Origin: Mycetocola zhadangensis
GTDB taxonomy: Bacteria > Actinomycetota > Actinomycetes > Actinomycetales > Microbacteriaceae
Assembly (NCBI RefSeq): GCF_003668565.1
Contig: NZ_RCWJ01000003.1
Coordinates: 124,001-188,000 of the forward strand
Reading direction: 5' to 3'
Length of the DNA: 64,000 bases
Shown here: in pieces, positions 1-64,000 of the stretch
Layout: each line of letters begins with the position of its first letter
Position numbering within the stretch: position 1 is the stretch's first letter
The notes under the pieces: generated by a model
What the model saw: the letters and a program-made list of their open reading frames with translations, nothing else
Told to the model about the DNA's origin: nothing
Database searches by the model: none
Translations under genes and position numbers: made by a program

Positions 1-3000
1 TCGGAGGCAGCGACACCACCTGGTCGATCGACCCACCGGACGGCTCCGAAACCGTGCCAGGTGCCGGACTCGATACCGTGCACGCGTTCGGCGACACCGA
101 TGGCGAATTCAACCGGCCGACGAAGTAGCCGCGAATGTCGTCACCGCGCCCATCGAATCCCGACCACGACACCGTCGCCGACCCGCCGACCGCATCGCTC
201 ACGGCCGAGGCCGAACCGGCGCTCGGCGCTCCGAACGGCTTGCCCTGTCCGCTCGCGCTGTTCCAGGTGGTGAGCGCCGGGTACGCATCATTGCGCGCCG
301 ACACCGAGAACTGGACGGTGTTTCCGTTGGCCAGGTTTGTCACTCCGACCGAGCACCGTGAAGCGCTGCAGGCTGGGGTGCCCTGCAGGTTTCCCGGAAC
401 TGTGACGACGTACTCATCGACGGGGCTGCCCTGCCCCGGCCGCGGCACCGCATCCCAGCTCAACATCAGTCCGCCATCAAGCGGCGCAGCCGCCAGGTTG
501 GTCGGCGCCGCAGGAATCACGTCTGACCAGACCGGCTCACCGAAGCGCACCGGATCTGATGCTCCCCTCGCATTACGGGCAGACACAGCCACCCGAACCG
601 AGTTGTCCGACCCGTTACCGCCCGTTGCAACGTCACACGTGGTCGACGCGCAGCTCGTCACTCCGAGCGATGTGCCGTTGCTCACCCGGAACAGTTCGAC
701 GTCGAAGCCGGTGATCGCCGAGTTGTTGGACGCACCGGGCGAGAAGGTGAGGGAGATTCGGCGGTCGGCGAAGCCGGTGACCCGCAGGTTCGACACCGGG
801 TCCGGCCGATCCTGAACCGAGATTCGCACGGTGCCCCAGGTGTACCGCGCCGGGTCGTCCGTGGCGTCAGCCACCTGGTACTGCAGTGACGTGTCGATCG
901 CCGCCGCATCGGCAGCGACGCTCACGGTGAGCCGGGACTTGTCAGCACTCGGCACAACCGTGACACCGGCGGGCAGGTTCCCTCCGTCGAGTCCGCGCAC
1001 AGCGACAACCCTCAACGGTGTTCCGGGAAAGGGGTTCGTCGCGCCGTCGTTAGCGAGCACGTCGATCGGCGTTGTCGTTCCCCGCTGGGCAATGGCCGTG
1101 TCGGTTGCCGGAACGGCGAGAGGCCTCGTTGACGGAACAACACCCAGCTGGATGCGCCCAGCAACACCGTCGTTCACAGCGTCACGCACCCCGACCAGGA
1201 TGCTGGGCGTCGACCCGCGCGCGACGTCCGCTCCCGCGGTCACCATCAGCTGCTGCCCGTTGACCGCGACCGTGAATCCAGCCGGGCGTGGGTCGAGCAC
1301 CCGGTACGACAGTTCGTCCAGGTCGTCGGCGTACGGATAGGTGGTGAGCTTCACCAGGTCGATCGTCTTCTCCTGGCCTGGCTCGAAGTCAATCGATCCG
1401 CCAGCGAACACCGGCGGCTGGTTCTCACGGGACGACACCTCGATCGGCAGCACCAGCGTCGCAACGCGCCCGTTGGGGTCCGTCGCACTCTCACCATCCG
1501 TCACCTCAAACGAGATCGATGCTGGCCCGAAGTACAGGTCAGCGCTCGTGAACCGCAGCGTGGTTGCATCAACCACGAGGTCGGCTCCGTTCGAGTGCGT
1601 CGCGCGCACCTTCGCGGCATCGGTCAACCGCACGCTCTTGTTTCCCGTCGCGACCACGTAGTCGTTGAGCGGAATCGTGACCGTTTCACCGCTCACAACC
1701 GAGATCGGCTGAGCACCTGAGCGCAGCTGCGGCAGCGCGTCGTCGAGCCCCGGCACCCAGATGAAGGCGAGCGCGTTCACGGTGGCGTCGTCGGGGTTGC
1801 TCACCTGGAACGGGATGATCTGCGATCGGGCGTCGAGCCGCACCTGCACGCGCTTCGACTTGGTCACCGAGGCGCCGTCGCCGAATCCGGCCGGAATCGA
1901 CACGTCAAGTTCCGAGGCCGGCCCATCTGCCCAGAACACACTCCGCAGAACGTTCACGTCGATCGTTGACCGATCGGCGATGTCATCGATGGTGAGAACG
2001 ATGTCGGATGCCACGGGGCGGGCAAGTGGGGCATCGTTACGAACAACGACGGTCAGGAAGGTACTCGACGTGTTTCCGTATTTGTTCTCGATTTCGTAGA
2101 TGAAACCGTACCGGCCCTCACCCCTTGGAACTGTGACCCGGATGACATCGTCATCGATGTCGGCGGTTGCGCCCTCACCGGTCGGCTCGACCGAGGTGAT
2201 GGCGAGCGTTCCTCCATCGGGATCGGAGTCGTTCGCGAGCACACGCACGGCGACGGTCGACGACGGTCGAGTGATCACTTCGTCAGGAGTGGCGACCGGA
2301 ACGCGTGAGCCGTCGAGTTTGGCGCTGATGCCGATGCGCACGAGCCCCGTTGCCTGCTTACCGAGCGCGTCGACAACCGTGTACTCGAAACTGTCCGTCC
2401 CTGTCGAGTACGCGCCAGCCTCGTAGTCAAACCAGTCGGTGCCAGCACCGGTCACCGCACCCTTGTTCGGGTTCGAGCTCTGGCCGATCAGCTGCACCGA
2501 GTCGCCGTCGGGGTCGATGCCGCCCAGCGGAATCGTGATGCGCACCCGTTCTCCGCTCAGCACCCGGGAGGTGACGGTTTTGGGTACCGGAGCGGCGTTC
2601 GATGCGGTGTCGACCTCTCGAACGTTGAAGACCACCTGCGCGTCAGACCACTGTCCGTCTGGCGCCAAGGCCCGATAGCTCGCCGTGAAGTTGCCCGGCT
2701 TGTCCGGCGCCAGGTAGCGCAGCATCTTCCCAGCGGTGAAGAGCAGGCCGCCGCCGTCCGGCAGGTTGCCTGCCAGCTCGGGCGCGAGCGTCAGCGGATC
2801 CCCGTCAGGGTGGGTGTCATTGGCGAGCACCGGAACGTCGATGGCATCCCCAACCCGCACCGAGACGGAGTCGGGGAAGGCGACGGGAGGCTGGCGTTTG
2901 GCCGGGTTGGGGATTTGGACAACCGTGACGGTTCCCTCGGCGTCGGCGACACCGTTTGAGACGCGGTAATTGAACGAAACCGGACCGTCAAGCGGATTCG

Positions 3001-5182
3001 TCAGGGTGATGCGCAGCATCCGTTGCTCAAGAATTTCAGCACGGATGCCTGACAGCGGTGGGATGTTCGAGACACCCGTGACGACGAGCACTCCGCCGGC
3101 CGGGTCGAAGTCACCGGCGAGCACATCGACGGTGTCGCTCGACTGCTCGCGGATGAAGACCGTGTGCGGAACGGTGACCGGTTTCGCGCCGGCGTCCGCC
3201 GGGGCGATCACCTGGATGCGCACGAAGCCGGTCTGGGTCAGGGTGCCGTCGGTGATCGAGAAGTCGATGTAGTGGTCACGCACCTCGGTGCTCGAGAACC
3301 GGAAGGTGCCGCCGTCGTAGTCGGGGGTGATGGTCGCGCCGGCCTTGGCAGGCACATTGGCGAGCCGCAGTGGTCCTGTTCCACCGCGGACGTGGGCGAG
3401 CGGAGCGACCTCAACCTCGAGTCCCGCCTCAACGGTGAGGCCGAAGGCTTCGGTGACGATCGGAACGGCTCCCGGCGGTGACACGGTGACCGCGAAAATG
3501 CCTGTGCCCTCCGCCGACCCGTCTGAGACGGTGAGGCCGATCTCCTTGAGCTCGCCGCCCGCACCGGCATCGGTGTAGATGACTGTGCCGTCCGGGGTGT
3601 GCTGCACAAGATCCGGCGCGGCGACGGCGGCCTGGGTGAGGTAGAACGGGTCGCCGTCAGGGTCGACCCAGTCGCCGAGAACGGCCTGCGAGAGCCTGGC
3701 GCCGCTGGCCACGGACCCCTTGGTTGTGCGCGCCTGGGCGGGAGGCCCGTTGTCGCTCGGCTGGCGCACCGTGAGGGTCACCGTCGCGGACGCCGTTGCG
3801 CCCCGGCCGTCGGTGATCGTGTAGTCGAAGCTGTGCACCCCAGTCGCCATTGCCTCGAGGGTGACCTGCAACTGCTGGTTGTTGTTCACGGCCTCGACCC
3901 GGCCGGCGCTGTCTGACAGCGGCGTGAACGAGCTGATCATGAGCACGTCACCGTTGGGGTCGAAGTCGTTCAGCAGCACGGGGAGCGGTGCTGTGCGCCC
4001 AGGGCGCGCGCCGAACTCGTCAGAGATCGCCGTCGGCGGCTGCTGGGCCTCGTCGTACTCGGGAGGAGTGTCTTCGTTGTTGTCCTCAACCTCTTCCTCA
4101 TCGTCGTCGAGGGCGACGAGGTCGTCCCAGTTGTTGATCATGCGGTTGCCAGACTGCACGGCCCACGCTGCACCACCGGCGACATCGTTGAGCACCACGT
4201 GGTCGCCGTTCGACCGGAAGACGAGGTCAGCGGCGCCGGCGAGCCCTTCCAGCTCAGACAGCGTGGGTTCACCGTCGCACTCAGTGAACACCGATCCGTT
4301 CGACCACGCCCCGAACGCGCAATCCCCCACACTGGCGGGCCTGCTGGCCGCTCCTGTGGCGTCCTCGGTCAGAAACGACGCGTCCCCTCCCCCGTTCGGC
4401 ACGGCCACGAGCCCGTTGTCGACACCGACAAGGGCACGATCACCTGACAGCGACGGCAGCTGCAGCCGAGCGCCGTCGGCCTCGGGCAGCGGCACCGACC
4501 GACCAGCGAAGCGCACGATGGACTCGGCCTCGTCGAGGAGGACAAAGTCCGATCCGACCGAACTGAGCTGGACCCCACCGGTGGGCTCCGGCACCTCGGT
4601 GGTGTCTGTCACGGTCTCCGAAGTTGCCGGAACGCGATAGACGCTGCTCGTCTCGGGTGAGAACACGAAAAGGTCACCGTCCGTGTTGACGGAGGCGACA
4701 GCATCCGCCCCCAAAGACAGGTCAGGGTCAGCCTCGGCATCGAAGGTGGGAAGGTCGGCGAGCGGAACAAACCAGACATCACCGCCGGTCTCGATCACCA
4801 CGCGGCCGCCGCCGAGGGCAACGGTTCCTGTTCCTGGTGGGAGCGGAACGCTGTCTGTCACCGTCGACGTCGACGGGTCGATGATGTCGAGCGCGCTGCG
4901 GGCGTTGTCGACGAGCAGCACGGTTTCACCAGACTGCAGAACGTCGATCTGTGCCGACGCGCTTCGGACCGCTGTATTCAGTTCAAAAACCTGGGTGTTG
5001 GCGCGGCCGATGGCCTGGCGTGCCTCGTTGACCACCCAGACGGCACCGTCGCCGAGGTCGAGCCGCTGGGCGCGGTACCCGTTCGAGACCACCGCGACGG
5101 TTGCGATGACGGCGCAGATCACCGTGCCGCTTGTCACAGTCGCGAGGGCTGATCGATGCGCGCGCAACCACGAACGAATCAT
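1..5182 (-). CDS. Giant Ig-like/FN3-repeat surface protein, 3' end outside window
   Basis: Open for 1727 codons from an ATG at 5182 to the left edge of the window, so the C-terminus is missing. The ATG overlaps the kinase stop (TGATG), which implies translational coupling. The N-terminus has an arginine-containing cytosolic stretch and one membrane helix (about residues 12-33), then a beta-rich, propeller-like region of about 330 residues and an acidic linker (about 340-355). After that come many tandem Ig/cadherin-like modules of about 90 residues, recognisable by recurring D-P-D/N-G-D motifs (Big_9-like), and at least two FN3-like modules near the left edge. It is probably a membrane-anchored extracellular protein. 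Similar giants stand beside FHA and Ser/Thr kinase genes in many actinobacteria, often with MoxR ATPase and transglutaminase genes that may lie just beyond the edge. Function is unknown. Confidence 0.88.
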   Translation of the reverse strand, partial: MIRSWLRAHRSALATVTSGTVICAVIATVAVVSNGYRAQRLDLGDGAVWVVNEARQAIGRANTQVFELNTAVRSASAQIDVLQSGETVLLVDNARSALDIIDPSTSTVTDSVPLPPGTGTVALGGGRVVIETGGDVWFVPLADLPTFDAEADPDLSLGADAVASVNTDGDLFVFSPETSSVYRVPATSETVTDTTEVPEPTGGVQLSSVGSDFVLLDEAESIVRFAGRSVPLPEADGARLQLPSLSGDRALVGVDNGLVAVPNGGGDASFLTEDATGAASRPASVGDCAFGAWSNGSVFTECDGEPTLSELEGLAGAADLVFRSNGDHVVLNDVAGGAAWAVQSGNRMINNWDDLVALDDDEEEVEDNNEDTPPEYDEAQQPPTAISDEFGARPGRTAPLPVLLNDFDPNGDVLMISSFTPLSDSAGRVEAVNNNQQLQVTLEAMATGVHSFDYTITDGRGATASATVTLTVRQPSDNGPPAQARTTKGSVASGARLSQAVLGDWVDPDGDPFYLTQAAVAAPDLVQHTPDGTVIYTDAGAGGELKEIGLTVSDGSAEGTGIFAVTVSPPGAVPIVTEAFGLTVEAGLEVEVAPLAHVRGGTGPLRLANVPAKAGATITPDYDGGTFRFSSTEVRDHYIDFSITDGTLTQTGFVRIQVIAPADAGAKPVTVPHTVFIREQSSDTVDVLAGDFDPAGGVLVVTGVSNIPPLSGIRAEILEQRMLRITLTNPLDGPVSFNYRVSNGVADAEGTVTVVQIPNPAKRQPPVAFPDSVSVRVGDAIDVPVLANDTHPDGDPLTLAPELAGNLPDGGGLLFTAGKMLRYLAPDKPGNFTASYRALAPDGQWSDAQVVFNVREVDTASNAAPVPKTVTSRVLSGERVRITIPLGGIDPDGDSVQLIGQSSNPNKGAVTGAGTDWFDYEAGAYSTGTDSFEYTVVDALGKQATGLVRIGISAKLDGSRVPVATPDEVITRPSSTVAVRVLANDSDPDGGTLAITSVEPTGEGATADIDDDVIRVTVPRGEGRYGFIYEIENKYGNTSSTFLTVVVRNDAPLARPVASDIVLTIDDIADRSTIDVNVLRSVFWADGPASELDVSIPAGFGDGASVTKSKRVQVRLDARSQIIPFQVSNPDDATVNALAFIWVPGLDDALPQLRSGAQPISVVSGETVTIPLNDYVVATGNKSVRLTDAAKVRATHSNGADLVVDATTLRFTSADLYFGPASISFEVTDGESATDPNGRVATLVLPIEVSSRENQPPVFAGGSIDFEPGQEKTIDLVKLTTYPYADDLDELSYRVLDPRPAGFTVAVNGQQLMVTAGADVARGSTPSILVGVRDAVNDGVAGRIQLGVVPSTRPLAVPATDTAIAQRGTTTPIDVLANDGATNPFPGTPLRVVAVRGLDGGNLPAGVTVVPSADKSRLTVSVAADAAAIDTSLQYQVADATDDPARYTWGTVRISVQDRPDPVSNLRVTGFADRRISLTFSPGASNNSAITGFDVELFRVSNGTSLGVTSCASTTCDVATGGNGSDNSVRVAVSARNARGASDPVRFGEPVWSDVIPAAPTNLAAAPLDGGLMLSWDAVPRPGQGSPVDEYVVTVPGNLQGTPACSASRCSVGVTNLANGNTVQFSVSARNDAYPALTTWNSASGQGKPFGAPSAGSASAVSDAVGGSATVSWSGFDGRGDDIRGYFVGRLNSPSVSPNACTVSSPAPGTVSEPSGGSIDQVVSLPP

Positions 5183-6609
5183 CAGCCGGTCCCGGCAGGA
5201 ACGTCAACACATTTTTCGCTGCTCGCGGGGCCGAGGGTGCCATCGCGTGTGACCCGGACGGTGACGCAGACGCGGTCACCCGGGTCGGCATCGATGGTGA
5301 ACTCTGTCGATTTTTGAACGGATGCTGCGCCATCTGCTGTGCGGATGGCGTACGAATCCGTCGCGGCGATGCCCGGATCTGCCCAGCTGAACACCACTTC
5401 GGAGTTCCGAAGCTCGGCTGACACGTTTGCGACAGCGGGGATGCCGTCTGACGAGGAGATCCGGACCAGGACGAACACCGTTGTCACGGCGAGCAGCACA
5501 ACGAGGACGCTGCACACCACGATGGCCGCGACGAAAGCGCGACCGCGTTCGATCGGCTGGCGCAGGCCGGAGCTGCGGTCGCCGCGGGAACCGGAATCCT
5601 GGGCTGCCGTACGGGTGGCGCCTGGGTCGGAGAACGAGTCGACAGCTGTGCGGCGGCGCCGTTTGCCCGGGTCGACAGTGCGGATGGCCTGGACGCGGGT
5701 TCGATCTCCTGAATCAGTGACCGGTGCCTGCACCCAGGCAGAGACGGCCACGTCTGGCTGCGTTTGTGCGAACCCGAGTTCGGCCTCGACGGCCTGCAGT
5801 TCGCGGATGAGCTCCATGGCTGACTGCTGCCGCTGCGCTGGCTGGCGCGACATGCTGCGGATCAGCACACGTTCGAGCCGCTCGGGCACGTCGGCCCGGC
5901 CGATCGGCGTTGGCTTGCCGCGGCTGGCCCGGGAGATCAGGGCGGCCGATGAGTTGTCGGCGTGCGTGCTCTCGAACGGTGCACGGCCGGCGAGGAGCGA
6001 GTAAATCGTCGCGCCGAGTGAGAACACCTCGCTGGCCAGTGTGCCGTTGGTCTCGCTGTGCAGCACCTCGGGAGCCGACCACGGTATGGACATGCCGACG
6101 GTGTCGTCATGCACCGATTCGCCGAGGGTGCCCGCGATACCGAAGTCACTGAGCACGGGGTTGCCGTAGGCGGTCATCAGGATGTTCGCCGGCTTGATGT
6201 CGCGGTGCAGCACACCTGCCTCGTGTGCGGTTTCAACGGCGCTGGCGATCTTGATGCCGACCCGGAGCGCTTCGGACACCGACAGCGGCACGTCGCGGTA
6301 GGTTTCGCCGATCGTCGCCGAGCACAGTTCCATCACGAGGAACGGCCGGCCGTCCGCCGCGACACCGGACTGGTACACCGTGAGGATGGCTGGGTGCGCA
6401 CTGAGCTGCGCCATCAGGTCGGCCTCGGCCTGGAACATCCGCCGCACTTCGACGTTGACGTATTCGCTCAGCATCACCTTCACGGCGACCTGACGGCGCG
6501 GGCTGTCCTGCTCGTAGAGGAAGACGTCGGCGAACCCGCCTGAGCCGAGGATGCGCACAAAGGAGAACCCGGGAAGAGCGGGCGGTTGGGACGGTAAGCG
6601 TCGTGCCAC
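5182..6609 (-). CDS. Transmembrane Ser/Thr protein kinase (PknB-like)
   Basis: 475 residues. The kinase domain spans about residues 13-275 with all catalytic elements: glycine loop GSGGFADV (22-29), VAVK lysine (44), HRDIKPAN (Asp137) and DFG (155-157). A basic linker (RKRRRR-like, about 315) precedes a single transmembrane helix (about 358-384). The roughly 90-residue extracellular tail looks like an FN3 module instead of the PASTA repeats of PknB, so it is unlikely to sense muropeptides in the PknB way. It sits between the FHA gene and the giant Ig-like protein in one minus-strand operon. FHA domains read phosphothreonine, so signalling from kinase to FHA partner is a natural inference. Confidence 0.93.
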   Translation of the reverse strand: MARRLPSQPPALPGFSFVRILGSGGFADVFLYEQDSPRRQVAVKVMLSEYVNVEVRRMFQAEADLMAQLSAHPAILTVYQSGVAADGRPFLVMELCSATIGETYRDVPLSVSEALRVGIKIASAVETAHEAGVLHRDIKPANILMTAYGNPVLSDFGIAGTLGESVHDDTVGMSIPWSAPEVLHSETNGTLASEVFSLGATIYSLLAGRAPFESTHADNSSAALISRASRGKPTPIGRADVPERLERVLIRSMSRQPAQRQQSAMELIRELQAVEAELGFAQTQPDVAVSAWVQAPVTDSGDRTRVQAIRTVDPGKRRRRTAVDSFSDPGATRTAAQDSGSRGDRSSGLRQPIERGRAFVAAIVVCSVLVVLLAVTTVFVLVRISSSDGIPAVANVSAELRNSEVVFSWADPGIAATDSYAIRTADGAASVQKSTEFTIDADPGDRVCVTVRVTRDGTLGPASSEKCVDVPAGTG

Positions 6610-6721
6610 GGGTTCCTCCCTTCTAATGGAATGCGCGTCGAGAGGACGAATCGCGAGCGCGAAGGAACTGCGTAACTATGCCCCCCGGCTTTTCTTCCAT
6701 TCTAGGGAAATTTGAAAACTT
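6610..6721 (-). other. Intergenic gap between FHA gene and kinase gene
   Basis: 112 bp with a GGAGGAACCC Shine-Dalgarno just before the kinase ATG. I see no clear terminator hairpin, so read-through from the FHA gene is likely. Confidence 0.4.
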
Positions 6722-7942
6722 CTATACCCCCGGCCAGGGGGGCAGAATCTCGATGACGTTGCCGTCTCCGATGTCGATGAATGTGCCAGGAATGACGACG
6801 ACACTTTCGCCGGCGCGGAGCCGCTGCCAGTGGCTCTGCGGCGCGATTACCGAGGTGCCGTTCGTCGATTTGAGGTCGGTGGCGACGATCGAGTCACCGA
6901 TCTGCTTGATCTCCAGGTGGGTGGCCGACACCGACTTCGTCGCCGAAACGACCGGAACGAGCCGCGACGGGTCCGGCAGCGGAATGCGCGGCTGGCGCGG
7001 GTTGCGTCCGAAGTAGTGCACGGCGTCGAGCGGGTAGGCCTGGCCTCCGTTGATCCGGAACCCGTAGAGCAGGGTCTTCGGGTCGTTCGGCACCATCGGT
7101 GCCTCGCGCAGCACTGTTTCGTCTTCGATCGGCGGTGCGATGTCGCGGCGAAGCACGGTCTCGCCGTCGTGCCGCATCATCGGGTCGTCCTGCGCTTTCA
7201 CCCGCTGCACAGGCGGCCGGATGATGGTCTCGGTTTCTGCGGGAGCAAAGCGCGGGCCGTCGGCCGGCCTGTGGGTAAGCGAGGGGCCGGCTGGCGGTGT
7301 GACCGGAGGTGCCGGAACGCTGGCCACGGCGGCAGCGATCGAGACGTCGGCTGGCGGCACGGGTGATGCGGTGGGCAGAACGTTATCCGGGAGAACGGAG
7401 GTCGAATTCGACACGGATGCCGTGGCATCCGTCGATAGGGACGTTGCGGAGAGCCAGTCGATCCGGTTGGCGACGATGACACCGGAGCCGAGCGGGAAGG
7501 AGACGCCGCCGGACGATGCTCCAGGGTTGCCGGTGAGACCGCCTGCGGCGAGCGCCGAGACGCTCGGGATGCTGTCGCGCAGCCAGGGCGAATCCGTGGG
7601 GACGACGCGGCGCCATCCGGCGGGCGTGCAGACGTCGAGCACGGCGTCGCCGTGAACGAGGACGTTCACTGTCGTGTCTTCTGCGCTCTCGTCGGTGCGT
7701 TCGACAGCGACAAAGGCGGACGGCTGGCCCGCCGAGGTGTTCGGCACAGCGGAGAGGATCTCGTCGAAGCTCGCTGAACCGCCGTGGACGAGCGCCCACA
7801 GGTTCTCGACGACGGTGGGCTCTGATGGTGTTCGAATCGCAACGAGTATCGAATCGCCGACGATGTAGATCCAGGGTGTGCCCTGGTTCGTCATCGCGTA
7901 GCGGTAATGTGCCGGTGTTCGTACTCGCTGAGTCGTCGTCAC
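6722..7942 (-). CDS. FHA-domain protein
   Basis: 406 residues. The C-terminal FHA domain (about 309-398) shows the phosphothreonine-binding signature: GRN (312-314), SATH (about 339-342) and STNGT (about 359-363). The N-terminal 150 residues resemble the PP2C-neighbour fold often fused to FHA domains in actinobacteria. A proline/valine/alanine-rich low-complexity linker (about 195-270) contains threonines that could be kinase targets. First gene of the minus-strand operon FHA, kinase, giant Ig-like protein. Probably a cytosolic adaptor for the neighbouring kinase; the binding partner is unknown. Confidence 0.9.
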   Translation of the reverse strand: MTTTQRVRTPAHYRYAMTNQGTPWIYIVGDSILVAIRTPSEPTVVENLWALVHGGSASFDEILSAVPNTSAGQPSAFVAVERTDESAEDTTVNVLVHGDAVLDVCTPAGWRRVVPTDSPWLRDSIPSVSALAAGGLTGNPGASSGGVSFPLGSGVIVANRIDWLSATSLSTDATASVSNSTSVLPDNVLPTASPVPPADVSIAAAVASVPAPPVTPPAGPSLTHRPADGPRFAPAETETIIRPPVQRVKAQDDPMMRHDGETVLRRDIAPPIEDETVLREAPMVPNDPKTLLYGFRINGGQAYPLDAVHYFGRNPRQPRIPLPDPSRLVPVVSATKSVSATHLEIKQIGDSIVATDLKSTNGTSVIAPQSHWQRLRAGESVVVIPGTFIDIGDGNVIEILPPWPGV

Positions 7943-8137
7943 GTTCGTCCCTCAATACACTGTCGATCCGCACAAGCCGGGTGCACCCCACAACCCTCGG
8001 AGCACGCCTGTCGCTCCATTCTGCCCCTATGCCGGTGAATTCGGCTATTCCTCGGTTTCACAAACGGCTCGGGCGCTGGGTGTCCGGGCGTTCCCTCGCG
8101 CCTCTCGGGTGTCTGTGCCCTGACCTAAACTGGACGA
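7943..8137. other. Divergent promoter region FHA operon / xth
   Basis: 195 bp between the two divergent genes. On the plus strand TAAACT (8126-8131) ends 6 nt before the xth ATG, which fits a -10 box of a leaderless transcript. No operator is obvious. Confidence 0.45.
8126..8131 (+). promoter_or_regulatory. -10 box TAAACT for leaderless xth
   Basis: TAAACT is followed by GGACGA and then the ATG at 8138, so transcription would begin at or next to the start codon. No convincing -35 element is visible. Confidence 0.45.
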
Positions 8138-8989
8138 ATGGCTTCTTCCTCTCCCGTTCGTATTGCCTCGGTCAACGTCAACGGAGTGCGTGCCGCGTTC
8201 CGCAAGGGCATGGGCGACTGGCTCGACGCCTCGAACATCGACATTCTGGCGATGCAGGAGGTTCGTGCTGCGACGAGCGATCTCGAGAACCTGCTCGGGC
8301 CGGAATGGGACATCCTGCACGACCCCGCAACTGCGAAGGGCCGAGCCGGTGTCGCGATTGCCAGCCGCGCTCAAGCGCACATCCACCGGGTTGAGTTCGG
8401 TGCGGAGGACTTCGACAGCGCTGGACGCTGGCTCGAGGCTGACTACGAGGTCGGTGGCTCGATCATCACCGTGGTCTCCACCTATGTGCACTCGGGTGAA
8501 GACAACACCCCGAAGCAGGTGGAGAAGTACAAGTTCCTCGACGCCATGAGCGCTCGGCTGCCCGAACTCGCCGCTCACTCCACCTACGCGGTTGTGCTCG
8601 GCGACCTCAACGTCGGGCACCGCGAGCTCGACATCAAGAACTGGAAGGGCAACCGCAAGAACGCCGGGTTCCTGCCGCAGGAGCGGGCATACTTCGACAG
8701 GTTCTTCGGTCCGCGCGGCGAAGAGATCGAGTGCGTCGACGGCACCACAGGTGTCGGCCTCGGCTGGGTCGACATCGGCCGCACCTGGGCCGGTGAGGTG
8801 GAAGGACCGTACACCTGGTGGTCGCAGCGCGGTCGCGCTTTCGACACCGACACCGGGTGGCGCCTCGACTACCACGTGACGACACCCGAGCTTGCCGCGA
8901 CGGTGAAGGACTACCGCATCGATAGGGCCGCGACCCACGCCGAGCGCTGGAGCGACCACGCGCCCGTCGTCGTGGACTACGCGATCTGA
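8138..8989 (+). CDS. xth: Exodeoxyribonuclease III
   Basis: 283 residues, full length for the ExoIII/AP-endonuclease family. Visible signatures are the N-terminal IASVNVNGVRAA strand, the metal-binding Glu in MQEVR (about 42-46), LGDLNVGH (catalytic Asp/Asn) and the C-terminal SDHAPVVVDY with the catalytic His. It would incise abasic sites and degrade double-stranded DNA 3'-5' in base-excision repair. The start was chosen from the conserved N-terminus and the -10 box 6 nt upstream. It may be co-transcribed with trpS 119 bp downstream. Confidence 0.95.
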   Translation: MASSSPVRIASVNVNGVRAAFRKGMGDWLDASNIDILAMQEVRAATSDLENLLGPEWDILHDPATAKGRAGVAIASRAQAHIHRVEFGAEDFDSAGRWLEADYEVGGSIITVVSTYVHSGEDNTPKQVEKYKFLDAMSARLPELAAHSTYAVVLGDLNVGHRELDIKNWKGNRKNAGFLPQERAYFDRFFGPRGEEIECVDGTTGVGLGWVDIGRTWAGEVEGPYTWWSQRGRAFDTDTGWRLDYHVTTPELAATVKDYRIDRAATHAERWSDHAPVVVDYAI

Positions 8990-9024
8990 CCTCGTCGACC
9001 GACGTGACCAACCGGATATCGTGA

Positions 9025-10113
<1,089 letters not shown>

Positions 10114-10209
10114 CGGCGGTGCTCGGGCGGCCGGTTCGTGACCTGCCACGCGGAACTACGATGAAAGTTCCATTCGCCGTCGGATAGGTAGCGCATCGAG
10201 GAGCTGGTT

Positions 10210-10326
10210 GTGAGAATCACCAAGCGGGGTATCGCGAGCATGGTGACCTCGGCCATGGGCATTCTTGGGATTTTCCTGCTGGCGGCGGCGCGACGAAGAC
10301 GTCTCGTCAGGCGATTCACCGCCTGA
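10210..10326 (+). CDS. Putative 38-residue single-pass membrane protein
   Basis: GTG start at 10210 preceded by GAGGAG with 6-nt spacing. The product begins with a basic VRITKRG, has one hydrophobic helix (about residues 8-27) and ends in a strongly basic RRRRLVRRFTA tail. The geometry of positive ends around a single helix and the good Shine-Dalgarno argue for a real small protein. No homologue is recognised; expression is not shown. Confidence 0.4.
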   Translation: MRITKRGIASMVTSAMGILGIFLLAAARRRRLVRRFTA

Positions 10327-10394
10327 GCCCATTGGCTCACAACGGGCGTCGGCTGAATTTGCGCACGCATCGGTGGTGCGCCGGACCTCGCCGG

Positions 10395-10400
10395 TAGGCT
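10395..10400 (+). promoter_or_regulatory. -10 box TAGGCT for leaderless GNAT gene
   Basis: TAGGCT ends 6 nt before the ATG at 10407. The GAGGAA in between abuts the ATG too closely to act as a Shine-Dalgarno, so a leaderless transcript is the better reading. Confidence 0.4.
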
Positions 10401-10406
10401 GAGGAA

Positions 10407-11003
10407 ATGGACGTAGTGCGACTCGAAACCGAACGGCTGATCCTCGACGAGCCGACGGAAGCGGACATTCCGTTCATCTACGCCTACTGCCAGGACCAGC
10501 TCATTTCGGACTTCACGACGGTGCCGCAGCCGTACCGTTTGCGCGATGCCGAAAACTTCCTCTCTCGAGTGGTTCAACCCGGCTGGGCTACCGGTCGTGA
10601 ATTGACGTGGGCGCTGCGTCGCAAAACAGAGCCCACGATCCTCGGAGTGGTGTCGCTGCGCGACTGGAACGATTCGCAGGCCATGGTCGGTTTCTGGCTG
10701 GGCGCACCGTGGCGGGGGCTCGGTTACACCCCAGAAGCCGTCGCCGCTGTGAGCGACTGGGCTTTCCAAAGCGCATGGTTCACCGAGGCGACTCCGCCCA
10801 AGACGACGATCGTGTGGGAGGCCATGGTCGGCAACCCGGCGTCCGCGCTCGTGGCCCACAAGGTTGGCTTCCGATACACCGGCACCGCGCGCGGTGAGGT
10901 CGCCCGGTTCGGGGAATTCCCGTCGAGCCACCGGGCTGAGTTGGTCGCCACCGATCGCAGGGGGCCTGCAGAGGGCTGGCCAGCGGAGGCGCTCGCACGG
11001 TGA
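10407..11003 (+). CDS. GNAT-family N-acetyltransferase (RimJ/RimL-like)
   Basis: 198 residues. The N-terminal ETERLILDEPTEADI is typical of the RimJ/RimL group of GNAT acetyltransferases. The acetyl-CoA site is seen in GFWLGAPWRGLGYTPEA (about 92-108), with the conserved WRGLGY motif, and NPAS-ALVAHKVGF follows. It transfers an acetyl group from acetyl-CoA to an unknown amine, either a protein N-terminus or a small molecule. Its stop overlaps the GTG of the HAD gene (GTGA), so the two are translationally coupled. Confidence 0.88.
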   Translation: MDVVRLETERLILDEPTEADIPFIYAYCQDQLISDFTTVPQPYRLRDAENFLSRVVQPGWATGRELTWALRRKTEPTILGVVSLRDWNDSQAMVGFWLGAPWRGLGYTPEAVAAVSDWAFQSAWFTEATPPKTTIVWEAMVGNPASALVAHKVGFRYTGTARGEVARFGEFPSSHRAELVATDRRGPAEGWPAEALAR

Positions 11004-11755
11004 GCTCGTTCGCCCTCGTTCTGTTTGACCTCGATGACACGCTGCTCGATCATCGAGGCGCGGTCTCGCGCGGCATCCTTCGCCATGTTGACGTGTCCCC
11101 CGGGCACCTGGCCGTCGACGACCGCGCCGCCGCGGTCACGCTTTGGCACGCCCTGGAGGAGCAGCACTACCACCGCTATCTCTCAGGCGAACTCACGTTT
11201 GCGGCCCAGCGACGTGCTCGCGCCCTCGACTTCGCGGCGGCGCACGGCGTGACCCTCGCCGACACCGACGCCGACACCTGGTTCGACACCTACTTCGAGC
11301 GCTACCGCGAGAGCTGGCAGCTGTTCAGCGACGCTCTCCCCTGCCTCAAGCGGCTCGCCGACACCGGCACACGCGTTGGCGTCATCACTAACGGCGAGCC
11401 CGACTACCAGCAGGTCAAACTCGACCACACCGGGCTCGGGGACCGTTTTGAACACGTGATCGCGTCTGGCGGCGTCGGTTTCGCCAAGCCCGACCCGCGG
11501 ATCTTTCTCGAAGCCTGCCGCCGATTCAATGTCGAGCCCTCGGAAGCGGCCTACGTCGGCGATCGTTTACAGACGGATGCCATCGGTGCGGCACGCGCCG
11601 GACTCACGGGCGTGTGGCTCAACCGCTTCGGCGAGAACGTCGCGGTCGGCGCGCTTGGGCACGGCACTCCCGTTGGCAGCAGCACACTCGCCGTCGCGCA
11701 GGCTGAAGCCGCTGACGCCGGAGTGCGCATCATCGGATCGCTCGACGAGTTGTAG
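11000..11755 (+). CDS. HAD-superfamily phosphatase (YjjG-like)
   Basis: 251 residues from a GTG overlapping the preceding stop. HAD motif I DLDDTLLD (Asp10 and Asp12), motif II in VGVITNGE, motif III lysine in GFAKPDPRIF and motif IV in YVGDRLQTDAIGA are all present, with an alpha-helical cap between motifs I and II. It fits the YjjG/haloacid dehalogenase group that dephosphorylates nucleotides or phosphorylated metabolites. The substrate cannot be told from sequence. Confidence 0.9.
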   Translation: MSSFALVLFDLDDTLLDHRGAVSRGILRHVDVSPGHLAVDDRAAAVTLWHALEEQHYHRYLSGELTFAAQRRARALDFAAAHGVTLADTDADTWFDTYFERYRESWQLFSDALPCLKRLADTGTRVGVITNGEPDYQQVKLDHTGLGDRFEHVIASGGVGFAKPDPRIFLEACRRFNVEPSEAAYVGDRLQTDAIGAARAGLTGVWLNRFGENVAVGALGHGTPVGSSTLAVAQAEAADAGVRIIGSLDEL

Positions 11756-11773
11756 TGACTTCGTCCGTGCGGA

Positions 11774-12442
11774 TCAGTGGCCGACGACACCGAGCTCGTA
11801 TGCCCGGATGACCGCCTCGACGCGGTTGCGGAGGTCGAACTTCGCGAGCACACGGCCGACGTGTGCCTTGACCGTTGACTCGCTCAAAAACAGCCTCGCA
11901 GCGATCTCACTGTTCGTTTCGCCGCGCCCGATGAGGATAAAGATCTCGCGTTCGCGGGCCGTCAACTCGGAGAACGCGTCGTCGGCGCTCGCGGTGGTGT
12001 GCCGAACTCCGAGGTGGGGTGCTGCCACTTCGATCAGCTTCGCGGTGATCCGCGGTGAGACAACGGCATCGCCGGAGTGCACGGCCCGAATCGCCGCGAT
12101 GAGGCCATCCGGCCGTGTGTCTTTCAAAAGGAATCCGCCCGCCCCCGCGCCGAGTGCACCGAAAGCGTACTCGTCGAGGTCATAGGTGGTGAGAACGAGA
12201 ACCCGGGTGTGAGGGTGAGCGTCGGTGATGCGCCGAGTTGCCTCGATCCCGCCGATACCCGGCATGCGGATGTCCATCAGCACGACATCGGGCCTCAGCC
12301 GTTGGGCAGCCGCGATCGCTTCCGCACCGTCGCCAGCCTCGCCGACAACGATCATCCCAGGCGTCGCCTCAAGCATCAGGCGAAATCCGTAACGAACCAG
12401 CTCCTGGTCGTCGACGAGAAGTACTCGAATACTGTCTTCCAT
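11774..12442 (-). CDS. NarL/LuxR-family response regulator
   Basis: 222 residues from ATG 12442, chosen because GGGAGG lies 9 nt upstream and the receiver fold starts at once; a longer reading from 12484 would overlap the kinase. Receiver domain 1-120 with Asp11/Asp12, phospho-acceptor Asp57 (LMDIRMPG), a Thr in VLTTYD and a conserved Lys in LLKDT. A LuxR-type HTH (about 155-215) contains LTAREREI and SESTVKAHVGRVL. It lies 2 bp after the kinase stop, so this is a cognate two-component pair. The adjacent ABC exporter is the likely target. Confidence 0.94.
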   Translation of the reverse strand: MEDSIRVLLVDDQELVRYGFRLMLEATPGMIVVGEAGDGAEAIAAAQRLRPDVVLMDIRMPGIGGIEATRRITDAHPHTRVLVLTTYDLDEYAFGALGAGAGGFLLKDTRPDGLIAAIRAVHSGDAVVSPRITAKLIEVAAPHLGVRHTTASADDAFSELTAREREIFILIGRGETNSEIAARLFLSESTVKAHVGRVLAKFDLRNRVEAVIRAYELGVVGH

Positions 12443-12444
12443 TG

Positions 12445-13617
12445 TTATCGGTCCTCCCGTTGCAGTCGTGCGTACACGCGCCATCCGCCATCCTCGTGCG
12501 GGCCAGCCTGGACCTCCCCGTTATAGAGTGCGACCCGCTCCTGGATTCCGAGGATGCCGCGCCCTGAGTTCGTAGAGGCACCGACTGCCGATGACGCGTC
12601 CTGTACGACAATCGTCACTTCGTCGGCCATCCACCTCACCGAAACCGTCACCCATTTCACGCGGCGAGCATGGCGCAGAACGTTGGTGAGCGACTCCTGC
12701 ACGATCCTATAGACGGTGAGGCCGAGTGCCGGGTCCGTCGATGCCGAGCCAGTGACGTCAAGGCGCACCGGGAGGCCCGCAGCGACAAACTCGGCGACGA
12801 GTGCCGTCAGTTGCGACGCGTCAGGTTGTGGCGAATGCTCCGCGCCAGTACTCCCGCGCACCGAACCGAGCAGGCGACGAACCTCTCCGAGGGTCCTGCG
12901 TCCTGTCTCGGCGACACGAGCGATGGCCTCCTTTGCCTCGTCAGGCCGCTCCGCTGCCGCGGCATGCGCCCCGTCCGAGATGGCGATCATGACCGAAAGG
13001 CTATGCGCGATCACGTCATGCATCTCTCGCGCGATCCGCTCTCGTTCCAGTGCTCTCGCGGCCTCCGCTTGCTGATCGCGCTCGCGCGCCAGGCGCTCTG
13101 CACGGTCGACCAGCTCTCCGATGTGACGCTGCCGGTGCCCGACGTTCGTTCCGAGCAGGGTCGCGATGAGGAGCACAACGGCGATCACCAGGTAAATGTT
13201 CGCCCAGTCCAGCACCGAGTCCCGAGGGTCTATCGGCGGCTGCAGTCCCAGAATCGGGGGCCCGATACTTCCGCGGACCGAGAGCGCCAGCGCACCAAGC
13301 CCGCCGCAGACCATGGCAATGCCAAAGCAGAGCCAGGCCGTCGATGCACTGCGACGCACGCCGGCCGTGTACACCGCGATCATCGCGAGCAGAGACTCGG
13401 CTCCCGAGCCGAACGCCAGCGAGAGCATAGCGAACACCATGGCGCCAACGAAGGCCAGTCGTGGATAGCGATGGCGGTATGCCAGGACCGCGACCCCGGA
13501 GAGGCCGAGCCCGACCATCGGCCACAGGGGCGTTGTGTGCGGTGGCTCCATCGAGAGCACAGCCATGCCGACTGCGAGCACTCCATACGCTGCAATCGTG
13601 AGCGCATTCACGATCAC
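12445..13617 (-). CDS. Sensor histidine kinase (HisKA_3/NarX-like)
   Basis: About 390 residues from a GTG at 13617. The frame stays open to an ATG at 13779, but that start would overlap the permease end and read through a 14-bp hairpin (13657-13688), so the later start is preferred with low certainty. Several membrane helices in the first 160 residues form a 5-6 TM sensor. A coiled segment (HIGELVDRAERLARERDQ) leads to the dimerisation/phosphoacceptor box REMHDVIAHS (His about 200) and an HATPase_c domain (QESLTNVLRHA, GRGILGIQERV). It would phosphorylate the response regulator encoded just downstream. The stimulus is unknown, perhaps the ABC exporter's substrate or membrane stress. Confidence 0.88.
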   Translation of the reverse strand: MIVNALTIAAYGVLAVGMAVLSMEPPHTTPLWPMVGLGLSGVAVLAYRHRYPRLAFVGAMVFAMLSLAFGSGAESLLAMIAVYTAGVRRSASTAWLCFGIAMVCGGLGALALSVRGSIGPPILGLQPPIDPRDSVLDWANIYLVIAVVLLIATLLGTNVGHRQRHIGELVDRAERLARERDQQAEAARALERERIAREMHDVIAHSLSVMIAISDGAHAAAAERPDEAKEAIARVAETGRRTLGEVRRLLGSVRGSTGAEHSPQPDASQLTALVAEFVAAGLPVRLDVTGSASTDPALGLTVYRIVQESLTNVLRHARRVKWVTVSVRWMADEVTIVVQDASSAVGASTNSGRGILGIQERVALYNGEVQAGPHEDGGWRVYARLQREDR

Positions 13618-13656
13618 GAGACGGCTGGGGCGTGGGCGCGCGGAGGAAGCACCATC

Positions 13657-13688
13657 GCGCGGCGCCTCGATTGAGGCGCCGCGCGAAA
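13657..13688 (-). terminator. Strong hairpin between permease and kinase genes
   Basis: A perfect 14-bp GC-rich stem (arms TCGCGCGGCGCCTC / GAGGCGCCGCGCGA) with a 4-nt loop, 15 nt after the permease stop. There is no U-tract, so it may be an mRNA-stabilising or partial-termination hairpin that sets different expression for the ABC genes and the two-component genes. Confidence 0.55.
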
Positions 13689-13703
13689 TGCTCTGCGGGG
13701 GAA

Positions 13704-14549
13704 TCAGGCGTCCCCCCGACGGAGCCGAACGGCCCCGAGCAAGAGGAACACTCCGGCCCACGCCGCCGCGATGATCCACGCGGCGGCCGGGCTGACATAG
13801 CCGTCGGCGAGATGCAGGAATGCTCCGCCTGGGTCAGCCAGGCTGGTCATCGCGTCCCCGGCCTTCGACATCGAGAGAAGATGAAGGTTCCTGACGAACG
13901 GTGACGCAGGGAGCACCGAAAGTACGACTGGCAGCAGCAGGATCACCGAAAGAACTGTTGCGACGCTGGCAGCGACGGAGCGGAGCATGGTTCCGATCCC
14001 CAGGCCGAGGACAGCGGAGAAGCCGACGTAGACCGATCCGCCGAGAAGAGCAAACGTCACTCCGGGAGCAGTCAGCCCGATCTCAAGCCCGAAGGCCGCG
14101 AACATGCGGTACGTGATCGCCCACGAGCCGAACAGCGCGACGCCAGCCGCCGCTGTTGCGGAGACGAAAAGCACGACCGCCTTGGCGGCAAGCACGGTTA
14201 GGCGGGAGGGAGCGGCGATGAGCGTCGACTGGATTGTTCCGCTTGCGTACTCCCCGCTGATGACGAGCACCCCCAAAATCCCGGCTATGAGTTGGCCGAA
14301 CAGGACCGTCCCAATTGTGACGTTATCGAGCATGAACCCCGCGGACGGGGCGTCTGGCAGCCCGGCATCTTCCATAGTCAAACCTAGCGCGACACTCACG
14401 GCGAGCCCGAACACGATGATGGAGAGCAGAAGGCCAACGGTGGATCGAAGGCTCGTGAGCTTAATGATTTCAGAGCGCAGAACGCCGACGAACGTCAAGC
14501 CGTCTGGGCCGGCGACGAAGGTCGCACGGTGTTTTTCTGTTGCGGTCAT
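13704..14549 (-). CDS. ABC-2-type exporter permease
   Basis: 281 residues with about six hydrophobic helices in the ABC-2 permease layout. The N-terminal TFVGVLRSEIIKLTSLRSTV is the usual cytosolic lead of these subunits, and EYASGTIQSTLIAAPSRL is the conserved loop after the second helix. Start overlaps the ATPase stop by 4 nt (ATGA). It forms an exporter with the upstream ATPase; the substrate (antibiotic, lipid or peptide) is unknown. Confidence 0.9.
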   Translation of the reverse strand: MTATEKHRATFVAGPDGLTFVGVLRSEIIKLTSLRSTVGLLLSIIVFGLAVSVALGLTMEDAGLPDAPSAGFMLDNVTIGTVLFGQLIAGILGVLVISGEYASGTIQSTLIAAPSRLTVLAAKAVVLFVSATAAAGVALFGSWAITYRMFAAFGLEIGLTAPGVTFALLGGSVYVGFSAVLGLGIGTMLRSVAASVATVLSVILLLPVVLSVLPASPFVRNLHLLSMSKAGDAMTSLADPGGAFLHLADGYVSPAAAWIIAAAWAGVFLLLGAVRLRRGDA

Positions 14550-15475
14550 CGGTGTGCTCCAGTCTCAGCGATATGTGACGAGCGGTACTCGACTTCTCCG
14601 GCGGTGAGGGCAATGTACGCCTCTTCGAGCGAACCCGATACGGACGCGACTTCGTGCAAAACGACACCGGCAGTGGACGCTGCGACGGCAACGTGCTCAG
14701 CGGTGAGTCCTGAAATCTCGATTGCACCGTCCGCCAGCACCGAGACGACGACACCGGGCCCGGCAATCGTTGCCATCAGGCGTTCCGTGTCCGGTGTGCG
14801 GACGCGCGTCACCGAACGGGTAGCTCCCGCGATGATGTTGCTGATCGAATCGTCAGCCAGTATCCGGCCACGTCCGATCACAATGAGCCGGTCCGCCGTC
14901 TGAGCCATTTCGCTCATGAGGTGGGACGACAGCAGCACGGTTCGCCCCTCTGCGGCCAGGTTCCTCATCAGTGTGCGCACCCACCGCACGCCCTCCGGGT
15001 CGAGACCGTTCACCGGTTCGTCGAGGATGATCGTTGCGGGGTCACCGAGCAGTGCGGTGGCGATTCCCAACCGCTGCCCCATTCCGAGCGAAAACCCGCC
15101 GACACGTTTTCCGGCCACCGAGTCGAGTCCGGCCAGTCCGATGACCTCACGTACCCGGGAAGCGCCGATGCCATGCGTCGCCCCGATGGCGAGCAGGTGT
15201 TTGTAGGCCGAGCGGCCCTTGTGAGCAGCTTTTGCATCGAGTAGAACTCCGACTTCCCGCAGCGGAGCGCGGTGGTCCTGATAGCGGCGCCCGTTCACGT
15301 GAACGCTGCCAGAGGTTGGCCGGTCGAGACCGACGATCATCCTCATGGTCGTGGACTTTCCCGCCCCGTTTGGCCCGAGGAAACCTGTCACCTGGCCGGG
15401 CCTGACTGTGAAGTTGATTGCGTCGACGGCCACCTTGTTGCCGTAGCTTTTCACGAGTGCCTCTGCTGTGATCAT
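14546..15475 (-). CDS. ABC exporter ATPase (DrrA/NatA-like)
   Basis: 309 residues. Walker A GPNGAGKST (about 35-43), Q-loop region, signature FSLGMGQRLGIA, Walker B IILDEPVNGLDPEG and the H-loop SSHL are all intact. The C-terminal 90 residues form the extra domain seen in DrrA/CcmA-type exporters. It is the first gene of the run ATPase, permease, histidine kinase, response regulator. GGAAAG precedes the ATG at 15475. Confidence 0.93.
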   Translation of the reverse strand: MITAEALVKSYGNKVAVDAINFTVRPGQVTGFLGPNGAGKSTTMRMIVGLDRPTSGSVHVNGRRYQDHRAPLREVGVLLDAKAAHKGRSAYKHLLAIGATHGIGASRVREVIGLAGLDSVAGKRVGGFSLGMGQRLGIATALLGDPATIILDEPVNGLDPEGVRWVRTLMRNLAAEGRTVLLSSHLMSEMAQTADRLIVIGRGRILADDSISNIIAGATRSVTRVRTPDTERLMATIAGPGVVVSVLADGAIEISGLTAEHVAVAASTAGVVLHEVASVSGSLEEAYIALTAGEVEYRSSHIAETGAHR

Positions 15476-15555
15476 GTACTTTCCTTTCGCATGTGTCGAG
15501 CCTAGGAAGGCTCGGCCACGGGCACATCGGACGCCGGTCTCGCATCTGTGTGACC

Positions 15556-15575
15556 ACCAGTACCGGGGTACTGGT
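15556..15575. promoter_or_regulatory. Palindromic operator candidate upstream of ABC/two-component genes
   Basis: ACCAGTACC-GG-GGTACTGGT is a 9+9 bp inverted repeat 81 bp before the ATPase ATG. It lies in the only upstream region of the ABC/two-component operon, so the encoded LuxR-type regulator is a candidate binder. Confidence 0.5.
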
Positions 15576-15784
15576 TAGCGTTCCCTGCGCGACCAACGCC
15601 CTAGCGCGTGCCGCACCTGCTCGAGAGGCAGCCCGGCGGCAGGCACCCAGCCGGCCAGCGCGGTGACACGACACGAATCGTCCATTGAGAGCGCGAGGAA
15701 CGACGAAGTTCGTCCTCTCACCCGCGTCGGCGTGGCCGAGGGGCGCGTACGGCAGGCCGGCCGACAAGCAGCACCGCAACGACC

Positions 15785-15818
15785 AACGGGCCCGCCCTCC
15801 GAGGAGAGCGGGCCCGTT
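15785..15818 (-). terminator. Terminator after glpK
   Basis: Perfect 11-bp stem AACGGGCCCGC / GCGGGCCCGTT with a 12-nt loop, 13 nt after the glpK stop on the minus strand. The following U-tract is weak. Confidence 0.7.
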
Positions 15819-15831
15819 ACGAGGGTGGAAA

Positions 15832-17346
15832 CTACTGAACGTCTTCGTCGACCCAGTCGAACGACTTCGTTACGGCCTTCTTCCACAACCGCAGTGTGCG
15901 GTCGCGGTCCTCGGCGTCCATCTTCGGCTCCCAGCGCTTGTCTTCCTGCCAGTTGCCGCGGAGGTCGTCGAGGTTCTCCCAGAACCCGACGGCGAGCCCG
16001 GCCGCGTATGCCGCACCGAGCGCTGTGGTCTCCGCAACGACCGGTCGAACGACCGGCACGTTGAGGATGTCAGCCTGGAACTGCATGAGCGCATCGTTCG
16101 CGACCATACCTCCGTCGACCTTGAGCTCGGTCAGGTCGACACCTGAGTCAGCGTTGACGGCGTCGAGCACCTCGCGGGTCTGGAACGCGGTCGCCTCGAG
16201 CGCTGCTCGGGCGATGTGCCCCTTGTTGACGAACCGGGTGAGGCCGACGATGACGCCGCGGGCCTCTGGCCGCCAGTACGGGGCGAACAGCCCGGAGAAC
16301 GCCGGAACGATGTACACACCACCGTTGTCGTCGACCGTCGTTGCGAGCGTTTCGACCTCGGGCGCCGAGTTGATGATGCCGAGGTTGTCTCGCAGCCACT
16401 GGATGAGCGACCCGGTCACCGCGATCGATCCTTCGAGCGCGTAGTGCGGTTTGGCGTCGCCGAGCTTGTAGCCCAGCGTCGTGAGCAGACCGTTTTTCGA
16501 GTGCACGATCTCTTCACCCGTGTTGAAGATGAGGAAGTTACCCGTGCCGTAGGTGTTCTTCGACTCGCCGGTGTCGAACGCAGCCTGGCCAAACGTCGCG
16601 GCCTGCTGGTCGCCCAGGATGCCTGCGATCGGTGTCTCACGAAGCAGGCTCGAGCTGTGTGCGTGACCGTAAACCTCGCTCGACGACTTGATCTCGGGAA
16701 GCATCGACTTCGGCACGTTGAACACCGACAGGATCTCGTCGTCCCACTGCAGGGTCTCGAGGTCCATGAACAGCGTCCGGCTCGCGTTGGTCACGTCGGT
16801 GACGTGAACGCCGCCGTCGGTTCCACCTGTGAGGTTCCAGAGCACCCAACTGTCGGTGGTTCCGAACAGCAGGTCACCTGCATCCGCCTTCTCGCGGGCA
16901 CCTTCGACGTTCTCGAGGATCCAGACGATCTTGGTTCCGGAGAAGTACGTCGCGAGCGGCAGGCCGACCTTCGGCTTGAACCGTTCGACGCCGCCGTCGG
17001 CCGCGAACCGGTCAACGATCGACTGGGTGCGGGTGTCCTGCCAGACGATGGCGTTGTAAACCGGCTTACCGGTGGTTTTGTCCCAGACCACAGCGGTCTC
17101 GCGCTGGTTGGTGATACCGATCGCCGCGATGTCGTGCCGAGTGAGACTCGCCTTTGAGAGCGCCTGGCCGATCACCTCGCGGGTGTTGTTCCAGATCTCA
17201 GTTGGGTCGTGTTCTACCCAGCCTGCCTTGGGGAAGATCTGCTCGTGCTCAAGCTGCCCGGTCGAGATGATCGATCCGGACTTGTCGAAGATAATGGCCC
17301 GAGAACTTGTGGTTCCCTGGTCGATTGCGATGACGTAATCCGCCAT
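15832..17346 (-). CDS. glpK: Glycerol kinase
   Basis: 504 residues, full length for FGGY-family GlpK. The N-terminal [16 protein letters not shown] is the ATP phosphate-binding loop; WVEHDP, TNQRET, the substrate segment with [17 protein letters not shown] and the C-terminal [15 protein letters not shown] match glycerol kinases. It phosphorylates glycerol to sn-glycerol 3-phosphate with ATP. Last gene of the minus-strand set glpD, glpF, glpK, separated from glpF by 90 bp with a hairpin. Confidence 0.97.
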
Positions 17347-17402
17347 GTCTTACTCCTTTGTATGCGTTTTTCTCAGATTCACAAGCGTTACGGATGCCAC
17401 GT

Positions 17403-17431
17403 GGTGGCGACGGCAGAACACCGTCGCCACC
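17403..17431 (-). terminator. Hairpin between glpF and glpK
   Basis: 11-bp stem GGTGGCGACGG / CCGTCGCCACC with a 7-nt loop just after the glpF stop. Without a U-tract it may be a partial terminator or RNA-stability element that adjusts the ratio of glpF to glpK. Confidence 0.5.
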
Positions 17432-17436
17432 CGTAG

Positions 17437-18195
17437 CTAAATGGTTGGCAGCAGGGCGAGGGAAGCCCAGCCAGCAATCGCTCCACCGAGAAGCGGTCCA
17501 ACAACAGGCACCCAGGCGTAGCCCCAGTCACTCGACCCCTTGCCCTTGATGGGCAGGATGGCGTGAGCGATTCGAGGAGCGAGGTCACGTGCAGGGTTGA
17601 TTGCATATCCGGTCGGTCCACCGAGCGAGATACCAATCGCGATAACAACGAGAGCAACGGGCAGTGCGCCGAGGGCGGCGAGCCCGGGAGTGTCGCCCTG
17701 GCGCCCGAACGAGATGACAGCGAAGACGAGCACAAAGGTGCCGATGGCCTCAGTGATGACGTTCCAGGCGTAGCTCCGAATCGCGGGTCCGGTCGAGAAC
17801 ACCGCGAGCTTCGCTGCCGGGTCGTCCGACGCGTCGAAGTGCTGTTTGTATGTGACGAACGCGAGGACCGCACCGAGGAACGCACCGACCATCTCACCAC
17901 CGAAGTAGGTAAAGGTGGAGGCGAAGTCGACGGGGACTCCTTCGACGAACTCGGTGGTACCTGCCGTGATGAGACCGACGGTAACCGCCGGATTCAGGTG
18001 CGCGCCAGAGAGGTACGCGGCGAGCACACCGATGTAGACAGCAAGTCCCCAACCGAAGTTGATGAGGAGCCAGCCGCCGTTGAACCCTTTCGTCTTGGCC
18101 AACACGACGTTAGCGACGACGCCACCACCGAGCAGGATGAGGAGCGCCGTTCCGACGACCTCCGAGAGAAAGATTTGGCCTAAAGTAACGTCCAC
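17437..18195 (-). CDS. glpF: Glycerol facilitator (MIP/aquaporin family)
   Basis: 252 residues with six membrane helices and both NPA half-helix motifs: [10 protein letters not shown] (about 66-75) and [12 protein letters not shown] (about 205-215). The Asp after the second NPAR is the usual mark of glycerol-conducting GlpF over water-only aquaporins. It lets glycerol diffuse inward for trapping by GlpK. AAGGTC-like ribosome-binding site upstream. Confidence 0.95.
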
Positions 18196-18343
18196 GTTGA
18201 CCTTCCTTGGTTAGCGTCCCGGATGCGAGCGCTCCCGGAAAGCGGTGAATTTCGATCTCCTGTGAAACGTACCGACGAAAGGCGGTGCGGGACAAGAGCG
18301 CCGCGTGAGAATGCGTGCAGTTATTGCCGCCGCGGCTCCGAAA

Positions 18344-20071
18344 TCAGGCGTTCGCCCCCGTTTCGAGAGAGTTCAGCTGCACGCCGTGCTCCGAGCGCAA
18401 AATTGCGGCTGCGGCAGCGACCTCGGCCAGCCTCTCACTCTCTGTCCAGTTGAGTACCGTTGAGAGGATGCCGGCCAGCTCGGTCAGCAGCTCGCTCGAC
18501 GCTCCGCCAGTGAAGGCGATGCTCGTCCGGCGCTGCAGGACGTCGCTCAGGTGCACAACCGATTCGGTGCGCACAATGCGCTCGATCTCCTGGCGGCTGT
18601 AGCCCGGTGCGTGCGTCAGCGGGGTGTCGCCGGACTCGGCGAGCTCTTCGATGATCGCCGTTGCGCGCATTCCGTATCGCTCAAGCAGCTCGGCTGCTCG
18701 GACCTTGCCGACCTCACGAGAATTGTCTGCGAGCCAAACCTGCATCGCGGCATCCGTTCTCGGGAATCCGACTCCGCCACCGATAGGCATTCCGAGCGTG
18801 GAAACCGACCGTTCGCGACCGAGGAGGGCGAGAGTGTCGTTCGTAATGTGCTCGGCCAGGGCACGGAATGTCGTCCACTTGCCTCCGACGAGGCTGAGCA
18901 TGGTCGACGTGCCGAGCTTGGACGACACGATGCGGTAATCACGGGAGACAAAGCCAGGGGCGAGATCGCCGTGGCCTGGGAGCGGACGGATGCCGGAGAA
19001 CCGGTAGACGATCTCGCTGCGGTCGACCGGAACATCGGGGAAGACGTGCTCGATGAGCTCGAAGAAGTAATCGACCTCTTCTTCGGTGCAGATAGCCTTC
19101 TCGCGTGGGTCTGCCTCGAGGTCTGTTGTGCCGACCATGACCTTGCCCTTGAGCGGGTAGATGAGCACGATGCGGCCGTCCTTGTGCTCGAAGAAGATCT
19201 CGCGACCGCCGGTCGCGGCGAGCAGGGCGGGGTTGTCGAGGACGATGTGCGACCCCTTAGTCCCACCCATGAGCTGCGTGCCCTGGCCGAGTGCGGCGTT
19301 CGTGAGGTCGGTCCATGGGCCCGAAGCGTTGATCACGACGTCGGCAGTCATCACGAATTCGTCGCCTGAGACGGTGTCACGCATGCGCACCGATCCCCCG
19401 TCGGCGCCAACGGCCTCGACGTAGTTGGCCGCGCGAGCGTGCGGGCCGGCGGCGAGGCCGTCGTGCAACACGTCGAGAGCGAGGCGCTCGGGGTCGTGCA
19501 CCGAAGCGTCGAAGTAGGTCGCCGTGTACTTGATGCCCGAGTTGAGCTTCGGCAGCGCGGCGAGCGCCTTCTTCTTGCCGACGAAACGGTGACGGGGAAC
19601 GCTTCCGCCGTCGCGCGAGAATGCGTCGTACAGGGTGAGGCCGACCTTGATGAGCAGCGCACCGCGTTCCTGCGGCTTGCCCTGCTTGTGGGTGAGGAAG
19701 CGCAGCGGTGCGCTGATGATGCCGGAGAACGTGGAGAAGATCGGCACGGTCGTCTCGAGCGGCTTCACGTAGTGCGGCGCAATCTTGATGAGGCCGTTGC
19801 GTTCGGTGACCGATTCCTTGACGAGCCGGAACTCGCCGTTCTCGAGGTAGCGGATACCGCCGTGGATCATGTGGCTCGACGCTGCTGACGCGCCCGAGCA
19901 GTAGTCGCTGCGCTCAACAAGCGTGACGTCGACGCCCTGCAGGGCGAGGTCGCGGAAGGTTGCGAGGCCGTTGATGCCTCCACCGATGATGAGGACCGTC
20001 GAACTCGGGTGAGCCCGAAGCGCCTCTACCGTCGCTCGGCGGGATACTGGTCGCGTTGCCGAATCGTTCAT
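18344..20071 (-). CDS. glpD: Glycerol-3-phosphate dehydrogenase (FAD)
   Basis: 575 residues from ATG 20071, chosen because AAGGAG lies 9 nt upstream; a longer frame to 20188 has no such site. The FAD Rossmann motif VLIIGGGINGLATFRDLALQG stands at about residues 25-45, DYCSGASAASSHMIHGGIRYLE follows, and RFSGIRPLPG and the GlpD C-terminal cap are present. It oxidises glycerol 3-phosphate to dihydroxyacetone phosphate at the membrane, feeding quinones. Transcribed with glpF and glpK, divergent from the SorC regulator. Confidence 0.96.
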   Translation of the reverse strand: MNDSATRPVSRRATVEALRAHPSSTVLIIGGGINGLATFRDLALQGVDVTLVERSDYCSGASAASSHMIHGGIRYLENGEFRLVKESVTERNGLIKIAPHYVKPLETTVPIFSTFSGIISAPLRFLTHKQGKPQERGALLIKVGLTLYDAFSRDGGSVPRHRFVGKKKALAALPKLNSGIKYTATYFDASVHDPERLALDVLHDGLAAGPHARAANYVEAVGADGGSVRMRDTVSGDEFVMTADVVINASGPWTDLTNAALGQGTQLMGGTKGSHIVLDNPALLAATGGREIFFEHKDGRIVLIYPLKGKVMVGTTDLEADPREKAICTEEEVDYFFELIEHVFPDVPVDRSEIVYRFSGIRPLPGHGDLAPGFVSRDYRIVSSKLGTSTMLSLVGGKWTTFRALAEHITNDTLALLGRERSVSTLGMPIGGGVGFPRTDAAMQVWLADNSREVGKVRAAELLERYGMRATAIIEELAESGDTPLTHAPGYSRQEIERIVRTESVVHLSDVLQRRTSIAFTGGASSELLTELAGILSTVLNWTESERLAEVAAAAAILRSEHGVQLNSLETGANA

Positions 20072-20148
20072 GCTCGCTCTCCTTGCGCTGGTGCCGGCGT
20101 GATGCGTCCGCGTGTCGCGGCGCTTTCCGCCTCGCAACGATTCTGGGC

Positions 20149-20179
20149 TATATTCACTTCTGTGCAAACCCGATGCACA
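20149..20179. promoter_or_regulatory. Divergent glpD/sorC control region with operator
   Basis: TATATT (20149-20154) reads as a -10 box on plus and AATATA on minus. Right after it lies TGTGCA-N7-TGCACA (20161-20179), a perfect 6+6 inverted repeat 17 bp before the SorC start. A dimer or tetramer bound here could block both promoters. Confidence 0.6.
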
Positions 20180-20196
20180 AACGTGCAAGGAGAGTC

Positions 20197-21168
20197 ATGA
20201 ATTCCACGTCGACCGCCGGTCTGCCGCCCAAGACCCGGGATGCCCTGACCGCAGCGCAGCTGTACTATCTGCAGGATTTGACGATGGATGCCATCGCTCA
20301 CGAACTGCATACCTCCCGGTCGAGCGTTTCCCGCCTTCTCGGACACGCCCGTGAAACCGGGCTCGTTGAGATCCAGGTGAAGTCGCCACTGGACATGCCT
20401 CGCCAGCTTGAGGGCGACATCCGTTCAGAATTCGGAGTGGTTGCGCACGTCGTCCCGGTTCCCGACCAGACGAGCGACGTAGACAGGCTCGAGCGGGTGG
20501 CCCTCTCCGCTGCACGAATTCTCGGCGGCTTTGTCGACTCGAACATGTCGATGGGAGTGGCGTGGGGCTCGACCATGAGCGCCCTGTCCCGCCACCTGCT
20601 GGCGAAACCCACCCACAACTCGACGATCGTGCAGCTCAACGGTGCCGCCAACCCTCGCACGACCGGCCTGCTCTACGCGAGTGAGATCCTGCAGCGGTTC
20701 GGGGCGGCGTACAGCGCGACGGTTCAGCAGTTCCCCGTGCCCGCTGTGTTCGACGACCCGGCAACCAAGGCAGCGTTGTGGCGCGAGCGCAGCATCAGCC
20801 GCGTCGTCGAAATGCAGAACAGCCTCGACGTGGCAGTCTTCGGACTCGGCTCCCCCTTCGCTGGCGTTCCGAGCCACGTGTACATCGGCGGCTACCTGGA
20901 CGACGACGACTTCGCCTCGCTGCGCGCCGCAGGAGTGGTGGGCGACGTCGCCACAGTGTTCTACCGCGAAGACGGCTCAACCGACGGCATCGGGCTCAAC
21001 GAGCGGTCGAGTGGCCCGAGCATGGAGGTTCTCACCGGAATCGCCCGGCGCGTGTGCGTCGTGGCTGGCGAGACGAAACTGCAGAGCCTCCGTGGCGCCC
21101 TGGCCGCCGGGCTCGTCACCGATCTCATCGTCGACTCGGGCACCGCCCGGATGCTCGTCGGCAACTGA
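20197..21168 (+). CDS. SorC/DeoR-family sugar-binding transcriptional regulator, probable glp regulator
   Basis: 323 residues from ATG 20197 (AAGGAG 6 nt upstream). N-terminal HTH about 12-55: AQLYYLQDLTMDAIAHELHT then SRSSVSRLL. The rest is the SorC effector domain with the NagB-like phosphosugar pocket (GVAWGSTMSALS; LNGAANPRTTGLLY; ending in GLVTDLIVDSGTA). These regulators bind phosphorylated sugars; here glycerol 3-phosphate or DHAP is the natural ligand because the gene is divergent from glpD with a shared operator. Ligand and sign of control are inference. Confidence 0.9.
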   Translation: MNSTSTAGLPPKTRDALTAAQLYYLQDLTMDAIAHELHTSRSSVSRLLGHARETGLVEIQVKSPLDMPRQLEGDIRSEFGVVAHVVPVPDQTSDVDRLERVALSAARILGGFVDSNMSMGVAWGSTMSALSRHLLAKPTHNSTIVQLNGAANPRTTGLLYASEILQRFGAAYSATVQQFPVPAVFDDPATKAALWRERSISRVVEMQNSLDVAVFGLGSPFAGVPSHVYIGGYLDDDDFASLRAAGVVGDVATVFYREDGSTDGIGLNERSSGPSMEVLTGIARRVCVVAGETKLQSLRGALAAGLVTDLIVDSGTARMLVGN

Positions 21169-22119
21169 CCTCGCACCGGGTGACGAACGGTCGTTGACCC
21201 TGCGCTCGGTCACGAACGGTCGTTGGCTCGGCGCTCGGTCACGAACGGTCGCTGGCTCGGCGCTCGGTCACAAACGGTCGTTGGCTCGGCGCTCGGTCCC
21301 AAGGGGTGGCTCGCGCGCTGATTTCGCCACCGTTTGCGACCGAGCAACGGGCTGTGGGCGACCGAACAACCGTTTGCGACCACGCAACGACTCGTTGGCA
21401 CCGACCCACACCCCGTCCGAACGGTCGTTGGCTCGGCGCTCGGTCACAAACGGTCGTTGGCTCGGCGCTCGGTCACAAACGGTCGTTGGCTCGGCGCTCG
21501 GTCCCAAGGGGTGGCTCGCGCGCTGATTTCGCCACCGTTTCCGACCGAGCAACGGGCTGTGGGCGACCGAACAACCGTTTGCGACCACGCAACAACTCGT
21601 TGGCACCGACCCACACCCCGTCACGAACGGTCATCGGCTCGCGCTCGGTCACAAACGGTCGTTCGCTCGGCGCTCGGTCACAAGGGGTGGCTCGCGCGCT
21701 GATTTCGCCACCGTTTCCGACCGAGCAACGGGCTGTGGGCGACCGAACAACCGTTTGCGACCACTCAACGACTCGTTGGCACCGACCCACACCCCATCAC
21801 GAACGGTCGCTGGCTCGGCGCTCGGCGCTCGGCCACAAACGGTTGTTGGCTCGGCGCTCGGTCACAAGGGGTGGCTCGCGCCCTGATTTCGCCACCGTTT
21901 GCGACCGAGCAACGGGTGCTCAGCCAACTCGAACGACCATCTGCGACCACGCAACGGGTGTTCGGGCAGCGCGCGACCGTGTGACGGTGTGCGGGGCGGC
22001 CGACACACCCCACTCCGCCGACGGGAACCACCGCCACCTCACAGCGAGCTGACACGAATCGACATTGATCGCCGGGAATAGAACCGCAACGGGCAGGTTG
22101 ACCTACGATAGACACAGAA
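21169..22119. other. Long intergenic region before the riboflavin operon
   Basis: 950 bp without a gene. It is almost entirely the composite repeat at 21182-21981; open frames crossing it arise from the repeat units, change reading between copies and lack ribosome-binding sites. TACGAT just before 22110 is a plausible -10 for the rib operon. Confidence 0.75.
21182..21981. repeat. Composite intergenic repeat: 29-bp tandem units alternating with 119-bp blocks
   Basis: 29-bp units (cacAAACGGTCGTTGGCTCGG... type) begin at 21182, 21211, 21240 and 21269; then a 119-bp block at 21298-21416; units at 21417 (28 bp), 21445 and 21474; block 21503-21621; units at 21622 (28 bp) and 21650; block 21679-21797; units at 21798 (36 bp, with a 7-bp duplication) and 21834; a degenerate fourth block from 21863. 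So the copy number of the 29-mer falls 4-3-2-2 and block length stays exactly 119. Block segments are near-complementary to junctions of the 29-mers, so strong hairpins can form. Confidence 0.92.
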
Positions 22120-22267
22120 ACGTGCTCCGGGGTCGGTGAAAGTCCGAACCGGCGGTTATAGTCCGCGAGTCGTTCGCAGCAATGCGAATGATTGAGCTGG
22201 TGAAATTCCAGCACCGACGGTTATGGGTTGCGAAAGCAGCCCTCAGTCCGGATGGGAGGCAGCACGC
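22120..22267 (+). ncRNA. FMN riboswitch (RFN element)
   Basis: All conserved RFN blocks are in order: the GGGGTCGGTGAAAGTCCG region, ACCGGCGGTTATAGTCCGCGA, the variable arm, GCTGGTGAAATTCCAGCACC, CGACGGTTA and AGTCCGGATGGGAG-CAGCACG. Downstream, a 7-bp hairpin (22274-22290) and a CTCTC/GAGAG pairing (22340-22357) that would cover the ribD Shine-Dalgarno GAGAGAAG suggest control of translation initiation, not a U-tract terminator. FMN should repress the four rib genes that follow. Confidence 0.95.
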
Positions 22268-22366
22268 GCGACATTTGGCAACCTCGTTGCCAGGTGACGC
22301 GGCTCGAACGGCGCTACCCGCCGACCGCGCTACCCGGAGCTCTCCAGACACCGAGAGAAGATCCGA

Positions 22367-23428
22367 ATGGGTACGAGCGACACCACCGCAGCGGCTTCTC
22401 CCGCGCGCGTCGCCGATCTCGACGACGCCATGCGCCTGGCCTTCGACCTCGCCCGACGCGGACCCGCTCGCGGCGTGAATCCGCAGGTCGGTTGCGTGGT
22501 GACGGATGCCACGGGCACAGTGATCGCGGAAGGCTGGCACCGCGGCGCTGGAACGGCCCACGCAGAAGTCGATGCGCTCTCCAAGCTCGGCAGCGGTGCG
22601 GTCCCGCCAGGAGCAACGGCGATCGTCACTCTCGAACCGTGCAACCACACGGGCCGCACCGGCCCCTGCGCTCAGGCGCTGCTCGACGCCGGTATTGCAC
22701 GCGTCGCCTATTCCGTCGACGACCCGGGCCAGCACTCTGGTGGGGGCGCCCAGCGCCTCGCCGCAGCTGGAGTCGATGTGATTCCGCACGTGCTCGAGAC
22801 CGAAGGCGAGGCGCTCCTCGGCGACTGGCTCCGCGCCGCCCGGCTCGGCCGCCCGTTTGTGATCGCGAAGTGGGCGCAGTCGCTCGACGGCCGCGCGGCA
22901 GCCGCGGACGGCTCGAGCAAGTGGATCACCGGAGCCCAGGCCAGGGCAGACGTGCACCGCAGGCGCGCCGCGGCGGATGCCATTGCGGTCGGCACCGGCA
23001 CACTCCTCGCCGACGACCCCGCACTCACCGCGCGCGATGAGGCCGGCGCGCTGCTTCCCGAGCAGCCGGTCCCGATCGTCTTCGGGACCCGGGCAGTGCC
23101 CCCAGGTGCCCGTGTGCTCGCCCACCCACACTCCCCTGTTCAGTGTGCCGGCACGGACCTGGCCGCCGATCTCGAGAAGCTGGCGGAGCGTGGCATCCGC
23201 TCGGTGTTTGTTGAAGGTGGTCCGACGCTGATCAGCGCCCTGATCGCCGCCGGCCTCGTTGATGAATACCTCCTCTACCTCGCCCCCGCACTTCTGGGCG
23301 GCCCCCGCACGGCGCTCGGCGACATCGGTGTTGCATCGATCGGCGACATTCGCCGACTCGACATCGAGTCCGTGCACACCCTCGGCGACGACCTGCTGAT
23401 CGTCGCCCACCCGAAAGGAAACGCCTGA
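22367..23428 (+). CDS. ribD: Riboflavin deaminase/reductase
   Basis: 353 residues, bifunctional. N-terminal cytidine-deaminase-like domain (1-150) with zinc motifs HAEVDAL and EPCNHTGRTGPC. C-terminal RibD reductase domain (about 155-353) with VIAKWAQSLDGRAA, the NADPH pocket and FVEGGPTLISALI. It converts the GTP-derived pyrimidine through deamination and side-chain reduction. First gene behind the FMN riboswitch; ribosome-binding site GAGAGAAG. Confidence 0.96.
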   Translation: MGTSDTTAAASPARVADLDDAMRLAFDLARRGPARGVNPQVGCVVTDATGTVIAEGWHRGAGTAHAEVDALSKLGSGAVPPGATAIVTLEPCNHTGRTGPCAQALLDAGIARVAYSVDDPGQHSGGGAQRLAAAGVDVIPHVLETEGEALLGDWLRAARLGRPFVIAKWAQSLDGRAAAADGSSKWITGAQARADVHRRRAAADAIAVGTGTLLADDPALTARDEAGALLPEQPVPIVFGTRAVPPGARVLAHPHSPVQCAGTDLAADLEKLAERGIRSVFVEGGPTLISALIAAGLVDEYLLYLAPALLGGPRTALGDIGVASIGDIRRLDIESVHTLGDDLLIVAHPKGNA

Positions 23429-23431
23429 GTC

Positions 23432-24091
23432 GTGTTCACCGGAATTATTGAAGAAGTCGGTGAGGTCATCGCTGTCGACCGCACCGCCGACGCCGCCCGC
23501 ATCACCGTGCGCGGCCCCGTCGCCGTCACCGGCGCGCACCACGGCGACTCGATCAGCGTGTCTGGCGTCTGCCTCACCGTCGTCGAGTGGACTGAGTCAA
23601 CGTTCTCCGTCGACGTGATGGCCGAGACCCTGCGCATGTCGACACTCGCAGACGTTGCACCGGGCCGAACCGTCAACCTCGAGCGGGCCGCCGAGGTCGG
23701 CGACCGGCTCGGCGGTCATATCGTGCAGGGGCACATCGACGGCACGGCCAGGATCCTCGCGCTCACCGATGGCAGCGCCTGGCGCGTCGTGCGATTTCGC
23801 CTCGCGCCGGAGCTCGCACCGCTCGTCGCTCGCAAGGGATCGATCGCGGTCGACGGCATCTCGCTCACGGTGAGTGCCGTGTCGAACCCGGACGAGGTGG
23901 ACCAGTGGTTCGAGGTGTCGCTCATTCCGGAAACCCTCACGGCGACCACTCTGGGCACCCGCGGCGTCGGGGACACCGTGAATATCGAAACAGACATCGT
24001 CGCGCGACATGTCGAGCGTATGCTCGCCATGAAATCACGGTCTGAACGGATGCCGGCGGCGAACGTCGCAAGCGGAAGGAGCGACGCATGA
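23432..24091 (+). CDS. ribE: Riboflavin synthase alpha subunit
   Basis: 219 residues from a GTG 3 nt after ribD. It starts with the invariant MFTGIIEEVG and has two lumazine-binding barrel repeats: SVSGVCLTVVEW in the first and AVDGISLTVSAV in the second. It dismutates two 6,7-dimethyl-8-ribityllumazines to riboflavin. The end overlaps ribBA by 4 nt. Confidence 0.96.
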   Translation: MFTGIIEEVGEVIAVDRTADAARITVRGPVAVTGAHHGDSISVSGVCLTVVEWTESTFSVDVMAETLRMSTLADVAPGRTVNLERAAEVGDRLGGHIVQGHIDGTARILALTDGSAWRVVRFRLAPELAPLVARKGSIAVDGISLTVSAVSNPDEVDQWFEVSLIPETLTATTLGTRGVGDTVNIETDIVARHVERMLAMKSRSERMPAANVASGRSDA

Positions 24092-25380
24092 GCCTCGCCA
24101 CAATCCCCGAAGCGCTGAAGGCGCTGCGAGCGGGCAAGCCTGTGCTCGTCGCAGACGATGAGGGACGGGAGAACGAGGGCGACATCATTCTCTCGGCCGA
24201 GCTCGCCACCCGCGACTGGATCGCCTGGACCGTGCGCAACTCGAGCGGATACATCTGCGCTCCGATGCCGAACGAGCTGGCCGACCGGCTTGAGCTGCCC
24301 ATCATGGTCCCGGCAAGCCAGGATATTCGGCGCACGGCATACACAATCACCGTCGACGCCGCCGAACATGTCACAACGGGCATCAGCGCGGCCGATCGGG
24401 CCACAACACTGCGTGTGCTCGGTAATCCCGGAGTGGTGACCACCGATGTGATTCGCCCGGGCCACATTGTTCCGCTGCGCGCCGTCGACGGCGGCGTGCG
24501 GGAACGCGCCGGCCACACCGAAGCCGCCGTCGACCTGATGAAGCTCGCGGGGCTCAGCCCGGTCGGCGCCATTTGCGAGGTCGTTGACGACAACGGCGAC
24601 ATGATGCGGCTGCCCGGACTGATCGAGCTTGGGGCGGCGAACGATCTCCCCGTGATCACCATCGCGGCTCTGATCGACTACATCACCGAGCACCCCGACG
24701 CGTCCGCCGCGTGCGATGCCGAGCCGAGGGAGGCCGTGTCCATCGCACAGTCCACCCCGGTTTTGTTCGAGGTGGAGACCAACGTGCCAACCACACACGG
24801 CACGTTCCGCGTTCGCGCGTACCGTGACCGCAACACCGGGGCCGACCACGTGGCCATCATCGCCGGGCAGCCGAAAAACGGCGCACTCGTGCGCGTGCAC
24901 TCCGAGTGCCTCACCGGAGAAGCGCTCGGCTCGCTCAAGTGCGAGTGTGGCCCGCAACTGGACGCGGCCCTCGACACCATTCAGCGTCACGGCGGCGTCG
25001 TCGTCTACCTGCGAGGTCACGAAGGACGCGGCATCGGCCTCATCAACAAGCTGCGCGCCTACCGACTGCAAGAGGAGGGACTCGACACGCTCGACGCCAA
25101 TCTTGCACTCGGACTTCCGGGTGACGCCCGAAGCTACCTGGCGGCATCCGCAATTTTGAAGGATCTGGGGCTCAGCGAGATCCGCTTGCTCACGAACAAC
25201 CCCGAAAAGGCGCGCCAGCTCGAAGAGTTCGGTGTAACAGTGACCGAGCGAGTGCCCCTCGTCGTCGGTGTTGGCGCATTCAACGAGTCCTATCTCGAAA
25301 CCAAACGTGACCGAATGGGTCACGAGTACACAGCATCATCGATCGTGGCCACCGGCCAGGAAGCAGGAACGCACTCATGA
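24088..25380 (+). CDS. ribBA: Bifunctional DHBP synthase / GTP cyclohydrolase II
   Basis: 430 residues. DHBP synthase domain (1-210) with [11 protein letters not shown], the substrate/metal loop [12 protein letters not shown] and GAICEVV. GTP cyclohydrolase II domain (about 215-430) with zinc ligands in [14 protein letters not shown], catalytic HEGRGIGL and LTNNPEK. Supplies both riboflavin precursors. Overlaps ribE and ribH by 4 nt each, so the operon is translationally coupled throughout. Confidence 0.96.
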
Positions 25381-25847
25381 GTGGACACGGATCCCCCGAC
25401 CTCGCCGTCTCGGGCGAAGGGCTGAACGTTGTTGTGATCGCCGGCTCCTGGCACGAGGAAATCAGCAACGGTCTCATCGCCGGTGCAACGCGGGCGCTGG
25501 ACGACTCAGGGGCGAGTTACACCCTCGTCCGCGTGCCGGGCAGTTTCGAACTGCCGGTGGTTGCGAAGGCGGCGCTCGATGCCGGCGCGGATGCGGTCGT
25601 CGCTCTTGGAGTGATCATTCGCGGAGGCACCCCGCACTTCGATTTTGTGTCGGATGCCGCGACCTCCGGCCTCACGCAGGTGGCACTTTCGACGGGTAAA
25701 CCCGTCGGCTTCGGTGTGCTCACGCTGGATGATGAGCAGCAGGGTCTCGACCGCGCCGGCCTGCCCAACTCGAAGGAAGACAAGGGCCGCGAGGCCGCCG
25801 AGGCCGCTGTGGCCACCGCCGTGCTACTGAAGGAGCTTCGCGGCTGA
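25377..25847 (+). CDS. ribH: 6,7-Dimethyl-8-ribityllumazine synthase
   Basis: 156 residues, full family length. Conserved [19 protein letters not shown], the phosphate loop [14 protein letters not shown] and GLDRAG-GKE-like tail segment are visible. It condenses the DHBP product with the ribityl-pyrimidine and probably forms the icosahedral or pentameric shell. Last gene of the rib operon. Confidence 0.96.
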
Positions 25848-25967
25848 GCATCCTCACGCGTCAGCTTCGGTGGGCCGGGCGTGACCCCCAAACTGGTGTC
25901 CTGTCGTACTAGCTGATAGGTTGTTCCGGACGCGTCGCCGAGACGCCCGGTGGCAAGGAGGCCAATC

Positions 25968-27371
25968 GTGACAACACCCAACGCGAACGCATCGACGACA
26001 CTGCGCCGTTCGGATCCGTATGTTGTGGACGGGACGCAGATTCAGGAGCCGCCCACGTCACTGGGCGGCCGGTTCCGGTTCCTGGGACCCGGGATGATCA
26101 CGTCGGCGGCCGTTGTCGGGTCAGGTGAGCTGCTCACCGCAACTGCCCTCGGCGCTCAAGCCGGATTCATGCTGTTCTGGCTCGTCTTCGTCTCGACCTT
26201 CGTCAAGGTCTGGGTGCAGATCGAGCTGGCCCGGTGGACGATCTCAACGGGTCGCGTCGCGATCTCCGGCTACGACGACGTTCCTCCGCGATTGGGCAAA
26301 CGTGGCTGGATGGCATGGCTCGTCCTGCTTATGTTCCTGCAGTTCCTGACCAGCCAGGCCGGAGTCATCAGCGCGGCCGCGTTCGCGTTCAGCACGCTGT
26401 TTCCGATTGGCGGCGAGCCGTACTCGCTTCTCTCGATCGGCTCGTGGGTCGCGATCCTCGCCAGCATCGCCATCCTCATCCACCTCGCGAACAAATACAC
26501 GATCGTCGAACGGGTATCGACGGTGCTCGTCTTCGCGGTCACCGCGTTCGCCGTCACCATGGTGTTCCTCATCCAGGGAACGGAATTCGCCTGGTCGGGC
26601 GCGGACATCGCCGAGGGTTTCCAGTTCCAGGTTGCGGTCGGCGCCGTTGGCATCGCCCTGGCGATGTTCGGGCTCACCGGCGTTGGTGCGGGCGAGATGA
26701 CCGCGTACACCTACTGGTGTGTTGAGAAGGGCTACGCAGCGTGGACCGGCCCGAAGGACGCATCAGCGGGCTGGGAGCGCCGGGCCCGCGGCTGGATCTC
26801 GGTTATGAAGGTCGACGCCTGGGTTTCCTGGGTGATCTACACCATCAGCACGGCCGCCTTCTACATGCTCGGTGCAGCCGTGCTGCACCCGCAGGGCATC
26901 GTTCCGGAGGGAACCGAAGTGATGACGACCCTGTCCGGCACCTTTGAAGCGGGCATCGGCGCGTGGGGCGCAACCATCTTCCTCCTCGGTGCCGGACTGG
27001 CTCTGTTCAAGACCATCATCGCGAACGTTCCGAGCCTCGGCCGCCAGATCGGTAACACCCTGTCTCTCTTCGGTGCTTTTGACTGGTTCAACCAGAATCA
27101 GAGGGACCGCTGGATGCGGTGGATCATGGTCATCCTCCCCATCGTCTGGGGCCTGTTCGGCACGATCGTCTCCTCACCACTGCCGCTGGTGCTCTTCGCA
27201 GGCGTGCTGAATGCCATCTTCCTCATCGGCGTGGCCATCGCAACGGTGTACCTGTCGCGCACTCAGACAGACAAGCGCGTCAAGGACGGCAAGGCGACGA
27301 CAGTGATGCTCATCGTCTCGGCGTTATCGATTACGGCGGTCGGCGTCATCGGCCTGGTCAACACCTTCTAG
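25968..27371 (+). CDS. Nramp-related transporter lacking canonical metal-site motifs
   Basis: 467 residues from a GTG at 25968 with AAGGAGG 6 nt upstream; an in-frame GTG at 25950 would place the Shine-Dalgarno inside the gene. About 11 membrane helices. The first helix reads GPGMITSAAVVGSGELLTA where classical MntH has a DPGN motif, and the sixth has LTGVGAGEMTAYTYW where MntH has MPHN. Thus it belongs to the Nramp fold but to a clade without the usual Mn/Fe ligands. It is followed by a FadR regulator, an L-idonate-dehydrogenase-like gene and an MHS symporter, which suggests an organic-acid or sugar-acid cargo. Cargo is inference; metal transport is not excluded. Confidence 0.85.
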   Translation: MTTPNANASTTLRRSDPYVVDGTQIQEPPTSLGGRFRFLGPGMITSAAVVGSGELLTATALGAQAGFMLFWLVFVSTFVKVWVQIELARWTISTGRVAISGYDDVPPRLGKRGWMAWLVLLMFLQFLTSQAGVISAAAFAFSTLFPIGGEPYSLLSIGSWVAILASIAILIHLANKYTIVERVSTVLVFAVTAFAVTMVFLIQGTEFAWSGADIAEGFQFQVAVGAVGIALAMFGLTGVGAGEMTAYTYWCVEKGYAAWTGPKDASAGWERRARGWISVMKVDAWVSWVIYTISTAAFYMLGAAVLHPQGIVPEGTEVMTTLSGTFEAGIGAWGATIFLLGAGLALFKTIIANVPSLGRQIGNTLSLFGAFDWFNQNQRDRWMRWIMVILPIVWGLFGTIVSSPLPLVLFAGVLNAIFLIGVAIATVYLSRTQTDKRVKDGKATTVMLIVSALSITAVGVIGLVNTF

Positions 27372-27393
27372 GCCGCGGCGGATTCGCTCAGAG

Positions 27394-28143
27394 GTGATCC
27401 CATTGCCTACGCTTGCAACCGTGCCGACCGACCTCATGCGTGAGCCCCTGACCACCCAGGTATACCGGGCGATCATCGACTACATCGACGAGGAAAGGCT
27501 GGCACCAGGCGACCCGCTGCCTTCAACGGCGGCGCTCAGCGAAAGATTCAGTGTGTCGCGGCCCGTTGTGAGAGAGGCACTGAGCGCGCTGGCCGCCCTC
27601 GGCCTCATCGAGTTGTCGAACGGTCGCAACGCGGTAGTTCGACAACTCGATTCGCACCTCGTCGCCCTGTTCCTCTCGCGCGCCATTCGCACCTCAGCCG
27701 ATCCGCTGACCACTCTCATGGAGCTCAGGGCACCGCTTGAAATCGAAGCGGCTCAGCTGGCAGCGATGCGGTCGACCGCGGCACAGCGGGAGGCCCTGAG
27801 CGCACTGGAACGGGCAATGAACGATGCAGTGAGCGACGCAAAGCTTTATGTGGAACTCGACCTCGAACTCCACAGGCAGATCGCTGAGTTAAGTGGCAAT
27901 CCAGCACTGCTGGGCGTTACTGATGCGGTCCGCGGCCATGTGTTCGACGCAATGACCCGGCTTCGCGCTCACCGCGAAGCCATCGACAAGGTGGGCAGCG
28001 AGCACTCCGAGCACACGCGGATCGTCGAGGCGATCGCGGCGGGAGATGGCGAGGCAGCATCGGCCGCCATGCGTTCGCACATGGAAATGACGGCCGCCCT
28101 TGTGCGCGCCGTCGAGGCCGGCACAACCCAGCCTGTCATATAG
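27394..28143 (+). CDS. GntR/FadR-family regulator
   Basis: 249 residues from GTG 27394; TTG 27403 or ATG 27436 are alternatives. Winged HTH (about 18-80) with TTQVYRAIIDYIDEERLAPG, LPSTAALSERFSVSRPVVREAL. FCD effector domain (about 95-240) with the metal-ligand pattern ELRAPLE, ELDLELHRQIAELSGN and EHTRIVEAIAAGD. FCD regulators respond to carboxylic or sugar acids. It lies between a transporter and a dehydrogenase that look like its targets. Confidence 0.9.
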   Translation: MIPLPTLATVPTDLMREPLTTQVYRAIIDYIDEERLAPGDPLPSTAALSERFSVSRPVVREALSALAALGLIELSNGRNAVVRQLDSHLVALFLSRAIRTSADPLTTLMELRAPLEIEAAQLAAMRSTAAQREALSALERAMNDAVSDAKLYVELDLELHRQIAELSGNPALLGVTDAVRGHVFDAMTRLRAHREAIDKVGSEHSEHTRIVEAIAAGDGEAASAAMRSHMEMTAALVRAVEAGTTQPVI

Positions 28144-28219
28144 CCATACAGCTCTGCTAAACTCGCGGCATCGCCGACGACGCCCTGGTCGGTACGTTCA
28201 CCGATGCCGGAAGGCCCCA

Positions 28220-29239
28220 ATGATGCGTGTTCTCGAACTTCAAGCAGCCGGAGATCTCCGACTCTCTCACCGGGACTCCCCAGCGGTGCCCGCGGACGGA
28301 GTGCTGATCCGCGTGGCATGGGCGGGCATCTGCGGCTCAGACACGTCCTATTGGAAGTCTGGCCGCTCGGGCAGCGCTGTGCAGACGCACCCGTTCGTGC
28401 TCGGTCACGAGCTCTCGGGCACCGTCATTGCGGTCGGCGACGCCGTCACCTCGGTTCGCCTCGGAACGGCAGTGACCGTTCACCCGGCATCAACCACGGG
28501 ACCGCTACCGACGCGCCTCGCCGACCGGCCGAACCTGCACCCGCAGTTGTCGTACCTGGGGTCAGCCGCGGTGTCGCCGCACCGTGACGGCGCGTTCGCC
28601 GAGGAGATTGTCGTTCACGAGAGCCAGGTGCGCGCGATTCCGGCCGGCCTGAGCAAACGCAGGGCCGCCCTCGCAGAGCCACTGGCCGTCGCTCTTCACG
28701 CCGTGTCCCGCGCTGGCGACGTCGCCGGCCAGAGCGTGCTGGTCAGCGGGTGCGGCCCCGTAGGCGCACTGACCATCATCGCGTTGCGTGCAGGAGGAGC
28801 CACAGAGATCACCGCGATCGACCCGGCGCCGTCGGCGCGAGAGCGAGCACTTCGCGTGGGCGCCGACCGCGTGTTCGATGTCGGCGAGGACCTTCCAGGC
28901 GAGTACCCGATCGGCATGGAAGCGTCTGGCGCAGGCGCGTCGCTGGCCCATCTGCTTCGGACGGTCGCCGTTGGCGGCATCATCGTGCAGGTCGGCAACC
29001 TGCCGCTCGACCCCATCTCGATGCCCCTCGGACTCCTCGTGAGCCGTGAACTGGAACTGCGCGGCTCGTACCGATTCAACGACGAGATGGATCGCGCTCT
29101 GGCCGTCCTGGCCGAAACTCCCGCTGCCGACGAGCTGATCACCCACACTTTCCCGCTCGACCAGGCAACAGAGGCCTTTGCCACCGCAAGCACCGGAGAG
29201 TCCAGCTGCAAGGTGCTTCTCGAGTTCGACGGCTCGTAG
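28220..29239 (+). CDS. L-idonate 5-dehydrogenase-like zinc-type alcohol dehydrogenase
   Basis: 339 residues from ATG 28220 (28223 equally possible), with GGAAGG 5 nt upstream. Medium-chain dehydrogenase: catalytic-zinc Cys in GICGSD (about 36-41), GHE (about 62-64), AEPLAVALHA and the Rossmann VSGCGPVGALT. The segment SYLGSAAVSPHRDGAFAEEIVV matches IdnD-type enzymes. The structural-zinc lobe, normally four cysteines, is TVHPASTTGPLPTRLADRP-like here with no cysteine, so that zinc is absent. Probably oxidises L-idonate or a related sugar acid with NAD(P). Confidence 0.88.
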   Translation: MMRVLELQAAGDLRLSHRDSPAVPADGVLIRVAWAGICGSDTSYWKSGRSGSAVQTHPFVLGHELSGTVIAVGDAVTSVRLGTAVTVHPASTTGPLPTRLADRPNLHPQLSYLGSAAVSPHRDGAFAEEIVVHESQVRAIPAGLSKRRAALAEPLAVALHAVSRAGDVAGQSVLVSGCGPVGALTIIALRAGGATEITAIDPAPSARERALRVGADRVFDVGEDLPGEYPIGMEASGAGASLAHLLRTVAVGGIIVQVGNLPLDPISMPLGLLVSRELELRGSYRFNDEMDRALAVLAETPAADELITHTFPLDQATEAFATASTGESSCKVLLEFDGS

Positions 29240-29279
29240 GACCGCGCAGCCCACTGCCCAGAGGCAACCGGATGCCGCC

Positions 29280-29303
29280 CAGTTTTTGCGACCGAGAAAA
29301 CTG
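29280..29303. repeat. Solo hairpin sharing its loop with the 21-kb repeat
   Basis: CAGTTTT-TGCGACCGAG-AAAACTG: 7-bp stem around the loop TGCGACCGAG. The same loop, with a different complementary stem (CCGTT/AACGG), occurs in the 119-bp blocks near 21330-21350. It stands in the 181-bp gap before the MHS symporter gene. Confidence 0.55.
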
Positions 29304-29420
29304 CGCGTAAGGTGTGAAAGTCGCGCCACAAGCGCACAACTCACTATTGTTCAGCCTTTGGGGTGGCAGACGCGACCAGCCCGCGCCTCCAAAGCTTCCA
29401 CTCACCGACGAGAAAGCACC

Positions 29421-30776
29421 ATGTCAGCTCCAGCCACCACCGTTCCACAGGCTCCGGCCAACTCGAAGTCTCGCGTCATTCTCGCGTCGCTCATCGGTAC
29501 GACTATCGAGTTCTACGACTTCTACGTCTACGCCACCGCAGCAGTGCTCGTCTTCCCGCACCTCTTCTTCCCGCCGGGCGATGAGACAACCGCACTCCTC
29601 TCGTCATTCGCCATCTTCGGCGCGGCCATGGTCGCCCGTCCGCTCGGCGCGGTCTTCTTCGGTCACCTCGGAGACAAGGTCGGCCGTAAAACCACACTCG
29701 TCGCCGCCCTGCTCACCATGGGAATCGCGACGTTCCTCATCGGCCTGCTCCCGACCTACCTGATGATCGGCTGGTTCGCGCCGCTGCTGCTCGTCATCCT
29801 GCGCCTCGCCCAGGGCTTCGCACTCGGCGGCGAGTGGAGCGGTGCGGCCCTCGTCGCTACGGAGAACGCCCCAGAGGGCAAGCGCGCCTGGTACGGCACC
29901 TTCCCGCAGCTGGGCGCACCGATCGGCTTCATCATCGCGAACGGCCTGTTCCTGATCATCGCGTTCGCTCTGCCGTCCGATGACCCGTCGCGCCCGTCAG
30001 ACGCGTTCCTCGACTGGGGCTGGCGCATCCCGTTCCTGTTCTCCGCCGTCATGGTCATCGTCGGCCTCTGGGTTCGCCTCAAGCTCGTCGAGAGCGACGC
30101 GTTCACCAACACGGTGAAGTCGGGCAAGGTCGTCAAGCTCCCGCTCAAGCTCGTCTTCAAGAGCAACTGGCGCGAACTCATCCTCGGCACCTTCTTCATG
30201 CTGGCCACCTACGTGCTGTTCTACCTGATGACCACGTTCTCGCTGAGCTACGGTCGCGCGCCGATCGATCCGGCGGAGGGCCAGCAGCCTGGACTCGGCT
30301 ACAACTACAACACGTTCGTGCTCATGCTGATCGCCGGCGTGGTGTTCTTCGGTATCTTCACGCTGCTCTCCGGCCCGTGGGCCGACAAGTTCGGTCGCCG
30401 CAAGACACTGATCATCGTCACCTCAGGAATCATCGTCTTCGGATTGCTCTGGGTGCCGCTCCTCGGCGCCGGAACCGTCGGAGTGATGGCGTTCCTCATC
30501 ATCGGATTCAGCCTCATGGGTATGACCTTCGGCCCGATGGGTGCGCTTCTGCCCGAACTGTTCCCGACCAACGTGCGCTACACCGGTTCCGGCATCTCGT
30601 ACAACGTGTCGTCGATCCTCGGTGCAGCCGTCGCCCCGTTCATCGCCGTCTGGCTGTGGGCAGAGGCTGACGGAAGCCCGTTCCTCGTCGGCGTCTACCT
30701 CGCCGTCATGGGTGTCATCACGCTAGTCGCCCTGATCCTCGGTAAGGAAACCAAGGACGTCGACATCAACCGCTAA
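29421..30776 (+). CDS. MHS-family metabolite:proton symporter (MFS)
   Basis: 451 residues from ATG 29421 (GAGAAAG upstream). Twelve membrane helices of the MFS. The N-terminal ASLIGTTIEFYDFYVYATAA is the hallmark of the metabolite:H+ symporter group (ShiA, ProP, KgtP), followed by RPLGAVFFGHLGDKVGRKTTL (motif A) and RLAQGFALGGEWSGAAL. It imports an organic acid or zwitterion. With the preceding dehydrogenase and FadR regulator it completes a likely sugar-acid uptake and oxidation locus. Confidence 0.93.
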   Translation: MSAPATTVPQAPANSKSRVILASLIGTTIEFYDFYVYATAAVLVFPHLFFPPGDETTALLSSFAIFGAAMVARPLGAVFFGHLGDKVGRKTTLVAALLTMGIATFLIGLLPTYLMIGWFAPLLLVILRLAQGFALGGEWSGAALVATENAPEGKRAWYGTFPQLGAPIGFIIANGLFLIIAFALPSDDPSRPSDAFLDWGWRIPFLFSAVMVIVGLWVRLKLVESDAFTNTVKSGKVVKLPLKLVFKSNWRELILGTFFMLATYVLFYLMTTFSLSYGRAPIDPAEGQQPGLGYNYNTFVLMLIAGVVFFGIFTLLSGPWADKFGRRKTLIIVTSGIIVFGLLWVPLLGAGTVGVMAFLIIGFSLMGMTFGPMGALLPELFPTNVRYTGSGISYNVSSILGAAVAPFIAVWLWAEADGSPFLVGVYLAVMGVITLVALILGKETKDVDINR

Positions 30777-30789
30777 GTCCTTTTTTCGA

Positions 30790-30832
30790 AAACGGATGCC
30801 GTTCCTCGCCTCGCGAGGAACGGCATCCGTTT
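30790..30832. terminator. Strong terminator after MHS symporter gene
   Basis: Perfect 20-bp stem with a 3-nt CTC loop (arms 30790-30809 and 30813-30832), followed by TTCGTTATTT. A T-run (30779-30786) precedes it, so it could also act on the minus strand. Confidence 0.88.
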
Positions 30833-30973
30833 CGTTATTTGTCACGTTCTCACTTCTGGTTCCCCTAAAAATCTGAGGGGGAATTCCGGATGCGTGGCGA
30901 GCGGATCCGCTCCATCGTGAGGACTGAAAAATTTCGTGGGCCCGCCCAGCCCGCCTCACCGAAGGGACAACGA

Positions 30974-31804
30974 ATGACCGACGTTCTGACCGGCGATGCC
31001 GACAAGGCGTTGAAGGCAAAACACCGTGCAATGTGGGCGCTCGGGAACTATCCTGAACTCGCCGAAGACCTCATCTCCGCCCTCGGCACGACGCTCGTTG
31101 GCGCTCTCGACATCGGGCCAGGCCAGCGAGTGCTCGACATCGCGGCCGGCTCGGGAAACGCTGCCCTCCCGGCTGCGCAGGCCGGCGCCGGGGTGGTTGC
31201 GAGCGACCTCACGCCCGAGCTCCTCGCCGCGGGTGAACGGCGTGCCGCGGCCCTCGGGCTCGAGCTGGATTGGCAGCAGGCGGACGCCGAAGCGCTGCCG
31301 TTCGCGAACGACGAGTTCGACACGGTGATGTCGACGGTCGGCATCATGTTCGCCCCACACCATGAAGCAAGCGCCGCTGAGCTGGTTCGCGTCGTTCGAC
31401 CCGGCGGCAGGATCGGACTGATCAACTGGACACCCGAGGGGTTTCTCGGTCAGATGCTCGCCACCATGAAGCCGTACGCTCCCCCGCCTCCTCCCGGCGC
31501 GACACCTCCTCCGCGCTGGGGCAACGAAGAGCACGTTCGGTCACTGCTCGGCGACCGGGTCACCGAGTTCTCTGCCATACGCAAGACGTTGCCCGTGACA
31601 AGGTTCGACTCCGCCGAGGAGCTGCGTGACTACTTCAAGGCGCGCTACGGACCGGCGATCGTGACCTACCGCAATATCGGGAACGATCCCGAGCGGGTCG
31701 CCGCCCTCGACAACGCCCTGGTCGAACTCATCTCAAGGTTCGACTCTGGGAGCTGCAACCTCGAATGGGAGTACCTGCTGGTGACGGCTCGAAAGACCGA
31801 ATAG
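30974..31804 (+). CDS. Class I SAM-dependent methyltransferase
   Basis: 276 residues from ATG 30974 with GAAGGG 7 nt upstream. Motif I VLDIAAGSGNAALPAA (about 50-65), acidic motif at DLTPELLAAG, QADAEALPFANDEFD and ELVRVVRPGGRIGL place it in the Methyltransf_11/UbiE-like group. A proline-rich loop PYAPPPPPGATPPP follows at about 168-181. The substrate, probably a small molecule, is unknown. Confidence 0.9.
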   Translation: MTDVLTGDADKALKAKHRAMWALGNYPELAEDLISALGTTLVGALDIGPGQRVLDIAAGSGNAALPAAQAGAGVVASDLTPELLAAGERRAAALGLELDWQQADAEALPFANDEFDTVMSTVGIMFAPHHEASAAELVRVVRPGGRIGLINWTPEGFLGQMLATMKPYAPPPPPGATPPPRWGNEEHVRSLLGDRVTEFSAIRKTLPVTRFDSAEELRDYFKARYGPAIVTYRNIGNDPERVAALDNALVELISRFDSGSCNLEWEYLLVTARKTE

Positions 31805-31821
31805 CAGGCGAACGGATGCCA

Positions 31822-31840
31822 TTCCTTCCGTCGGAGGGAA
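31822..31840. terminator. Weak convergent terminator hairpin
   Basis: TTCCTTCC-GTC-GGAGGGAA stem with one G-T wobble, between the methyltransferase stop and the stop of the convergent GAP-family gene. Confidence 0.4.
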
Positions 31841-31844
31841 CGGT

Positions 31845-32516
31845 CTAGAACGAACTGATGCCGTCGCCGAGCAGCTCAACCCCGAGCAGAAGCATCGCCA
31901 CAGCGAGCACGGTCGGACCGTTGCGAACCAGCCAGGTTCGGAGGTCGGTGAGGGGCTTTCGCCAGGCCTCGTCTGCGATCCCATAACCGACGACCGCGAT
32001 CAGCACAGTGGACAGCGCGATCACAACAAAAATGAGGGTGACGACGATCGTGTCGCGCAGCCTCAGCTCGGCCCCGCCGATCGTGAGTCCGGCCGCGATG
32101 CCGAGCGCCAGGTTTTTCGGAGCGAGGGCACCGAGGCCGAAACCCAGGGCGATGCCCTGCGTCGCCGTCATCGTCTCGGTTGCCGCCATCCACTTCGGCA
32201 GGACACCCGGCCTGCCAGGAAGCGGTCGCAGCCGCCACTGGCCGACAGCCAGGTAGACGAGCAACGCACCGAGCAGGAGACGTACGATTCCCGCGATCGG
32301 CCGTGAGGCATCCGCTTCGCTTTCAGGAAGGATGCCGACGATTGCCGTGACCGCAACGACCGGAACGATCACGCCGAGGAGCCAGCCGCCGAGCAAACCG
32401 ATGCCCGCCGGGCCGGATCGTGGGCTGAGCATCAGCGCAATGGCCGCGATCAGCGAGAGCGGGCTCAGGGCAATGCCGACAGCGGCCGTGAGAGTCTCGC
32501 CGATGACCGAACCCAT
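31845..32516 (-). CDS. GAP-family (Sap/SfLAP-like) membrane protein
   Basis: 223 residues, six predicted membrane helices. The N-terminal ALSPLSLIAAIALMLSPR and central GFGLGALAPKNLALGIAAG with the PKN motif are typical of the PF11139 group named after the mycobacterial sulfolipid-addressing protein. Family members are thought to move lipids or small molecules across the membrane, but few are characterised. Monocistronic, convergent with the methyltransferase gene. Confidence 0.8.
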   Translation of the reverse strand: MGSVIGETLTAAVGIALSPLSLIAAIALMLSPRSGPAGIGLLGGWLLGVIVPVVAVTAIVGILPESEADASRPIAGIVRLLLGALLVYLAVGQWRLRPLPGRPGVLPKWMAATETMTATQGIALGFGLGALAPKNLALGIAAGLTIGGAELRLRDTIVVTLIFVVIALSTVLIAVVGYGIADEAWRKPLTDLRTWLVRNGPTVLAVAMLLLGVELLGDGISSF

Positions 32517-32611
32517 GTGTACTCCTTCTGCAAAGGTTATCCAGCATATCCGCGGAGCGGGAACGCGACTGCGGGTTGCGGAGCGCGTCCGAGAGAACGT
32601 GAGATTGCAGC

Positions 32612-32655
32612 GTCAACTTAGGTTGACGGGTCGCGTTTCGTCAACTACGGTTGAC
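32612..32655 (+). promoter_or_regulatory. Promoter overlapped by two identical-arm operators
   Basis: GTCAAC-TTAG-GTTGAC (32612-32627) and GTCAAC-TACG-GTTGAC (32640-32655) are perfect inverted repeats 28 bp apart. The -35 TTGACG (32623-32628) lies in the first, and the -10 TACGGT (32646-32651), 17 bp away, lies in the second. The -10 ends 7 nt before the ATG at 32659. Confidence 0.8.
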
Positions 32656-32658
32656 GGC

Positions 32659-32874
32659 ATGAGCACAGGACCCATGGCAACGCTGGCCGGTGAGGCCGGA
32701 TCAGACGACCCGTTCACCGCACTGCGGGCGATCGCCAAACTCCGCACGGAGGTCGACCGGATGGAAACACTCGCCGTTCGGCGGGCTCGAAACTCAAATG
32801 CATCCTGGCAGTTGATCGCTCTCGCCCTCGGTGTGAGCAAACAAGCAGTTCACAAGAAGTATGGTCGAAGCTGA
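32659..32874 (+). CDS. Small HTH protein, probable autoregulator of the ABC exporter
   Basis: 71 residues from ATG 32659. The chain is a helix (DPFTALRAIAKLRTEVDRMETLAVRRARN) followed by SWQLIALALGVSKQAVHKKYG, a helix-turn-helix at about 50-69. This small all-helical architecture is seen next to ABC or drug-efflux genes in actinobacteria. Two palindromes cover its own promoter, so autorepression is likely. The ABC exporter starts 39 bp downstream and is probably co-transcribed. Confidence 0.78.
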   Translation: MSTGPMATLAGEAGSDDPFTALRAIAKLRTEVDRMETLAVRRARNSNASWQLIALALGVSKQAVHKKYGRS

Positions 32875-32913
32875 CCCATCGTCATCCCTCCCTCCGGATT
32901 CAAGGACACTCGC

Positions 32914-34836
32914 ATGTCAGCCCCCAGCACCACCCGGCCCGCCCGTCGATCTCCGTTCGCGAGAGGGTCGAGAGTCGATGAGGGCCCGCGCGCTCGCTTC
33001 GGCGAGCTGATTCCGTACCTGTTCGAGCACAAGCGCATCCTCTGGTTCATCATCGGGCTGAGCATTCTGGGCTCGATCGCGTCGCTCGCGCAGCCGCTCC
33101 TGGTCAGTCAGGTGATCGGCATTGTGGAGAGGGGCCAGGCACTCGGCGGACTGGTCTGGGCGCTGATCGGCCTCGTCGTCATCTCCGCTGTGATTTCGGG
33201 CTACCAGCACTACCTGCTTCAGCGCACCGGTGAGGGTGTCGTGCTTTCCAGCCGACGCCAACTGGTCGCCCGCATGCTGCACCTGCCGATCTCCGAGTTC
33301 GATACCCGCCGCACCGGCGACCTCGTCTCGCGCGTCGGCAGCGACACGACGCTCCTCCGTGCGGTCCTCACACAGGGACTCATCGAAGCCGTCGGCGGCA
33401 CCATCACGTTTATCGGTGCCCTCATCGCGATGCTCATCATCGACCCGGTGCTGCTCGGACTCACCGTGCTCGTCATCGCCGTTTCAGTGGTCACCGTTGT
33501 GGCCCTGTCCGGCAAGATCCGCGTCGCCAGCCAGCGCGCGCAGGCCAAGGTGGGTGACCTGGCCGCTTCGGTCGAACGCGCCATCAGCTCGGTTCGAACC
33601 GTGCGTGCATCCAATGCGACAGACCGCGAGATCGCGACCATCGACAGGGACGCCACCGGCGCGTGGAACATGGGCATCCAGGTCGCGAAGGTCTCGGCGC
33701 TCGTCGTTCCTGTCGCCGGCATCGCCATGCAGGTGTCGTTCCTCGTTGTGCTCGGCGTCGGCGGGTTCCGGGTGGCGAGCGGCGCGCTCACCATTGCCAA
33801 CCTGGTCGCGTTCATCCTGTTCCTCTTCATGATGATCATGCCGCTCGGACAGGCCTTCGGCGCGATCTCCGCGACCAACCAGGCGCTCGGTGCGCTCGGT
33901 CGAATCCAGGAGATCATCAAACTTCCCCGCGAGAGCGACGCGGATGCCACGATCGCCGCGTCGATCGCCACCCCCGGCGTGCGCTCGACGTCAGCCCCGG
34001 CGATCGAGTTCGACTCGGTGGTCTTCGCCTACCCTGCTGCCGCGGTTGAGCTCGACACCGATTCGACAACGGATGCTGCCGCGAACGTCGACGCCGAGTT
34101 GGACGCTCTCGAGGCGGGCGACCTTGACGCCCCAGCCGACCGCCGTCGGCCAGGCGACCCCGTTCTGCGCGGCGTCAGCTTCACGGCCGCCCGCGGCCAG
34201 CGCACCGCGCTCGTGGGCCCGTCCGGCGCTGGAAAGTCCACCATCCTCGGTCTGATCGAGCGGTTCTATGACCCCGAGGCCGGCGCCATCCGTTTCGCCG
34301 GCGTCGACATCCGCACGATGCCGCGCACCGAACTTCGCTCGCAGATCGGATACGTCGAGCAGGACGCACCGGTTCTGGCCGGCTCAATCCGTGACAACCT
34401 GCTTTTGTCGTCACCGAACGCAACCGATGACGACTGCATTCGCGTGCTGCACGCGGTCAACCTCACGGATGTGCTCGACCGCAACCCGCTCGGGCTCGGT
34501 GCTCCGGTTGGCGAAGAGGGCATCATGCTCTCGGGCGGTGAGCGTCAGCGCCTGGCGATCGCCCGTGCGCTGCTCTCCGCTCCCCCGATTCTGCTACTCG
34601 ACGAGTCCACCTCGTCCCTCGACGGCGTGAACGAGCAGAAGATGCGTCTCGCGATCGACGCCGTCGCCGAGGATCGCACACTCATCGTGATCGCGCACCG
34701 CCTCTCCACTGTTGTGGACAGCGATTCGATCGTCGTACTCGACCAGGGTCGCGTGGTCGGAACAGGCACGCATTCCGAACTCGTGGCATCCGTCCCCCTC
34801 TATCGTCAGCTCGCCAAGCACCAACTGCTGGTCTGA
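32914..34836 (+). CDS. ABC multidrug/lipid exporter (fused TMD-NBD half-transporter)
   Basis: 640 residues. Six-helix ABC_membrane domain (about 30-325), then the nucleotide-binding domain with Walker A GPSGAGKST, Q-loop YVEQDAP, signature LSGGERQRLAIARALL, Walker B LLLDESTSSLD and H-loop AHRLSTV. An unusual acidic insertion of about 35 residues (rich in Asp, Ala and Thr, about 375-412) lies between the A-loop VVFAYP and the first strand VLRGVSF. It should homodimerise or pair with another half. Downstream of the small HTH regulator. Confidence 0.93.
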   Translation: MSAPSTTRPARRSPFARGSRVDEGPRARFGELIPYLFEHKRILWFIIGLSILGSIASLAQPLLVSQVIGIVERGQALGGLVWALIGLVVISAVISGYQHYLLQRTGEGVVLSSRRQLVARMLHLPISEFDTRRTGDLVSRVGSDTTLLRAVLTQGLIEAVGGTITFIGALIAMLIIDPVLLGLTVLVIAVSVVTVVALSGKIRVASQRAQAKVGDLAASVERAISSVRTVRASNATDREIATIDRDATGAWNMGIQVAKVSALVVPVAGIAMQVSFLVVLGVGGFRVASGALTIANLVAFILFLFMMIMPLGQAFGAISATNQALGALGRIQEIIKLPRESDADATIAASIATPGVRSTSAPAIEFDSVVFAYPAAAVELDTDSTTDAAANVDAELDALEAGDLDAPADRRRPGDPVLRGVSFTAARGQRTALVGPSGAGKSTILGLIERFYDPEAGAIRFAGVDIRTMPRTELRSQIGYVEQDAPVLAGSIRDNLLLSSPNATDDDCIRVLHAVNLTDVLDRNPLGLGAPVGEEGIMLSGGERQRLAIARALLSAPPILLLDESTSSLDGVNEQKMRLAIDAVAEDRTLIVIAHRLSTVVDSDSIVVLDQGRVVGTGTHSELVASVPLYRQLAKHQLLV

Positions 34837-34837
34837 A

Positions 34838-34851
34838 CCGAGGGGCCTCGG
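34838..34851. terminator. Short convergent terminator hairpin
   Basis: CCGAGG-GG-CCTCGG in the 16-bp gap between the ABC exporter stop and the convergent zinc-ribbon gene stop. Confidence 0.4.
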
Positions 34852-34852
34852 G

Positions 34853-35110
34853 TCAGGTCATCTGACGGTTGCGCGCCGCCCATTCGATGCCGTGGGTTGC
34901 CTGGTCTTTCGTCAGGGGCGTCGTGCCGCCGCAGTTGGAACAGGTGACGAAGTAGCGTCGGCCGATCGTGAACAACGGAATGAAGAACACGGAGACCTTG
35001 GTGGCGCTTTCGACGACGTCCTGGTTGGCCTGCTGGCCGCAGAACTGGCAGATGAAGTTGACGACGACGAGCACGCGGTTGCGCAGGGTGGTTCCGAAGA
35101 TGAGGAGCAT
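34853..35110 (-). CDS. Zinc-ribbon protein
   Basis: 85 residues from ATG 35110, where the hydrophobic MLLIFGTTLRNR lead of this small family begins; a longer frame upstream lacks support. Two CxxC pairs, CQFCG (about 20-24) and CSNCG (about 57-61), flank a hydrophobic loop and would bind one zinc. This is a common conserved small protein of actinobacteria without a known role. Possibly expressed with the M23 peptidase gene 100 bp upstream. Confidence 0.82.
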   Translation of the reverse strand: MLLIFGTTLRNRVLVVVNFICQFCGQQANQDVVESATKVSVFFIPLFTIGRRYFVTCSNCGGTTPLTKDQATHGIEWAARNRQMT

Positions 35111-35210
35111 TCGTCGAGTGTAAAGACCGTTCGCGCACCTGTGCAGGGGCTTGCGCGGCGCTCGGTACCGGGTTCGCCCGTCAGCGGACCGACGAATCAC
35201 AGGCCGGTCG

Positions 35211-36050
35211 TCAGGCGACGATCATGTGCTGGTCGTTACTCGGGAGGCCGTTCTCCGGCTCCGCTTCGTCGCCCAAGGCAACGTCGGCGAATGCCATGGG
35301 CAACCCCTGTGCGGTCCACACCGACGCGCGATCCATCAGCTGAGCGTGCACGTGCGGCTCGCTGGTGTTTCCTGAGTTGCCGCAGTCAGCGATCACCTGT
35401 CCGGCACGAACCGTGTCGCCCACGGAGACGAGCAGCGAGGCCTGCTTGAGGTGTGCGACCAGGGCGTAGACCCCGTCGTTCCCCCGGATCGTGACGTGGT
35501 TGCCGAGAATGAACCGCGGGCCGCCGAGTTCGCGAATCATGCCCTCGAGCATCAGATAGATCACGCTGGGCCAGGTCGATCGGGCTCGGTGGTCGGGTTG
35601 AGAAGTTGATGCCTTCACCACGACTCCGTCGATCATGGCGCGGACCGGCTGCCCGAATGCGGGATACTCCTCTGGCCGTCGGAACGCCGCACCCGATCCG
35701 AACGCGGGTCGATCGACACCGGGTGGTTCAGCGACGAGGTCGATGGCATAGGCCTGCCCGTACGCCCGGATTCCGTGGCTCGGCACCTTGCTGGTAGGGC
35801 TGTTCATGCCCATCCACCGGCCGACAACCGGCGACGTCACGGTCAGAGTGCGGTGCTCGGGAAGGCTCTTGGTGCCCAGGAGGCCGGCGCCGAAAGCCAC
35901 GAGCATCCCGACGACTCCGACCACGGGAAGAAGTCGCGCCGCGACATCGAGAGGGCTGTCCGGGAGCAGAAGCCCGAGCACTGTTCCGGCGAAGATGAGA
36001 AGGGCAGACACGGCGATTAGCGCGGTGCGGGCCCGGTAGACAGCCATCAT
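35211..36050 (-). CDS. M23-family peptidase-like protein, membrane anchored
   Basis: 279 residues from ATG 36050, which overlaps the ArsR-like stop (ATGA); longer upstream reading is antisense to that gene. Two membrane helices at the N-terminus (about 9-60), then a LytM/M23 fold with GNHVTI, LKQ-SLLVSVGDTVRAGQVIADCGNSG and HVHAQLMD (HxH zinc ligands). The first zinc-ligand region reads AYGQAYAIDLV: the Asp is kept but the usual His is not where expected, so activity as a peptidoglycan endopeptidase is uncertain. Confidence 0.82.
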   Translation of the reverse strand: MMAVYRARTALIAVSALLIFAGTVLGLLLPDSPLDVAARLLPVVGVVGMLVAFGAGLLGTKSLPEHRTLTVTSPVVGRWMGMNSPTSKVPSHGIRAYGQAYAIDLVAEPPGVDRPAFGSGAAFRRPEEYPAFGQPVRAMIDGVVVKASTSQPDHRARSTWPSVIYLMLEGMIRELGGPRFILGNHVTIRGNDGVYALVAHLKQASLLVSVGDTVRAGQVIADCGNSGNTSEPHVHAQLMDRASVWTAQGLPMAFADVALGDEAEPENGLPSNDQHMIVA

Positions 36051-36586
36051 CGCGCCACCGCTGTCAGGCAGGCCAGGAGGGGGACGACCCGGCTGGCCGG
36101 AACGTCGTAGCTGCCTCGACCGGTTTGTTTGACCCAGCCCGTTGTGACGAGCTGGCGCAGGTGGTGGTGCAGTTGCCCAGTGGTTCCGAGGGATTCGATC
36201 CCGGCGAGTTCGGCTGTGGCGTGGGTGCCGGACAGAATCTGGCGCAGCAGTTCGAGCCTGACGGGGTGCCCGAGCGCGGCGAACGCGGCGGCGTGGTCTT
36301 CCCACTCCACCTCGAACATCCCGCGGGTTCCCGCGCTCTGCTGCCACTCAACCGGCGCGCCGGTCGGGAGTGTCACGGCGCCGACGAGCATGACAGCACC
36401 ATCGCGAGTCGACTCCGCATCGCCCAGGCGTGAGCGGAGGCCGGTGAGCGCCCAGAATGCGTCTGGGGCTGCCGCCCCGTCCACCGCTGTCGTGCTCGTT
36501 GTCGGCTGCGCCTCGAGTGCAGAGAGCCGCTCGGCCAGCGCGCGCACCTCGTCCCTCAGCGTCTGGAGGTCCGTTTGAGTCGTCAT
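36047..36586 (-). CDS. ArsR-like winged-helix regulator
   Basis: 179 residues. A short N-terminal coiled coil (about 5-28) is followed by a linker and a C-terminal winged HTH (about 95-175): AAFAALGHPVRLELLRQIL, TTGQLHHHLRQLVTTGWV. No cysteine metal site is visible. The stop overlaps the M23 start. The minus-strand -10 TAGTAT lies 6 nt before the ATG, so the transcript is probably leaderless. It may regulate the downstream peptidase-like gene. Confidence 0.82.
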   Translation of the reverse strand: MTTQTDLQTLRDEVRALAERLSALEAQPTTSTTAVDGAAAPDAFWALTGLRSRLGDAESTRDGAVMLVGAVTLPTGAPVEWQQSAGTRGMFEVEWEDHAAAFAALGHPVRLELLRQILSGTHATAELAGIESLGTTGQLHHHLRQLVTTGWVKQTGRGSYDVPASRVVPLLACLTAVAR

Positions 36587-36592
36587 GCGTCG

Positions 36593-36598
36593 ATACTA
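36593..36598 (-). promoter_or_regulatory. -10 box TAGTAT for leaderless ArsR-like gene
   Basis: On the minus strand TAGTAT is followed by CGACGC and the ATG at 36586. No Shine-Dalgarno is present. Confidence 0.45.
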
Positions 36599-36636
36599 CG
36601 ATAAAACGTATTAGCGACTCAAGCAGAAACGGAACA

Positions 36637-36710
36637 GCCGCGAGGTGCCTGGAAGTGTTCCGAGACCGTCCCGCCAAGGGATCTCAGAGCACTTCCGGGC
36701 ACCTCGCGGC
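36637..36710. terminator. Long hairpin after pckG
   Basis: 21-bp arms (36637-36657 and 36690-36710) match at 20 of 21 positions around a 32-nt loop, 17 nt beyond the pckG stop. It separates pckG from the ArsR-like promoter and probably ends pckG transcription. Confidence 0.65.
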
Positions 36711-36726
36711 TTCCGGGAAGGTGGGA

Positions 36727-38598
36727 TTAGTGAGTCAGCCTGTAGCGCAGTGAGGCCAGTTCCGACCTCAGCGCCGGCGGCATCTTGCTGCCGAACGTGT
36801 CGAAAAATTCTTCCGTCAGGTCGGCTTCCGCCAGCCAGGACTCGGGGTCGATCGCGAACAGCGCCTCGAGAGCCTCGTCAGAGACGTCGATGCCGTCGAG
36901 GTTAAGGTCGGCGAGCACCGGGATCCGGCCGGCAGCGGTCTCGGTCGCGGGAACTGTCCCCTCGATCCGGCGAACGATCCACTCGAGCACTCTGGCGTTC
37001 TCGCCGAAGCCTGGCCAGAGGAAGCTGCCGTCATCGCCCTTGCGGAACCAGTTCACCTGGAAGATACGCGGCGCGCGGTCGAACCGGAGCTTCTGACCGA
37101 TCGTCAACCAGTGACCCCAGTAGTCGGCCATGTTGTACCCGCAGAACGGGAGCATGGCGAACGGATCGCGCCGCAGTTCGCCAACAGTGCCCTCGGCTGC
37201 CGCCGTCTTCTCGCTGGAGATCGTGGCCCCCATGAACACACCATGGGTCCAGTCGGTGGCTTCAACGACGAGCGGTACGTTCGTGGCCCGACGTCCGCCG
37301 AACAGAACGGCGTCGAGGGGAACAGCGTCCTCCCAGTCGTCGGCGATCGACGGGCACTGCGCCGCACCCACAGTGAAGCGTGAGTTCGGGTGTGCTGCTG
37401 GGCGCCCGGAGTCGGGCGTCCAGTCATTGCCCTGCCAGTCGATGAGGTGAGCGGGAGCCGTGTCGGTCAGACCTTCCCACCACACATCTCCGTCGTCTCG
37501 AAGAGCGACGTTGGTGAAGATGGTGTTGCCCCACAACGTCTCGACAGCCGTCACGTTTGTCGACTGGCCGGTCCCGGGAGCGACACCGAAGAACCCGGCT
37601 TCGGGGTTGATCGCCCACATCCGACCGTCTTCGCCAGGGCGCAGCCAGACAATGTCGTCACCGAGGGTTTCGACGCGCCAGCCGGGAATGGTCGGACGGA
37701 GCATGGCGAGGTTGGTCTTTCCGCAGGCCGACGGGAACGCCGCGGCGACGTGGTACTTCTTGCCTTCGGGCGAGATGATGCGCACGAGCAGCATGTGCTC
37801 GGCAAGCCAGCCCTCGTCGCGACCGATGACGCTGGCGATGCGGAGCGCGAAGCACTTCTTGGCCAGCAGCGCATTTCCGCCGTAACCGGAGCCGTACGAC
37901 CACACTTCACGCGCCTCGGGGAACTGCACGATGTACTTGGTATCGTTGCACGGCCAGGCCACGTCCTCGTCGCCGACGTTCAGCGGCGCACCGACCGAGT
38001 GCACGGTTTTGACCCACGGCACGCCATTGGCGATGAGGTCGAGCACCTTGTCACTGGTGCGCGTCATGATGCCCATCGACAGCACGGCGTATGCCGAGTC
38101 GGTGATCTGCACGCCGAGCTGTGAGAGCGGGCCGCCGACAGCGCCCATGGAGAACGGGACGACGTACATGGTGCGGCCGCGCATGCTTCCAGCGAAGACA
38201 ACGCCGAGTTCACCGCGCATCGACTCCGGGTCCTGCCAGTTGTTCGTCGGCCCGGCGTCCTCCTCCTTCTCGGAGCAGATAAAAGTGCGCGATTCAACAC
38301 GAGCAACGTCGCTCGGGGCACTGCGCGCCAGGTAGCTGTTGGGGCGCCACTCCGGGTTGAGCTTGATGAGCTTGCCCTCGGCGACCATCTGCTTCGTCAG
38401 CAGGTCGCTCTCCCGAACGGAACCATCGCACCAGACCACCTCGTCGGGCTGCGTGAGGGCTGCGATCGAATCCACCCAGGCGCGAAGAGCATCCAGAGGG
38501 GCGGATGCTGCGGTGCCAGCGGTCGGGACGGTTCCCGTTTCGACGCGTCGAATGACCGGAGTGGTGACCGTGGGGCGGTCGATTTCGGCGATAGACAT
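36727..38598 (-). CDS. pckG: Phosphoenolpyruvate carboxykinase (GTP)
   Basis: 623 residues from ATG 38598, with AGAGGAG 6 nt upstream. GTP-type PEPCK signatures: substrate-binding [15 protein letters not shown], the P-loop [24 protein letters not shown] and the GTP-site FPWFRKGDD-like [12 protein letters not shown]. It converts oxaloacetate and GTP to PEP and CO2 for gluconeogenesis, needed when acetate, aromatic or other C2/C4-yielding substrates are used. Divergent from ramB, which may control it. Confidence 0.97.
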
Positions 38599-38688
38599 GT
38601 GAGCTCCTCTGCTGCGTGTCAACGGGGTACGAGTTGGCGTACATCCACTCTCGCAAAGGAATCGGCAACCATATCGGTCAATCTCGTG

Positions 38689-38717
38689 TTAAGAATCGCT
38701 ATTCTTTCGGTTATCGT
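38689..38717 (+). promoter_or_regulatory. ramB promoter with overlapping palindrome
   Basis: -35-like TTAAGA (38689-38694), 17-bp spacer and -10 TATCGT (38712-38717) end 6 nt before the ramB ATG. AAGAAT-CGCT-ATTCTT (38691-38706) is a perfect inverted repeat covering the -35 and spacer, a candidate autoregulatory site in the shared pckG/ramB control region. Confidence 0.6.
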
Positions 38718-38723
38718 AAGAGA

Positions 38724-40166
38724 ATGAACCGAACGCGCTCCGATCTCTCAACGCTGGGACATCGCATCCGTCACTTTCGAACTGCCCAGGGACTGACCCT
38801 CGATGATCTCGGTGAGCAGGTGGATCTCGCTGGCAGCCAGCTCTCTCTGATCGAGAACGGCAAGCGTGAGCCCAAACTCTCAACGCTTCAGGCCATCGCG
38901 ACAGCGCTTGGGGTCGAACTCACCGACCTGCTCTCGGGCGAAGCGCCGAACCCCCGCGCGGCCCTTGAGATCGAGCTGCGCCGAATGCAGCAGAGCTCGC
39001 TGTACACCGAGCTTGGCTTGCCGACCGTCAAGCCGACCAAAGGCATGACCGACGACGCCCTGGCCGCGCTCGTCGGCCTGCACCGTGAGCTGCAACGCAA
39101 GGCAACAGAGGCGATCGCGACTCCGGAGGAGGCGCGTCGCGCCAACACGGAACTGCGCGAAACCATGCGCGAGCGGGACAACTACCTGCCCGAGATCGAG
39201 GACCTCGCCGAGGAGCGGCTCAGAGCGGCTGGGCACGTCCGTGGCGCGCTCACGCACCGTACGGTGAGCATCATGGCCGAACAGCTCGGGCTCAGCCTGA
39301 TCTACGTCAACGACCTTCCGCACTCGGCACGCAGCGTGACCGACCTGGCCAATGGCCGAATCTACCTCCCGCCGGCGTCGATTCCCGGCGGGCACGGCCT
39401 GCGCTCGATGGCGCTGCAGGCGATGGCGCACCGGCTGCTCGACCACACTCGGCCAACGAGCTACGCCGCCTTCCTGCAGCAGCGGCTCGAGATCAACTAC
39501 TTCGCGGCGTGCTGCCTGATGCCGCAGGCCGCGGCCGTCGATTTCCTCGGCCAGGCCAAACGCGACAGGAACCTCGCGGTCGAGGACTTCCGTGATGCGT
39601 TCGGTGTCACCCACGAGGCGGCCGCCCTCCGGTTCACGAACCTCGCCACGCACCACCTCGACATGCCGCTGCACTTTCTCCGGGTGTCAGAGGACGGCGC
39701 GCTGGCGAAGGGCTACGAGAACGACGGGCTGCCGTTGCCGGTCGACGTCACCGGCGCGATCGAGGGCCAGATCGTGTGCCGCAAGTGGAGTGCGCGGAGT
39801 GCGTTCGAAGGCTCCAACCGCACGACGGAGCTCTACCAGTACACGGACACCCCGGCCGGTACCTACTGGAATGCGACCCAAACCGGAACGACGAGTGCCG
39901 GTGAGTTCTCCATCTCGGTGGGGGTGCCATTCAACCAGGCCAAGTGGTTCCGCGGGCGAGAGACCACGACGCGAGCGGTCTCGACCTGCCCGGACCCGTC
40001 GTGCTGCCGGCGCCCACCGCACCAACTGGCCGACCGGTGGCGGGATCAGGCCTGGCCGAGCGCGCGCCTGCACGCACACATCCTGTCGCCGTTGCCCAGC
40101 GGAACATTCCCAGGGGTCGACGACTCAGAGGTGTACTCTTTCCTGGAGCGCCACTCGGCCGAGTGA
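38724..40166 (+). CDS. ramB: RamB-type XRE regulator of acetate/short-chain acyl metabolism
   Basis: 480 residues from ATG 38724. XRE HTH (about 10-68): LGHRIRHFRTAQGLTLDDLG, LAGSQLSLIENGKREP. A central ImmA/IrrE-like region (about 150-310) has AHRLLDHTRPTSYAAFLQQRLEINYFAACCLMP, where the usual HExxH is replaced, and the C-terminal domain ends with CPDPSCCRRPP. This is the layout of RamB/short-chain fatty acyl regulators, which control glyoxylate, acetate and gluconeogenic genes in corynebacteria. The pckG divergence supports the same role here; targets are inference. Confidence 0.88.
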   Translation: MNRTRSDLSTLGHRIRHFRTAQGLTLDDLGEQVDLAGSQLSLIENGKREPKLSTLQAIATALGVELTDLLSGEAPNPRAALEIELRRMQQSSLYTELGLPTVKPTKGMTDDALAALVGLHRELQRKATEAIATPEEARRANTELRETMRERDNYLPEIEDLAEERLRAAGHVRGALTHRTVSIMAEQLGLSLIYVNDLPHSARSVTDLANGRIYLPPASIPGGHGLRSMALQAMAHRLLDHTRPTSYAAFLQQRLEINYFAACCLMPQAAAVDFLGQAKRDRNLAVEDFRDAFGVTHEAAALRFTNLATHHLDMPLHFLRVSEDGALAKGYENDGLPLPVDVTGAIEGQIVCRKWSARSAFEGSNRTTELYQYTDTPAGTYWNATQTGTTSAGEFSISVGVPFNQAKWFRGRETTTRAVSTCPDPSCCRRPPHQLADRWRDQAWPSARLHAHILSPLPSGTFPGVDDSEVYSFLERHSAE

Positions 40167-40170
40167 TGCC

Positions 40171-40285
40171 GCGAGTTGCTGTGGTTGCGGGGTGCGGCCA
40201 ACGGCAACCCGGCAGAGTCAGCATCTCGCGAGTTGCTGAGGGTGCGGGGTTCGGCTACAGACCCCTGCTGAGTCAGCATCTCGCG
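40171..40285. repeat. Two tandem REP-like hairpin repeats
   Basis: Two imperfect direct repeats of about 55-57 bp. Each starts with GCGAGTTGCTG (40171, 40228) and ends with GTCAGCATCTCGCG (40217, 40272), which are inverted with respect to each other, so each forms a stem of about 11 bp. They fill the gap between ramB and the convergent RNA methyltransferase gene. Confidence 0.7.
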
Positions 40286-40296
40286 CAGGGCCAGGG

Positions 40297-41100
40297 TCAG
40301 CCGAGCGCCCACATGGCCACCGCGCTGGCAGCGGCAACGTTGAGCGAGTCGATACCGTGCTTCATCGGGATCTGCACGACGGTGTCTGACGCGGCGATCG
40401 CCTCGGCCGTCAACCCGTCCCCTTCGGCGCCGAGCACGAGGGCGAGTCGTTGGTGGGATGCCCCGTCGAAGTCGCGCAGGCTCACGGCGTCATCACTCAG
40501 CGCCAGCGCCGCGACGTGGAAACCATGCTCCGTGAGCATGCTGCGGGTCGACGGCCAGTCGCCCACCCGAGTCCATGGCACCTGCAGCACAGTGCCCATC
40601 GAGACCCGAATCGCACGCCGATAGAACGGGTCCGAGCAGCGTGGCGTGACGAGAATGGCATCCGCGCCAATCGCTCCTGCCGATCGGAAGATCGCACCGA
40701 CATTGGTCGGGTCGGCGACGTTCTCGAGGATGACTATCCGGCGAGCGCCGCTCAACAATTCTGCAGGGTCAGGCAGTGCCGGCCGATGCATCGAGGCGAT
40801 CAGCCCGCGGTGCAGTACATACCCCGTGAGCTCGGCGAGCAGCTCCCCCGGTCCAACGAACACGGGAATGTCCTCGGCATCCTCGCCGAGCGCTTCGAGC
40901 GCGTCGTCGGCGGATGTGCCGAGTGCGAGCACCGACCGGGGCCGATGTCCGGCCCGAAGTGCTCGCTGAAACACGAGCAGCGATTCCGCCAGGTACAGCC
41001 CGTGCTCGGTCCCCTGTGCCTTCTTCAGTGCGACGTCCGTGGGGTGTGCGTAGTCGGTGAGACGAGGGTCGCGAAGGTCGGTGATTTCGAGAACGGGCAC
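40297..41100 (-). CDS. TrmH/SpoU-family RNA 2'-O-methyltransferase
   Basis: 267 residues. SpoU knot motifs: VILENVADPTNVGAIFRSAGAIGADAI (motif 1), LVLGAEGDGL (motif 2) and VQIPMKHGIDSLNVAAASAVAMWA (motif 3). The N-terminal substrate-binding domain has the L30e-like HGLYLAESLLVFQRAL. It methylates ribose 2'-OH of an rRNA or tRNA site with SAM. Starts with GTG at 41100. Confidence 0.93.
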   Translation of the reverse strand: MPVLEITDLRDPRLTDYAHPTDVALKKAQGTEHGLYLAESLLVFQRALRAGHRPRSVLALGTSADDALEALGEDAEDIPVFVGPGELLAELTGYVLHRGLIASMHRPALPDPAELLSGARRIVILENVADPTNVGAIFRSAGAIGADAILVTPRCSDPFYRRAIRVSMGTVLQVPWTRVGDWPSTRSMLTEHGFHVAALALSDDAVSLRDFDGASHQRLALVLGAEGDGLTAEAIAASDTVVQIPMKHGIDSLNVAAASAVAMWALG

Positions 41101-41147
41101 CGGGGAAGTTTACCCAGCCCAGACCACGGAACGGCTCAGCGGTCGGC

Positions 41148-42083
41148 TTACCAGTCCTCGTCCTCTTCGCTGAAGCTCTCAACGGCGACCTCGAGCCACG
41201 CGCGCGTCCGCGCGTTGGGCTGCATCCCGCGAGACCAGGCGAGCGCGACGAACGGCGGGGCGGTGTTGGCGCGCGCGTCGAGCGGCTTCGACACCACGCG
41301 AAGCCCCGCGTAAGACAGATCGAGCTTCGGCCGCTGGAACAGGACCGAGATGCCCATTCCGGCTCCCACCAGCGATCGGACGGTCGCGTAACTTCGTGAT
41401 CGGTGGCGAACCGCTGGAGCGAGATTCGCGTCACGAAAGAGGTCGAGAACCCGGGCGGAGATCGGGGACGCGTCGAACAGGATGAGCGGATCATCCGCAA
41501 CATCGGCCAGCCGCACTTCAGCCTGTTTCGCCAGCGGATGGTCGTCTGCCAGGAACAGATAGGGGCGCACAGACAACAGAGGGACTGTTTGGATTTCAGG
41601 GTCGAGGCCGGCGTCGTAGAGAAAGGCCACATCGATGGCGCCGGAGAGAAGCTGCTCCTGCAGGTCTTCGTGGTAACCCTCGACGAAGTTCACATCAACA
41701 CCGGGGCACGCTTCGGCGAAGGCCCTCAGCATGTGCGGGATCACCGCGGGCGCAAGAGGCATGTAACACCCGACGGTCAGCGGCCCGCGCACGTTGGATC
41801 GCTCATCCCCGGAGAAATGCACGATCTCGTCAACGAGGTCCAGGATTTGCTTCGCCTGCGCGAAGGCCACCCGACCGGCGGAGGTCAGGGTGAGACCGTG
41901 CGCTTTCCGCTTGACGCACAGTTGAGAGCCGGTGAGCCGTTCGAGTTCCGACAGCGACATCGAGATCGCCGATGGTGCCATCCGGAGCCGGCGGGCGGCC
42001 TCGCTGATCGTGCCAGCCTCTGCAGCGGTGACGAAGTGCCACAACTGCCGCATGGTGATGTTCGGATTCCCGCGTATATCCAT
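41148..42083 (-). CDS. LysR-family regulator, probable regulator of the VAO-type oxidase
   Basis: 311 residues from ATG 42083 (ATG 42095 is possible but leaves little room for the operator). N-terminal HTH: RQLWHFVTAAEAGTISEAA, RRLRMAPSAISMSLSELERL. LysR substrate domain follows (LTVGCYMPLAPAVIPHMLRAF onwards). Acidic C-terminus. Divergent from the flavoprotein oxidase gene with a T-N11-A site between them, the usual LysR arrangement for a catabolic target. The inducer is likely the phenolic substrate. Confidence 0.9.
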   Translation of the reverse strand: MDIRGNPNITMRQLWHFVTAAEAGTISEAARRLRMAPSAISMSLSELERLTGSQLCVKRKAHGLTLTSAGRVAFAQAKQILDLVDEIVHFSGDERSNVRGPLTVGCYMPLAPAVIPHMLRAFAEACPGVDVNFVEGYHEDLQEQLLSGAIDVAFLYDAGLDPEIQTVPLLSVRPYLFLADDHPLAKQAEVRLADVADDPLILFDASPISARVLDLFRDANLAPAVRHRSRSYATVRSLVGAGMGISVLFQRPKLDLSYAGLRVVSKPLDARANTAPPFVALAWSRGMQPNARTRAWLEVAVESFSEEDEDW

Positions 42084-42101
42084 GCCGCACCCCATTCATC
42101 A

Positions 42102-42116
42102 ATTCTTCTGACGAAT
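42102..42116. promoter_or_regulatory. LysR-type T-N11-A operator
   Basis: ATTC-TTCTGAC-GAAT, a perfect inverted repeat of the T-N11-A type, 18 bp upstream of the LysR ATG and 126 bp before the oxidase ATG. GAAT and ATTC recur at 42113-42116 and about 42124-42128, giving a possible second half-site. Confidence 0.55.
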
Positions 42117-42241
42117 CTAGCCTGTATTCGACGATTTACATGAGAACCGCTATGAGGGAGCATGATCTCAGACGCGGATCGTTTCTTGACCGCAGCCCTG
42201 CTAGCTCAACCGGCGATACGCCGAAATTGATCGGGAGAACC

Positions 42242-43786
42242 ATGTCCGATATCACCACCTTCTTTCGCCAGGCCGCCGACATCGTCGGTGCTGACAATGT
42301 CGTCACGCCGGAGACCGAGGCAGGCTACGCCGACCCGTACCCGCTGCACACCGGCCGTCCGAGCGCCGGCGGCGTGCGGCCAGCGAGCGTCGAAGAGGTA
42401 CAGGCGATTGTGCGCCTGGCCAATGAGACGGGCACCGCGCTCTGGACGGTGTCTCGAGGCAAGAACCTGGGTTACGGGGGCGCTGCACCGCGAACGGGCG
42501 ATCAGATCGTCCTCGACCTGAGCCGCATGGACGCCATCCAGAAGGTCGACCCCGAGCTCGCCTACGCCGTTATCGAACCCGGCGTCACCTTCTTCAACCT
42601 GTTCGACCACATCCAGGAGAACAAGCTCTCCCTCTTCGTCTCGGTTCCTGCCCTCGGGTGGGGTTCCGTGCTCGGCAACGCCCTCGACCGCGGCTACGGC
42701 ATGTCACCCTACGGCGACCACGTGCAGCAGCTGTGTGGTCTTGAGGTCGTCCTGCCGGACGGGTCGCTTCTCAGAACCGGGATGTGGGCCCTCGAAGACA
42801 GCCCACTGGCCAACGTGTTCAAGGGCGGTTTCGGGCCGAACATCGACCAGCTCTTCACCCAGTCCGGGCTCGGAATCGTCGTTCGCGCGGGGATCTGGCT
42901 CATGCCGTGGCCCGAGGTCTTCGTGTCAGGCGACATCAAGGTCGACCGGATCGAAGATCTCCCTCTCCTCATCAACCGCATTGCCGACCTTCGGCGCCGT
43001 GAAGTGTTCCAGAACAACTGCCTTGTCGGCAACGTGGTTCGCGCCGGAACGATGAACGGCCCGCGCTCACGCTGGTACACCGGTGACGGCTCCATCCCCG
43101 ACGACGTCGTCGAGGAGATGAAGGAAAAGATGGGCATCGGCCACTGGAACGCGCGATTCGCGCTCTATGGCGAGCCCGGCATGATTCGCGAGCGGATCAA
43201 GATCATTGAAGAAACATTTGACCTGCCCGGTTTCACCCTCAACACCCGCGTGTACGAGGGCAAGGACGGTGCAAAGGTCACCTACGACGACATCGCCCCG
43301 GCCGACCAGACCACGATGGCTGGAGTACCGACGCTCAAACCGCTCGACACGATTGGCTGGTACGCCGAAGACGGCGGACACATCGACATTGCTCCGCTGG
43401 TGCCTGCCCGAGGTGAAGAGGTCCTCGACTTCTACGGCGAGGTCAAGGCGCTCTACACCAAGTACGGTTTCGACCTCTATATCGGCTATCACGTTTACGC
43501 CCGCCACCTCGTTCACGTCACCATGATCTTCTTCGAGAACGGCAACGAGGAGCAGCTTGCCCGCGCCCGCGCGCTCTACGAAGACGTGCGGCAAGCCGCC
43601 GCACGTCGCGGATACACGCCGTACCGGGGGCACATCGACAACATGGATGACATTGCTGCGGAGTTCTCGTTCAACGACAACGCCGTGCTCCGGTTCCAGG
43701 AGAAGCTCAAGGACGCACTCGACCCGAATGGCATCCTCTCCCCCGGCAAGCAGGGTGTGTGGCCAGCCCGACTGCGCAACTCCTAG
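42242..43786 (+). CDS. Vanillyl-alcohol-oxidase-family flavoprotein (eugenol/4-alkylphenol oxidase-like)
   Basis: 514 residues from ATG 42242 (GGGAG upstream). FAD-binding PCMH fold with VSRGKNLGYGGAAPRTGDQIV, VIEPGVTFFNLFD, VPALGWGSVLGNALDRG and GMSPYGDH, closely resembling vanillyl-alcohol oxidase and eugenol oxidase. Near the C-terminus GYTPYRGHIDNMD keeps the Tyr-Arg pair that binds the phenolate, and RHLVHVTMIFF offers histidines for covalent FAD linkage. It should hydroxylate or oxidise the benzylic carbon of a para-substituted phenol. Exact substrate is unknown. LysR gene divergent upstream. Confidence 0.9.
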   Translation: MSDITTFFRQAADIVGADNVVTPETEAGYADPYPLHTGRPSAGGVRPASVEEVQAIVRLANETGTALWTVSRGKNLGYGGAAPRTGDQIVLDLSRMDAIQKVDPELAYAVIEPGVTFFNLFDHIQENKLSLFVSVPALGWGSVLGNALDRGYGMSPYGDHVQQLCGLEVVLPDGSLLRTGMWALEDSPLANVFKGGFGPNIDQLFTQSGLGIVVRAGIWLMPWPEVFVSGDIKVDRIEDLPLLINRIADLRRREVFQNNCLVGNVVRAGTMNGPRSRWYTGDGSIPDDVVEEMKEKMGIGHWNARFALYGEPGMIRERIKIIEETFDLPGFTLNTRVYEGKDGAKVTYDDIAPADQTTMAGVPTLKPLDTIGWYAEDGGHIDIAPLVPARGEEVLDFYGEVKALYTKYGFDLYIGYHVYARHLVHVTMIFFENGNEEQLARARALYEDVRQAAARRGYTPYRGHIDNMDDIAAEFSFNDNAVLRFQEKLKDALDPNGILSPGKQGVWPARLRNS

Positions 43787-43794
43787 CGCGCGAG

Positions 43795-43970
43795 CCACTG
43801 AGGTCACTGAGGCCTCCATCAAGGAGGTCTCAGACACACTGCCTGCCATGCGACTCGCTCTGGATCCGGAGGCTGGCTCGAAAGCGATCGAGCAGCTCGG
43901 GCGATTCAACATGGTGACGAAACCGCTCACGGTGGACGAGATCATTTGGAGCGCTGCCCCGCACGCCTAA
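43795..43970 (+). pseudogene. Orphan C-terminal fragment of an NMT1/SsuA-type solute-binding protein
   Basis: The frame ending at TAA 43970 encodes EVTEASIKEVSDTLPAM... and closes with LTVDEIIWSAAPHA. Its last 55 residues align with the C-termini of the two intact solute-binding lipoproteins in this window (ends DDILWTEAPRK and KEVIWSEALTTD), including the D-P/A-L-x-x-F/x-D-x-I-W pattern. No start codon, signal peptide or N-terminal part is present, and the frame runs into the oxidase gene. I read it as the tail of a deleted paralogue. Confidence 0.68.
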
Positions 43971-44000
43971 TGGATCTCGCTTCATCGGAGCGCTCAGAGG

Positions 44001-44034
44001 GAAGTGCCGGGTGGTTTCAACCACCCGGCACTTC
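44001..44034 (+). terminator. Terminator after the fragment (twin 1)
   Basis: 14-bp stem GAAGTGCCGGGTGG / CCACCCGGCACTTC with a TTTCAA loop (16 bp if the inner TT/AA pair). Confidence 0.75.
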
Positions 44035-44107
44035 TCATGTGCTCCCCACCGCACAGCCTCGCGACGCGGCCGGATTCCTCAGGATCTCGCGTGACCACGG
44101 CACTCAC

Positions 44108-44143
44108 AGAAGTGCCGGGCAGGTCACACTGCCCGGCACTTCT
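44108..44143 (-). terminator. Terminator after solute-binding protein (twin 2)
   Basis: 15-bp stem AGAAGTGCCGGGCAG / CTGCCCGGCACTTCT with a 6-nt loop, 26 nt beyond the minus-strand stop of the solute-binding protein. Its outer arms are identical to the preceding terminator. Confidence 0.78.
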
Positions 44144-44169
44144 CTGCGCGTGTTACGACCGTTGGCATG

Positions 44170-45171
44170 TCAGTCCGTGGTCAGTGCCTCGCTCCAGATC
44201 ACTTCCTTGGATGTCTTCACGTCCTCTTTGTTCTCGACAGCACCGAATTGCACAAGGGCGTCGGTGACCGACTGGGTGACGCCATTGGGAATCTCAATTC
44301 GGAACTCGGTCTTCATCGCAGCTGCCTGTTCGACTGTGATGCCGCTGACTTCCTGCCGGATCTTGAGAACAGCGTCATGGTTCGAGTCGTCTTCGTAGAA
44401 CGCCAGCGCCTTCGTCATAGCCTCGACGAACTTGTGTACGGTGTCCGGGTTTGCGTCCAGCCACTGTTGCGTTCCTGCCCACAGCGTGATCGGCAGTCCC
44501 GCCCGGAACTCGCGAGTCGGGTTTGCGATGACCACGTTTTCCTGGACAGTCGAGATTTGCTCGTAGAAGCTGTCGGACGGGAAGACCGCATCGACCTGTC
44601 CGCCTTCAAGCGCGGCCTGCATGCTCGCGTAGGGAAGCTTGATGGCTTCGAAGTCGTCTGCAGCAAGCCCAGCCGCTTCGAATGCCTGCTGGGTGACGAT
44701 GTGGGGTCCGCCACCGAGGTCGTTGTACGCGATCGTCTTTCCTGAGAGGTCGGCGACCGACTCGATACCACTGTCGCCGCGAACGATGATTCCACTCGTG
44801 TCATAGGCGCTGCTCACGACTCCCTGGCCGGCGACAGCGAGAACGGGCATGCCCTCGGCAGTCGCGGTGACGACGGTGTCCCAGGCGGTGATTGTGAGGT
44901 TCGCCGAGCCGCCCATGATTTGCGCAAGGTTGTCCTGCGGCGTTCCGCCCGCCTTGATCGTGACGTCGAGACCCACCTCATCGAAGTAGCCCTCCTGCTC
45001 GGCGATGTAGGGCAGTTCGTAGTTGATAGGGGCATGGATGATCGTGAGAGCGCTCGTGCCGCCATCCGTGGACTCGGACTCGCCCGCGGCTGCCCCTGCG
45101 CATCCCGTGGCGAGCGCAGTCACACCCACTACGGCGAGAACGCCTGCCGCCCTGAATGTCCGTCGTGTCAT
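44170..45171 (-). CDS. ABC-importer solute-binding lipoprotein (NMT1/SsuA-like)
   Basis: 333 residues from ATG 45171, with AAGGAAGG 8 nt upstream. Signal peptide MTRRTFRAAGVLAVVGV with lipobox LATGC (Cys about 24), so a surface lipoprotein. The NMT1/THI5-like fold shows IIHAPINYELPYIAEQEGYFDEVG, GSANLTITAWDTVVTATAEG and LPYASMQAALEGGQVDAVFPSD. It pairs with no permease of its own: it lies downstream of an aldehyde dehydrogenase. It is about half identical by eye to the binding protein at 59562-60551, so it may share that importer. Confidence 0.9.
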   Translation of the reverse strand: MTRRTFRAAGVLAVVGVTALATGCAGAAAGESESTDGGTSALTIIHAPINYELPYIAEQEGYFDEVGLDVTIKAGGTPQDNLAQIMGGSANLTITAWDTVVTATAEGMPVLAVAGQGVVSSAYDTSGIIVRGDSGIESVADLSGKTIAYNDLGGGPHIVTQQAFEAAGLAADDFEAIKLPYASMQAALEGGQVDAVFPSDSFYEQISTVQENVVIANPTREFRAGLPITLWAGTQQWLDANPDTVHKFVEAMTKALAFYEDDSNHDAVLKIRQEVSGITVEQAAAMKTEFRIEIPNGVTQSVTDALVQFGAVENKEDVKTSKEVIWSEALTTD

Positions 45172-45248
45172 TGAAGTGTCCTTCCTTGTCATGCCTGTCC
45201 GTCTTTGGACCTGCATCGCTGCCGAAATGGCAGCATGATTGTGAGGCG

Positions 45249-46745
45249 TCACGCGCCGATGTTCATGGCAACCGACGTCAGCTCGGTGTACGCCTCGACG
45301 CCTTCACGCCCGTTTTCCTTGCCGTAGCCCGACGCTTTGACCCCGCCAAATGGCATGTTTGGGTCCATACCCGAGTGGGTGTTGACTCGCACATTGCCCG
45401 CGGCCAGCCGCCGGGCAATCCGGTGCGCACGGGCCAGGTCCCTCGTCCACACGTAGGCCGAAAGCCCGTACACCGAGTTATTGGCACGGCCCACAATCGC
45501 GTCAAGCTCCTCTGGGTCGTCAAAGGTCTGGGTGACCAGCACGGGTCCGAAGATCTCTTCCGCAACGACCGACATCCCTGGCGCTGCGTTCGTGAGCACC
45601 GTCGGCTGCACAAAGAAGCCCGGCCGATCGGGAGCGAAGCCGCCAGCAGCAAGCTCTGCCCCCTGCTCCAGTCCCTCGCCGATGTAGCGCAGGACCCGTT
45701 CGCGTTGGCGGGCGGAGATGAGCGGCCCCATCGTCGTGCCCTCCTCGAGCCCGCCCCCGAGAGACAGCGCCTTCGCCCGTTCCGAGATACCGTCGATGAC
45801 CCGATCGGCAACCGAGCTCTGCACGTACAGCCGCGACCCTGCTGCACAGATCTGGCCCGAATTGCTGAAGATGCTGAGAGCCGCACTGTCAATTGCCCGG
45901 TCGAGATCGGCATCCGCGAAAATCAGAACAGGCGATTTGCCGCCGAGTTCCAGCGAGAGACGTTTCAGGCTCGCCGCAGTGGTGCGCTGGAGGTGCTGGC
46001 CCACCGCGGTCGACCCGGTAAACGAGACTTTGTCGACGAGCGGGTGGGTGGCGATAGCCTCCCCTGCCACCGTGCCGAGGCCGGGAACGATGTTGATCAC
46101 TCCGGCCGGGAAACCCAGGTCACACACGAGTTCCCCGAGCCGCGCGGCCGTCACCGGAGTCAACTCAGCGGGCTTCAGGACGACAGTGCATCCGGCCGCC
46201 AATGCCGGCGCGAGTTTCGCCACGGCCATGACAAGCGGGTTGTTCCACGGCACGATGAGCCCCGCGACACCGAGCGGGCGACGCATCGTATAGGTGTGCC
46301 ATTCTCCCGGTAGGGAAACGTCACGGGTTTCGCCATTGAGCTTCGTGGCCCATCCTGCGTTGTACCGCAGGATGTCTATCGCCTGCGGAATCTCAAAGCT
46401 ACGGGTGACCCTCAGTGGCTTGCCTGTGTTGAGCGATTCCAGCTGAGCGAACTCTTCCAGATGCTCTTCGAGCGCGTCGGCCAGACGCCACAGCAAGCGA
46501 CCTCGCACAGAGGGCGGCATGGTGGACCATTCGCCCTCGAGAGCCCGACTCGCCGCACGGACCGCTCGGTCCACATCGTCAGCCGACGCCCCAGTGAATG
46601 TGCTGATCACCTGGCCTGTTGACGGATCGTGAATGTCAAGCGCGTCACCCGAACCGTCGACCCAGTCGCCGTCGATGAGCAACTTCAGTGGCTGGGTGAA
46701 GATCTGAGGTTTCGGGATGGTCAGCGTCGTTGTCTCGTGGGACAT
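45249..46745 (-). CDS. NAD(P)-dependent aldehyde dehydrogenase
   Basis: 498 residues from ATG 46745 (46748 also possible), behind AAGGAG. ALDH superfamily motifs: IVPWNNPLVMAVAKLAPALA, KPAELTP, SFTGST, catalytic Glu in LELGGKSP (about 258-265), catalytic Cys in SGQICAAGSR (about 293-302), and EIFGPVL. It oxidises an aldehyde to an acid, possibly an aromatic aldehyde made by the VAO or GMC oxidase. The solute-binding protein follows in the same operon and the TetR gene lies just upstream. Confidence 0.94.
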   Translation of the reverse strand: MSHETTTLTIPKPQIFTQPLKLLIDGDWVDGSGDALDIHDPSTGQVISTFTGASADDVDRAVRAASRALEGEWSTMPPSVRGRLLWRLADALEEHLEEFAQLESLNTGKPLRVTRSFEIPQAIDILRYNAGWATKLNGETRDVSLPGEWHTYTMRRPLGVAGLIVPWNNPLVMAVAKLAPALAAGCTVVLKPAELTPVTAARLGELVCDLGFPAGVINIVPGLGTVAGEAIATHPLVDKVSFTGSTAVGQHLQRTTAASLKRLSLELGGKSPVLIFADADLDRAIDSAALSIFSNSGQICAAGSRLYVQSSVADRVIDGISERAKALSLGGGLEEGTTMGPLISARQRERVLRYIGEGLEQGAELAAGGFAPDRPGFFVQPTVLTNAAPGMSVVAEEIFGPVLVTQTFDDPEELDAIVGRANNSVYGLSAYVWTRDLARAHRIARRLAAGNVRVNTHSGMDPNMPFGGVKASGYGKENGREGVEAYTELTSVAMNIGA

Positions 46746-46773
46746 CATCGTCTCCTTGGTGTTCAGTAGGTGG

Positions 46774-47361
46774 TCAGTGCGAAGCGGCGATGGCTTCGGC
46801 CCGATGCTCGATGAGCCACCAGAGCTGCTTCGCCATCTCGGTTCCGTCAGGAGCGGGGCTGCGGCTCAGCCATCCGATCACGACGGAGAGTGTCGCGCCG
46901 GCGACGAAGTCGTAGTAGGTCTCTCGATCGACGGGCCATTCTCCGGAGCCGGGCAGGCGATGCATGGAGGCGGCGACCGCGCTACGCAGAACCTCACGCA
47001 TGCGGTGGAGGAAAGCCATACTTCCTGTGTCCTGCAGCATCGCTCGATAGAGCGCTGCCCGTTGCGCGATGACACGGAACACCTCGACGAGGTCGTCAGG
47101 CGGATCATCACTCCCGCGCTTCACTCCGAGCTGGAGGGCAGCGGCGGCTTCACGCACGCGGTCAAGCTCTCCCTCCATCGCCGCGATGAGAAGTGCGTCC
47201 ATCGTGCCGAACCGGTCGTAGAACGCAACCCGGCTCACTCCGGCCCGCGAGCTCACAGCGGCGACGGTGAGGTCAGCCACGTCCATCTCTTCAAGCAGGC
47301 CGAGCGCGGCTGCGATAAGCGCCGTCCGGGTTCGGGTGACCCGGGGATCAACATCGGTCAT
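46774..47361 (-). CDS. TetR-family regulator
   Basis: 195 residues from ATG 47361 (GGAAG 8 nt upstream; a GTG at 47370 is the alternative). HTH at about 10-55: RTRTALIAAALGLLEEMDVAD, AAVSSRAGVSRVAFYDRFG. The C-terminal half is a helical ligand domain. It lies 28 bp upstream of the ALDH gene in the same direction and is divergent from the GMC oxidase gene. Palindromes in the divergent gap suggest autoregulation and control of the oxidase. Confidence 0.9.
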   Translation of the reverse strand: MTDVDPRVTRTRTALIAAALGLLEEMDVADLTVAAVSSRAGVSRVAFYDRFGTMDALLIAAMEGELDRVREAAAALQLGVKRGSDDPPDDLVEVFRVIAQRAALYRAMLQDTGSMAFLHRMREVLRSAVAASMHRLPGSGEWPVDRETYYDFVAGATLSVVIGWLSRSPAPDGTEMAKQLWWLIEHRAEAIAASH

Positions 47362-47380
47362 GGCCGTCACTTCCTTTCAC

Positions 47381-47410
47381 CTGTAAGCTACAGTAACTAA
47401 CAGCTGTAAG
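47381..47410. promoter_or_regulatory. TetR operator candidates between tetR and GMC oxidase
   Basis: CTGTA-AGC-TACAG (47381-47393) is a perfect inverted repeat and CTAACAGCTGTAAG (47397-47410) a near-perfect one; both contain CTGTA(A)/TTACAG, so they look like two sites for one regulator. Confidence 0.55.
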
Positions 47411-47444
47411 CAAGATTTACGAACAACACTGTCATGGAGGACAC

Positions 47445-48980
47445 GTGAACCAAGAGTGGGATGTCATCATCGTCGGCGGCGGCTCTGCCGGATCGGTACT
47501 CGCCAACAGGCTCAGCGCGGACGGGTCCCGCCGCGTTCTCCTGCTTGAGGCCGGGCTCGACTACCCGGGCGCCGAGATCCCTGAGTTCCTGCGGCACCGC
47601 ACCCTCCGCACGGGACTGGCCATGGCTCCGTCGCACGAGATGGAACCTGACTACTACTGGACTGACGTGCGCGCCAGGCGGCGCCCCGAACGCGAAGCCA
47701 TGCTCTATGCGCGAGGCAAGGGCCTCGGTGGCAGTTCCAGCGTCAATGGGCTGATTGCCGCGCGACCGGAGCCCGGAGACTGGCGCCGGTGGGAACAGAG
47801 CGGGGCCGAGGGCTGGGGGTACGAGCAGATGCTGCCCCCACTGAACCGCCTCGAGACCGATCTCGATTACCCGGACGCACCGTTTCATGGCGGCACCGGC
47901 CCGATCCCCATCCACCGAGAGGCCCGCTCCGGATGGGGTGACGTCGACAACGCCCTGGACCAGGCGGGTGAATCCCTCGGATACGGCTGGGATGACGACT
48001 ACAACGGACCGAACACGACGGGTCGAAGCAGGTACCCTGCAAACCATACGAGGGATCTGCGACGGGTCTCGACCAATCACGGGTACCTCGATCCCGCACG
48101 GGGCAGGGCCAACCTCGAGATCCGAGGACACGCCCAGGTCGACCGGGTTGAGTTCACCGGAGAAACCGCGCGCGCTGTCCGACTGCTCGATGGCAGCAGT
48201 GTGCCCCTGGCACCCGGGGGTGAAATTATTCTCTCGGCCGGTGCCGCCCACTCGCCCGCCATACTCACGCGCAGCGGCATCGCTCCGGCGGCGCAGCTTT
48301 CTCGCCTGGGCATTCCGATGCTGGCCGACCTCCCGGTGGGTGAGGGCGCACAGGACCATGCGATCGTGTTCGCACAGTTCCACCCGCGAGAGAACAGGGT
48401 CGTTCCACCGGGAATGCGGCCAACACATGTCGCCATTCGGTTTTCGAGTGAGTTGCCGGGCACCGGGCGCAACGACGTGGCGATTCTTGCCACGAACCAC
48501 AACTATTGGTTTGGCAACGACCAGGCCGGTCTCGCCGTCCAGCTCAACCAGTCCCTCTCGCGCGGTTCGCTGTGGCTGCCCGATGCCGACCCTCGAACCG
48601 CGCCGGTCATCGAACAGCGGCTGCTCACGGACCCGACCGACTATGTGCGGATGCTCGACGGGCTTGCGCGAGCCGAAGACCTCCTGCAGCGTCCGGAGTT
48701 CGTTGCGCTGCGGGAGGGCGACCTTGTCATGCCCCGCTCGCGTGCCGAGTTGCTCGGGCAGGTGAAGGACGTGATGCACCTGTCGTCGACCGCTCGCATG
48801 GGCGCCGAGAACGATCCCGCGGCCGTCGTCGATCCGCTCTGCCGCGTGCGAGGCCTCTCCGGACTGCGGGTGGTCGACGCGTCGATCTTCCCCAGCATCG
48901 TAAGTGCGAACATCAACATCGCGGTGATCGCCGTCGCCGAGCGCGCCGCGGAGCTGATGCTGCAGGACAGCCGCCACTGA
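47445..48980 (+). CDS. GMC-family FAD-dependent oxidoreductase
   Basis: 511 residues from a GTG with GGAGG upstream. Rossmann motif DVIIVGGGSAGSVLANRLS (6-24), GMC signature ARGKGLGGSSSVNGLI (about 88-103), second signature GAAHSPAILTRSGI, catalytic His in MHLSSTARMG (about 445) and C-terminal FPSIVSANINIAVIAVAERA. GMC enzymes oxidise alcohols to aldehydes or ketones. In this cluster the oxidation of a 1-(4-hydroxyphenyl)alkanol to a ketone is plausible. Convergent with the esterase operon. Confidence 0.93.
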   Translation: MNQEWDVIIVGGGSAGSVLANRLSADGSRRVLLLEAGLDYPGAEIPEFLRHRTLRTGLAMAPSHEMEPDYYWTDVRARRRPEREAMLYARGKGLGGSSSVNGLIAARPEPGDWRRWEQSGAEGWGYEQMLPPLNRLETDLDYPDAPFHGGTGPIPIHREARSGWGDVDNALDQAGESLGYGWDDDYNGPNTTGRSRYPANHTRDLRRVSTNHGYLDPARGRANLEIRGHAQVDRVEFTGETARAVRLLDGSSVPLAPGGEIILSAGAAHSPAILTRSGIAPAAQLSRLGIPMLADLPVGEGAQDHAIVFAQFHPRENRVVPPGMRPTHVAIRFSSELPGTGRNDVAILATNHNYWFGNDQAGLAVQLNQSLSRGSLWLPDADPRTAPVIEQRLLTDPTDYVRMLDGLARAEDLLQRPEFVALREGDLVMPRSRAELLGQVKDVMHLSSTARMGAENDPAAVVDPLCRVRGLSGLRVVDASIFPSIVSANINIAVIAVAERAAELMLQDSRH

Positions 48981-49020
48981 GGTGTCGCCGGCGGGCGGAT
49001 GGCCCGCCGGCGTGGACACC
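48981..49020. terminator. Convergent terminator between GMC oxidase and esterase
   Basis: GCCGGCGGGC-GGATG-GCCCGCCGGC core stem extended by GGTGTC/GACACC across a 3-nt bulge, immediately after the GMC stop. Confidence 0.7.
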
Positions 49021-49062
49021 GTTACCGCTCGTGGCCGAGCAGCAGCGCGCTCGCCGGGAAGG

Positions 49063-50481
49063 CTAGCGCCGAGCGACGAGCCCCAACTCGCTGGGCGTCT
49101 CCGAGCGCACCGCGTCGCCATCGAACTCCACACGGGCCGGGTGGAGCGGATCAAATCGTTCGCCGCCCTCTCCTTTGACACTGGGGATGCCGCTTGTCAC
49201 GAACCCCAGGAACCAGTCCTGGAGTGCGCGTGACGTTTGGTCGAACACCGCGTCGTCGAGTCCGTCGAGCATCGGCGCATCGTGCCAGACCTCTCGGTCG
49301 CCAAAGAGAAACGGCAGCGGGAAGCAATGGGGGCTGAGGGCACCAGGTAACGGGCTTTGCAGCGAGAGGCTCGCCACATAGGTCGGAATACCAGCCGCCG
49401 TGGTTGCCTCCGCCAGTTCCAGGTTGGCCAGGCGGAACTGGTGCAGGGTCATCGCTTCGATCATGCGTTGTTTCGGCGTCGCGTCCGGACGCTTCTGCGC
49501 GATCCATTCTGAGACCTTCGCTGGGTCGTCGAATTTGGCACCGATGAAGCCGCCGACACTCTCCGGTGAAAACGCCTGGTCCGGCGCCGGGAAGAGAAAC
49601 GCTGCCGCTTCCTCACTGGTGCTGAGCAGGGCGAGTTCGGAGATGTGCAGGCGCGACGCCACGGAAGTGTAATCGTGCAGATCGCCAGTGACCTCGCCCG
49701 CGGCGGCGGGCATGAGAGCCATCCCCCGGCCGGCGTATGCCTGTGACAGTGCGGATTGAGCGGCCAGGACCTGCTCGATGGCTGCGCCGTCGAGGCCGCC
49801 GATACCGTCAAGCTCGCTCGCGACAAGGTCGCGCCGCTCCGCGTAAGCGCCAGCCGCGAGCGGAGGCTCCCACGGCAAACTGATCAGCGCCGCACGAGTG
49901 AACAGCCCCCGGGTCTCCTCGAGGGCAGACAGGGCGAATGCGTACCAGGCTCCGGCGGAATCCCCGCTGAGGGTGACCTGGTTCGGGTTCCCCCCGAATT
50001 CGGCGATGTGCTCGTTCACCCAGCGCAGGGCGACAATAAGGTCGCGAAGACCGCCCTGCGACTCGGCGGGTTGCCCGGTCGACCCGAGGTGTCCGAGCGC
50101 ACCGATCCGGTAGTTGACAGTGACCAGCACCACTCCCGCCCGCTCGACCAGCTCGGGCGATGTGAACCAGCGCGCATTTCCGCTGCCAGTCATGAACCCT
50201 CCACCTGGCACAAAAACCACCACGGGAGCGTTTTTCGCGCCTAGAGGAGCTTGCACTCTCAGCTGGAACGCGTCCTCACTTTGAGCGATTTCGGTGTTGG
50301 CTCCACCAACGAGCGGATTCAACCCGCCCGGTCGCTGCGGAAAGGCGAGGGGCTGCTCCGCCACCGTGTCGAACGCGCGCAGCGTGACGTCGGAGAAGCG
50401 CGAGGACGCATCCGTACGCTCGCCATACCGAAAAACCGAGTCGAGGCATCCGCTATTCGATCTCGCAGGAGCCTCGGTCAC
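49063..50481 (-). CDS. Type B carboxylesterase
   Basis: 472 residues from a GTG that overlaps the monooxygenase stop (GTGA). Alpha/beta hydrolase with oxyanion loop VFVPGGGFMTG (about 89-99), nucleophile Ser175 in SGDSAGAWY, NYRIGALGHLG, and SPHCFPLPFLFGD carrying the candidate catalytic His. Coupling to a HapE-like Baeyer-Villiger enzyme mirrors the hapE-hapF pair of 4-hydroxyacetophenone degraders: the esterase would hydrolyse 4-hydroxyphenyl acetate (or an analogue) to a hydroquinone and an acid. Confidence 0.92.
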   Translation of the reverse strand: MTEAPARSNSGCLDSVFRYGERTDASSRFSDVTLRAFDTVAEQPLAFPQRPGGLNPLVGGANTEIAQSEDAFQLRVQAPLGAKNAPVVVFVPGGGFMTGSGNARWFTSPELVERAGVVLVTVNYRIGALGHLGSTGQPAESQGGLRDLIVALRWVNEHIAEFGGNPNQVTLSGDSAGAWYAFALSALEETRGLFTRAALISLPWEPPLAAGAYAERRDLVASELDGIGGLDGAAIEQVLAAQSALSQAYAGRGMALMPAAAGEVTGDLHDYTSVASRLHISELALLSTSEEAAAFLFPAPDQAFSPESVGGFIGAKFDDPAKVSEWIAQKRPDATPKQRMIEAMTLHQFRLANLELAEATTAAGIPTYVASLSLQSPLPGALSPHCFPLPFLFGDREVWHDAPMLDGLDDAVFDQTSRALQDWFLGFVTSGIPSVKGEGGERFDPLHPARVEFDGDAVRSETPSELGLVARR

Positions 50482-52481
50482 TTGAGGAACTCATAATCGT
50501 TCTCGTTGACCTGCTCGGTGACGAGCCAGTACTCACTCGTTCGGTATGGCCATACCTGTGACACCCGGTTGAACCGGTTCTTGTACCAGGTCTTCACGTA
50601 CGGCTGGCCCCAGGTCATCGCGTAGTTGCCTTCATCGACCCAGGCAATGTGGCGATCGAGCGCGTCCTGCTTGAGGTCGAGCGCCTTGGCGTCGCGAACG
50701 ATGAGCTCGCGGATCGCCTTTACCGCGTATTCCGCGGCCCGCTCGATCATGAAGTGGAGTCCACCCGCGACAACACCACCGGTGTTCGGGCCGAGCAACA
50801 TGAACAGGTTGGGGAAGTTCGGGACAGTGATGCCCGCGAATGCTTTCGCGTCGCCGCCCCAGTAGTCGTGAATCTCCAGCCCACCCCTGCCGACGATTTC
50901 GATCGGGTCGAGATAGTCAGACGGCCGGAATCCGGTCGCATAGATCACGACGTCGACGTCCAACTTCTCGCCGTCACCGGTGATGAGCCCGTCTGGGGTG
51001 AACTCGACGAGACCATTCGAGATGACCCGAGTGTGTGGCTTGCGCAGGGCAGCCGCCCAGACGCCGTTGTCACGCAGCATGCGCTTGGCGGACGGCGGAT
51101 AGTTGGGAATGGCAACGTCAAGAAGATCGGGACGACCCTCGTACTGCTGCTCATACCGCTCGGTAATGGCCTGGCGGAAGTCTTCGTTAGCTCGAGAGAC
51201 GCTGGCGGGAGCGCCCGTCCAGCCATCCTCGGCCTTGGCGATGTGCAGTCGACCGTCAATACCGCCGGCGGTCACCCAGAGCCGGAACCAGTGGCCGTAG
51301 TGCGGCACCTTGGCGTGCAGCCATTCAGCCGACTCGCCCACCAGGTCGTGATAAGTCGCGGCCGGAAGCATCCACGGCGCGCTGCGCTGGAAAACGTACA
51401 GCTCGGAGACTTCGTCGGCGATCGCCGGCACGATTTGATAAGCACTCGCCCCTGTGCCGATGACGGCCACCCGTTTGCCCGCAAGGTCGACATCGTGGTT
51501 CCACTCCTGGGAGTGCATCTGAGCCCCCCGGAAGGTGTCTTGGCCCGGCCATTCCGGAATCATCGGATGGTCGAGCTGGCCGACCCCCGTCATGATCGCC
51601 TGGAAGCGACGCGTGGTCTCTTTTCCGTCGGTCAAAGTTGTGGCGAGCCAGGTGCCGGACGCTTCGTCAAACTCGGCCTTGAGAAGTTTCGTTCCGAATT
51701 CAACGGTGTCGTCGTTCCAGCCCGCACGTGTGAACACCTCCTCGAGATACTCGAGCACTTCGTGGCCCTGGGCGAACTGGTGTGGCCAGTCGGTGCGCTG
51801 GGCGAACGAGAAGCTGTACCCGTATGTAGGAGTGTCGAGGCGTACTCCCGGGTAGTTGTTCTTCCACCATGTGCCACCCGTGCGGTGCGCTCCTTCGATC
51901 CAGGTGAACGGGAGACCCGCTTCCTGGAGCCGCCATGCCGCCGCGATACCGGAGATTCCCGCTCCGACGATCAGCACCTCAAACTCGCGGCCTTCGGCGA
52001 TGTCGTCGAAGTTCCAGTCAGCCTGACCGTTTTTGTCTGGGGCAAGGTCCAGTTCGTGTTTGAGCTGCCCTGCGTAGCCCGCATCGTGCGAGCGTCCGCC
52101 GGTGAACCAGGCGAGGATCTCGTCGGCCATCTCCTGCGGCAAAACATCAACAGAACGGATGCCGTCGTCGCGCAGCCGCTGAAGGCCGGCAAGACCCACT
52201 TCGCGAGCGCGTTCCTGCTGCGCCGGCGTCATTCCACCGTGCATCTCGAGGTACGGTCCCATGGGCGGGAGAGGCGGCACGAGCCCCGGTTCGAGAATGC
52301 TCGTGTCGCGAAGCGCAGCCGCGAGTGACGCGAGCAGAACAGGGAGCTCCGCCCGCGCGACGAAGGCGCGCAGCTCATCGTCGCTCTCGGTAATGGCCGG
52401 GTACTCGTCGACCCAGTAGAGGTCGCCGAAACGGCCCTCCGCGTCGGTGGACTTGGGCGCTGGTGTCAGGCTCATGGTCAT
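50478..52481 (-). CDS. Baeyer-Villiger monooxygenase, 4-hydroxyacetophenone-monooxygenase-like
   Basis: 667 residues from ATG 52481 (GAGGAG 6 nt upstream; longer frame to 52715 overlaps the next gene). The first 130 residues form the extra N-terminal domain typical of HAPMO (SDDELRAFVARAELPVLLASL... GGMTPAQQ-RARE). Then FAD site LIVGAGISGIAAAWRLQ, BVMO fingerprint FRGAQMHSQEW (about 345-355) and NADPH site AVIGTGASAYQ. It inserts oxygen next to the carbonyl of an aryl ketone to form an aryl ester. Third gene of a four-gene operon and coupled to the esterase. Confidence 0.93.
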   Translation of the reverse strand: MTMSLTPAPKSTDAEGRFGDLYWVDEYPAITESDDELRAFVARAELPVLLASLAAALRDTSILEPGLVPPLPPMGPYLEMHGGMTPAQQERAREVGLAGLQRLRDDGIRSVDVLPQEMADEILAWFTGGRSHDAGYAGQLKHELDLAPDKNGQADWNFDDIAEGREFEVLIVGAGISGIAAAWRLQEAGLPFTWIEGAHRTGGTWWKNNYPGVRLDTPTYGYSFSFAQRTDWPHQFAQGHEVLEYLEEVFTRAGWNDDTVEFGTKLLKAEFDEASGTWLATTLTDGKETTRRFQAIMTGVGQLDHPMIPEWPGQDTFRGAQMHSQEWNHDVDLAGKRVAVIGTGASAYQIVPAIADEVSELYVFQRSAPWMLPAATYHDLVGESAEWLHAKVPHYGHWFRLWVTAGGIDGRLHIAKAEDGWTGAPASVSRANEDFRQAITERYEQQYEGRPDLLDVAIPNYPPSAKRMLRDNGVWAAALRKPHTRVISNGLVEFTPDGLITGDGEKLDVDVVIYATGFRPSDYLDPIEIVGRGGLEIHDYWGGDAKAFAGITVPNFPNLFMLLGPNTGGVVAGGLHFMIERAAEYAVKAIRELIVRDAKALDLKQDALDRHIAWVDEGNYAMTWGQPYVKTWYKNRFNRVSQVWPYRTSEYWLVTEQVNENDYEFLK

Positions 52482-52503
52482 CTCTTGCTCCTCAAGGTCG
52501 TGC

Positions 52504-54159
52504 TCATGCGACGTCGCGCCGCTCAGATGAATCAAGCTGGGGCGAGCGAGCCTCACGCGCTCGATCGTCGATAAAGTTACGAAGCTCTTCAACCACGCGC
52601 TGTTCGTCGGATGCCGCGAAGACGGCTGCCACGTAGCGATCCGGTCGCACCGCGATGAAGACCGGTTCTCCCCCGGTTGCTCCGGTGAGGGCGGCTGCGG
52701 TCTCGGCAAGGTCAATTACCTCGGCGCCTGCCGCTGACTTCTGTGGCGCAACCCCTGGCGGAAGCAGGTGGATGCGTGTCGCGTCAATACCGTTCCAGTA
52801 GGCGGATGCTTTCTCGGGGTTGATGCCGACGCCAATCAGCGCCCACCCTCGCCCGAGATACGTGTCGAGACCCGCACGATTGCCGTCGACGTCCGTGACG
52901 GTCGGTTGGCTGAGCGCGCGCCCGATCTGAACTCCGGCAAACTTCGGACCGTCACCAGGCAGCACGGCCACGCCGGCCGAGTAGTCGGGCGGGGTGATGA
53001 ACCTCATGTTGGCCAGATAGCGCCGGGCGCTGGGAACGAGATTGACGAGCCGTACGACGGCGTCACGTGTCTGGGTAGCAAGTGGGTTGGTCGCCATCAC
53101 CACTGCACCGACCCGGCGGGAAATTTTCACCATCTTCGCCCCGTGGGCGCGCCGCTCGATCTCGTAGCTGTCGAGGAGCCGCTCGCTGGCGCCACCCTTG
53201 ATCGCCTCAATGAGCTTCCAGGCCAGGTTGGCCGCGTCGCGGACACCGGCGTTGAGTCCCTGGCCAGCGAACGGCGGCATGAGGTGCGCGGCGTCGCCGA
53301 CGAGGAATGCCCGGCCGGACCGGTAGTTGTGCGCCACCCGCTGGTGGGCAACGTACACGGCGGCACGGCGCACATCTCCGGGGAGCAGCTTGTTTCGGAA
53401 TGCGGGAACGAGGAGGTTACGGATGTTGGTCGGCGTGGTCATCTCGTCAGGGTCTTCGTGGTCGAAGAGCATGAACTCAATTCGCAGGCGACCGTTCACG
53501 CCCGGGACGAGTACGTACGGACGCTTCCCGTCGCAGTGAAACTCTGCGAACGGCTCGTGCTGCGCGCGCTCGTTCAGCAGGTCAACGACGATCCACCGTT
53601 GCGTCTGGGTGCTGCCATCAAGGCGGATGCCGAGCGCTGAGCGCGTGAAGCTTCGCCCGCCGTCCGCTCCGACCAACCACTCGGCTGAGAGCTGCCGGGT
53701 GACGCCGCGCTCGGTGACGTGAACGGTAACCCCGTTCACGTCATGGGTGATTGCGGTTGCCTCCGTACCGAGAAGTAACGTCACGCCGGGGTGCTCGACC
53801 GCCCGGTCGAACAACAGCTGCTCGAGGATGGGCTGGTCAAATTGCGTCTTGGCCGGGTGCCCCAACCGCGACGGGCTTGGCTTCGCCTCCGCGAGGAGGC
53901 GACCGTTAAGCCCGAAGTACCGGCTGCCGGTGTCAAGCAACGACTCGGACTTCAACGCGTCCGCGATACCCAGCTGCTCGAACACCCGGAAGGATTCGTC
54001 TTGCAGACTGATGGCACGAGGCAGGTCACCCGGCGCCAGAGCCCGCTCGACGACGGTCGTGGCCACACCTGCATCAGCGAGAAGAAGCGCCGTCACCAGT
54101 CCGACTGGGCCCCCTCCGATCACAATGACTCGGGACGGTTCGGGTATTCGTTTCTCCAC
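52504..54159 (-). CDS. FAD-dependent aromatic hydroxylase (MhpA/PheA-like)
   Basis: 551 residues from GTG 54159 with AAGGAGG 4 nt upstream; an upstream ATG would put that site inside the gene. PHBH-fold class A monooxygenase: VIVIGGGPVGLVTALLLADAG (FAD), WLVGADGGRSFTR (DG motif) and GDAAHLMPPFAGQGLNAG (GD motif, about 280-297), with a C-terminal thioredoxin-like domain (about 400-540). It hydroxylates a phenol with NAD(P)H. Ahead of an extradiol dioxygenase gene it would turn a hydroquinone or phenol into an ortho-diol such as hydroxyquinol. Confidence 0.92.
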   Translation of the reverse strand: MEKRIPEPSRVIVIGGGPVGLVTALLLADAGVATTVVERALAPGDLPRAISLQDESFRVFEQLGIADALKSESLLDTGSRYFGLNGRLLAEAKPSPSRLGHPAKTQFDQPILEQLLFDRAVEHPGVTLLLGTEATAITHDVNGVTVHVTERGVTRQLSAEWLVGADGGRSFTRSALGIRLDGSTQTQRWIVVDLLNERAQHEPFAEFHCDGKRPYVLVPGVNGRLRIEFMLFDHEDPDEMTTPTNIRNLLVPAFRNKLLPGDVRRAAVYVAHQRVAHNYRSGRAFLVGDAAHLMPPFAGQGLNAGVRDAANLAWKLIEAIKGGASERLLDSYEIERRAHGAKMVKISRRVGAVVMATNPLATQTRDAVVRLVNLVPSARRYLANMRFITPPDYSAGVAVLPGDGPKFAGVQIGRALSQPTVTDVDGNRAGLDTYLGRGWALIGVGINPEKASAYWNGIDATRIHLLPPGVAPQKSAAGAEVIDLAETAAALTGATGGEPVFIAVRPDRYVAAVFAASDEQRVVEELRNFIDDRAREARSPQLDSSERRDVA

Positions 54160-54212
54160 GATGCCTCCTTGCATGAACGCGGTTGAGCCGACCAGAGCGG
54201 CGGTCGGCTAGA

Positions 54213-55058
54213 TCAGCCCTTGACCATCCGGTTTTTCAGCGTGCCGAGACCGGTAACCTCGACTTCGACGAGGTCGCCGTCCTGGAGGAATGTCGGAGGA
54301 TCCATGAAGAGGCCAACACCGCCGGGGGTTCCCGTAACGATGATGTCGCCGGGCTCCAACTTCGTGAACGTTGTCACGTATTCGATTTGGGCTGGGATGT
54401 CGAAGATGAGGTCAGCGAGTGTCGCCTGCTGGCGCACCTCACCATTGACACGCGTTGTGATCTCCAGCGCTTCGATGTCTCCGATATCGGATGCAGGCAC
54501 GTAGTAGGGTCCGAACGTTCCGGACTCGGGAAAGTTCTTGCCCGGGATCCACTGGCCCGTGTGACGCTGCCAGTCCCTGGCCGAGAAGTCGTTGAATACC
54601 GCATAGCCAGCGACGTGGTCAAACGCGTCCTCGCGGGACACCTTGAAGGCCGGCTTCCCGATCACCAGCGCGACCTCGCCCTCGTAGTCGTACTTTTCGC
54701 TCTCTGCAGGGATGGTTACGTCGGCACCGTGTGGCCACAGGGTGTCTGAGAAGCGCGAGAACACGGTGGGGAACTCAACGTCGGCCCGGCCGGTCTCTTC
54801 CTTGTGACTCCGGTAGTTGACACCGATACAGATCACCTTGGGAGATCCGCCGACGACTGGAACGAATTCTGTGCCTTCCTCGGCCTGTGACGGAGCGTCG
54901 GCGTAGTCGGGCGTGGCACTCAGAAGGTCACCGACGATGGCGTCTCGCAGGGTGTCCGCCACCTGGCGGCCGCTCGGGCCGAGGTCGAAGAGAGTCCCGC
55001 CTTCTTCGACGCCCCATGTGACGTGACCACTGGTCGTTTTGTAGCTGACGTATCGCAT
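54213..55058 (-). CDS. Fumarylacetoacetate-hydrolase-family protein
   Basis: 281 residues. FAH fold with metal-ligand pattern: YDYEGEVALVIGK (two Glu), NDFSARDWQ (Asp), GKNFPESGTFGPYYV and the terminal TGTPGGVGLFMDPP. Members hydrolyse C-C bonds of acylpyruvates or hydrate/decarboxylate ring-cleavage products. It is the first gene of the operon FAH, hydroxylase, BVMO, esterase, and would act on the product of the extradiol dioxygenase. Divergent from the GntR regulator. Confidence 0.93.
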   Translation of the reverse strand: MRYVSYKTTSGHVTWGVEEGGTLFDLGPSGRQVADTLRDAIVGDLLSATPDYADAPSQAEEGTEFVPVVGGSPKVICIGVNYRSHKEETGRADVEFPTVFSRFSDTLWPHGADVTIPAESEKYDYEGEVALVIGKPAFKVSREDAFDHVAGYAVFNDFSARDWQRHTGQWIPGKNFPESGTFGPYYVPASDIGDIEALEITTRVNGEVRQQATLADLIFDIPAQIEYVTTFTKLEPGDIIVTGTPGGVGLFMDPPTFLQDGDLVEVEVTGLGTLKNRMVKG

Positions 55059-55131
55059 TTATGTCCCCTCTGACATCGCTGGCAAATCATAGGTCCGGAA
55101 CGCGGACGCGGTCACTACTATACATCGATTG

Positions 55132-55153
55132 TGCATTCCTGACGAGTAATGCA
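55132..55153. promoter_or_regulatory. TGCA-N14-TGCA operator candidate (site A)
   Basis: TGCATT-N10-AATGCA in the divergent gap between the FAH operon and the GntR gene, equivalent to TGCA half-sites separated by 14 nt. The same TGCA-N14-TGCA spacing recurs before the dioxygenase gene. Confidence 0.6.
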
Positions 55154-55186
55154 TTATTTAATCCCCCGACTTACCGGAGATGGCCC

Positions 55187-55192
55187 TATATT
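55187..55192 (+). promoter_or_regulatory. -10 box TATATT for leaderless GntR gene
   Basis: TATATT is followed by GCATAT and the ATG at 55199; there is no Shine-Dalgarno. Confidence 0.5.
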
Positions 55193-55198
55193 GCATAT

Positions 55199-55900
55199 AT
55201 GGCACGACGCGGCGATTCCGATACCCTCAGCACCAAGGTGCGCGAACGTTTACGGCTAGACATCCTCAGCGGGCTCTGGCACCCGGGCGAAAAGCTCCAG
55301 CTGGCCGCCCTGTCGGCGCACTATGAGACGAGTAGCACCGTGGTGCGGGAGGCGCTCACCCGCCTTACAGGCGCCCGACTGGTTGAGCTCAAGCCCAATC
55401 GAGGATTCTTCGTGCCGACACTGTCGATCGACGAGCTGCGAGACTTCAACGAGCTCCGATGCCGCGCCGAGGAATTTGGCATACAGCTGGCCATCGAGCG
55501 AGGCAGCCTTCAGTGGGAGGCAGAAGCCCACGCTGCGCACCACACCCTCGAACGCACGCCGCGTCACGCATCAGACGGTAGCGGGCGCGTAACCGAGGAA
55601 TGGCTGACCGCCCACGAGGCATTCCACGCCAAGCTGCTCTCGTCCTGCGGGCTGCCCGTGCTCATCGAGCTCTCGGCCACGCTGGCCGACGGCAACTCCA
55701 TGTATCGCCGCTGGGCCGTGCCGACTAAGGAGCTCCTCGGCCGCAACATCGAGGACGAGCACCGCGAGATCCTGGATGCCGCCACTAATCGGGATGCGGC
55801 GCGTGCGGGAAAACTGCTTCGACAGCATTACAGCCTGACCATGGAGCTCATCATGAAGGCGGGCCTGCTGCCGGAAGCGCTTGGCGACTCCGCCGCCTGA
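55199..55900 (+). CDS. GntR-family (FCD) regulator of the aromatic operon
   Basis: 233 residues from ATG 55199, 7 nt downstream of a TATATT box. Winged HTH (about 10-75): RERLRLDILSGLWHPGEKLQ, TSSTVVREALTRLTGARLV. FCD domain (about 85-220): ELRCRAEEFGIQLAIERG, HEAFHAKLLSSCG, EHREILDAATNRD. Divergent from the FAH/hydroxylase/BVMO/esterase operon and 106 bp upstream of the dioxygenase gene, so it probably controls both. TGCA-N14-TGCA sites on each side support this. Confidence 0.9.
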   Translation: MARRGDSDTLSTKVRERLRLDILSGLWHPGEKLQLAALSAHYETSSTVVREALTRLTGARLVELKPNRGFFVPTLSIDELRDFNELRCRAEEFGIQLAIERGSLQWEAEAHAAHHTLERTPRHASDGSGRVTEEWLTAHEAFHAKLLSSCGLPVLIELSATLADGNSMYRRWAVPTKELLGRNIEDEHREILDAATNRDAARAGKLLRQHYSLTMELIMKAGLLPEALGDSAA

Positions 55901-55935
55901 ATTTGAGTGCTGGGAGAACCAGGGTGGCCAACTTA

Positions 55936-55959
55936 GTGCATTATTGGTAAACTTTGCAC
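55936..55959. promoter_or_regulatory. GTGCA-N14-TGCAC operator candidate (site B)
   Basis: GTGCA (55936-55940) and TGCAC (55955-55959) are inverted across 14 nt, 71 nt upstream of the dioxygenase ATG. Its left part AGTGCATTATTGG resembles AGTGCATAGTTGG, found 71 nt before the flavin reductase ATG. Confidence 0.6.
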
Positions 55960-56006
55960 AATCGAGGCTTTTAGTATTCGCCTCATCCACCGGCGATAGG
56001 AGCACC

Positions 56007-56897
56007 ATGGCATTCGGGGTCATCAGCGAGATCGGCTATATCTCTCTTCATACGAGCGATATTGAGGCCTCAACCGCCCACGCGAAGGACATTCTCGGTC
56101 TCGTAGAAACCGGGCGAAGCGGCAACGCCGTTTATATGTCATCGGCGGCAAAAAAGCACCACGAGATGGTCTACATCGACGCCCCGAGACACGGCGTCGG
56201 CCAAATTGGGCTCATCGCATCCGGACGATCCGGCCTCAACCTTGCGCGCCAGAGAATTCGGGATGCGGGCTACCCGATCGTCTCCGAGTCGCCGCTTCAC
56301 GCGGGGGTTGAGGACGGCTTCGCATTCATCGGACCCGAGGATTTCATCTTCGAGATCTACATCGGCCCAGAAAGTGCGGACATTCTGGCGAGCGGACACG
56401 CTCCCGACAGGTTCGGTCACGTCAATCTTCACCCGAAGCACTTGCAGGCCATGCTCGACTTTTTCGTCACCACCCTCGACTTCCGCGTGAGCGATGTCAT
56501 CGGCGATGACTTCGCGTACTTCTTGCGATGCAACGCTGAGCACCACGGCATCGCACTGATCAAGGGCAAAGGCTGGCTCCACCACCACGCGTGGCAGGTT
56601 CAGTCAATCGCCGAACTGGGCAAGGTCGGTGACCGACTTCACGAGCGCGGTCTGCGCCTCCTGATGGGGCCGGTACGACACGGCGCCGGGCACAATATGG
56701 CCGCGTACTATGTTGAGCCCACCGGCGCCGTCGTCGAGCTGTACGCCGATCTCGAGCACATCTACGACGACGAGCGGCCTCCCATCGTCTGGCCGCGCGA
56801 CAACCTCGCATGGGCAACGAAGTGGTCAATCTACGACTTCACCGAGTTCCGCTCGCATGGATTGTTCCCGGCCACCGAGGCCGTGACCGCGAAGTAG
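56007..56897 (+). CDS. Type I extradiol dioxygenase (VOC family)
   Basis: 296 residues from ATG 56007 (AGGAG 4 nt upstream). Two VOC modules as in BphC/catechol 2,3-dioxygenase. The metal triad is visible: His138 (FGHVNLHP), His193 or His194 (LHHHAWQV) and Glu244 (PTGAVVELYAD). It would cleave an aromatic diol next to the hydroxyls with O2 and Fe(II). Alone downstream of the GntR gene and followed by a terminator. Likely ring-cleavage step of the pathway encoded on the opposite strand. Confidence 0.93.
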   Translation: MAFGVISEIGYISLHTSDIEASTAHAKDILGLVETGRSGNAVYMSSAAKKHHEMVYIDAPRHGVGQIGLIASGRSGLNLARQRIRDAGYPIVSESPLHAGVEDGFAFIGPEDFIFEIYIGPESADILASGHAPDRFGHVNLHPKHLQAMLDFFVTTLDFRVSDVIGDDFAYFLRCNAEHHGIALIKGKGWLHHHAWQVQSIAELGKVGDRLHERGLRLLMGPVRHGAGHNMAAYYVEPTGAVVELYADLEHIYDDERPPIVWPRDNLAWATKWSIYDFTEFRSHGLFPATEAVTAK

Positions 56898-56914
56898 ACG
56901 GATAGGCAAAATAG

Positions 56915-56948
56915 CGGACCTGGACTCGTTGACGCGAGCCCAGGTCCG
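56915..56948 (+). terminator. Terminator after dioxygenase
   Basis: CGGACCTGG-A-CTCG / CGAG-C-CCAGGTCCG with a 6-nt loop and one mismatch, followed by TTTCTGTG. Confidence 0.75.
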
Positions 56949-57001
56949 TTTCTGTGTGGCCACCGCGGCCGTCCCCGCGAGTCGGTGCTTGAGGATACAA
57001 A

Positions 57002-57040
57002 AAAGAGAGACCACCCGACACTGTCGGATGGTCTCTCTTT
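57002..57040 (-). terminator. Terminator of the importer operon
   Basis: 17-bp stem with one G-T-type mismatch around a 5-nt loop; on the minus strand it is followed by a run of six T residues, a canonical intrinsic terminator 14 nt after the ATPase stop. Confidence 0.88.
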
Positions 57041-57053
57041 GCGCTCCTGGCGG

Positions 57054-57869
57054 TCAGTCGTTGTGACGCAGTCGCGTCAGGATACGTGCTCGCGCGTCCT
57101 GGAATCGAGGATCAGCTTTGGTCGCAACCTGGTCACGATGCGTTCCGAATCCTGTTTCGATCACGTCGACGACCGTGGCCGGCTTTTCCGCGATCACAAT
57201 GACCTTGTCGGCGAGATAGATAGCTTCGTCCACATCGTGGGTAACCAGGATGATGGTCACACCCAGCTTCTCGCGCAGGTCGATGACGAGATCTTCGAGG
57301 TCGAATCGCGTTTGCGCATCAACGGAGGCAAACGGCTCGTCCATGAGAAGGACCTTCGCGTTGTAGGCAAGCGCCCGTGCGATCGCAACACGCTGCTGCA
57401 TTCCGCCGGACATCTCCCACGGGTACTTGTCGCCCTGCCCCCCGAGTCCGACCGCCTCAAGGGCGGCCTCCGCCTCCTTGTTACGTTCGGCCTTTCCAGC
57501 CCCGCGACCCTGCAGGGGGAACGCGACGTTTTCTCTCGTGCTCATCCATGGCATCAAGGAGCGTGAGTAATCCTGAAAAACCACAGCGATATCGGGATGG
57601 GGACCGCTCACGACATGCCCACCAACGACGACCTGGCCGACCTTCGGCTTGAGGAGACCGGAGAGGCCTCGCAGGAGGGTTGTTTTGCCGACACCGGACG
57701 GACCGACGATCGAGATGAACTCGCCAAGGCCGACGTCGAAGCTCAGGGCATCAACGATCCGCTTCTCGGCGGCACCTTCGCCGTATCCGAGCGCAATATT
57801 GTCGACCTTCAGGAGCACGTTTCCGGTAGTCGTCAGCGTTCCTGTGTGAATGGATTGAGGGATCGTCAT
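57054..57869 (-). CDS. ABC importer ATPase (SsuB/TauB/NrtD-like)
   Basis: 271 residues. Walker A VGPSGVGKTTLL (about 55-66), Q-loop VFQDYSRSLMPWMS, signature MSGGMQQRVAIARAL, Walker B LLMDEPFASVDAQTR and H-loop VTHDVDEAIYLADKV. The Q-loop and MPWMS region are typical of the nitrate/sulfonate/taurine class. Last gene of the operon solute-binding protein, permease, permease, ATPase. Confidence 0.94.
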   Translation of the reverse strand: MTIPQSIHTGTLTTTGNVLLKVDNIALGYGEGAAEKRIVDALSFDVGLGEFISIVGPSGVGKTTLLRGLSGLLKPKVGQVVVGGHVVSGPHPDIAVVFQDYSRSLMPWMSTRENVAFPLQGRGAGKAERNKEAEAALEAVGLGGQGDKYPWEMSGGMQQRVAIARALAYNAKVLLMDEPFASVDAQTRFDLEDLVIDLREKLGVTIILVTHDVDEAIYLADKVIVIAEKPATVVDVIETGFGTHRDQVATKADPRFQDARARILTRLRHND

Positions 57870-57910
57870 AATTGACTCCTTACAGTTGTGTTAGTCGATG
57901 GCTGTTCGGG

Positions 57911-58672
57911 TTACCGAGCGGCGGACTTGAAGTACCAGGACAGCAGTCGCTTCTCGAACAGCGAGAAGACCATGACGAGGAAATAGCCGATGACTCCGAC
58001 GAGCATCGCTCCACCCCAGGTTTCCGGGATCCTGAAGGTGCTCGAGGAATTGAGGATGTAGAAGCCAAGGCCCATGTTGGAGGCGAAGAGCTCCGAAACC
58101 ACCATGACCACGATGCCGATCGGAAGCGCTACACGAACTCCAGCGACAATCTGCGGCATCGCGCCGGGCAGCACGACCCGGCGGAAGTACAACATCTTCG
58201 GGATGCCAAAGACTCGCGACACCTGTCGAACGCCGACTTCAACGCTCCGGGTGCCGTCGATGGTGTTGAGCATGATCGGCCAAACACAGGCGAACGCCAC
58301 AGCGTAGATCTTGGGTTCCGCACCAATTCCGAAGGCGCCGATAATCAACGGCACGAGCGCCGACTGAGGAACGGACCGGAAGAAGTGGATGAACGGATCG
58401 AGGATCAGACGAAGCCGACGGGTTTCGCCAATGATGAGGCCAAAGATGACTCCGAACAGAATCGCGATCAGAAGGCCAAGCACGAGGTTGACGAGGCTTG
58501 TAGCCATTGCGGTCAGCAGGAGTCCGTTGCCGAAGTCCCGAATCGTGCTCTCCACAATCTTTTGCAGCGGCGGTACAAATAGGTTCGTGCTCTGTGCTGA
58601 CGCGAACCACCACAGGATGACGAGTACCACAGGCAGCCAGAGCCACCAGAGAATATTGGTCAGGGTTTTCAT
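57911..58672 (-). CDS. ABC importer permease 2 (SsuC-like)
   Basis: 253 residues, six membrane helices. EAA-loop region EVGVRQVSRVFGIPKMLYFRRVVLPGAMPQIVAGVRVALP contacts the ATPase. The helix pattern and short N-terminus match SsuC/TauC/NrtB. It probably forms a heterodimer with the permease encoded 51 bp upstream. Confidence 0.92.
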   Translation of the reverse strand: MKTLTNILWWLWLPVVLVILWWFASAQSTNLFVPPLQKIVESTIRDFGNGLLLTAMATSLVNLVLGLLIAILFGVIFGLIIGETRRLRLILDPFIHFFRSVPQSALVPLIIGAFGIGAEPKIYAVAFACVWPIMLNTIDGTRSVEVGVRQVSRVFGIPKMLYFRRVVLPGAMPQIVAGVRVALPIGIVVMVVSELFASNMGLGFYILNSSSTFRIPETWGGAMLVGVIGYFLVMVFSLFEKRLLSWYFKSAAR

Positions 58673-58723
58673 AGTGACTCACCCTCCGTTCCAGTTGGCA
58701 TGGTTGTGTGAATATCCCGCGGC

Positions 58724-59545
58724 TCAGTCATCGCTCTGCCTATTCCAGGCCAGAAGGGATTTCTCGCCCCAGGCCAGGAGGGTGGCAATTCCCCACCCGA
58801 ACAGCCCTGCGAAGAAGAGGTAGGCGAAGGCCATATCCCAGCGCTGCGCTTCCTGTGCCAGGGTGATGAGGCGCCCGAGCCCGGGAACCTGCGTCAGGAC
58901 CTCCACGCCAACCGCAGCGAGAATCGAGATGGACGCCGAGATACGAATTCCCGTCGCGATGAACGGCATCGCCGAGGGGAGAAGCACCCGCCGAAACCAG
59001 AGCGCCCGCGGAATGCGGAAGATCTGAACGGTATCAACGATCGCCGGGTCGAGCCGGCGCGAACCGAGGATGGCCTGGACCAGAACGGGCCACACCGATG
59101 CCAGCACGACCATGGTGACTTCCATCGTCATCGTGGCGCCGAGCATCAGCATGACGACCGGCATGAGCGCGATGGTCGGGAATGCCCGACCGAACTCGAC
59201 GACCACAGAGGTGGAACGGTCGAGCGGTCGAATCGTCCCAATGAGGAGACCCAGCGTGACACCGACAACGCACGAGATCAGCCATCCGGTGGTCGCCGCG
59301 GTCAGGGTCTGGCCGAGTGCTGCCCAGAATGTCGGCATCGTCAAGGCTGCCCCGATTGCACCGAAGACCTCAATGACCCCCGGAGTGATCGACGGCAGAA
59401 GACCGACAACCACGGCAACCTGCCACAGCGCCAGGATGATGATGAGGGCAAGGACTCGCTGGAGAGTCAGCCCCCAATTGACCTTGGAACCGACGCGACC
59501 AGCCTTGACGGCAGTAGGCGTCGGTGCCTGCATTTCGAGTGTCAT
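58724..59545 (-). CDS. ABC importer permease 1 (SsuC-like)
   Basis: 273 residues from ATG 59545 (GGTGG upstream); an upstream ATG at 59599 would overlap the binding-protein end. Six helices, EAA loop DTVQIFRIPRALWFRRVLLPSAMPFIATGIRISA. Most such importers have one permease gene; the presence of two different ones suggests a heterodimeric channel. Confidence 0.92.
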   Translation of the reverse strand: MTLEMQAPTPTAVKAGRVGSKVNWGLTLQRVLALIIILALWQVAVVVGLLPSITPGVIEVFGAIGAALTMPTFWAALGQTLTAATTGWLISCVVGVTLGLLIGTIRPLDRSTSVVVEFGRAFPTIALMPVVMLMLGATMTMEVTMVVLASVWPVLVQAILGSRRLDPAIVDTVQIFRIPRALWFRRVLLPSAMPFIATGIRISASISILAAVGVEVLTQVPGLGRLITLAQEAQRWDMAFAYLFFAGLFGWGIATLLAWGEKSLLAWNRQSDD

Positions 59546-59561
59546 GTGGGTACCACCGCGC

Positions 59562-60551
59562 TTACTTGCGCGGCGCCTCCGTCCAGAGAATGTCGTCAAC
59601 GCTCTTCGGGTCGGTCACAAAACCGAATTCGGCTAGAGCGTCTGTGGTGTCTTGCGAAACCTTGGGGTCAATAGCGAGGGAGTACTCAACAAGAGCGCCC
59701 TTCACGTCGTCGATCGGCTGTCCGGAAACTTCCGAACGAACCTCGTAGACAGCGTCAATGTTGGCTGGGTCGCTGTAGAACTCGACAGCCTTTTCCATGG
59801 CGCCGTTGAACTTCTTCGCGGTCTCGGCGTTTTGCGCGAGCCACGGTTCCGTCACGGCCCACAAGGTGATCCCGAGGCCACCCCGGAACTCTCGCGAGGG
59901 GTTGGAAATCTCGGCAAATGTGTCAACCGCTTTCACCTGGGAGTAGAAGCTGTCGGACGGGAAGATCGCGTCAACCTGGCTGTTCTCGAGGGCGGTCTGC
60001 ATGCTCGCGAACGGGAGCGCCACCTGAGTGACCTCTTTCGGGTCAAGACCGGCCTCGGCCATTGCCTGAAGCACAGGCACGTTGCCGCCGGAGCCCACGG
60101 AGTTGAAGGCAATCGTCTTGCCTTTCAGATCGGCGATCGACGTGATGCCGCTGTCTCCACGAACGAAGACTCCGGACGTGTCGACCTCGGTGCTGATGAT
60201 GCCGTTGCCGGAGATGAGCTTGATAGGCAGGTCCTCGGCAGTTGCGGTCACCGCTGCATCCCAGGAGACGATGCTGATATCGGCGGATCCGCCGGCAAGC
60301 TGGCCCAGGTTGTCCTGCGCGGTGCCGCCGGGAACGATCGTGACATCGAGGCTCGCGTCCTTGAAAAAGCCCTGTTCCTCAGCGAGGTAGACCGCCTCGT
60401 AGTTGATCGGCGCGTGCAGCACGGTGAGCTCGATGGGTTTGCCGTCGGCCGCAGGGGCATCCGGGCTGGAGCACGCTGCGAGGCTCAGAGCGGCGACAGC
60501 CGCCATGGCGACGACGCCGTTCCTGACGAATGTGCTTCTGGTGTGATTCAT
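59562..60551 (-). CDS. ABC importer solute-binding lipoprotein (NMT1/SsuA-like)
   Basis: 329 residues from ATG 60551 with GAGGAG upstream. Signal peptide with lipobox LSLAAC (Cys about 28). NMT1-like domain: VLHAPINYEAVYLAEEQGFF, GGTAQDNLGQLAGGSADISI, LPFASMQTALENSQVDAIFPSD. First gene of the four-gene importer operon. The ligand is unknown; the family binds sulfonates, taurine, thiamine precursors and some aromatics such as phthalates. Strongly similar to the lipoprotein at 44170-45171. Confidence 0.93.
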   Translation of the reverse strand: MNHTRSTFVRNGVVAMAAVAALSLAACSSPDAPAADGKPIELTVLHAPINYEAVYLAEEQGFFKDASLDVTIVPGGTAQDNLGQLAGGSADISIVSWDAAVTATAEDLPIKLISGNGIISTEVDTSGVFVRGDSGITSIADLKGKTIAFNSVGSGGNVPVLQAMAEAGLDPKEVTQVALPFASMQTALENSQVDAIFPSDSFYSQVKAVDTFAEISNPSREFRGGLGITLWAVTEPWLAQNAETAKKFNGAMEKAVEFYSDPANIDAVYEVRSEVSGQPIDDVKGALVEYSLAIDPKVSQDTTDALAEFGFVTDPKSVDDILWTEAPRK

Positions 60552-60972
60552 GGTCGCTCTTTCTCCTCGTTGAGAACAGACAAGACTGCATCTACAAAGA
60601 ATGCATAACTTGGACAATAACGTGTAATCGACAAATTAAGCAACATTTATGCTGGGCGTTTCTTGTACGCTCCTCGCCGAGCGCCTCAGACCGGCCCGTA
60701 AACCCAACGAACTCGTGCCGGACAGGCGTGCGCAAAGCACACGCTATGCCAAGACCGAGGGTGTGAATTCCGAAGCGGACGTCCGGCGGGAGACATCGTT
60801 GTGCGGTGCGTCCCGAAGGTGCCGTACCTACCACGTTATGCCTGTTTGAGCCCCACCGGGAACACACGGCGATATTGATCTCTTCTGGGGCGCCTACAGA
60901 CAAACCGCGCCGGAGTGGCACCCGAAGATTTTCTTCGAGGTGCCACTCCGGCGCGGTGAATGCGCGCGTTAT
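60552..60972. other. Intergenic region between importer operon and LLM monooxygenase
   Basis: 421 bp. The left part is AT-rich and holds the importer promoter plus AATGCATAACTTGG (60601-60614), related to site D. The middle, about 60660-60900, has no recognisable gene, RNA or repeat. The right end is the LLM gene terminator. Confidence 0.55.
60905..60956 (-). terminator. Nested terminator after LLM monooxygenase
   Basis: Perfect 17-bp stem CCGCGCCGGAGTGGCAC / GTGCCACTCCGGCGCGG; its 18-nt loop contains a second hairpin CGAAGA-TTT-TCTTCG. It lies 17 nt past the LLM gene stop. Confidence 0.82.
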
Positions 60973-62289
60973 CTACGCCGTGGGGCGCGGCAGTCCCAAG
61001 TGATCCCGCAGTGTGGTCCCCTCGTACTCCGTGCGCGCGTAGCCCCTGTTCTGGAGCTCGGGAACGAGCAGTTCGCACATTTGTTTCATCCCCCCGGGGT
61101 TGTACGGCGAGTTCAGGTTAAACCCGTCACACGCGCCGGCCTCGAACCATTCGATCATGCTGTCGGCGATTGTCTGCGGCGTGCCGATGATCCATTGGTG
61201 CCCGGCGGATCGCGCCATGTCGACGATGAGATCGCGCAGCGTCATCTTCTGATCAACGACCCTGCGGCGGAAGACCTGGTAACGACTCCCCAGAGCGGGA
61301 TCCTCACTCAGCCATTCGACCGGGATGACCTCGTCGTAGTCGAGCGACGAAAGATCGACGCCGGCTAGTCCGGCGGAAACCTGTTGCCGTCCGTGCTCGA
61401 GGTTCACATATGAACCCAGCTCCGCCGCCAGCTCCTCGGCCTCTTTCAGCGTCTCGCCGATAATTGGCAGAATGCCCGGAAGCACCTTCGTGTGCTCCGG
61501 ATTGCGCCCCTTGCCCACAAGCATCCGCTTGAGCTCTGCATAGAATTCGATGGCCCGCCCCTTATCAGGCTGGGCAGTGTAGATGGCATCCGCTACGGAA
61601 CTCCCGAGCTCGAGACCGGGACCAGACGAGCCGGCCTGAACAATGACCGGCTGCCCCTGCGGCGAACGCGGGCCCGGCATCGGCCCTTCGACCGAGAAGT
61701 ACTCGCCCTGGAAATTGATCTTACGAACCTTCGAGGGATCGATGAAGTTACCATTCTCGCGGTCGGCGATCACCGCGTCATCTCCCCATGAGTCCCAGAG
61801 TTGCCTCACCACCTCAGCGAACTCCGTAGCTCGGCGGTAACGCTCCGCCGGCTCGGGAATGGATTCAAAGCCGTAATTCTGGAAGCCGTCAAACGACGTC
61901 ACGAGGTTCCACCCCGCACGCCCTCCTGACATGTGGTCCAGTCCAGCGATCTGCCGCGCAACGGTGTACGGGCTCTCAAATGAGGTCGACATCGTGCCGA
62001 TCAGACCAATGGATGTCGTACGCGCGGCGAGCGCGGAAAGCGTGGAGATCGGCTCAAAATAGCCGTTCGTCTTGATGTCCCCCCGGAGGGTCGGATTCGC
62101 GTTGGCGATGTCACCGAAGAAGACGGCATCAATTTTGGCAGCCTCGGCCATGAGCGTCAGTTCAGCGACATACTCAAGGCCAGGCACCTCCTCGATTCGA
62201 CTGCCTTCCTTGCGCCACGAGTCCTTGTGGTGACCTGCAGGGATAACAAAGGTGGTGAGCGCCATGCGGCGCGTGGGCTTCGTTGCCAT
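60973..62289 (-). CDS. LLM-class flavin-dependent monooxygenase (NtaA/SnaA/DszA group)
   Basis: 438 residues. Luciferase-like barrel with MALTTFVIPAGHHKDSWR (start strand), IDAVFFGDIANA, SGGRAGWNLVTSFDG, the FMN site and the NtaA-type extra segments NFQGEYFSVEGPMPGPRSPQGQPVIVQAGSSG-like and GFNLNSPYNPGG. These enzymes use FMNH2 from a separate reductase to oxidise N, S or C centres. The divergent flavin reductase gene 242 bp away is the natural partner. Substrate unknown. Confidence 0.92.
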   Translation of the reverse strand: MATKPTRRMALTTFVIPAGHHKDSWRKEGSRIEEVPGLEYVAELTLMAEAAKIDAVFFGDIANANPTLRGDIKTNGYFEPISTLSALAARTTSIGLIGTMSTSFESPYTVARQIAGLDHMSGGRAGWNLVTSFDGFQNYGFESIPEPAERYRRATEFAEVVRQLWDSWGDDAVIADRENGNFIDPSKVRKINFQGEYFSVEGPMPGPRSPQGQPVIVQAGSSGPGLELGSSVADAIYTAQPDKGRAIEFYAELKRMLVGKGRNPEHTKVLPGILPIIGETLKEAEELAAELGSYVNLEHGRQQVSAGLAGVDLSSLDYDEVIPVEWLSEDPALGSRYQVFRRRVVDQKMTLRDLIVDMARSAGHQWIIGTPQTIADSMIEWFEAGACDGFNLNSPYNPGGMKQMCELLVPELQNRGYARTEYEGTTLRDHLGLPRPTA

Positions 62290-62460
62290 GTCGGATGCCT
62301 TTCAGTTGCGGCGGTCGTCCTCATCGAGAGGGCGCGTGCGCGAGGGTGCACACCATTCTGTAACACCGAGTTCCTTCACGCTAGGCGAAAGAACTGCGGT
62401 GGCTCGTCAAGAAAACTGACGTAGCACCTCACGGAACAATAATATATTCTTTGGCAATAA

Positions 62461-62473
62461 GTGCATAGTTGGC
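62461..62473 (+). promoter_or_regulatory. GTGCATAGTTGG element (site D)
   Basis: The G of GTGCAT at 62461 is exactly 71 nt upstream of the flavin reductase ATG, the same distance as site B from the dioxygenase ATG. With the preceding A the 13-mer AGTGCATAGTTGG matches site B at 11 of 13. Confidence 0.55.
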
Positions 62474-62531
62474 TTATTATGGAAACCAGAGACACCTACC
62501 AGAGGCAACGATGCCCCATCCAGGAGGAATC

Positions 62532-63779
62532 ATGACCGAGAGCTCAGCAGCAGCGCTGCAAGCCATCGACCCGCGCGCTTTCCGAGACGTAATGGGCCAC
62601 TACCCCACCGGAGTTGTCATGGTCACTGCCATGATCAACGCTGAGCCCGTCGGCATGGTCGTCGGCACATTCAGTTCAGTGTCGCTCGAGCCGCCGCTCG
62701 TGTCGTTCATGCCGATGACCACCTCGGCAACCTACGCGAAACTGCGCGACTCAGAGTCGGTCTGCATCAGCGTCTTCGCACACGACCAAATTCAGGATTG
62801 CCGCACTCTCGCCTCCAAGGACCCGGAGAAGTTCAACAAGGTCGGCTGGACGCCGTCGCCATCCGGCGTGCCCCAGATCGACGGAGCCGTCGCGTACATT
62901 CACGGCCGGATCACTCAGGAGGTCGAAGCTGGCGACCACTTCATCACTCTGGTGTCTGTTGACGACCTCGCTGTCGCCAGACCGATCACTCCGCTCCTGT
63001 TCTTCCAGGGCGGCTATGGCGGGTTCTCAACCACAGGCATGAGCGCCCATGTTGACGAGTCACTCATCTCGGCAGTGCGGATCGCTGAAGCCGCTCGCCC
63101 TCAGCTCGACAGGCTCGCGTCACGGTTCGGCGGGTCGGCCGCAGCACTCGTGCAGGTGAGCGGAATCGACCAGACGATCGGGGCGACGTCATACGGAGCG
63201 AACACCGAGGTTGATGAGCGCATCGGCGTGCGCATCCCGCTGATCCCCCCGCTCGGCGAAGCGGCGGTGGCGTGGAGCGAAGATCAGATCGACCAGTGGG
63301 TCACCCGGATCTACCCTCGCGACGAGGAGATCATCACAAGTTACCGCGACGGCGCCGCCCGAGTGCGCGAACAGGGTTACGCTATCTCGCGTCTCGACAC
63401 CGATGCTCCGGCATACGCGGCGCTGAGCGATGCACTCTCCGAGTACGCACTGGCAGAGCTGACACCCGCCCGCGACCGGGAGGTGCGTAAAACCATCGCT
63501 GCGAGCCGTCGGTGCTTTGGCGGATCGATCGAAGCCGACGAAAGTTCAATCGACCTCGCGAGCGTCGTTGTTCCGGTCTTTGACCCGGACGCCTCGGAGC
63601 TCACGAACTCCGGGCTCGTCCTGCGGCTGGGCAACCTTCCGGCGGGGGTGACCGCAGCTACGGCTCACGAGTGGGTCGGTGCGCTGCAGGCAGCCGCCGC
63701 AGAAGTCACCGAGACTCTTCGCACCACGGCGCACAGGGACTACGCGCGCTACACGGCCGCCGGCCTGCGGAACGCTTAG
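62532..63779 (+). CDS. Flavin reductase fused to an IclR-effector-like domain
   Basis: 415 residues from ATG 62532 (AGGAGG 5 nt upstream). N-terminal HpaC/flavin-reductase domain (about 15-165): FRDVMGHYPTGVVMVTA, GMVVGTFSSVSLEPPLVSFMP, DHFITLVSVDDL. The C-terminal 240 residues have the IclR sensor pattern without its HTH: VRIPLIPPLGEAAVAWSEDQIDQWV, RVREQGYAISRLD and VVVPVFDP. Reduces FMN/FAD with NAD(P)H for the divergent LLM monooxygenase. By analogy with the MarR-like tail of HpaH reductase, the sensor may gate flavin reduction by substrate. Confidence 0.9.
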   Translation: MTESSAAALQAIDPRAFRDVMGHYPTGVVMVTAMINAEPVGMVVGTFSSVSLEPPLVSFMPMTTSATYAKLRDSESVCISVFAHDQIQDCRTLASKDPEKFNKVGWTPSPSGVPQIDGAVAYIHGRITQEVEAGDHFITLVSVDDLAVARPITPLLFFQGGYGGFSTTGMSAHVDESLISAVRIAEAARPQLDRLASRFGGSAAALVQVSGIDQTIGATSYGANTEVDERIGVRIPLIPPLGEAAVAWSEDQIDQWVTRIYPRDEEIITSYRDGAARVREQGYAISRLDTDAPAYAALSDALSEYALAELTPARDREVRKTIAASRRCFGGSIEADESSIDLASVVVPVFDPDASELTNSGLVLRLGNLPAGVTAATAHEWVGALQAAAAEVTETLRTTAHRDYARYTAAGLRNA

Positions 63780-63801
63780 GCGATACAACACCGCCGCCTA
63801 T

Positions 63802-63844
63802 AAGCACTGTGCGGGACGCCAAGTTGGCATCCCGCACAGTGCTT
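63802..63844. terminator. Convergent terminator after the reductase fusion
   Basis: 15-bp stem AAGCACTGTGCGGGA / TCCCGCACAGTGCTT, extended by GCC/GGC after one mismatch, with loop AAGTT; 22 nt after the reductase stop and 18 nt before the stop of the opposing gene. Confidence 0.82.
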
Positions 63845-63861
63845 TATAGCTTGTCGCTGGT

Positions 63862-64000
63862 CTACGCGGCCCTGCCCGCAAGAACGGCGGGCAGCGCGCC
63901 GAGATCGTCGACGCTGTCAATACCCAGCACAAGCTCACGCAGCCCAGCAGCCTGCGCCTCAGTGATGGTGCCGTTCCACGCAATGTTGCTGAGAAACTTC
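63862..64000 (-). CDS. C-terminal fragment of an unidentified protein (5' part beyond window)
   Basis: 45 codons on the minus strand, open at the right edge and ending in TAG at 63862. The visible sequence ends TEAQAAGLRELVLGIDSVDDLGALPAVLAGRAA-like and is an alanine/leucine-rich helical C-terminus. The terminator next to it and good codon use support a real gene. I do not recognise the family. Confidence 0.55.
   Translation of the reverse strand, partial: KFLSNIAWNGTITEAQAAGLRELVLGIDSVDDLGALPAVLAGRAA

Follow-up and report, generated by a model that had tools for sequence, protein, structure and literature searches.

We describe in Mycetocola zhadangensis a 29 kb catabolic island which, at roughly even probability, imports and degrades a para-substituted phenol by way of a ketone, an ester and a trihydroxybenzene that undergoes extradiol cleavage. 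Enzyme families, motifs, synteny and the insertion itself were observed; from these we infer the substrate, the order of the steps and every reaction. Judging from the sequence, a 4-alkylphenol or a 4-hydroxyaryl ketone is a plausible substrate. A VAO-like flavoprotein would convert the benzylic carbon into a ketone (in one relative, a P450 with a flavodoxin, a reductase and an SDR would do so instead), a Baeyer-Villiger monooxygenase (BVMO) would insert oxygen between the carbonyl and the ring of the p-hydroxyphenyl ketone, giving an ester, and an esterase would split this into a carboxylic acid and a hydroquinone-type phenol. A class A hydroxylase would form a 1,2,4-trihydroxybenzene from that phenol, a VOC dioxygenase would open it to a 2,4-dihydroxy-6-oxo-dienoate, and an FAH-family enzyme would split the diketo acid into either pyruvate and malonate semialdehyde or acetylpyruvate and formate. 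HpaB with a flavin reductase, and an NtaA/DmoA monooxygenase, may contribute additional hydroxylation or side-chain steps.

Insertion, borders and recurrence in relatives

In four congeners, the comparison of neighbourhoods places a SpoU-type methylase gene directly beside a TPP-enzyme gene. In M. zhadangensis about 29.26 kb are inserted between these two (methylase gene at 40297-41100 of the window, i.e., of the whole 64,000-nt stretch analysed), and the block is one clean insertion relative to the four congeners.

41115..64000, strand ".", in-window part of the acquired island (flanking genes adjacent in four congeners)

On the left, the empty sites in two congeners cease to be homologous at about 41,110-41,128; on the right, the island runs some 6.37 kb past the window, to about 194,375 on contig C3, with MmgE/PrpD, HpaB, a second VOC and a second hydroxylase in that part. 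The 23 called genes encode enzymes, regulators and an ABC importer, and none of them matches a mobility family. There is no tRNA within the 64,000-nt window, and in 36000-64000 no Rfam family reaches its gathering score; repeats were searched at each border separately, and visual inspection of the aligned junctions showed no target-site duplication. The reading of the block as a horizontally acquired catabolic island is supported.

An earlier note had drawn the island at 42242-56897, too short at both ends, since the importer, an NtaA/DmoA-type monooxygenase and a flavin reductase extend to 63779. The enzyme families it named (VAO/PCMH, GMC, Aldedh, BVMO, carboxylesterase, FAD_binding_3, FAA_hydrolase and VOC) are all present over curated Pfam cut-offs. 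Its island is upheld as an acquired catabolic one, as is, by repeated synteny, the association of VAO, BVMO, esterase, hydroxylase, VOC and FAH; its GMC step and its inclusion of ALDH are weak or unsupported, and its word "complete" is unproven. Its scheme had no place for HpaB, MmgE/PrpD, the NtaA/DmoA monooxygenase or the flavin reductase, all of them recurrent in relatives.

A first contig scan with the BVMO as query found no relative; a scan with the hydroxylase returned ten loci, and 20 relative loci were compared overall. Hydroxylase and BVMO occur together in ten of the ten hydroxylase loci, FAH in nine (after two loci were extended) and VOC in only four, as fetched. The recurrent set comprises hydroxylase, BVMO and esterase with FAH, VOC, GntR, HpaB, MmgE/PrpD and flavin reductase, and the VAO-like enzyme accompanies it in three other loci. 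A chance accumulation of unrelated catabolic genes in a plastic stretch of the chromosome is extremely improbable: several regulators, mixed strands and a GMC-TetR-ALDH-SBP1 block resembling an extra insertion would agree with it, but co-location recurs in loci of the Microbacteriaceae MAG and of Leucobacter, Citricoccus and Kocuria, and the grouping does not look fortuitous, because the BVMO is in every hydroxylase locus and the block is a single insertion against four congeners.

Across 396 genomes sampled from the order, its own among them, the BVMO had a match at E <= 1e-120 in its own genome alone. Among 394 genomes of the class it occurs in 23, including its own, with one other exceeding 45% identity. 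The best plasmid matches listed are BVMO relatives of 40-46%, of which the four inspected lie in other gene settings; the relative from strain GD02 has a GntR gene and a hydroxylase of the MhpA type (36%) in its vicinity.

The proposed route to the ester

41148..42095, minus strand, LysR regulator, divergent from the VAO-like gene (Pfam)
42140..43786, plus strand, VAO/PCMH-family 4-phenol oxidoreductase, likely start 42242 (Pfam FAD_binding_4/FAD-oxidase_C, PDB matches, residues)
49063..50481, minus strand, carboxylesterase (Pfam; GDSAG nucleophile motif)
50478..52481, minus strand, type I Baeyer-Villiger monooxygenase, FMO-like (Pfam, PDB match, motifs)

The LysR gene, just outside the interval first proposed, has a 77% homologue adjoining VAO in locus L030. 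The closest solved relatives of the VAO-like enzyme are the vanillyl-alcohol dehydrogenase of Marinicaulis flavus, eugenol oxidase and PCMH (PMC7617285, in the part covered, from which the roles of the active-site residues are also taken). It shares with them the phenolate-binding Tyr/Tyr/Arg triad, kept as Y112, Y495 and R496, and, to judge by spacing, it retains the FAD-linking His, which stands 81 residues ahead of the Tyr-Arg pair as it does in EUGO and BpfA. Where oxidases have the signature Asp/Glu-Leu at the flavin N5, this enzyme reads Ala171-Leu172, the Ala being common to this enzyme and its three cluster homologues. Such a mix, oxidase-like in its His-FAD and Leu and PCMH-like in its Ala at N5, is absent from the seven enzymes in Table 1 of PMC7617285. 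As the Asp/Glu is missing, the enzyme may catalyse something other than the oxidation of the benzylic carbon to a ketone. In genome G122 (locus L027), searched whole, there is no VAO match at E <= 1e-40, and a P450, a flavodoxin, a reductase and an SDR lie beside the esterase, a set that fits the role of making the ketone.

The BVMO frame opens at 52715, with a likely start at 52481, behind GAGGAG, giving 667 aa. Two Rossmann motifs (GAGISG and GTGASA), the KR motif and the fingerprint FRGAQMHSQEWN mark it as type I; the fingerprint deviates from FxGxxxHxxxW(P/D) solely at its last position, N, which is D in the five other loci where the pattern matched (six of 20 sources in all, a limit of the pattern itself). 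The enzyme carries an N-terminal extension of about 165 residues; a long N-terminal domain, together with activity on 4-hydroxyacetophenone, marks 4-hydroxyacetophenone monooxygenase (HapE), and assignment to that enzyme is putative. The 472-aa carboxylesterase gene overlaps it by 4 bp.

A two-ring phenol (bisphenol F-, lignan- or stilbenoid-like) is a rather unlikely substrate. VAO and BVMO would then give a diaryl ester and the esterase a hydroquinone plus a 4-hydroxybenzoate-type acid, the halves passing through hydroxylase-VOC-FAH and through HpaB with the second VOC and hydroxylase, respectively. The same chemistry is described, in the parts of the sources covered, for bpfABCD of Sphingobium yanoikuyae DN12 (PCMH-type flavoprotein, BVMO and alpha/beta hydrolase; PMC12724174) and the VAO-family BpfA of Microbacterium sp. 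F2 (PMC12507022), which share with the island a VAO/PCMH flavoprotein, BVMO and hydrolase in series, and the island holds two hydroxylase/VOC pairs and HpaB. However, the second VOC (31% at best) and second hydroxylase (38% at best) lack a close match in the relative loci, the position that is Ala in the window enzyme is Asp (D152) in BpfA, and DN12 has a flavoprotein/cytochrome pair and a small, 301-aa alpha/beta hydrolase instead of the 472-aa carboxylesterase; the lower triad is not described in the covered parts of either paper. We also give a low probability to a bolder form, a complete two-ring-phenol path in which each half has its own hydroxylase and extradiol enzyme, and the first enzyme is a new VAO mechanistic class (histidyl-FAD, no acid at the flavin N5), interchangeable with the P450/flavodoxin/SDR set of relatives.

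Between the VAO-like and esterase genes lie four more:

44170..45252, minus strand, NMT1/SsuA-like substrate-binding lipoprotein SBP1 (Pfam)
45249..46748, minus strand, aldehyde dehydrogenase, accessory (Pfam Aldedh)
46774..47370, minus strand, TetR regulator, accessory (Pfam)
47445..48980, plus strand, GMC oxidoreductase, accessory (Pfam)

They look like an extra insertion. SBP1 is about 48% identical to SBP2 (59562..60617), and in the nearest relative locus, L030, VAO adjoins the esterase without this block. The best NCBIfam match of GMC is MftG (329 bits, cut-off 387), and those of ALDH are two phenylacetaldehyde dehydrogenase StyD models (582 and 519 bits, both below cut-off, which is 850 for the former). 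Neither GMC (at E 1e-5) nor TetR has a match in the 20 relative loci, and ALDH has one full-length match, at 33%, in Kocuria, which leaves the alcohol-to-ketone step once assigned to GMC, and the membership of ALDH, weak or unsupported. The StyD resemblance and the presence of a GMC alcohol oxidoreductase in the same block would suit a side-chain ketone (cf. raspberry ketone), from which BVMO and esterase would yield a 2-arylethanol and GMC and ALDH an arylacetate, before ring hydroxylation and cleavage. This is very unlikely, as relatives keep BVMO and esterase without GMC or ALDH, bar that Kocuria match, and VAO would be left without a role.

Proposed ring cleavage and import

52504..54174, minus strand, class A FAD hydroxylase, MhpA group, FAD_binding_3 (Pfam, NCBIfam, PDB match, motifs)
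54213..55058, minus strand, FAA-hydrolase family enzyme, FAH (Pfam, NCBIfam, PDB match)
55199..55900, plus strand, GntR/FCD regulator, trimmed start (Pfam; recurs in relatives)
56007..56897, plus strand, two-domain type I extradiol dioxygenase (VOC), start probably 56007 (Pfam, phmmer, PDB match)
57054..57869, minus strand, ABC importer ATPase (Pfam)
57911..58672, minus strand, ABC importer permease (Pfam; relatives)
58724..59599, minus strand, second ABC importer permease (Pfam; relatives)
59562..60617, minus strand, NMT1-type substrate-binding lipoprotein of the importer, SBP2 (Pfam; relatives)
60973..62289, minus strand, NtaA/DmoA-family FMN-dependent monooxygenase (468 bits, over cut-off 280)
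62469..63779, plus strand, flavin reductase, HsaB/HpaC-like domain (Pfam)

In the preferred reading, the phenol released by the esterase would pass to the hydroxylase, extradiol and FAA-hydrolase genes, which lie within 4.4 kb. The hydroxylase scores 458 bits against its best equivalog for MhpA 3-(3-hydroxyphenyl)propionate hydroxylase (PRK06183.1-5), under the cut-off of 546, and 391.4 bits against the broad subfamily PRK06183.1-3, over the cut-off of 390. Of the VOC protein, Pfam matches the second half, and in phmmer both domains align with catechol 2,3-dioxygenase; the score against TIGR03211 is 124 bits, below its equivalog cut-off of 320. Six metal-site and second-sphere columns are identical to 1mpy (phmmer alignment, by eye); we take them to be the 2-His-1-Glu ligands and the second-sphere His, His and Tyr. 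The closest NCBIfam entries of FAH are 2,4-diketo-acid hydrolase and HpaG, both below cut-off.

In the hap pathway, a dedicated hydroquinone dioxygenase reportedly opens hydroquinone. None was found on the island, whose 23 called genes all fall in other Pfam families, and no intradiol gene accompanies the cluster, because all PF00775 matches of the genome fall at a single site on contig C5, away from the island. Instead, the island has a class A hydroxylase, a catechol-type VOC and FAH. What it has in common with the hap pathway, which is cited for 4-hydroxyacetophenone in Pseudomonas fluorescens ACB in the covered parts of PMC3727088 and PMC9618137, is BVMO and esterase, leading from aryl ketone to hydroquinone.

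The suggested non-hap lower route through FAD hydroxylase and VOC extradiol enzyme, with FAH joining them, has a precedent in HcdABC of Pseudomonas mandelii 7HK4 (PMC6222606, here and below in the part covered). The latter also combines a class A flavin hydroxylase, a type I extradiol enzyme and an FAA hydrolase (31.2 kDa), a likeness judged by family, and acts on a 2,3,5-trihydroxyphenyl ring; the products of HcdC itself were not observed there. It differs as a three-gene operon without VAO, BVMO or esterase, and in its substrate, 3-(2,4-dihydroxyphenyl)propionate. Rhizobium sp. NZLR1 has the hydroxylase/VOC/FAH triad without BVMO, and loci L028 and L029 have VOC/FAH without hydroxylase or BVMO; therefore, the triad is no proof of hydroquinone input. 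In Streptomyces locus L037, hydroxylase and BVMO are joined to a BphD-like hydrolase and an MhpD-like hydratase, partners that point to a putative substituted ring in that locus.

Homologues of the importer ATPase lie beside the cluster in L027 (70%) and L030 (85%), those of the NtaA/DmoA monooxygenase (63-65%) adjoin VAO in Citricoccus and Kocuria, and those of the flavin reductase (56-75%) occur in the Leucobacter, Citricoccus and Kocuria loci. HpaB, conserved at 67-73% in three relative loci, could with the flavin reductase 3-hydroxylate a 4-hydroxyphenyl compound to a catechol, with VOC, ALDH and FAH resembling HpaD, HpaE and HpaG and the BVMO branch trimming the side chain. The Citricoccus and Nocardioides stretches contain HpcH/HpaI aldolase genes, which would agree with such a homoprotocatechuate-like route, as would the scores of VOC (104 bits for HpaD, 124 for C23O), FAH (157, HpaG-C) and ALDH (482, HpaE). 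We consider it unlikely: all these scores are under equivalog cut-offs, ALDH is unconserved in relatives, no HpaB match turned up in L027 or L045 as fetched, although both retain hydroxylase, BVMO and esterase, and the genome's own HpcH/HpaI gene closest to the island is a normal chromosomal gene that three of four congener stretches share.

Known pathways and significance

The Hpe pathway of Rhodococcus rhodochrous GD02 also degrades 4-hydroxyacetophenone, as well as acetovanillone, but by phosphorylation and carboxylation, with BVMO and esterase only in the acpAB acetophenone branch (PMC9618137, in the part covered); the 23 proteins scanned include neither a carboxylase nor a kinase, and this carboxylation route was therefore set aside. 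Also set aside were the sulfonamide Sad pathway for L028 and L029, which share only an HsaA-like resemblance with it, and the A-ring routes for naringenin (fde) and isoflavones (ifc), whose logic is similar as described in the parts of the sources covered.

Each part of the island is of a known kind, and no description of this gene combination was found in the open literature searched (subscription literature being outside the scope). The empty site is exact, and gain of growth is therefore cleanly testable. The VAO group with Ala for Asp bears on what determines oxidase versus dehydrogenase activity in flavoenzymes. Lignin breakdown and the use of bisphenols are sources of aryl ketones and alkylphenols. 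If it links a Baeyer-Villiger upper path to an extradiol path for trihydroxybenzenes, the block, with a core found in several actinobacterial genera, would supply enzymes for using these compounds.

Borders and insertion of the gene block

We called 18 genes between window positions 41148 and 63779 from open frames and codon composition; all were scanned with Pfam and most with NCBIfam, and every enzyme family that the earlier note had listed for its possible alkylphenol degradation island was detected. The window covers C3:124001-188000 (contig NZ_RCWJ01000003.1) in a genome of 3.32 Mb and five contigs, and the block extends beyond its right end. In all four congeners compared, the methylase gene at 40297-41100 (84-93% identity) is adjoined by a TPP-enzyme gene; G003, the fifth congener, has the methylase gene, its neighbouring stretch lying outside the comparison. 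In Mycetocola zhadangensis the TPP-enzyme gene starts at C3:194504, 29 kb from the methylase gene. Both borders were aligned with the empty sites of congeners G002 and G004, placing the breakpoints at about window 41,110-41,128 and C3:194,375. With borders put at 41,115 and C3:194,374, the insert measures 29,260 bp and its G+C content is 62.7%, compared with 65.3% and 64.0% for the flanking DNA.

In total, 23 genes were called in the insert, and none of their proteins matched integrase or transposase families in Pfam. Whole-genome searches of the five congeners, which covered BVMO and FAH among the island proteins, returned for BVMO nothing better than E 4.6e-9. Gain of the island in this lineage is a simpler reading than its loss in the congeners, and we regard the island itself, the set of core genes and a catabolic role as near certain.

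Directly to the right of the island, a leader of about 130 bases precedes the TPP-enzyme gene (stretch L044:7874-8007, that is, C3:194373-194506). It is strongly conserved in this genome and the four congeners, with invariant blocks that include GCGCTCGGAAAAGGGGCG and CGCGAGACATATACGGA; Rfam gave no match up to E 1, and a regulatory leader or promoter is possible.

Recurrence of the core genes in relatives

A scan with the class A hydroxylase recovered ten loci at 63-69% identity, the closest named one being L030, from a Microbacteriaceae MAG.

Core genes in the ten hydroxylase loci (a biased sample, as the scan recovers close relatives only; L031 and L036 lie on short contigs, where absent genes may be hidden)
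BVMO: 10 of 10 (50-78%)
FAH: 7 of 10 as fetched, 9 of 10 once two loci were extended
Esterase: 5 of 10
VOC extradiol dioxygenase: 4 of 10
MmgE/PrpD: 4 of 10 (48-66%)
VAO: 3 of 10, two of them only on extension
HpaB: 3 of 10
Flavin reductase: 3 of 10
NtaA/DmoA monooxygenase: 2 of 10, on extension

In Citricoccus and Kocuria, each pieced from two overlapping stretches, the gene order runs FAH, NtaA/DmoA monooxygenase, VAO, GntR, HpaB, VOC, MFS transporter, MmgE/PrpD, esterase, BVMO, hydroxylase. The MmgE/PrpD gene (island copy L044:1363-2757) recurs with the cluster, yet the proposed pathway gives it no step.

Within the family, the FAH protein was matched at E <= 1e-80 in 3 of 397 other sampled genomes. 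One of them, G122, holds hydroxylase, BVMO, esterase, FAH, VOC, GntR and an ABC importer. The other two, G115 and G177, hold VOC, FAH, importer, flavin reductase and an HsaA-like monooxygenase, but their fetched stretches contain neither hydroxylase nor BVMO nor esterase. No description of the island's gene combination was found in the open-access literature searched.

Searched at E 1e-5 against 20 relative loci, GMC and TetR gave no match at all. At the same threshold, ALDH has one full-length match there (33%, Kocuria) and one 56-residue piece (L029, from G177). Since esterase, VAO and LysR adjoin in L030 and L053 (Microbacteriaceae MAG) as in the window, without GMC, TetR, ALDH and the binding lipoprotein SBP1 between them, these four genes look like an extra block of 4.8 kb. 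SBP1-like proteins are found in relative loci, two of them in L030. That GMC and ALDH act as pathway steps seems doubtful.

The two NMT1-type binding proteins (44170-45252 and 59562-60617) share about 48% identity, while the island encodes only one permease pair and one ATPase; a second substrate may be handled by one of the two. Tandem hairpins at 43985-44158, in the gap from the VAO-like gene to SBP1, have arms of 16 and 18 nt (GAAGTGCCGGG...) and are probably a two-way terminator.

Putative side-chain oxidation

The best solved relatives of the VAO-like enzyme are the 8S7N series, deposited with PMC7617285. We read these chains as variants of the Marinicaulis vanillyl-alcohol dehydrogenase because Asp at position 150 fits Table 1 of that paper, the chains differing at 151. 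According to this table, oxidases have Asp/Glu-Leu as the pair at flavin N5, PCMH has Ala-Pro and the Marinicaulis dehydrogenase Asp-Pro. At this site SVPALGWGSV is shared by the window protein and its three cluster homologues, with Ala-Leu at the column occupied by Asp in the solved chain; the window enzyme retains the histidine that links FAD as well as the Tyr/Tyr/Arg triad. Judged by this pair together with the kept residues, the protein is a 4-phenol oxidoreductase that fits the standard pattern of neither an oxidase nor a dehydrogenase. In PMC12507022, FBO, a homologue with Asp replaced by Gly in the FAD-binding motif, loses FAD on purification and has weak bisphenol F activity; as the legend there is read, this column is the Ala column of the window enzyme.

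A search of the G122 genome for VAO-family proteins gave no match at E <= 1e-40, and the esterase there has a Pyr_redox_2 protein, a flavodoxin, a P450 and an SDR as neighbours. A P450 system with an alcohol dehydrogenase could replace VAO, converting a benzylic CH2 to the ketone that would be the BVMO substrate; from gene content, we infer that this swap speaks for a ketone-forming function. L030 has VAO and also a 62% homologue of the G122 P450.

Predicted ring cleavage and the probable substrate

The island's class A hydroxylase, type I extradiol dioxygenase and FAA hydrolase belong to the same three families as HcdABC. In PMC6222606, the HcdABC substrate ring is 2,3,5-trihydroxyphenyl and extradiol cleavage gives a 2,4-dihydroxy-6-oxo-dienoate, which HcdC consumes, its products being given there as undetected. 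By our own derivation, the same cleavage of hydroxyquinol would yield 2,4-dihydroxy-6-oxohexa-2,4-dienoate, and FAH-family hydrolases cut diketo acids of this kind. In the VOC protein, the six columns that hold the catalytic residues of catechol 2,3-dioxygenase are conserved. Intradiol-dioxygenase matches in the genome sit only on contig C5, in two adjacent stretches that may encode protocatechuate 3,4-dioxygenase subunits, which means that the island comes without a hydroxyquinol intradiol gene.

Counted against a trihydroxybenzene route are the presence of VOC in only 4 of the 10 hydroxylase loci, a hydroxylase/VOC/FAH triad without BVMO on a Rhizobium plasmid, and the Streptomyces locus L037, which pairs hydroxylase and BVMO with a BphD-like hydrolase and an MhpD-like hydratase. 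We would give the extradiol route through a trihydroxybenzene, as predicted from these families, an even chance.

The Rhizobium locus (Rhizobium sp. NZLR1 plasmid p5, lentil) carries hydroxylase (55%), VOC (58%) and FAH (41%), and lies beside a further VOC/FAH/monooxygenase set. The lower module is thus present outside the phylum of the window organism as well, and the plasmid that carries it is typed as conjugative.

Altogether, the island probably encodes a Baeyer-Villiger step on an aryl ketone, followed by ester cleavage, and we lean somewhat towards a monoaryl rather than a two-ring compound as its putative substrate.
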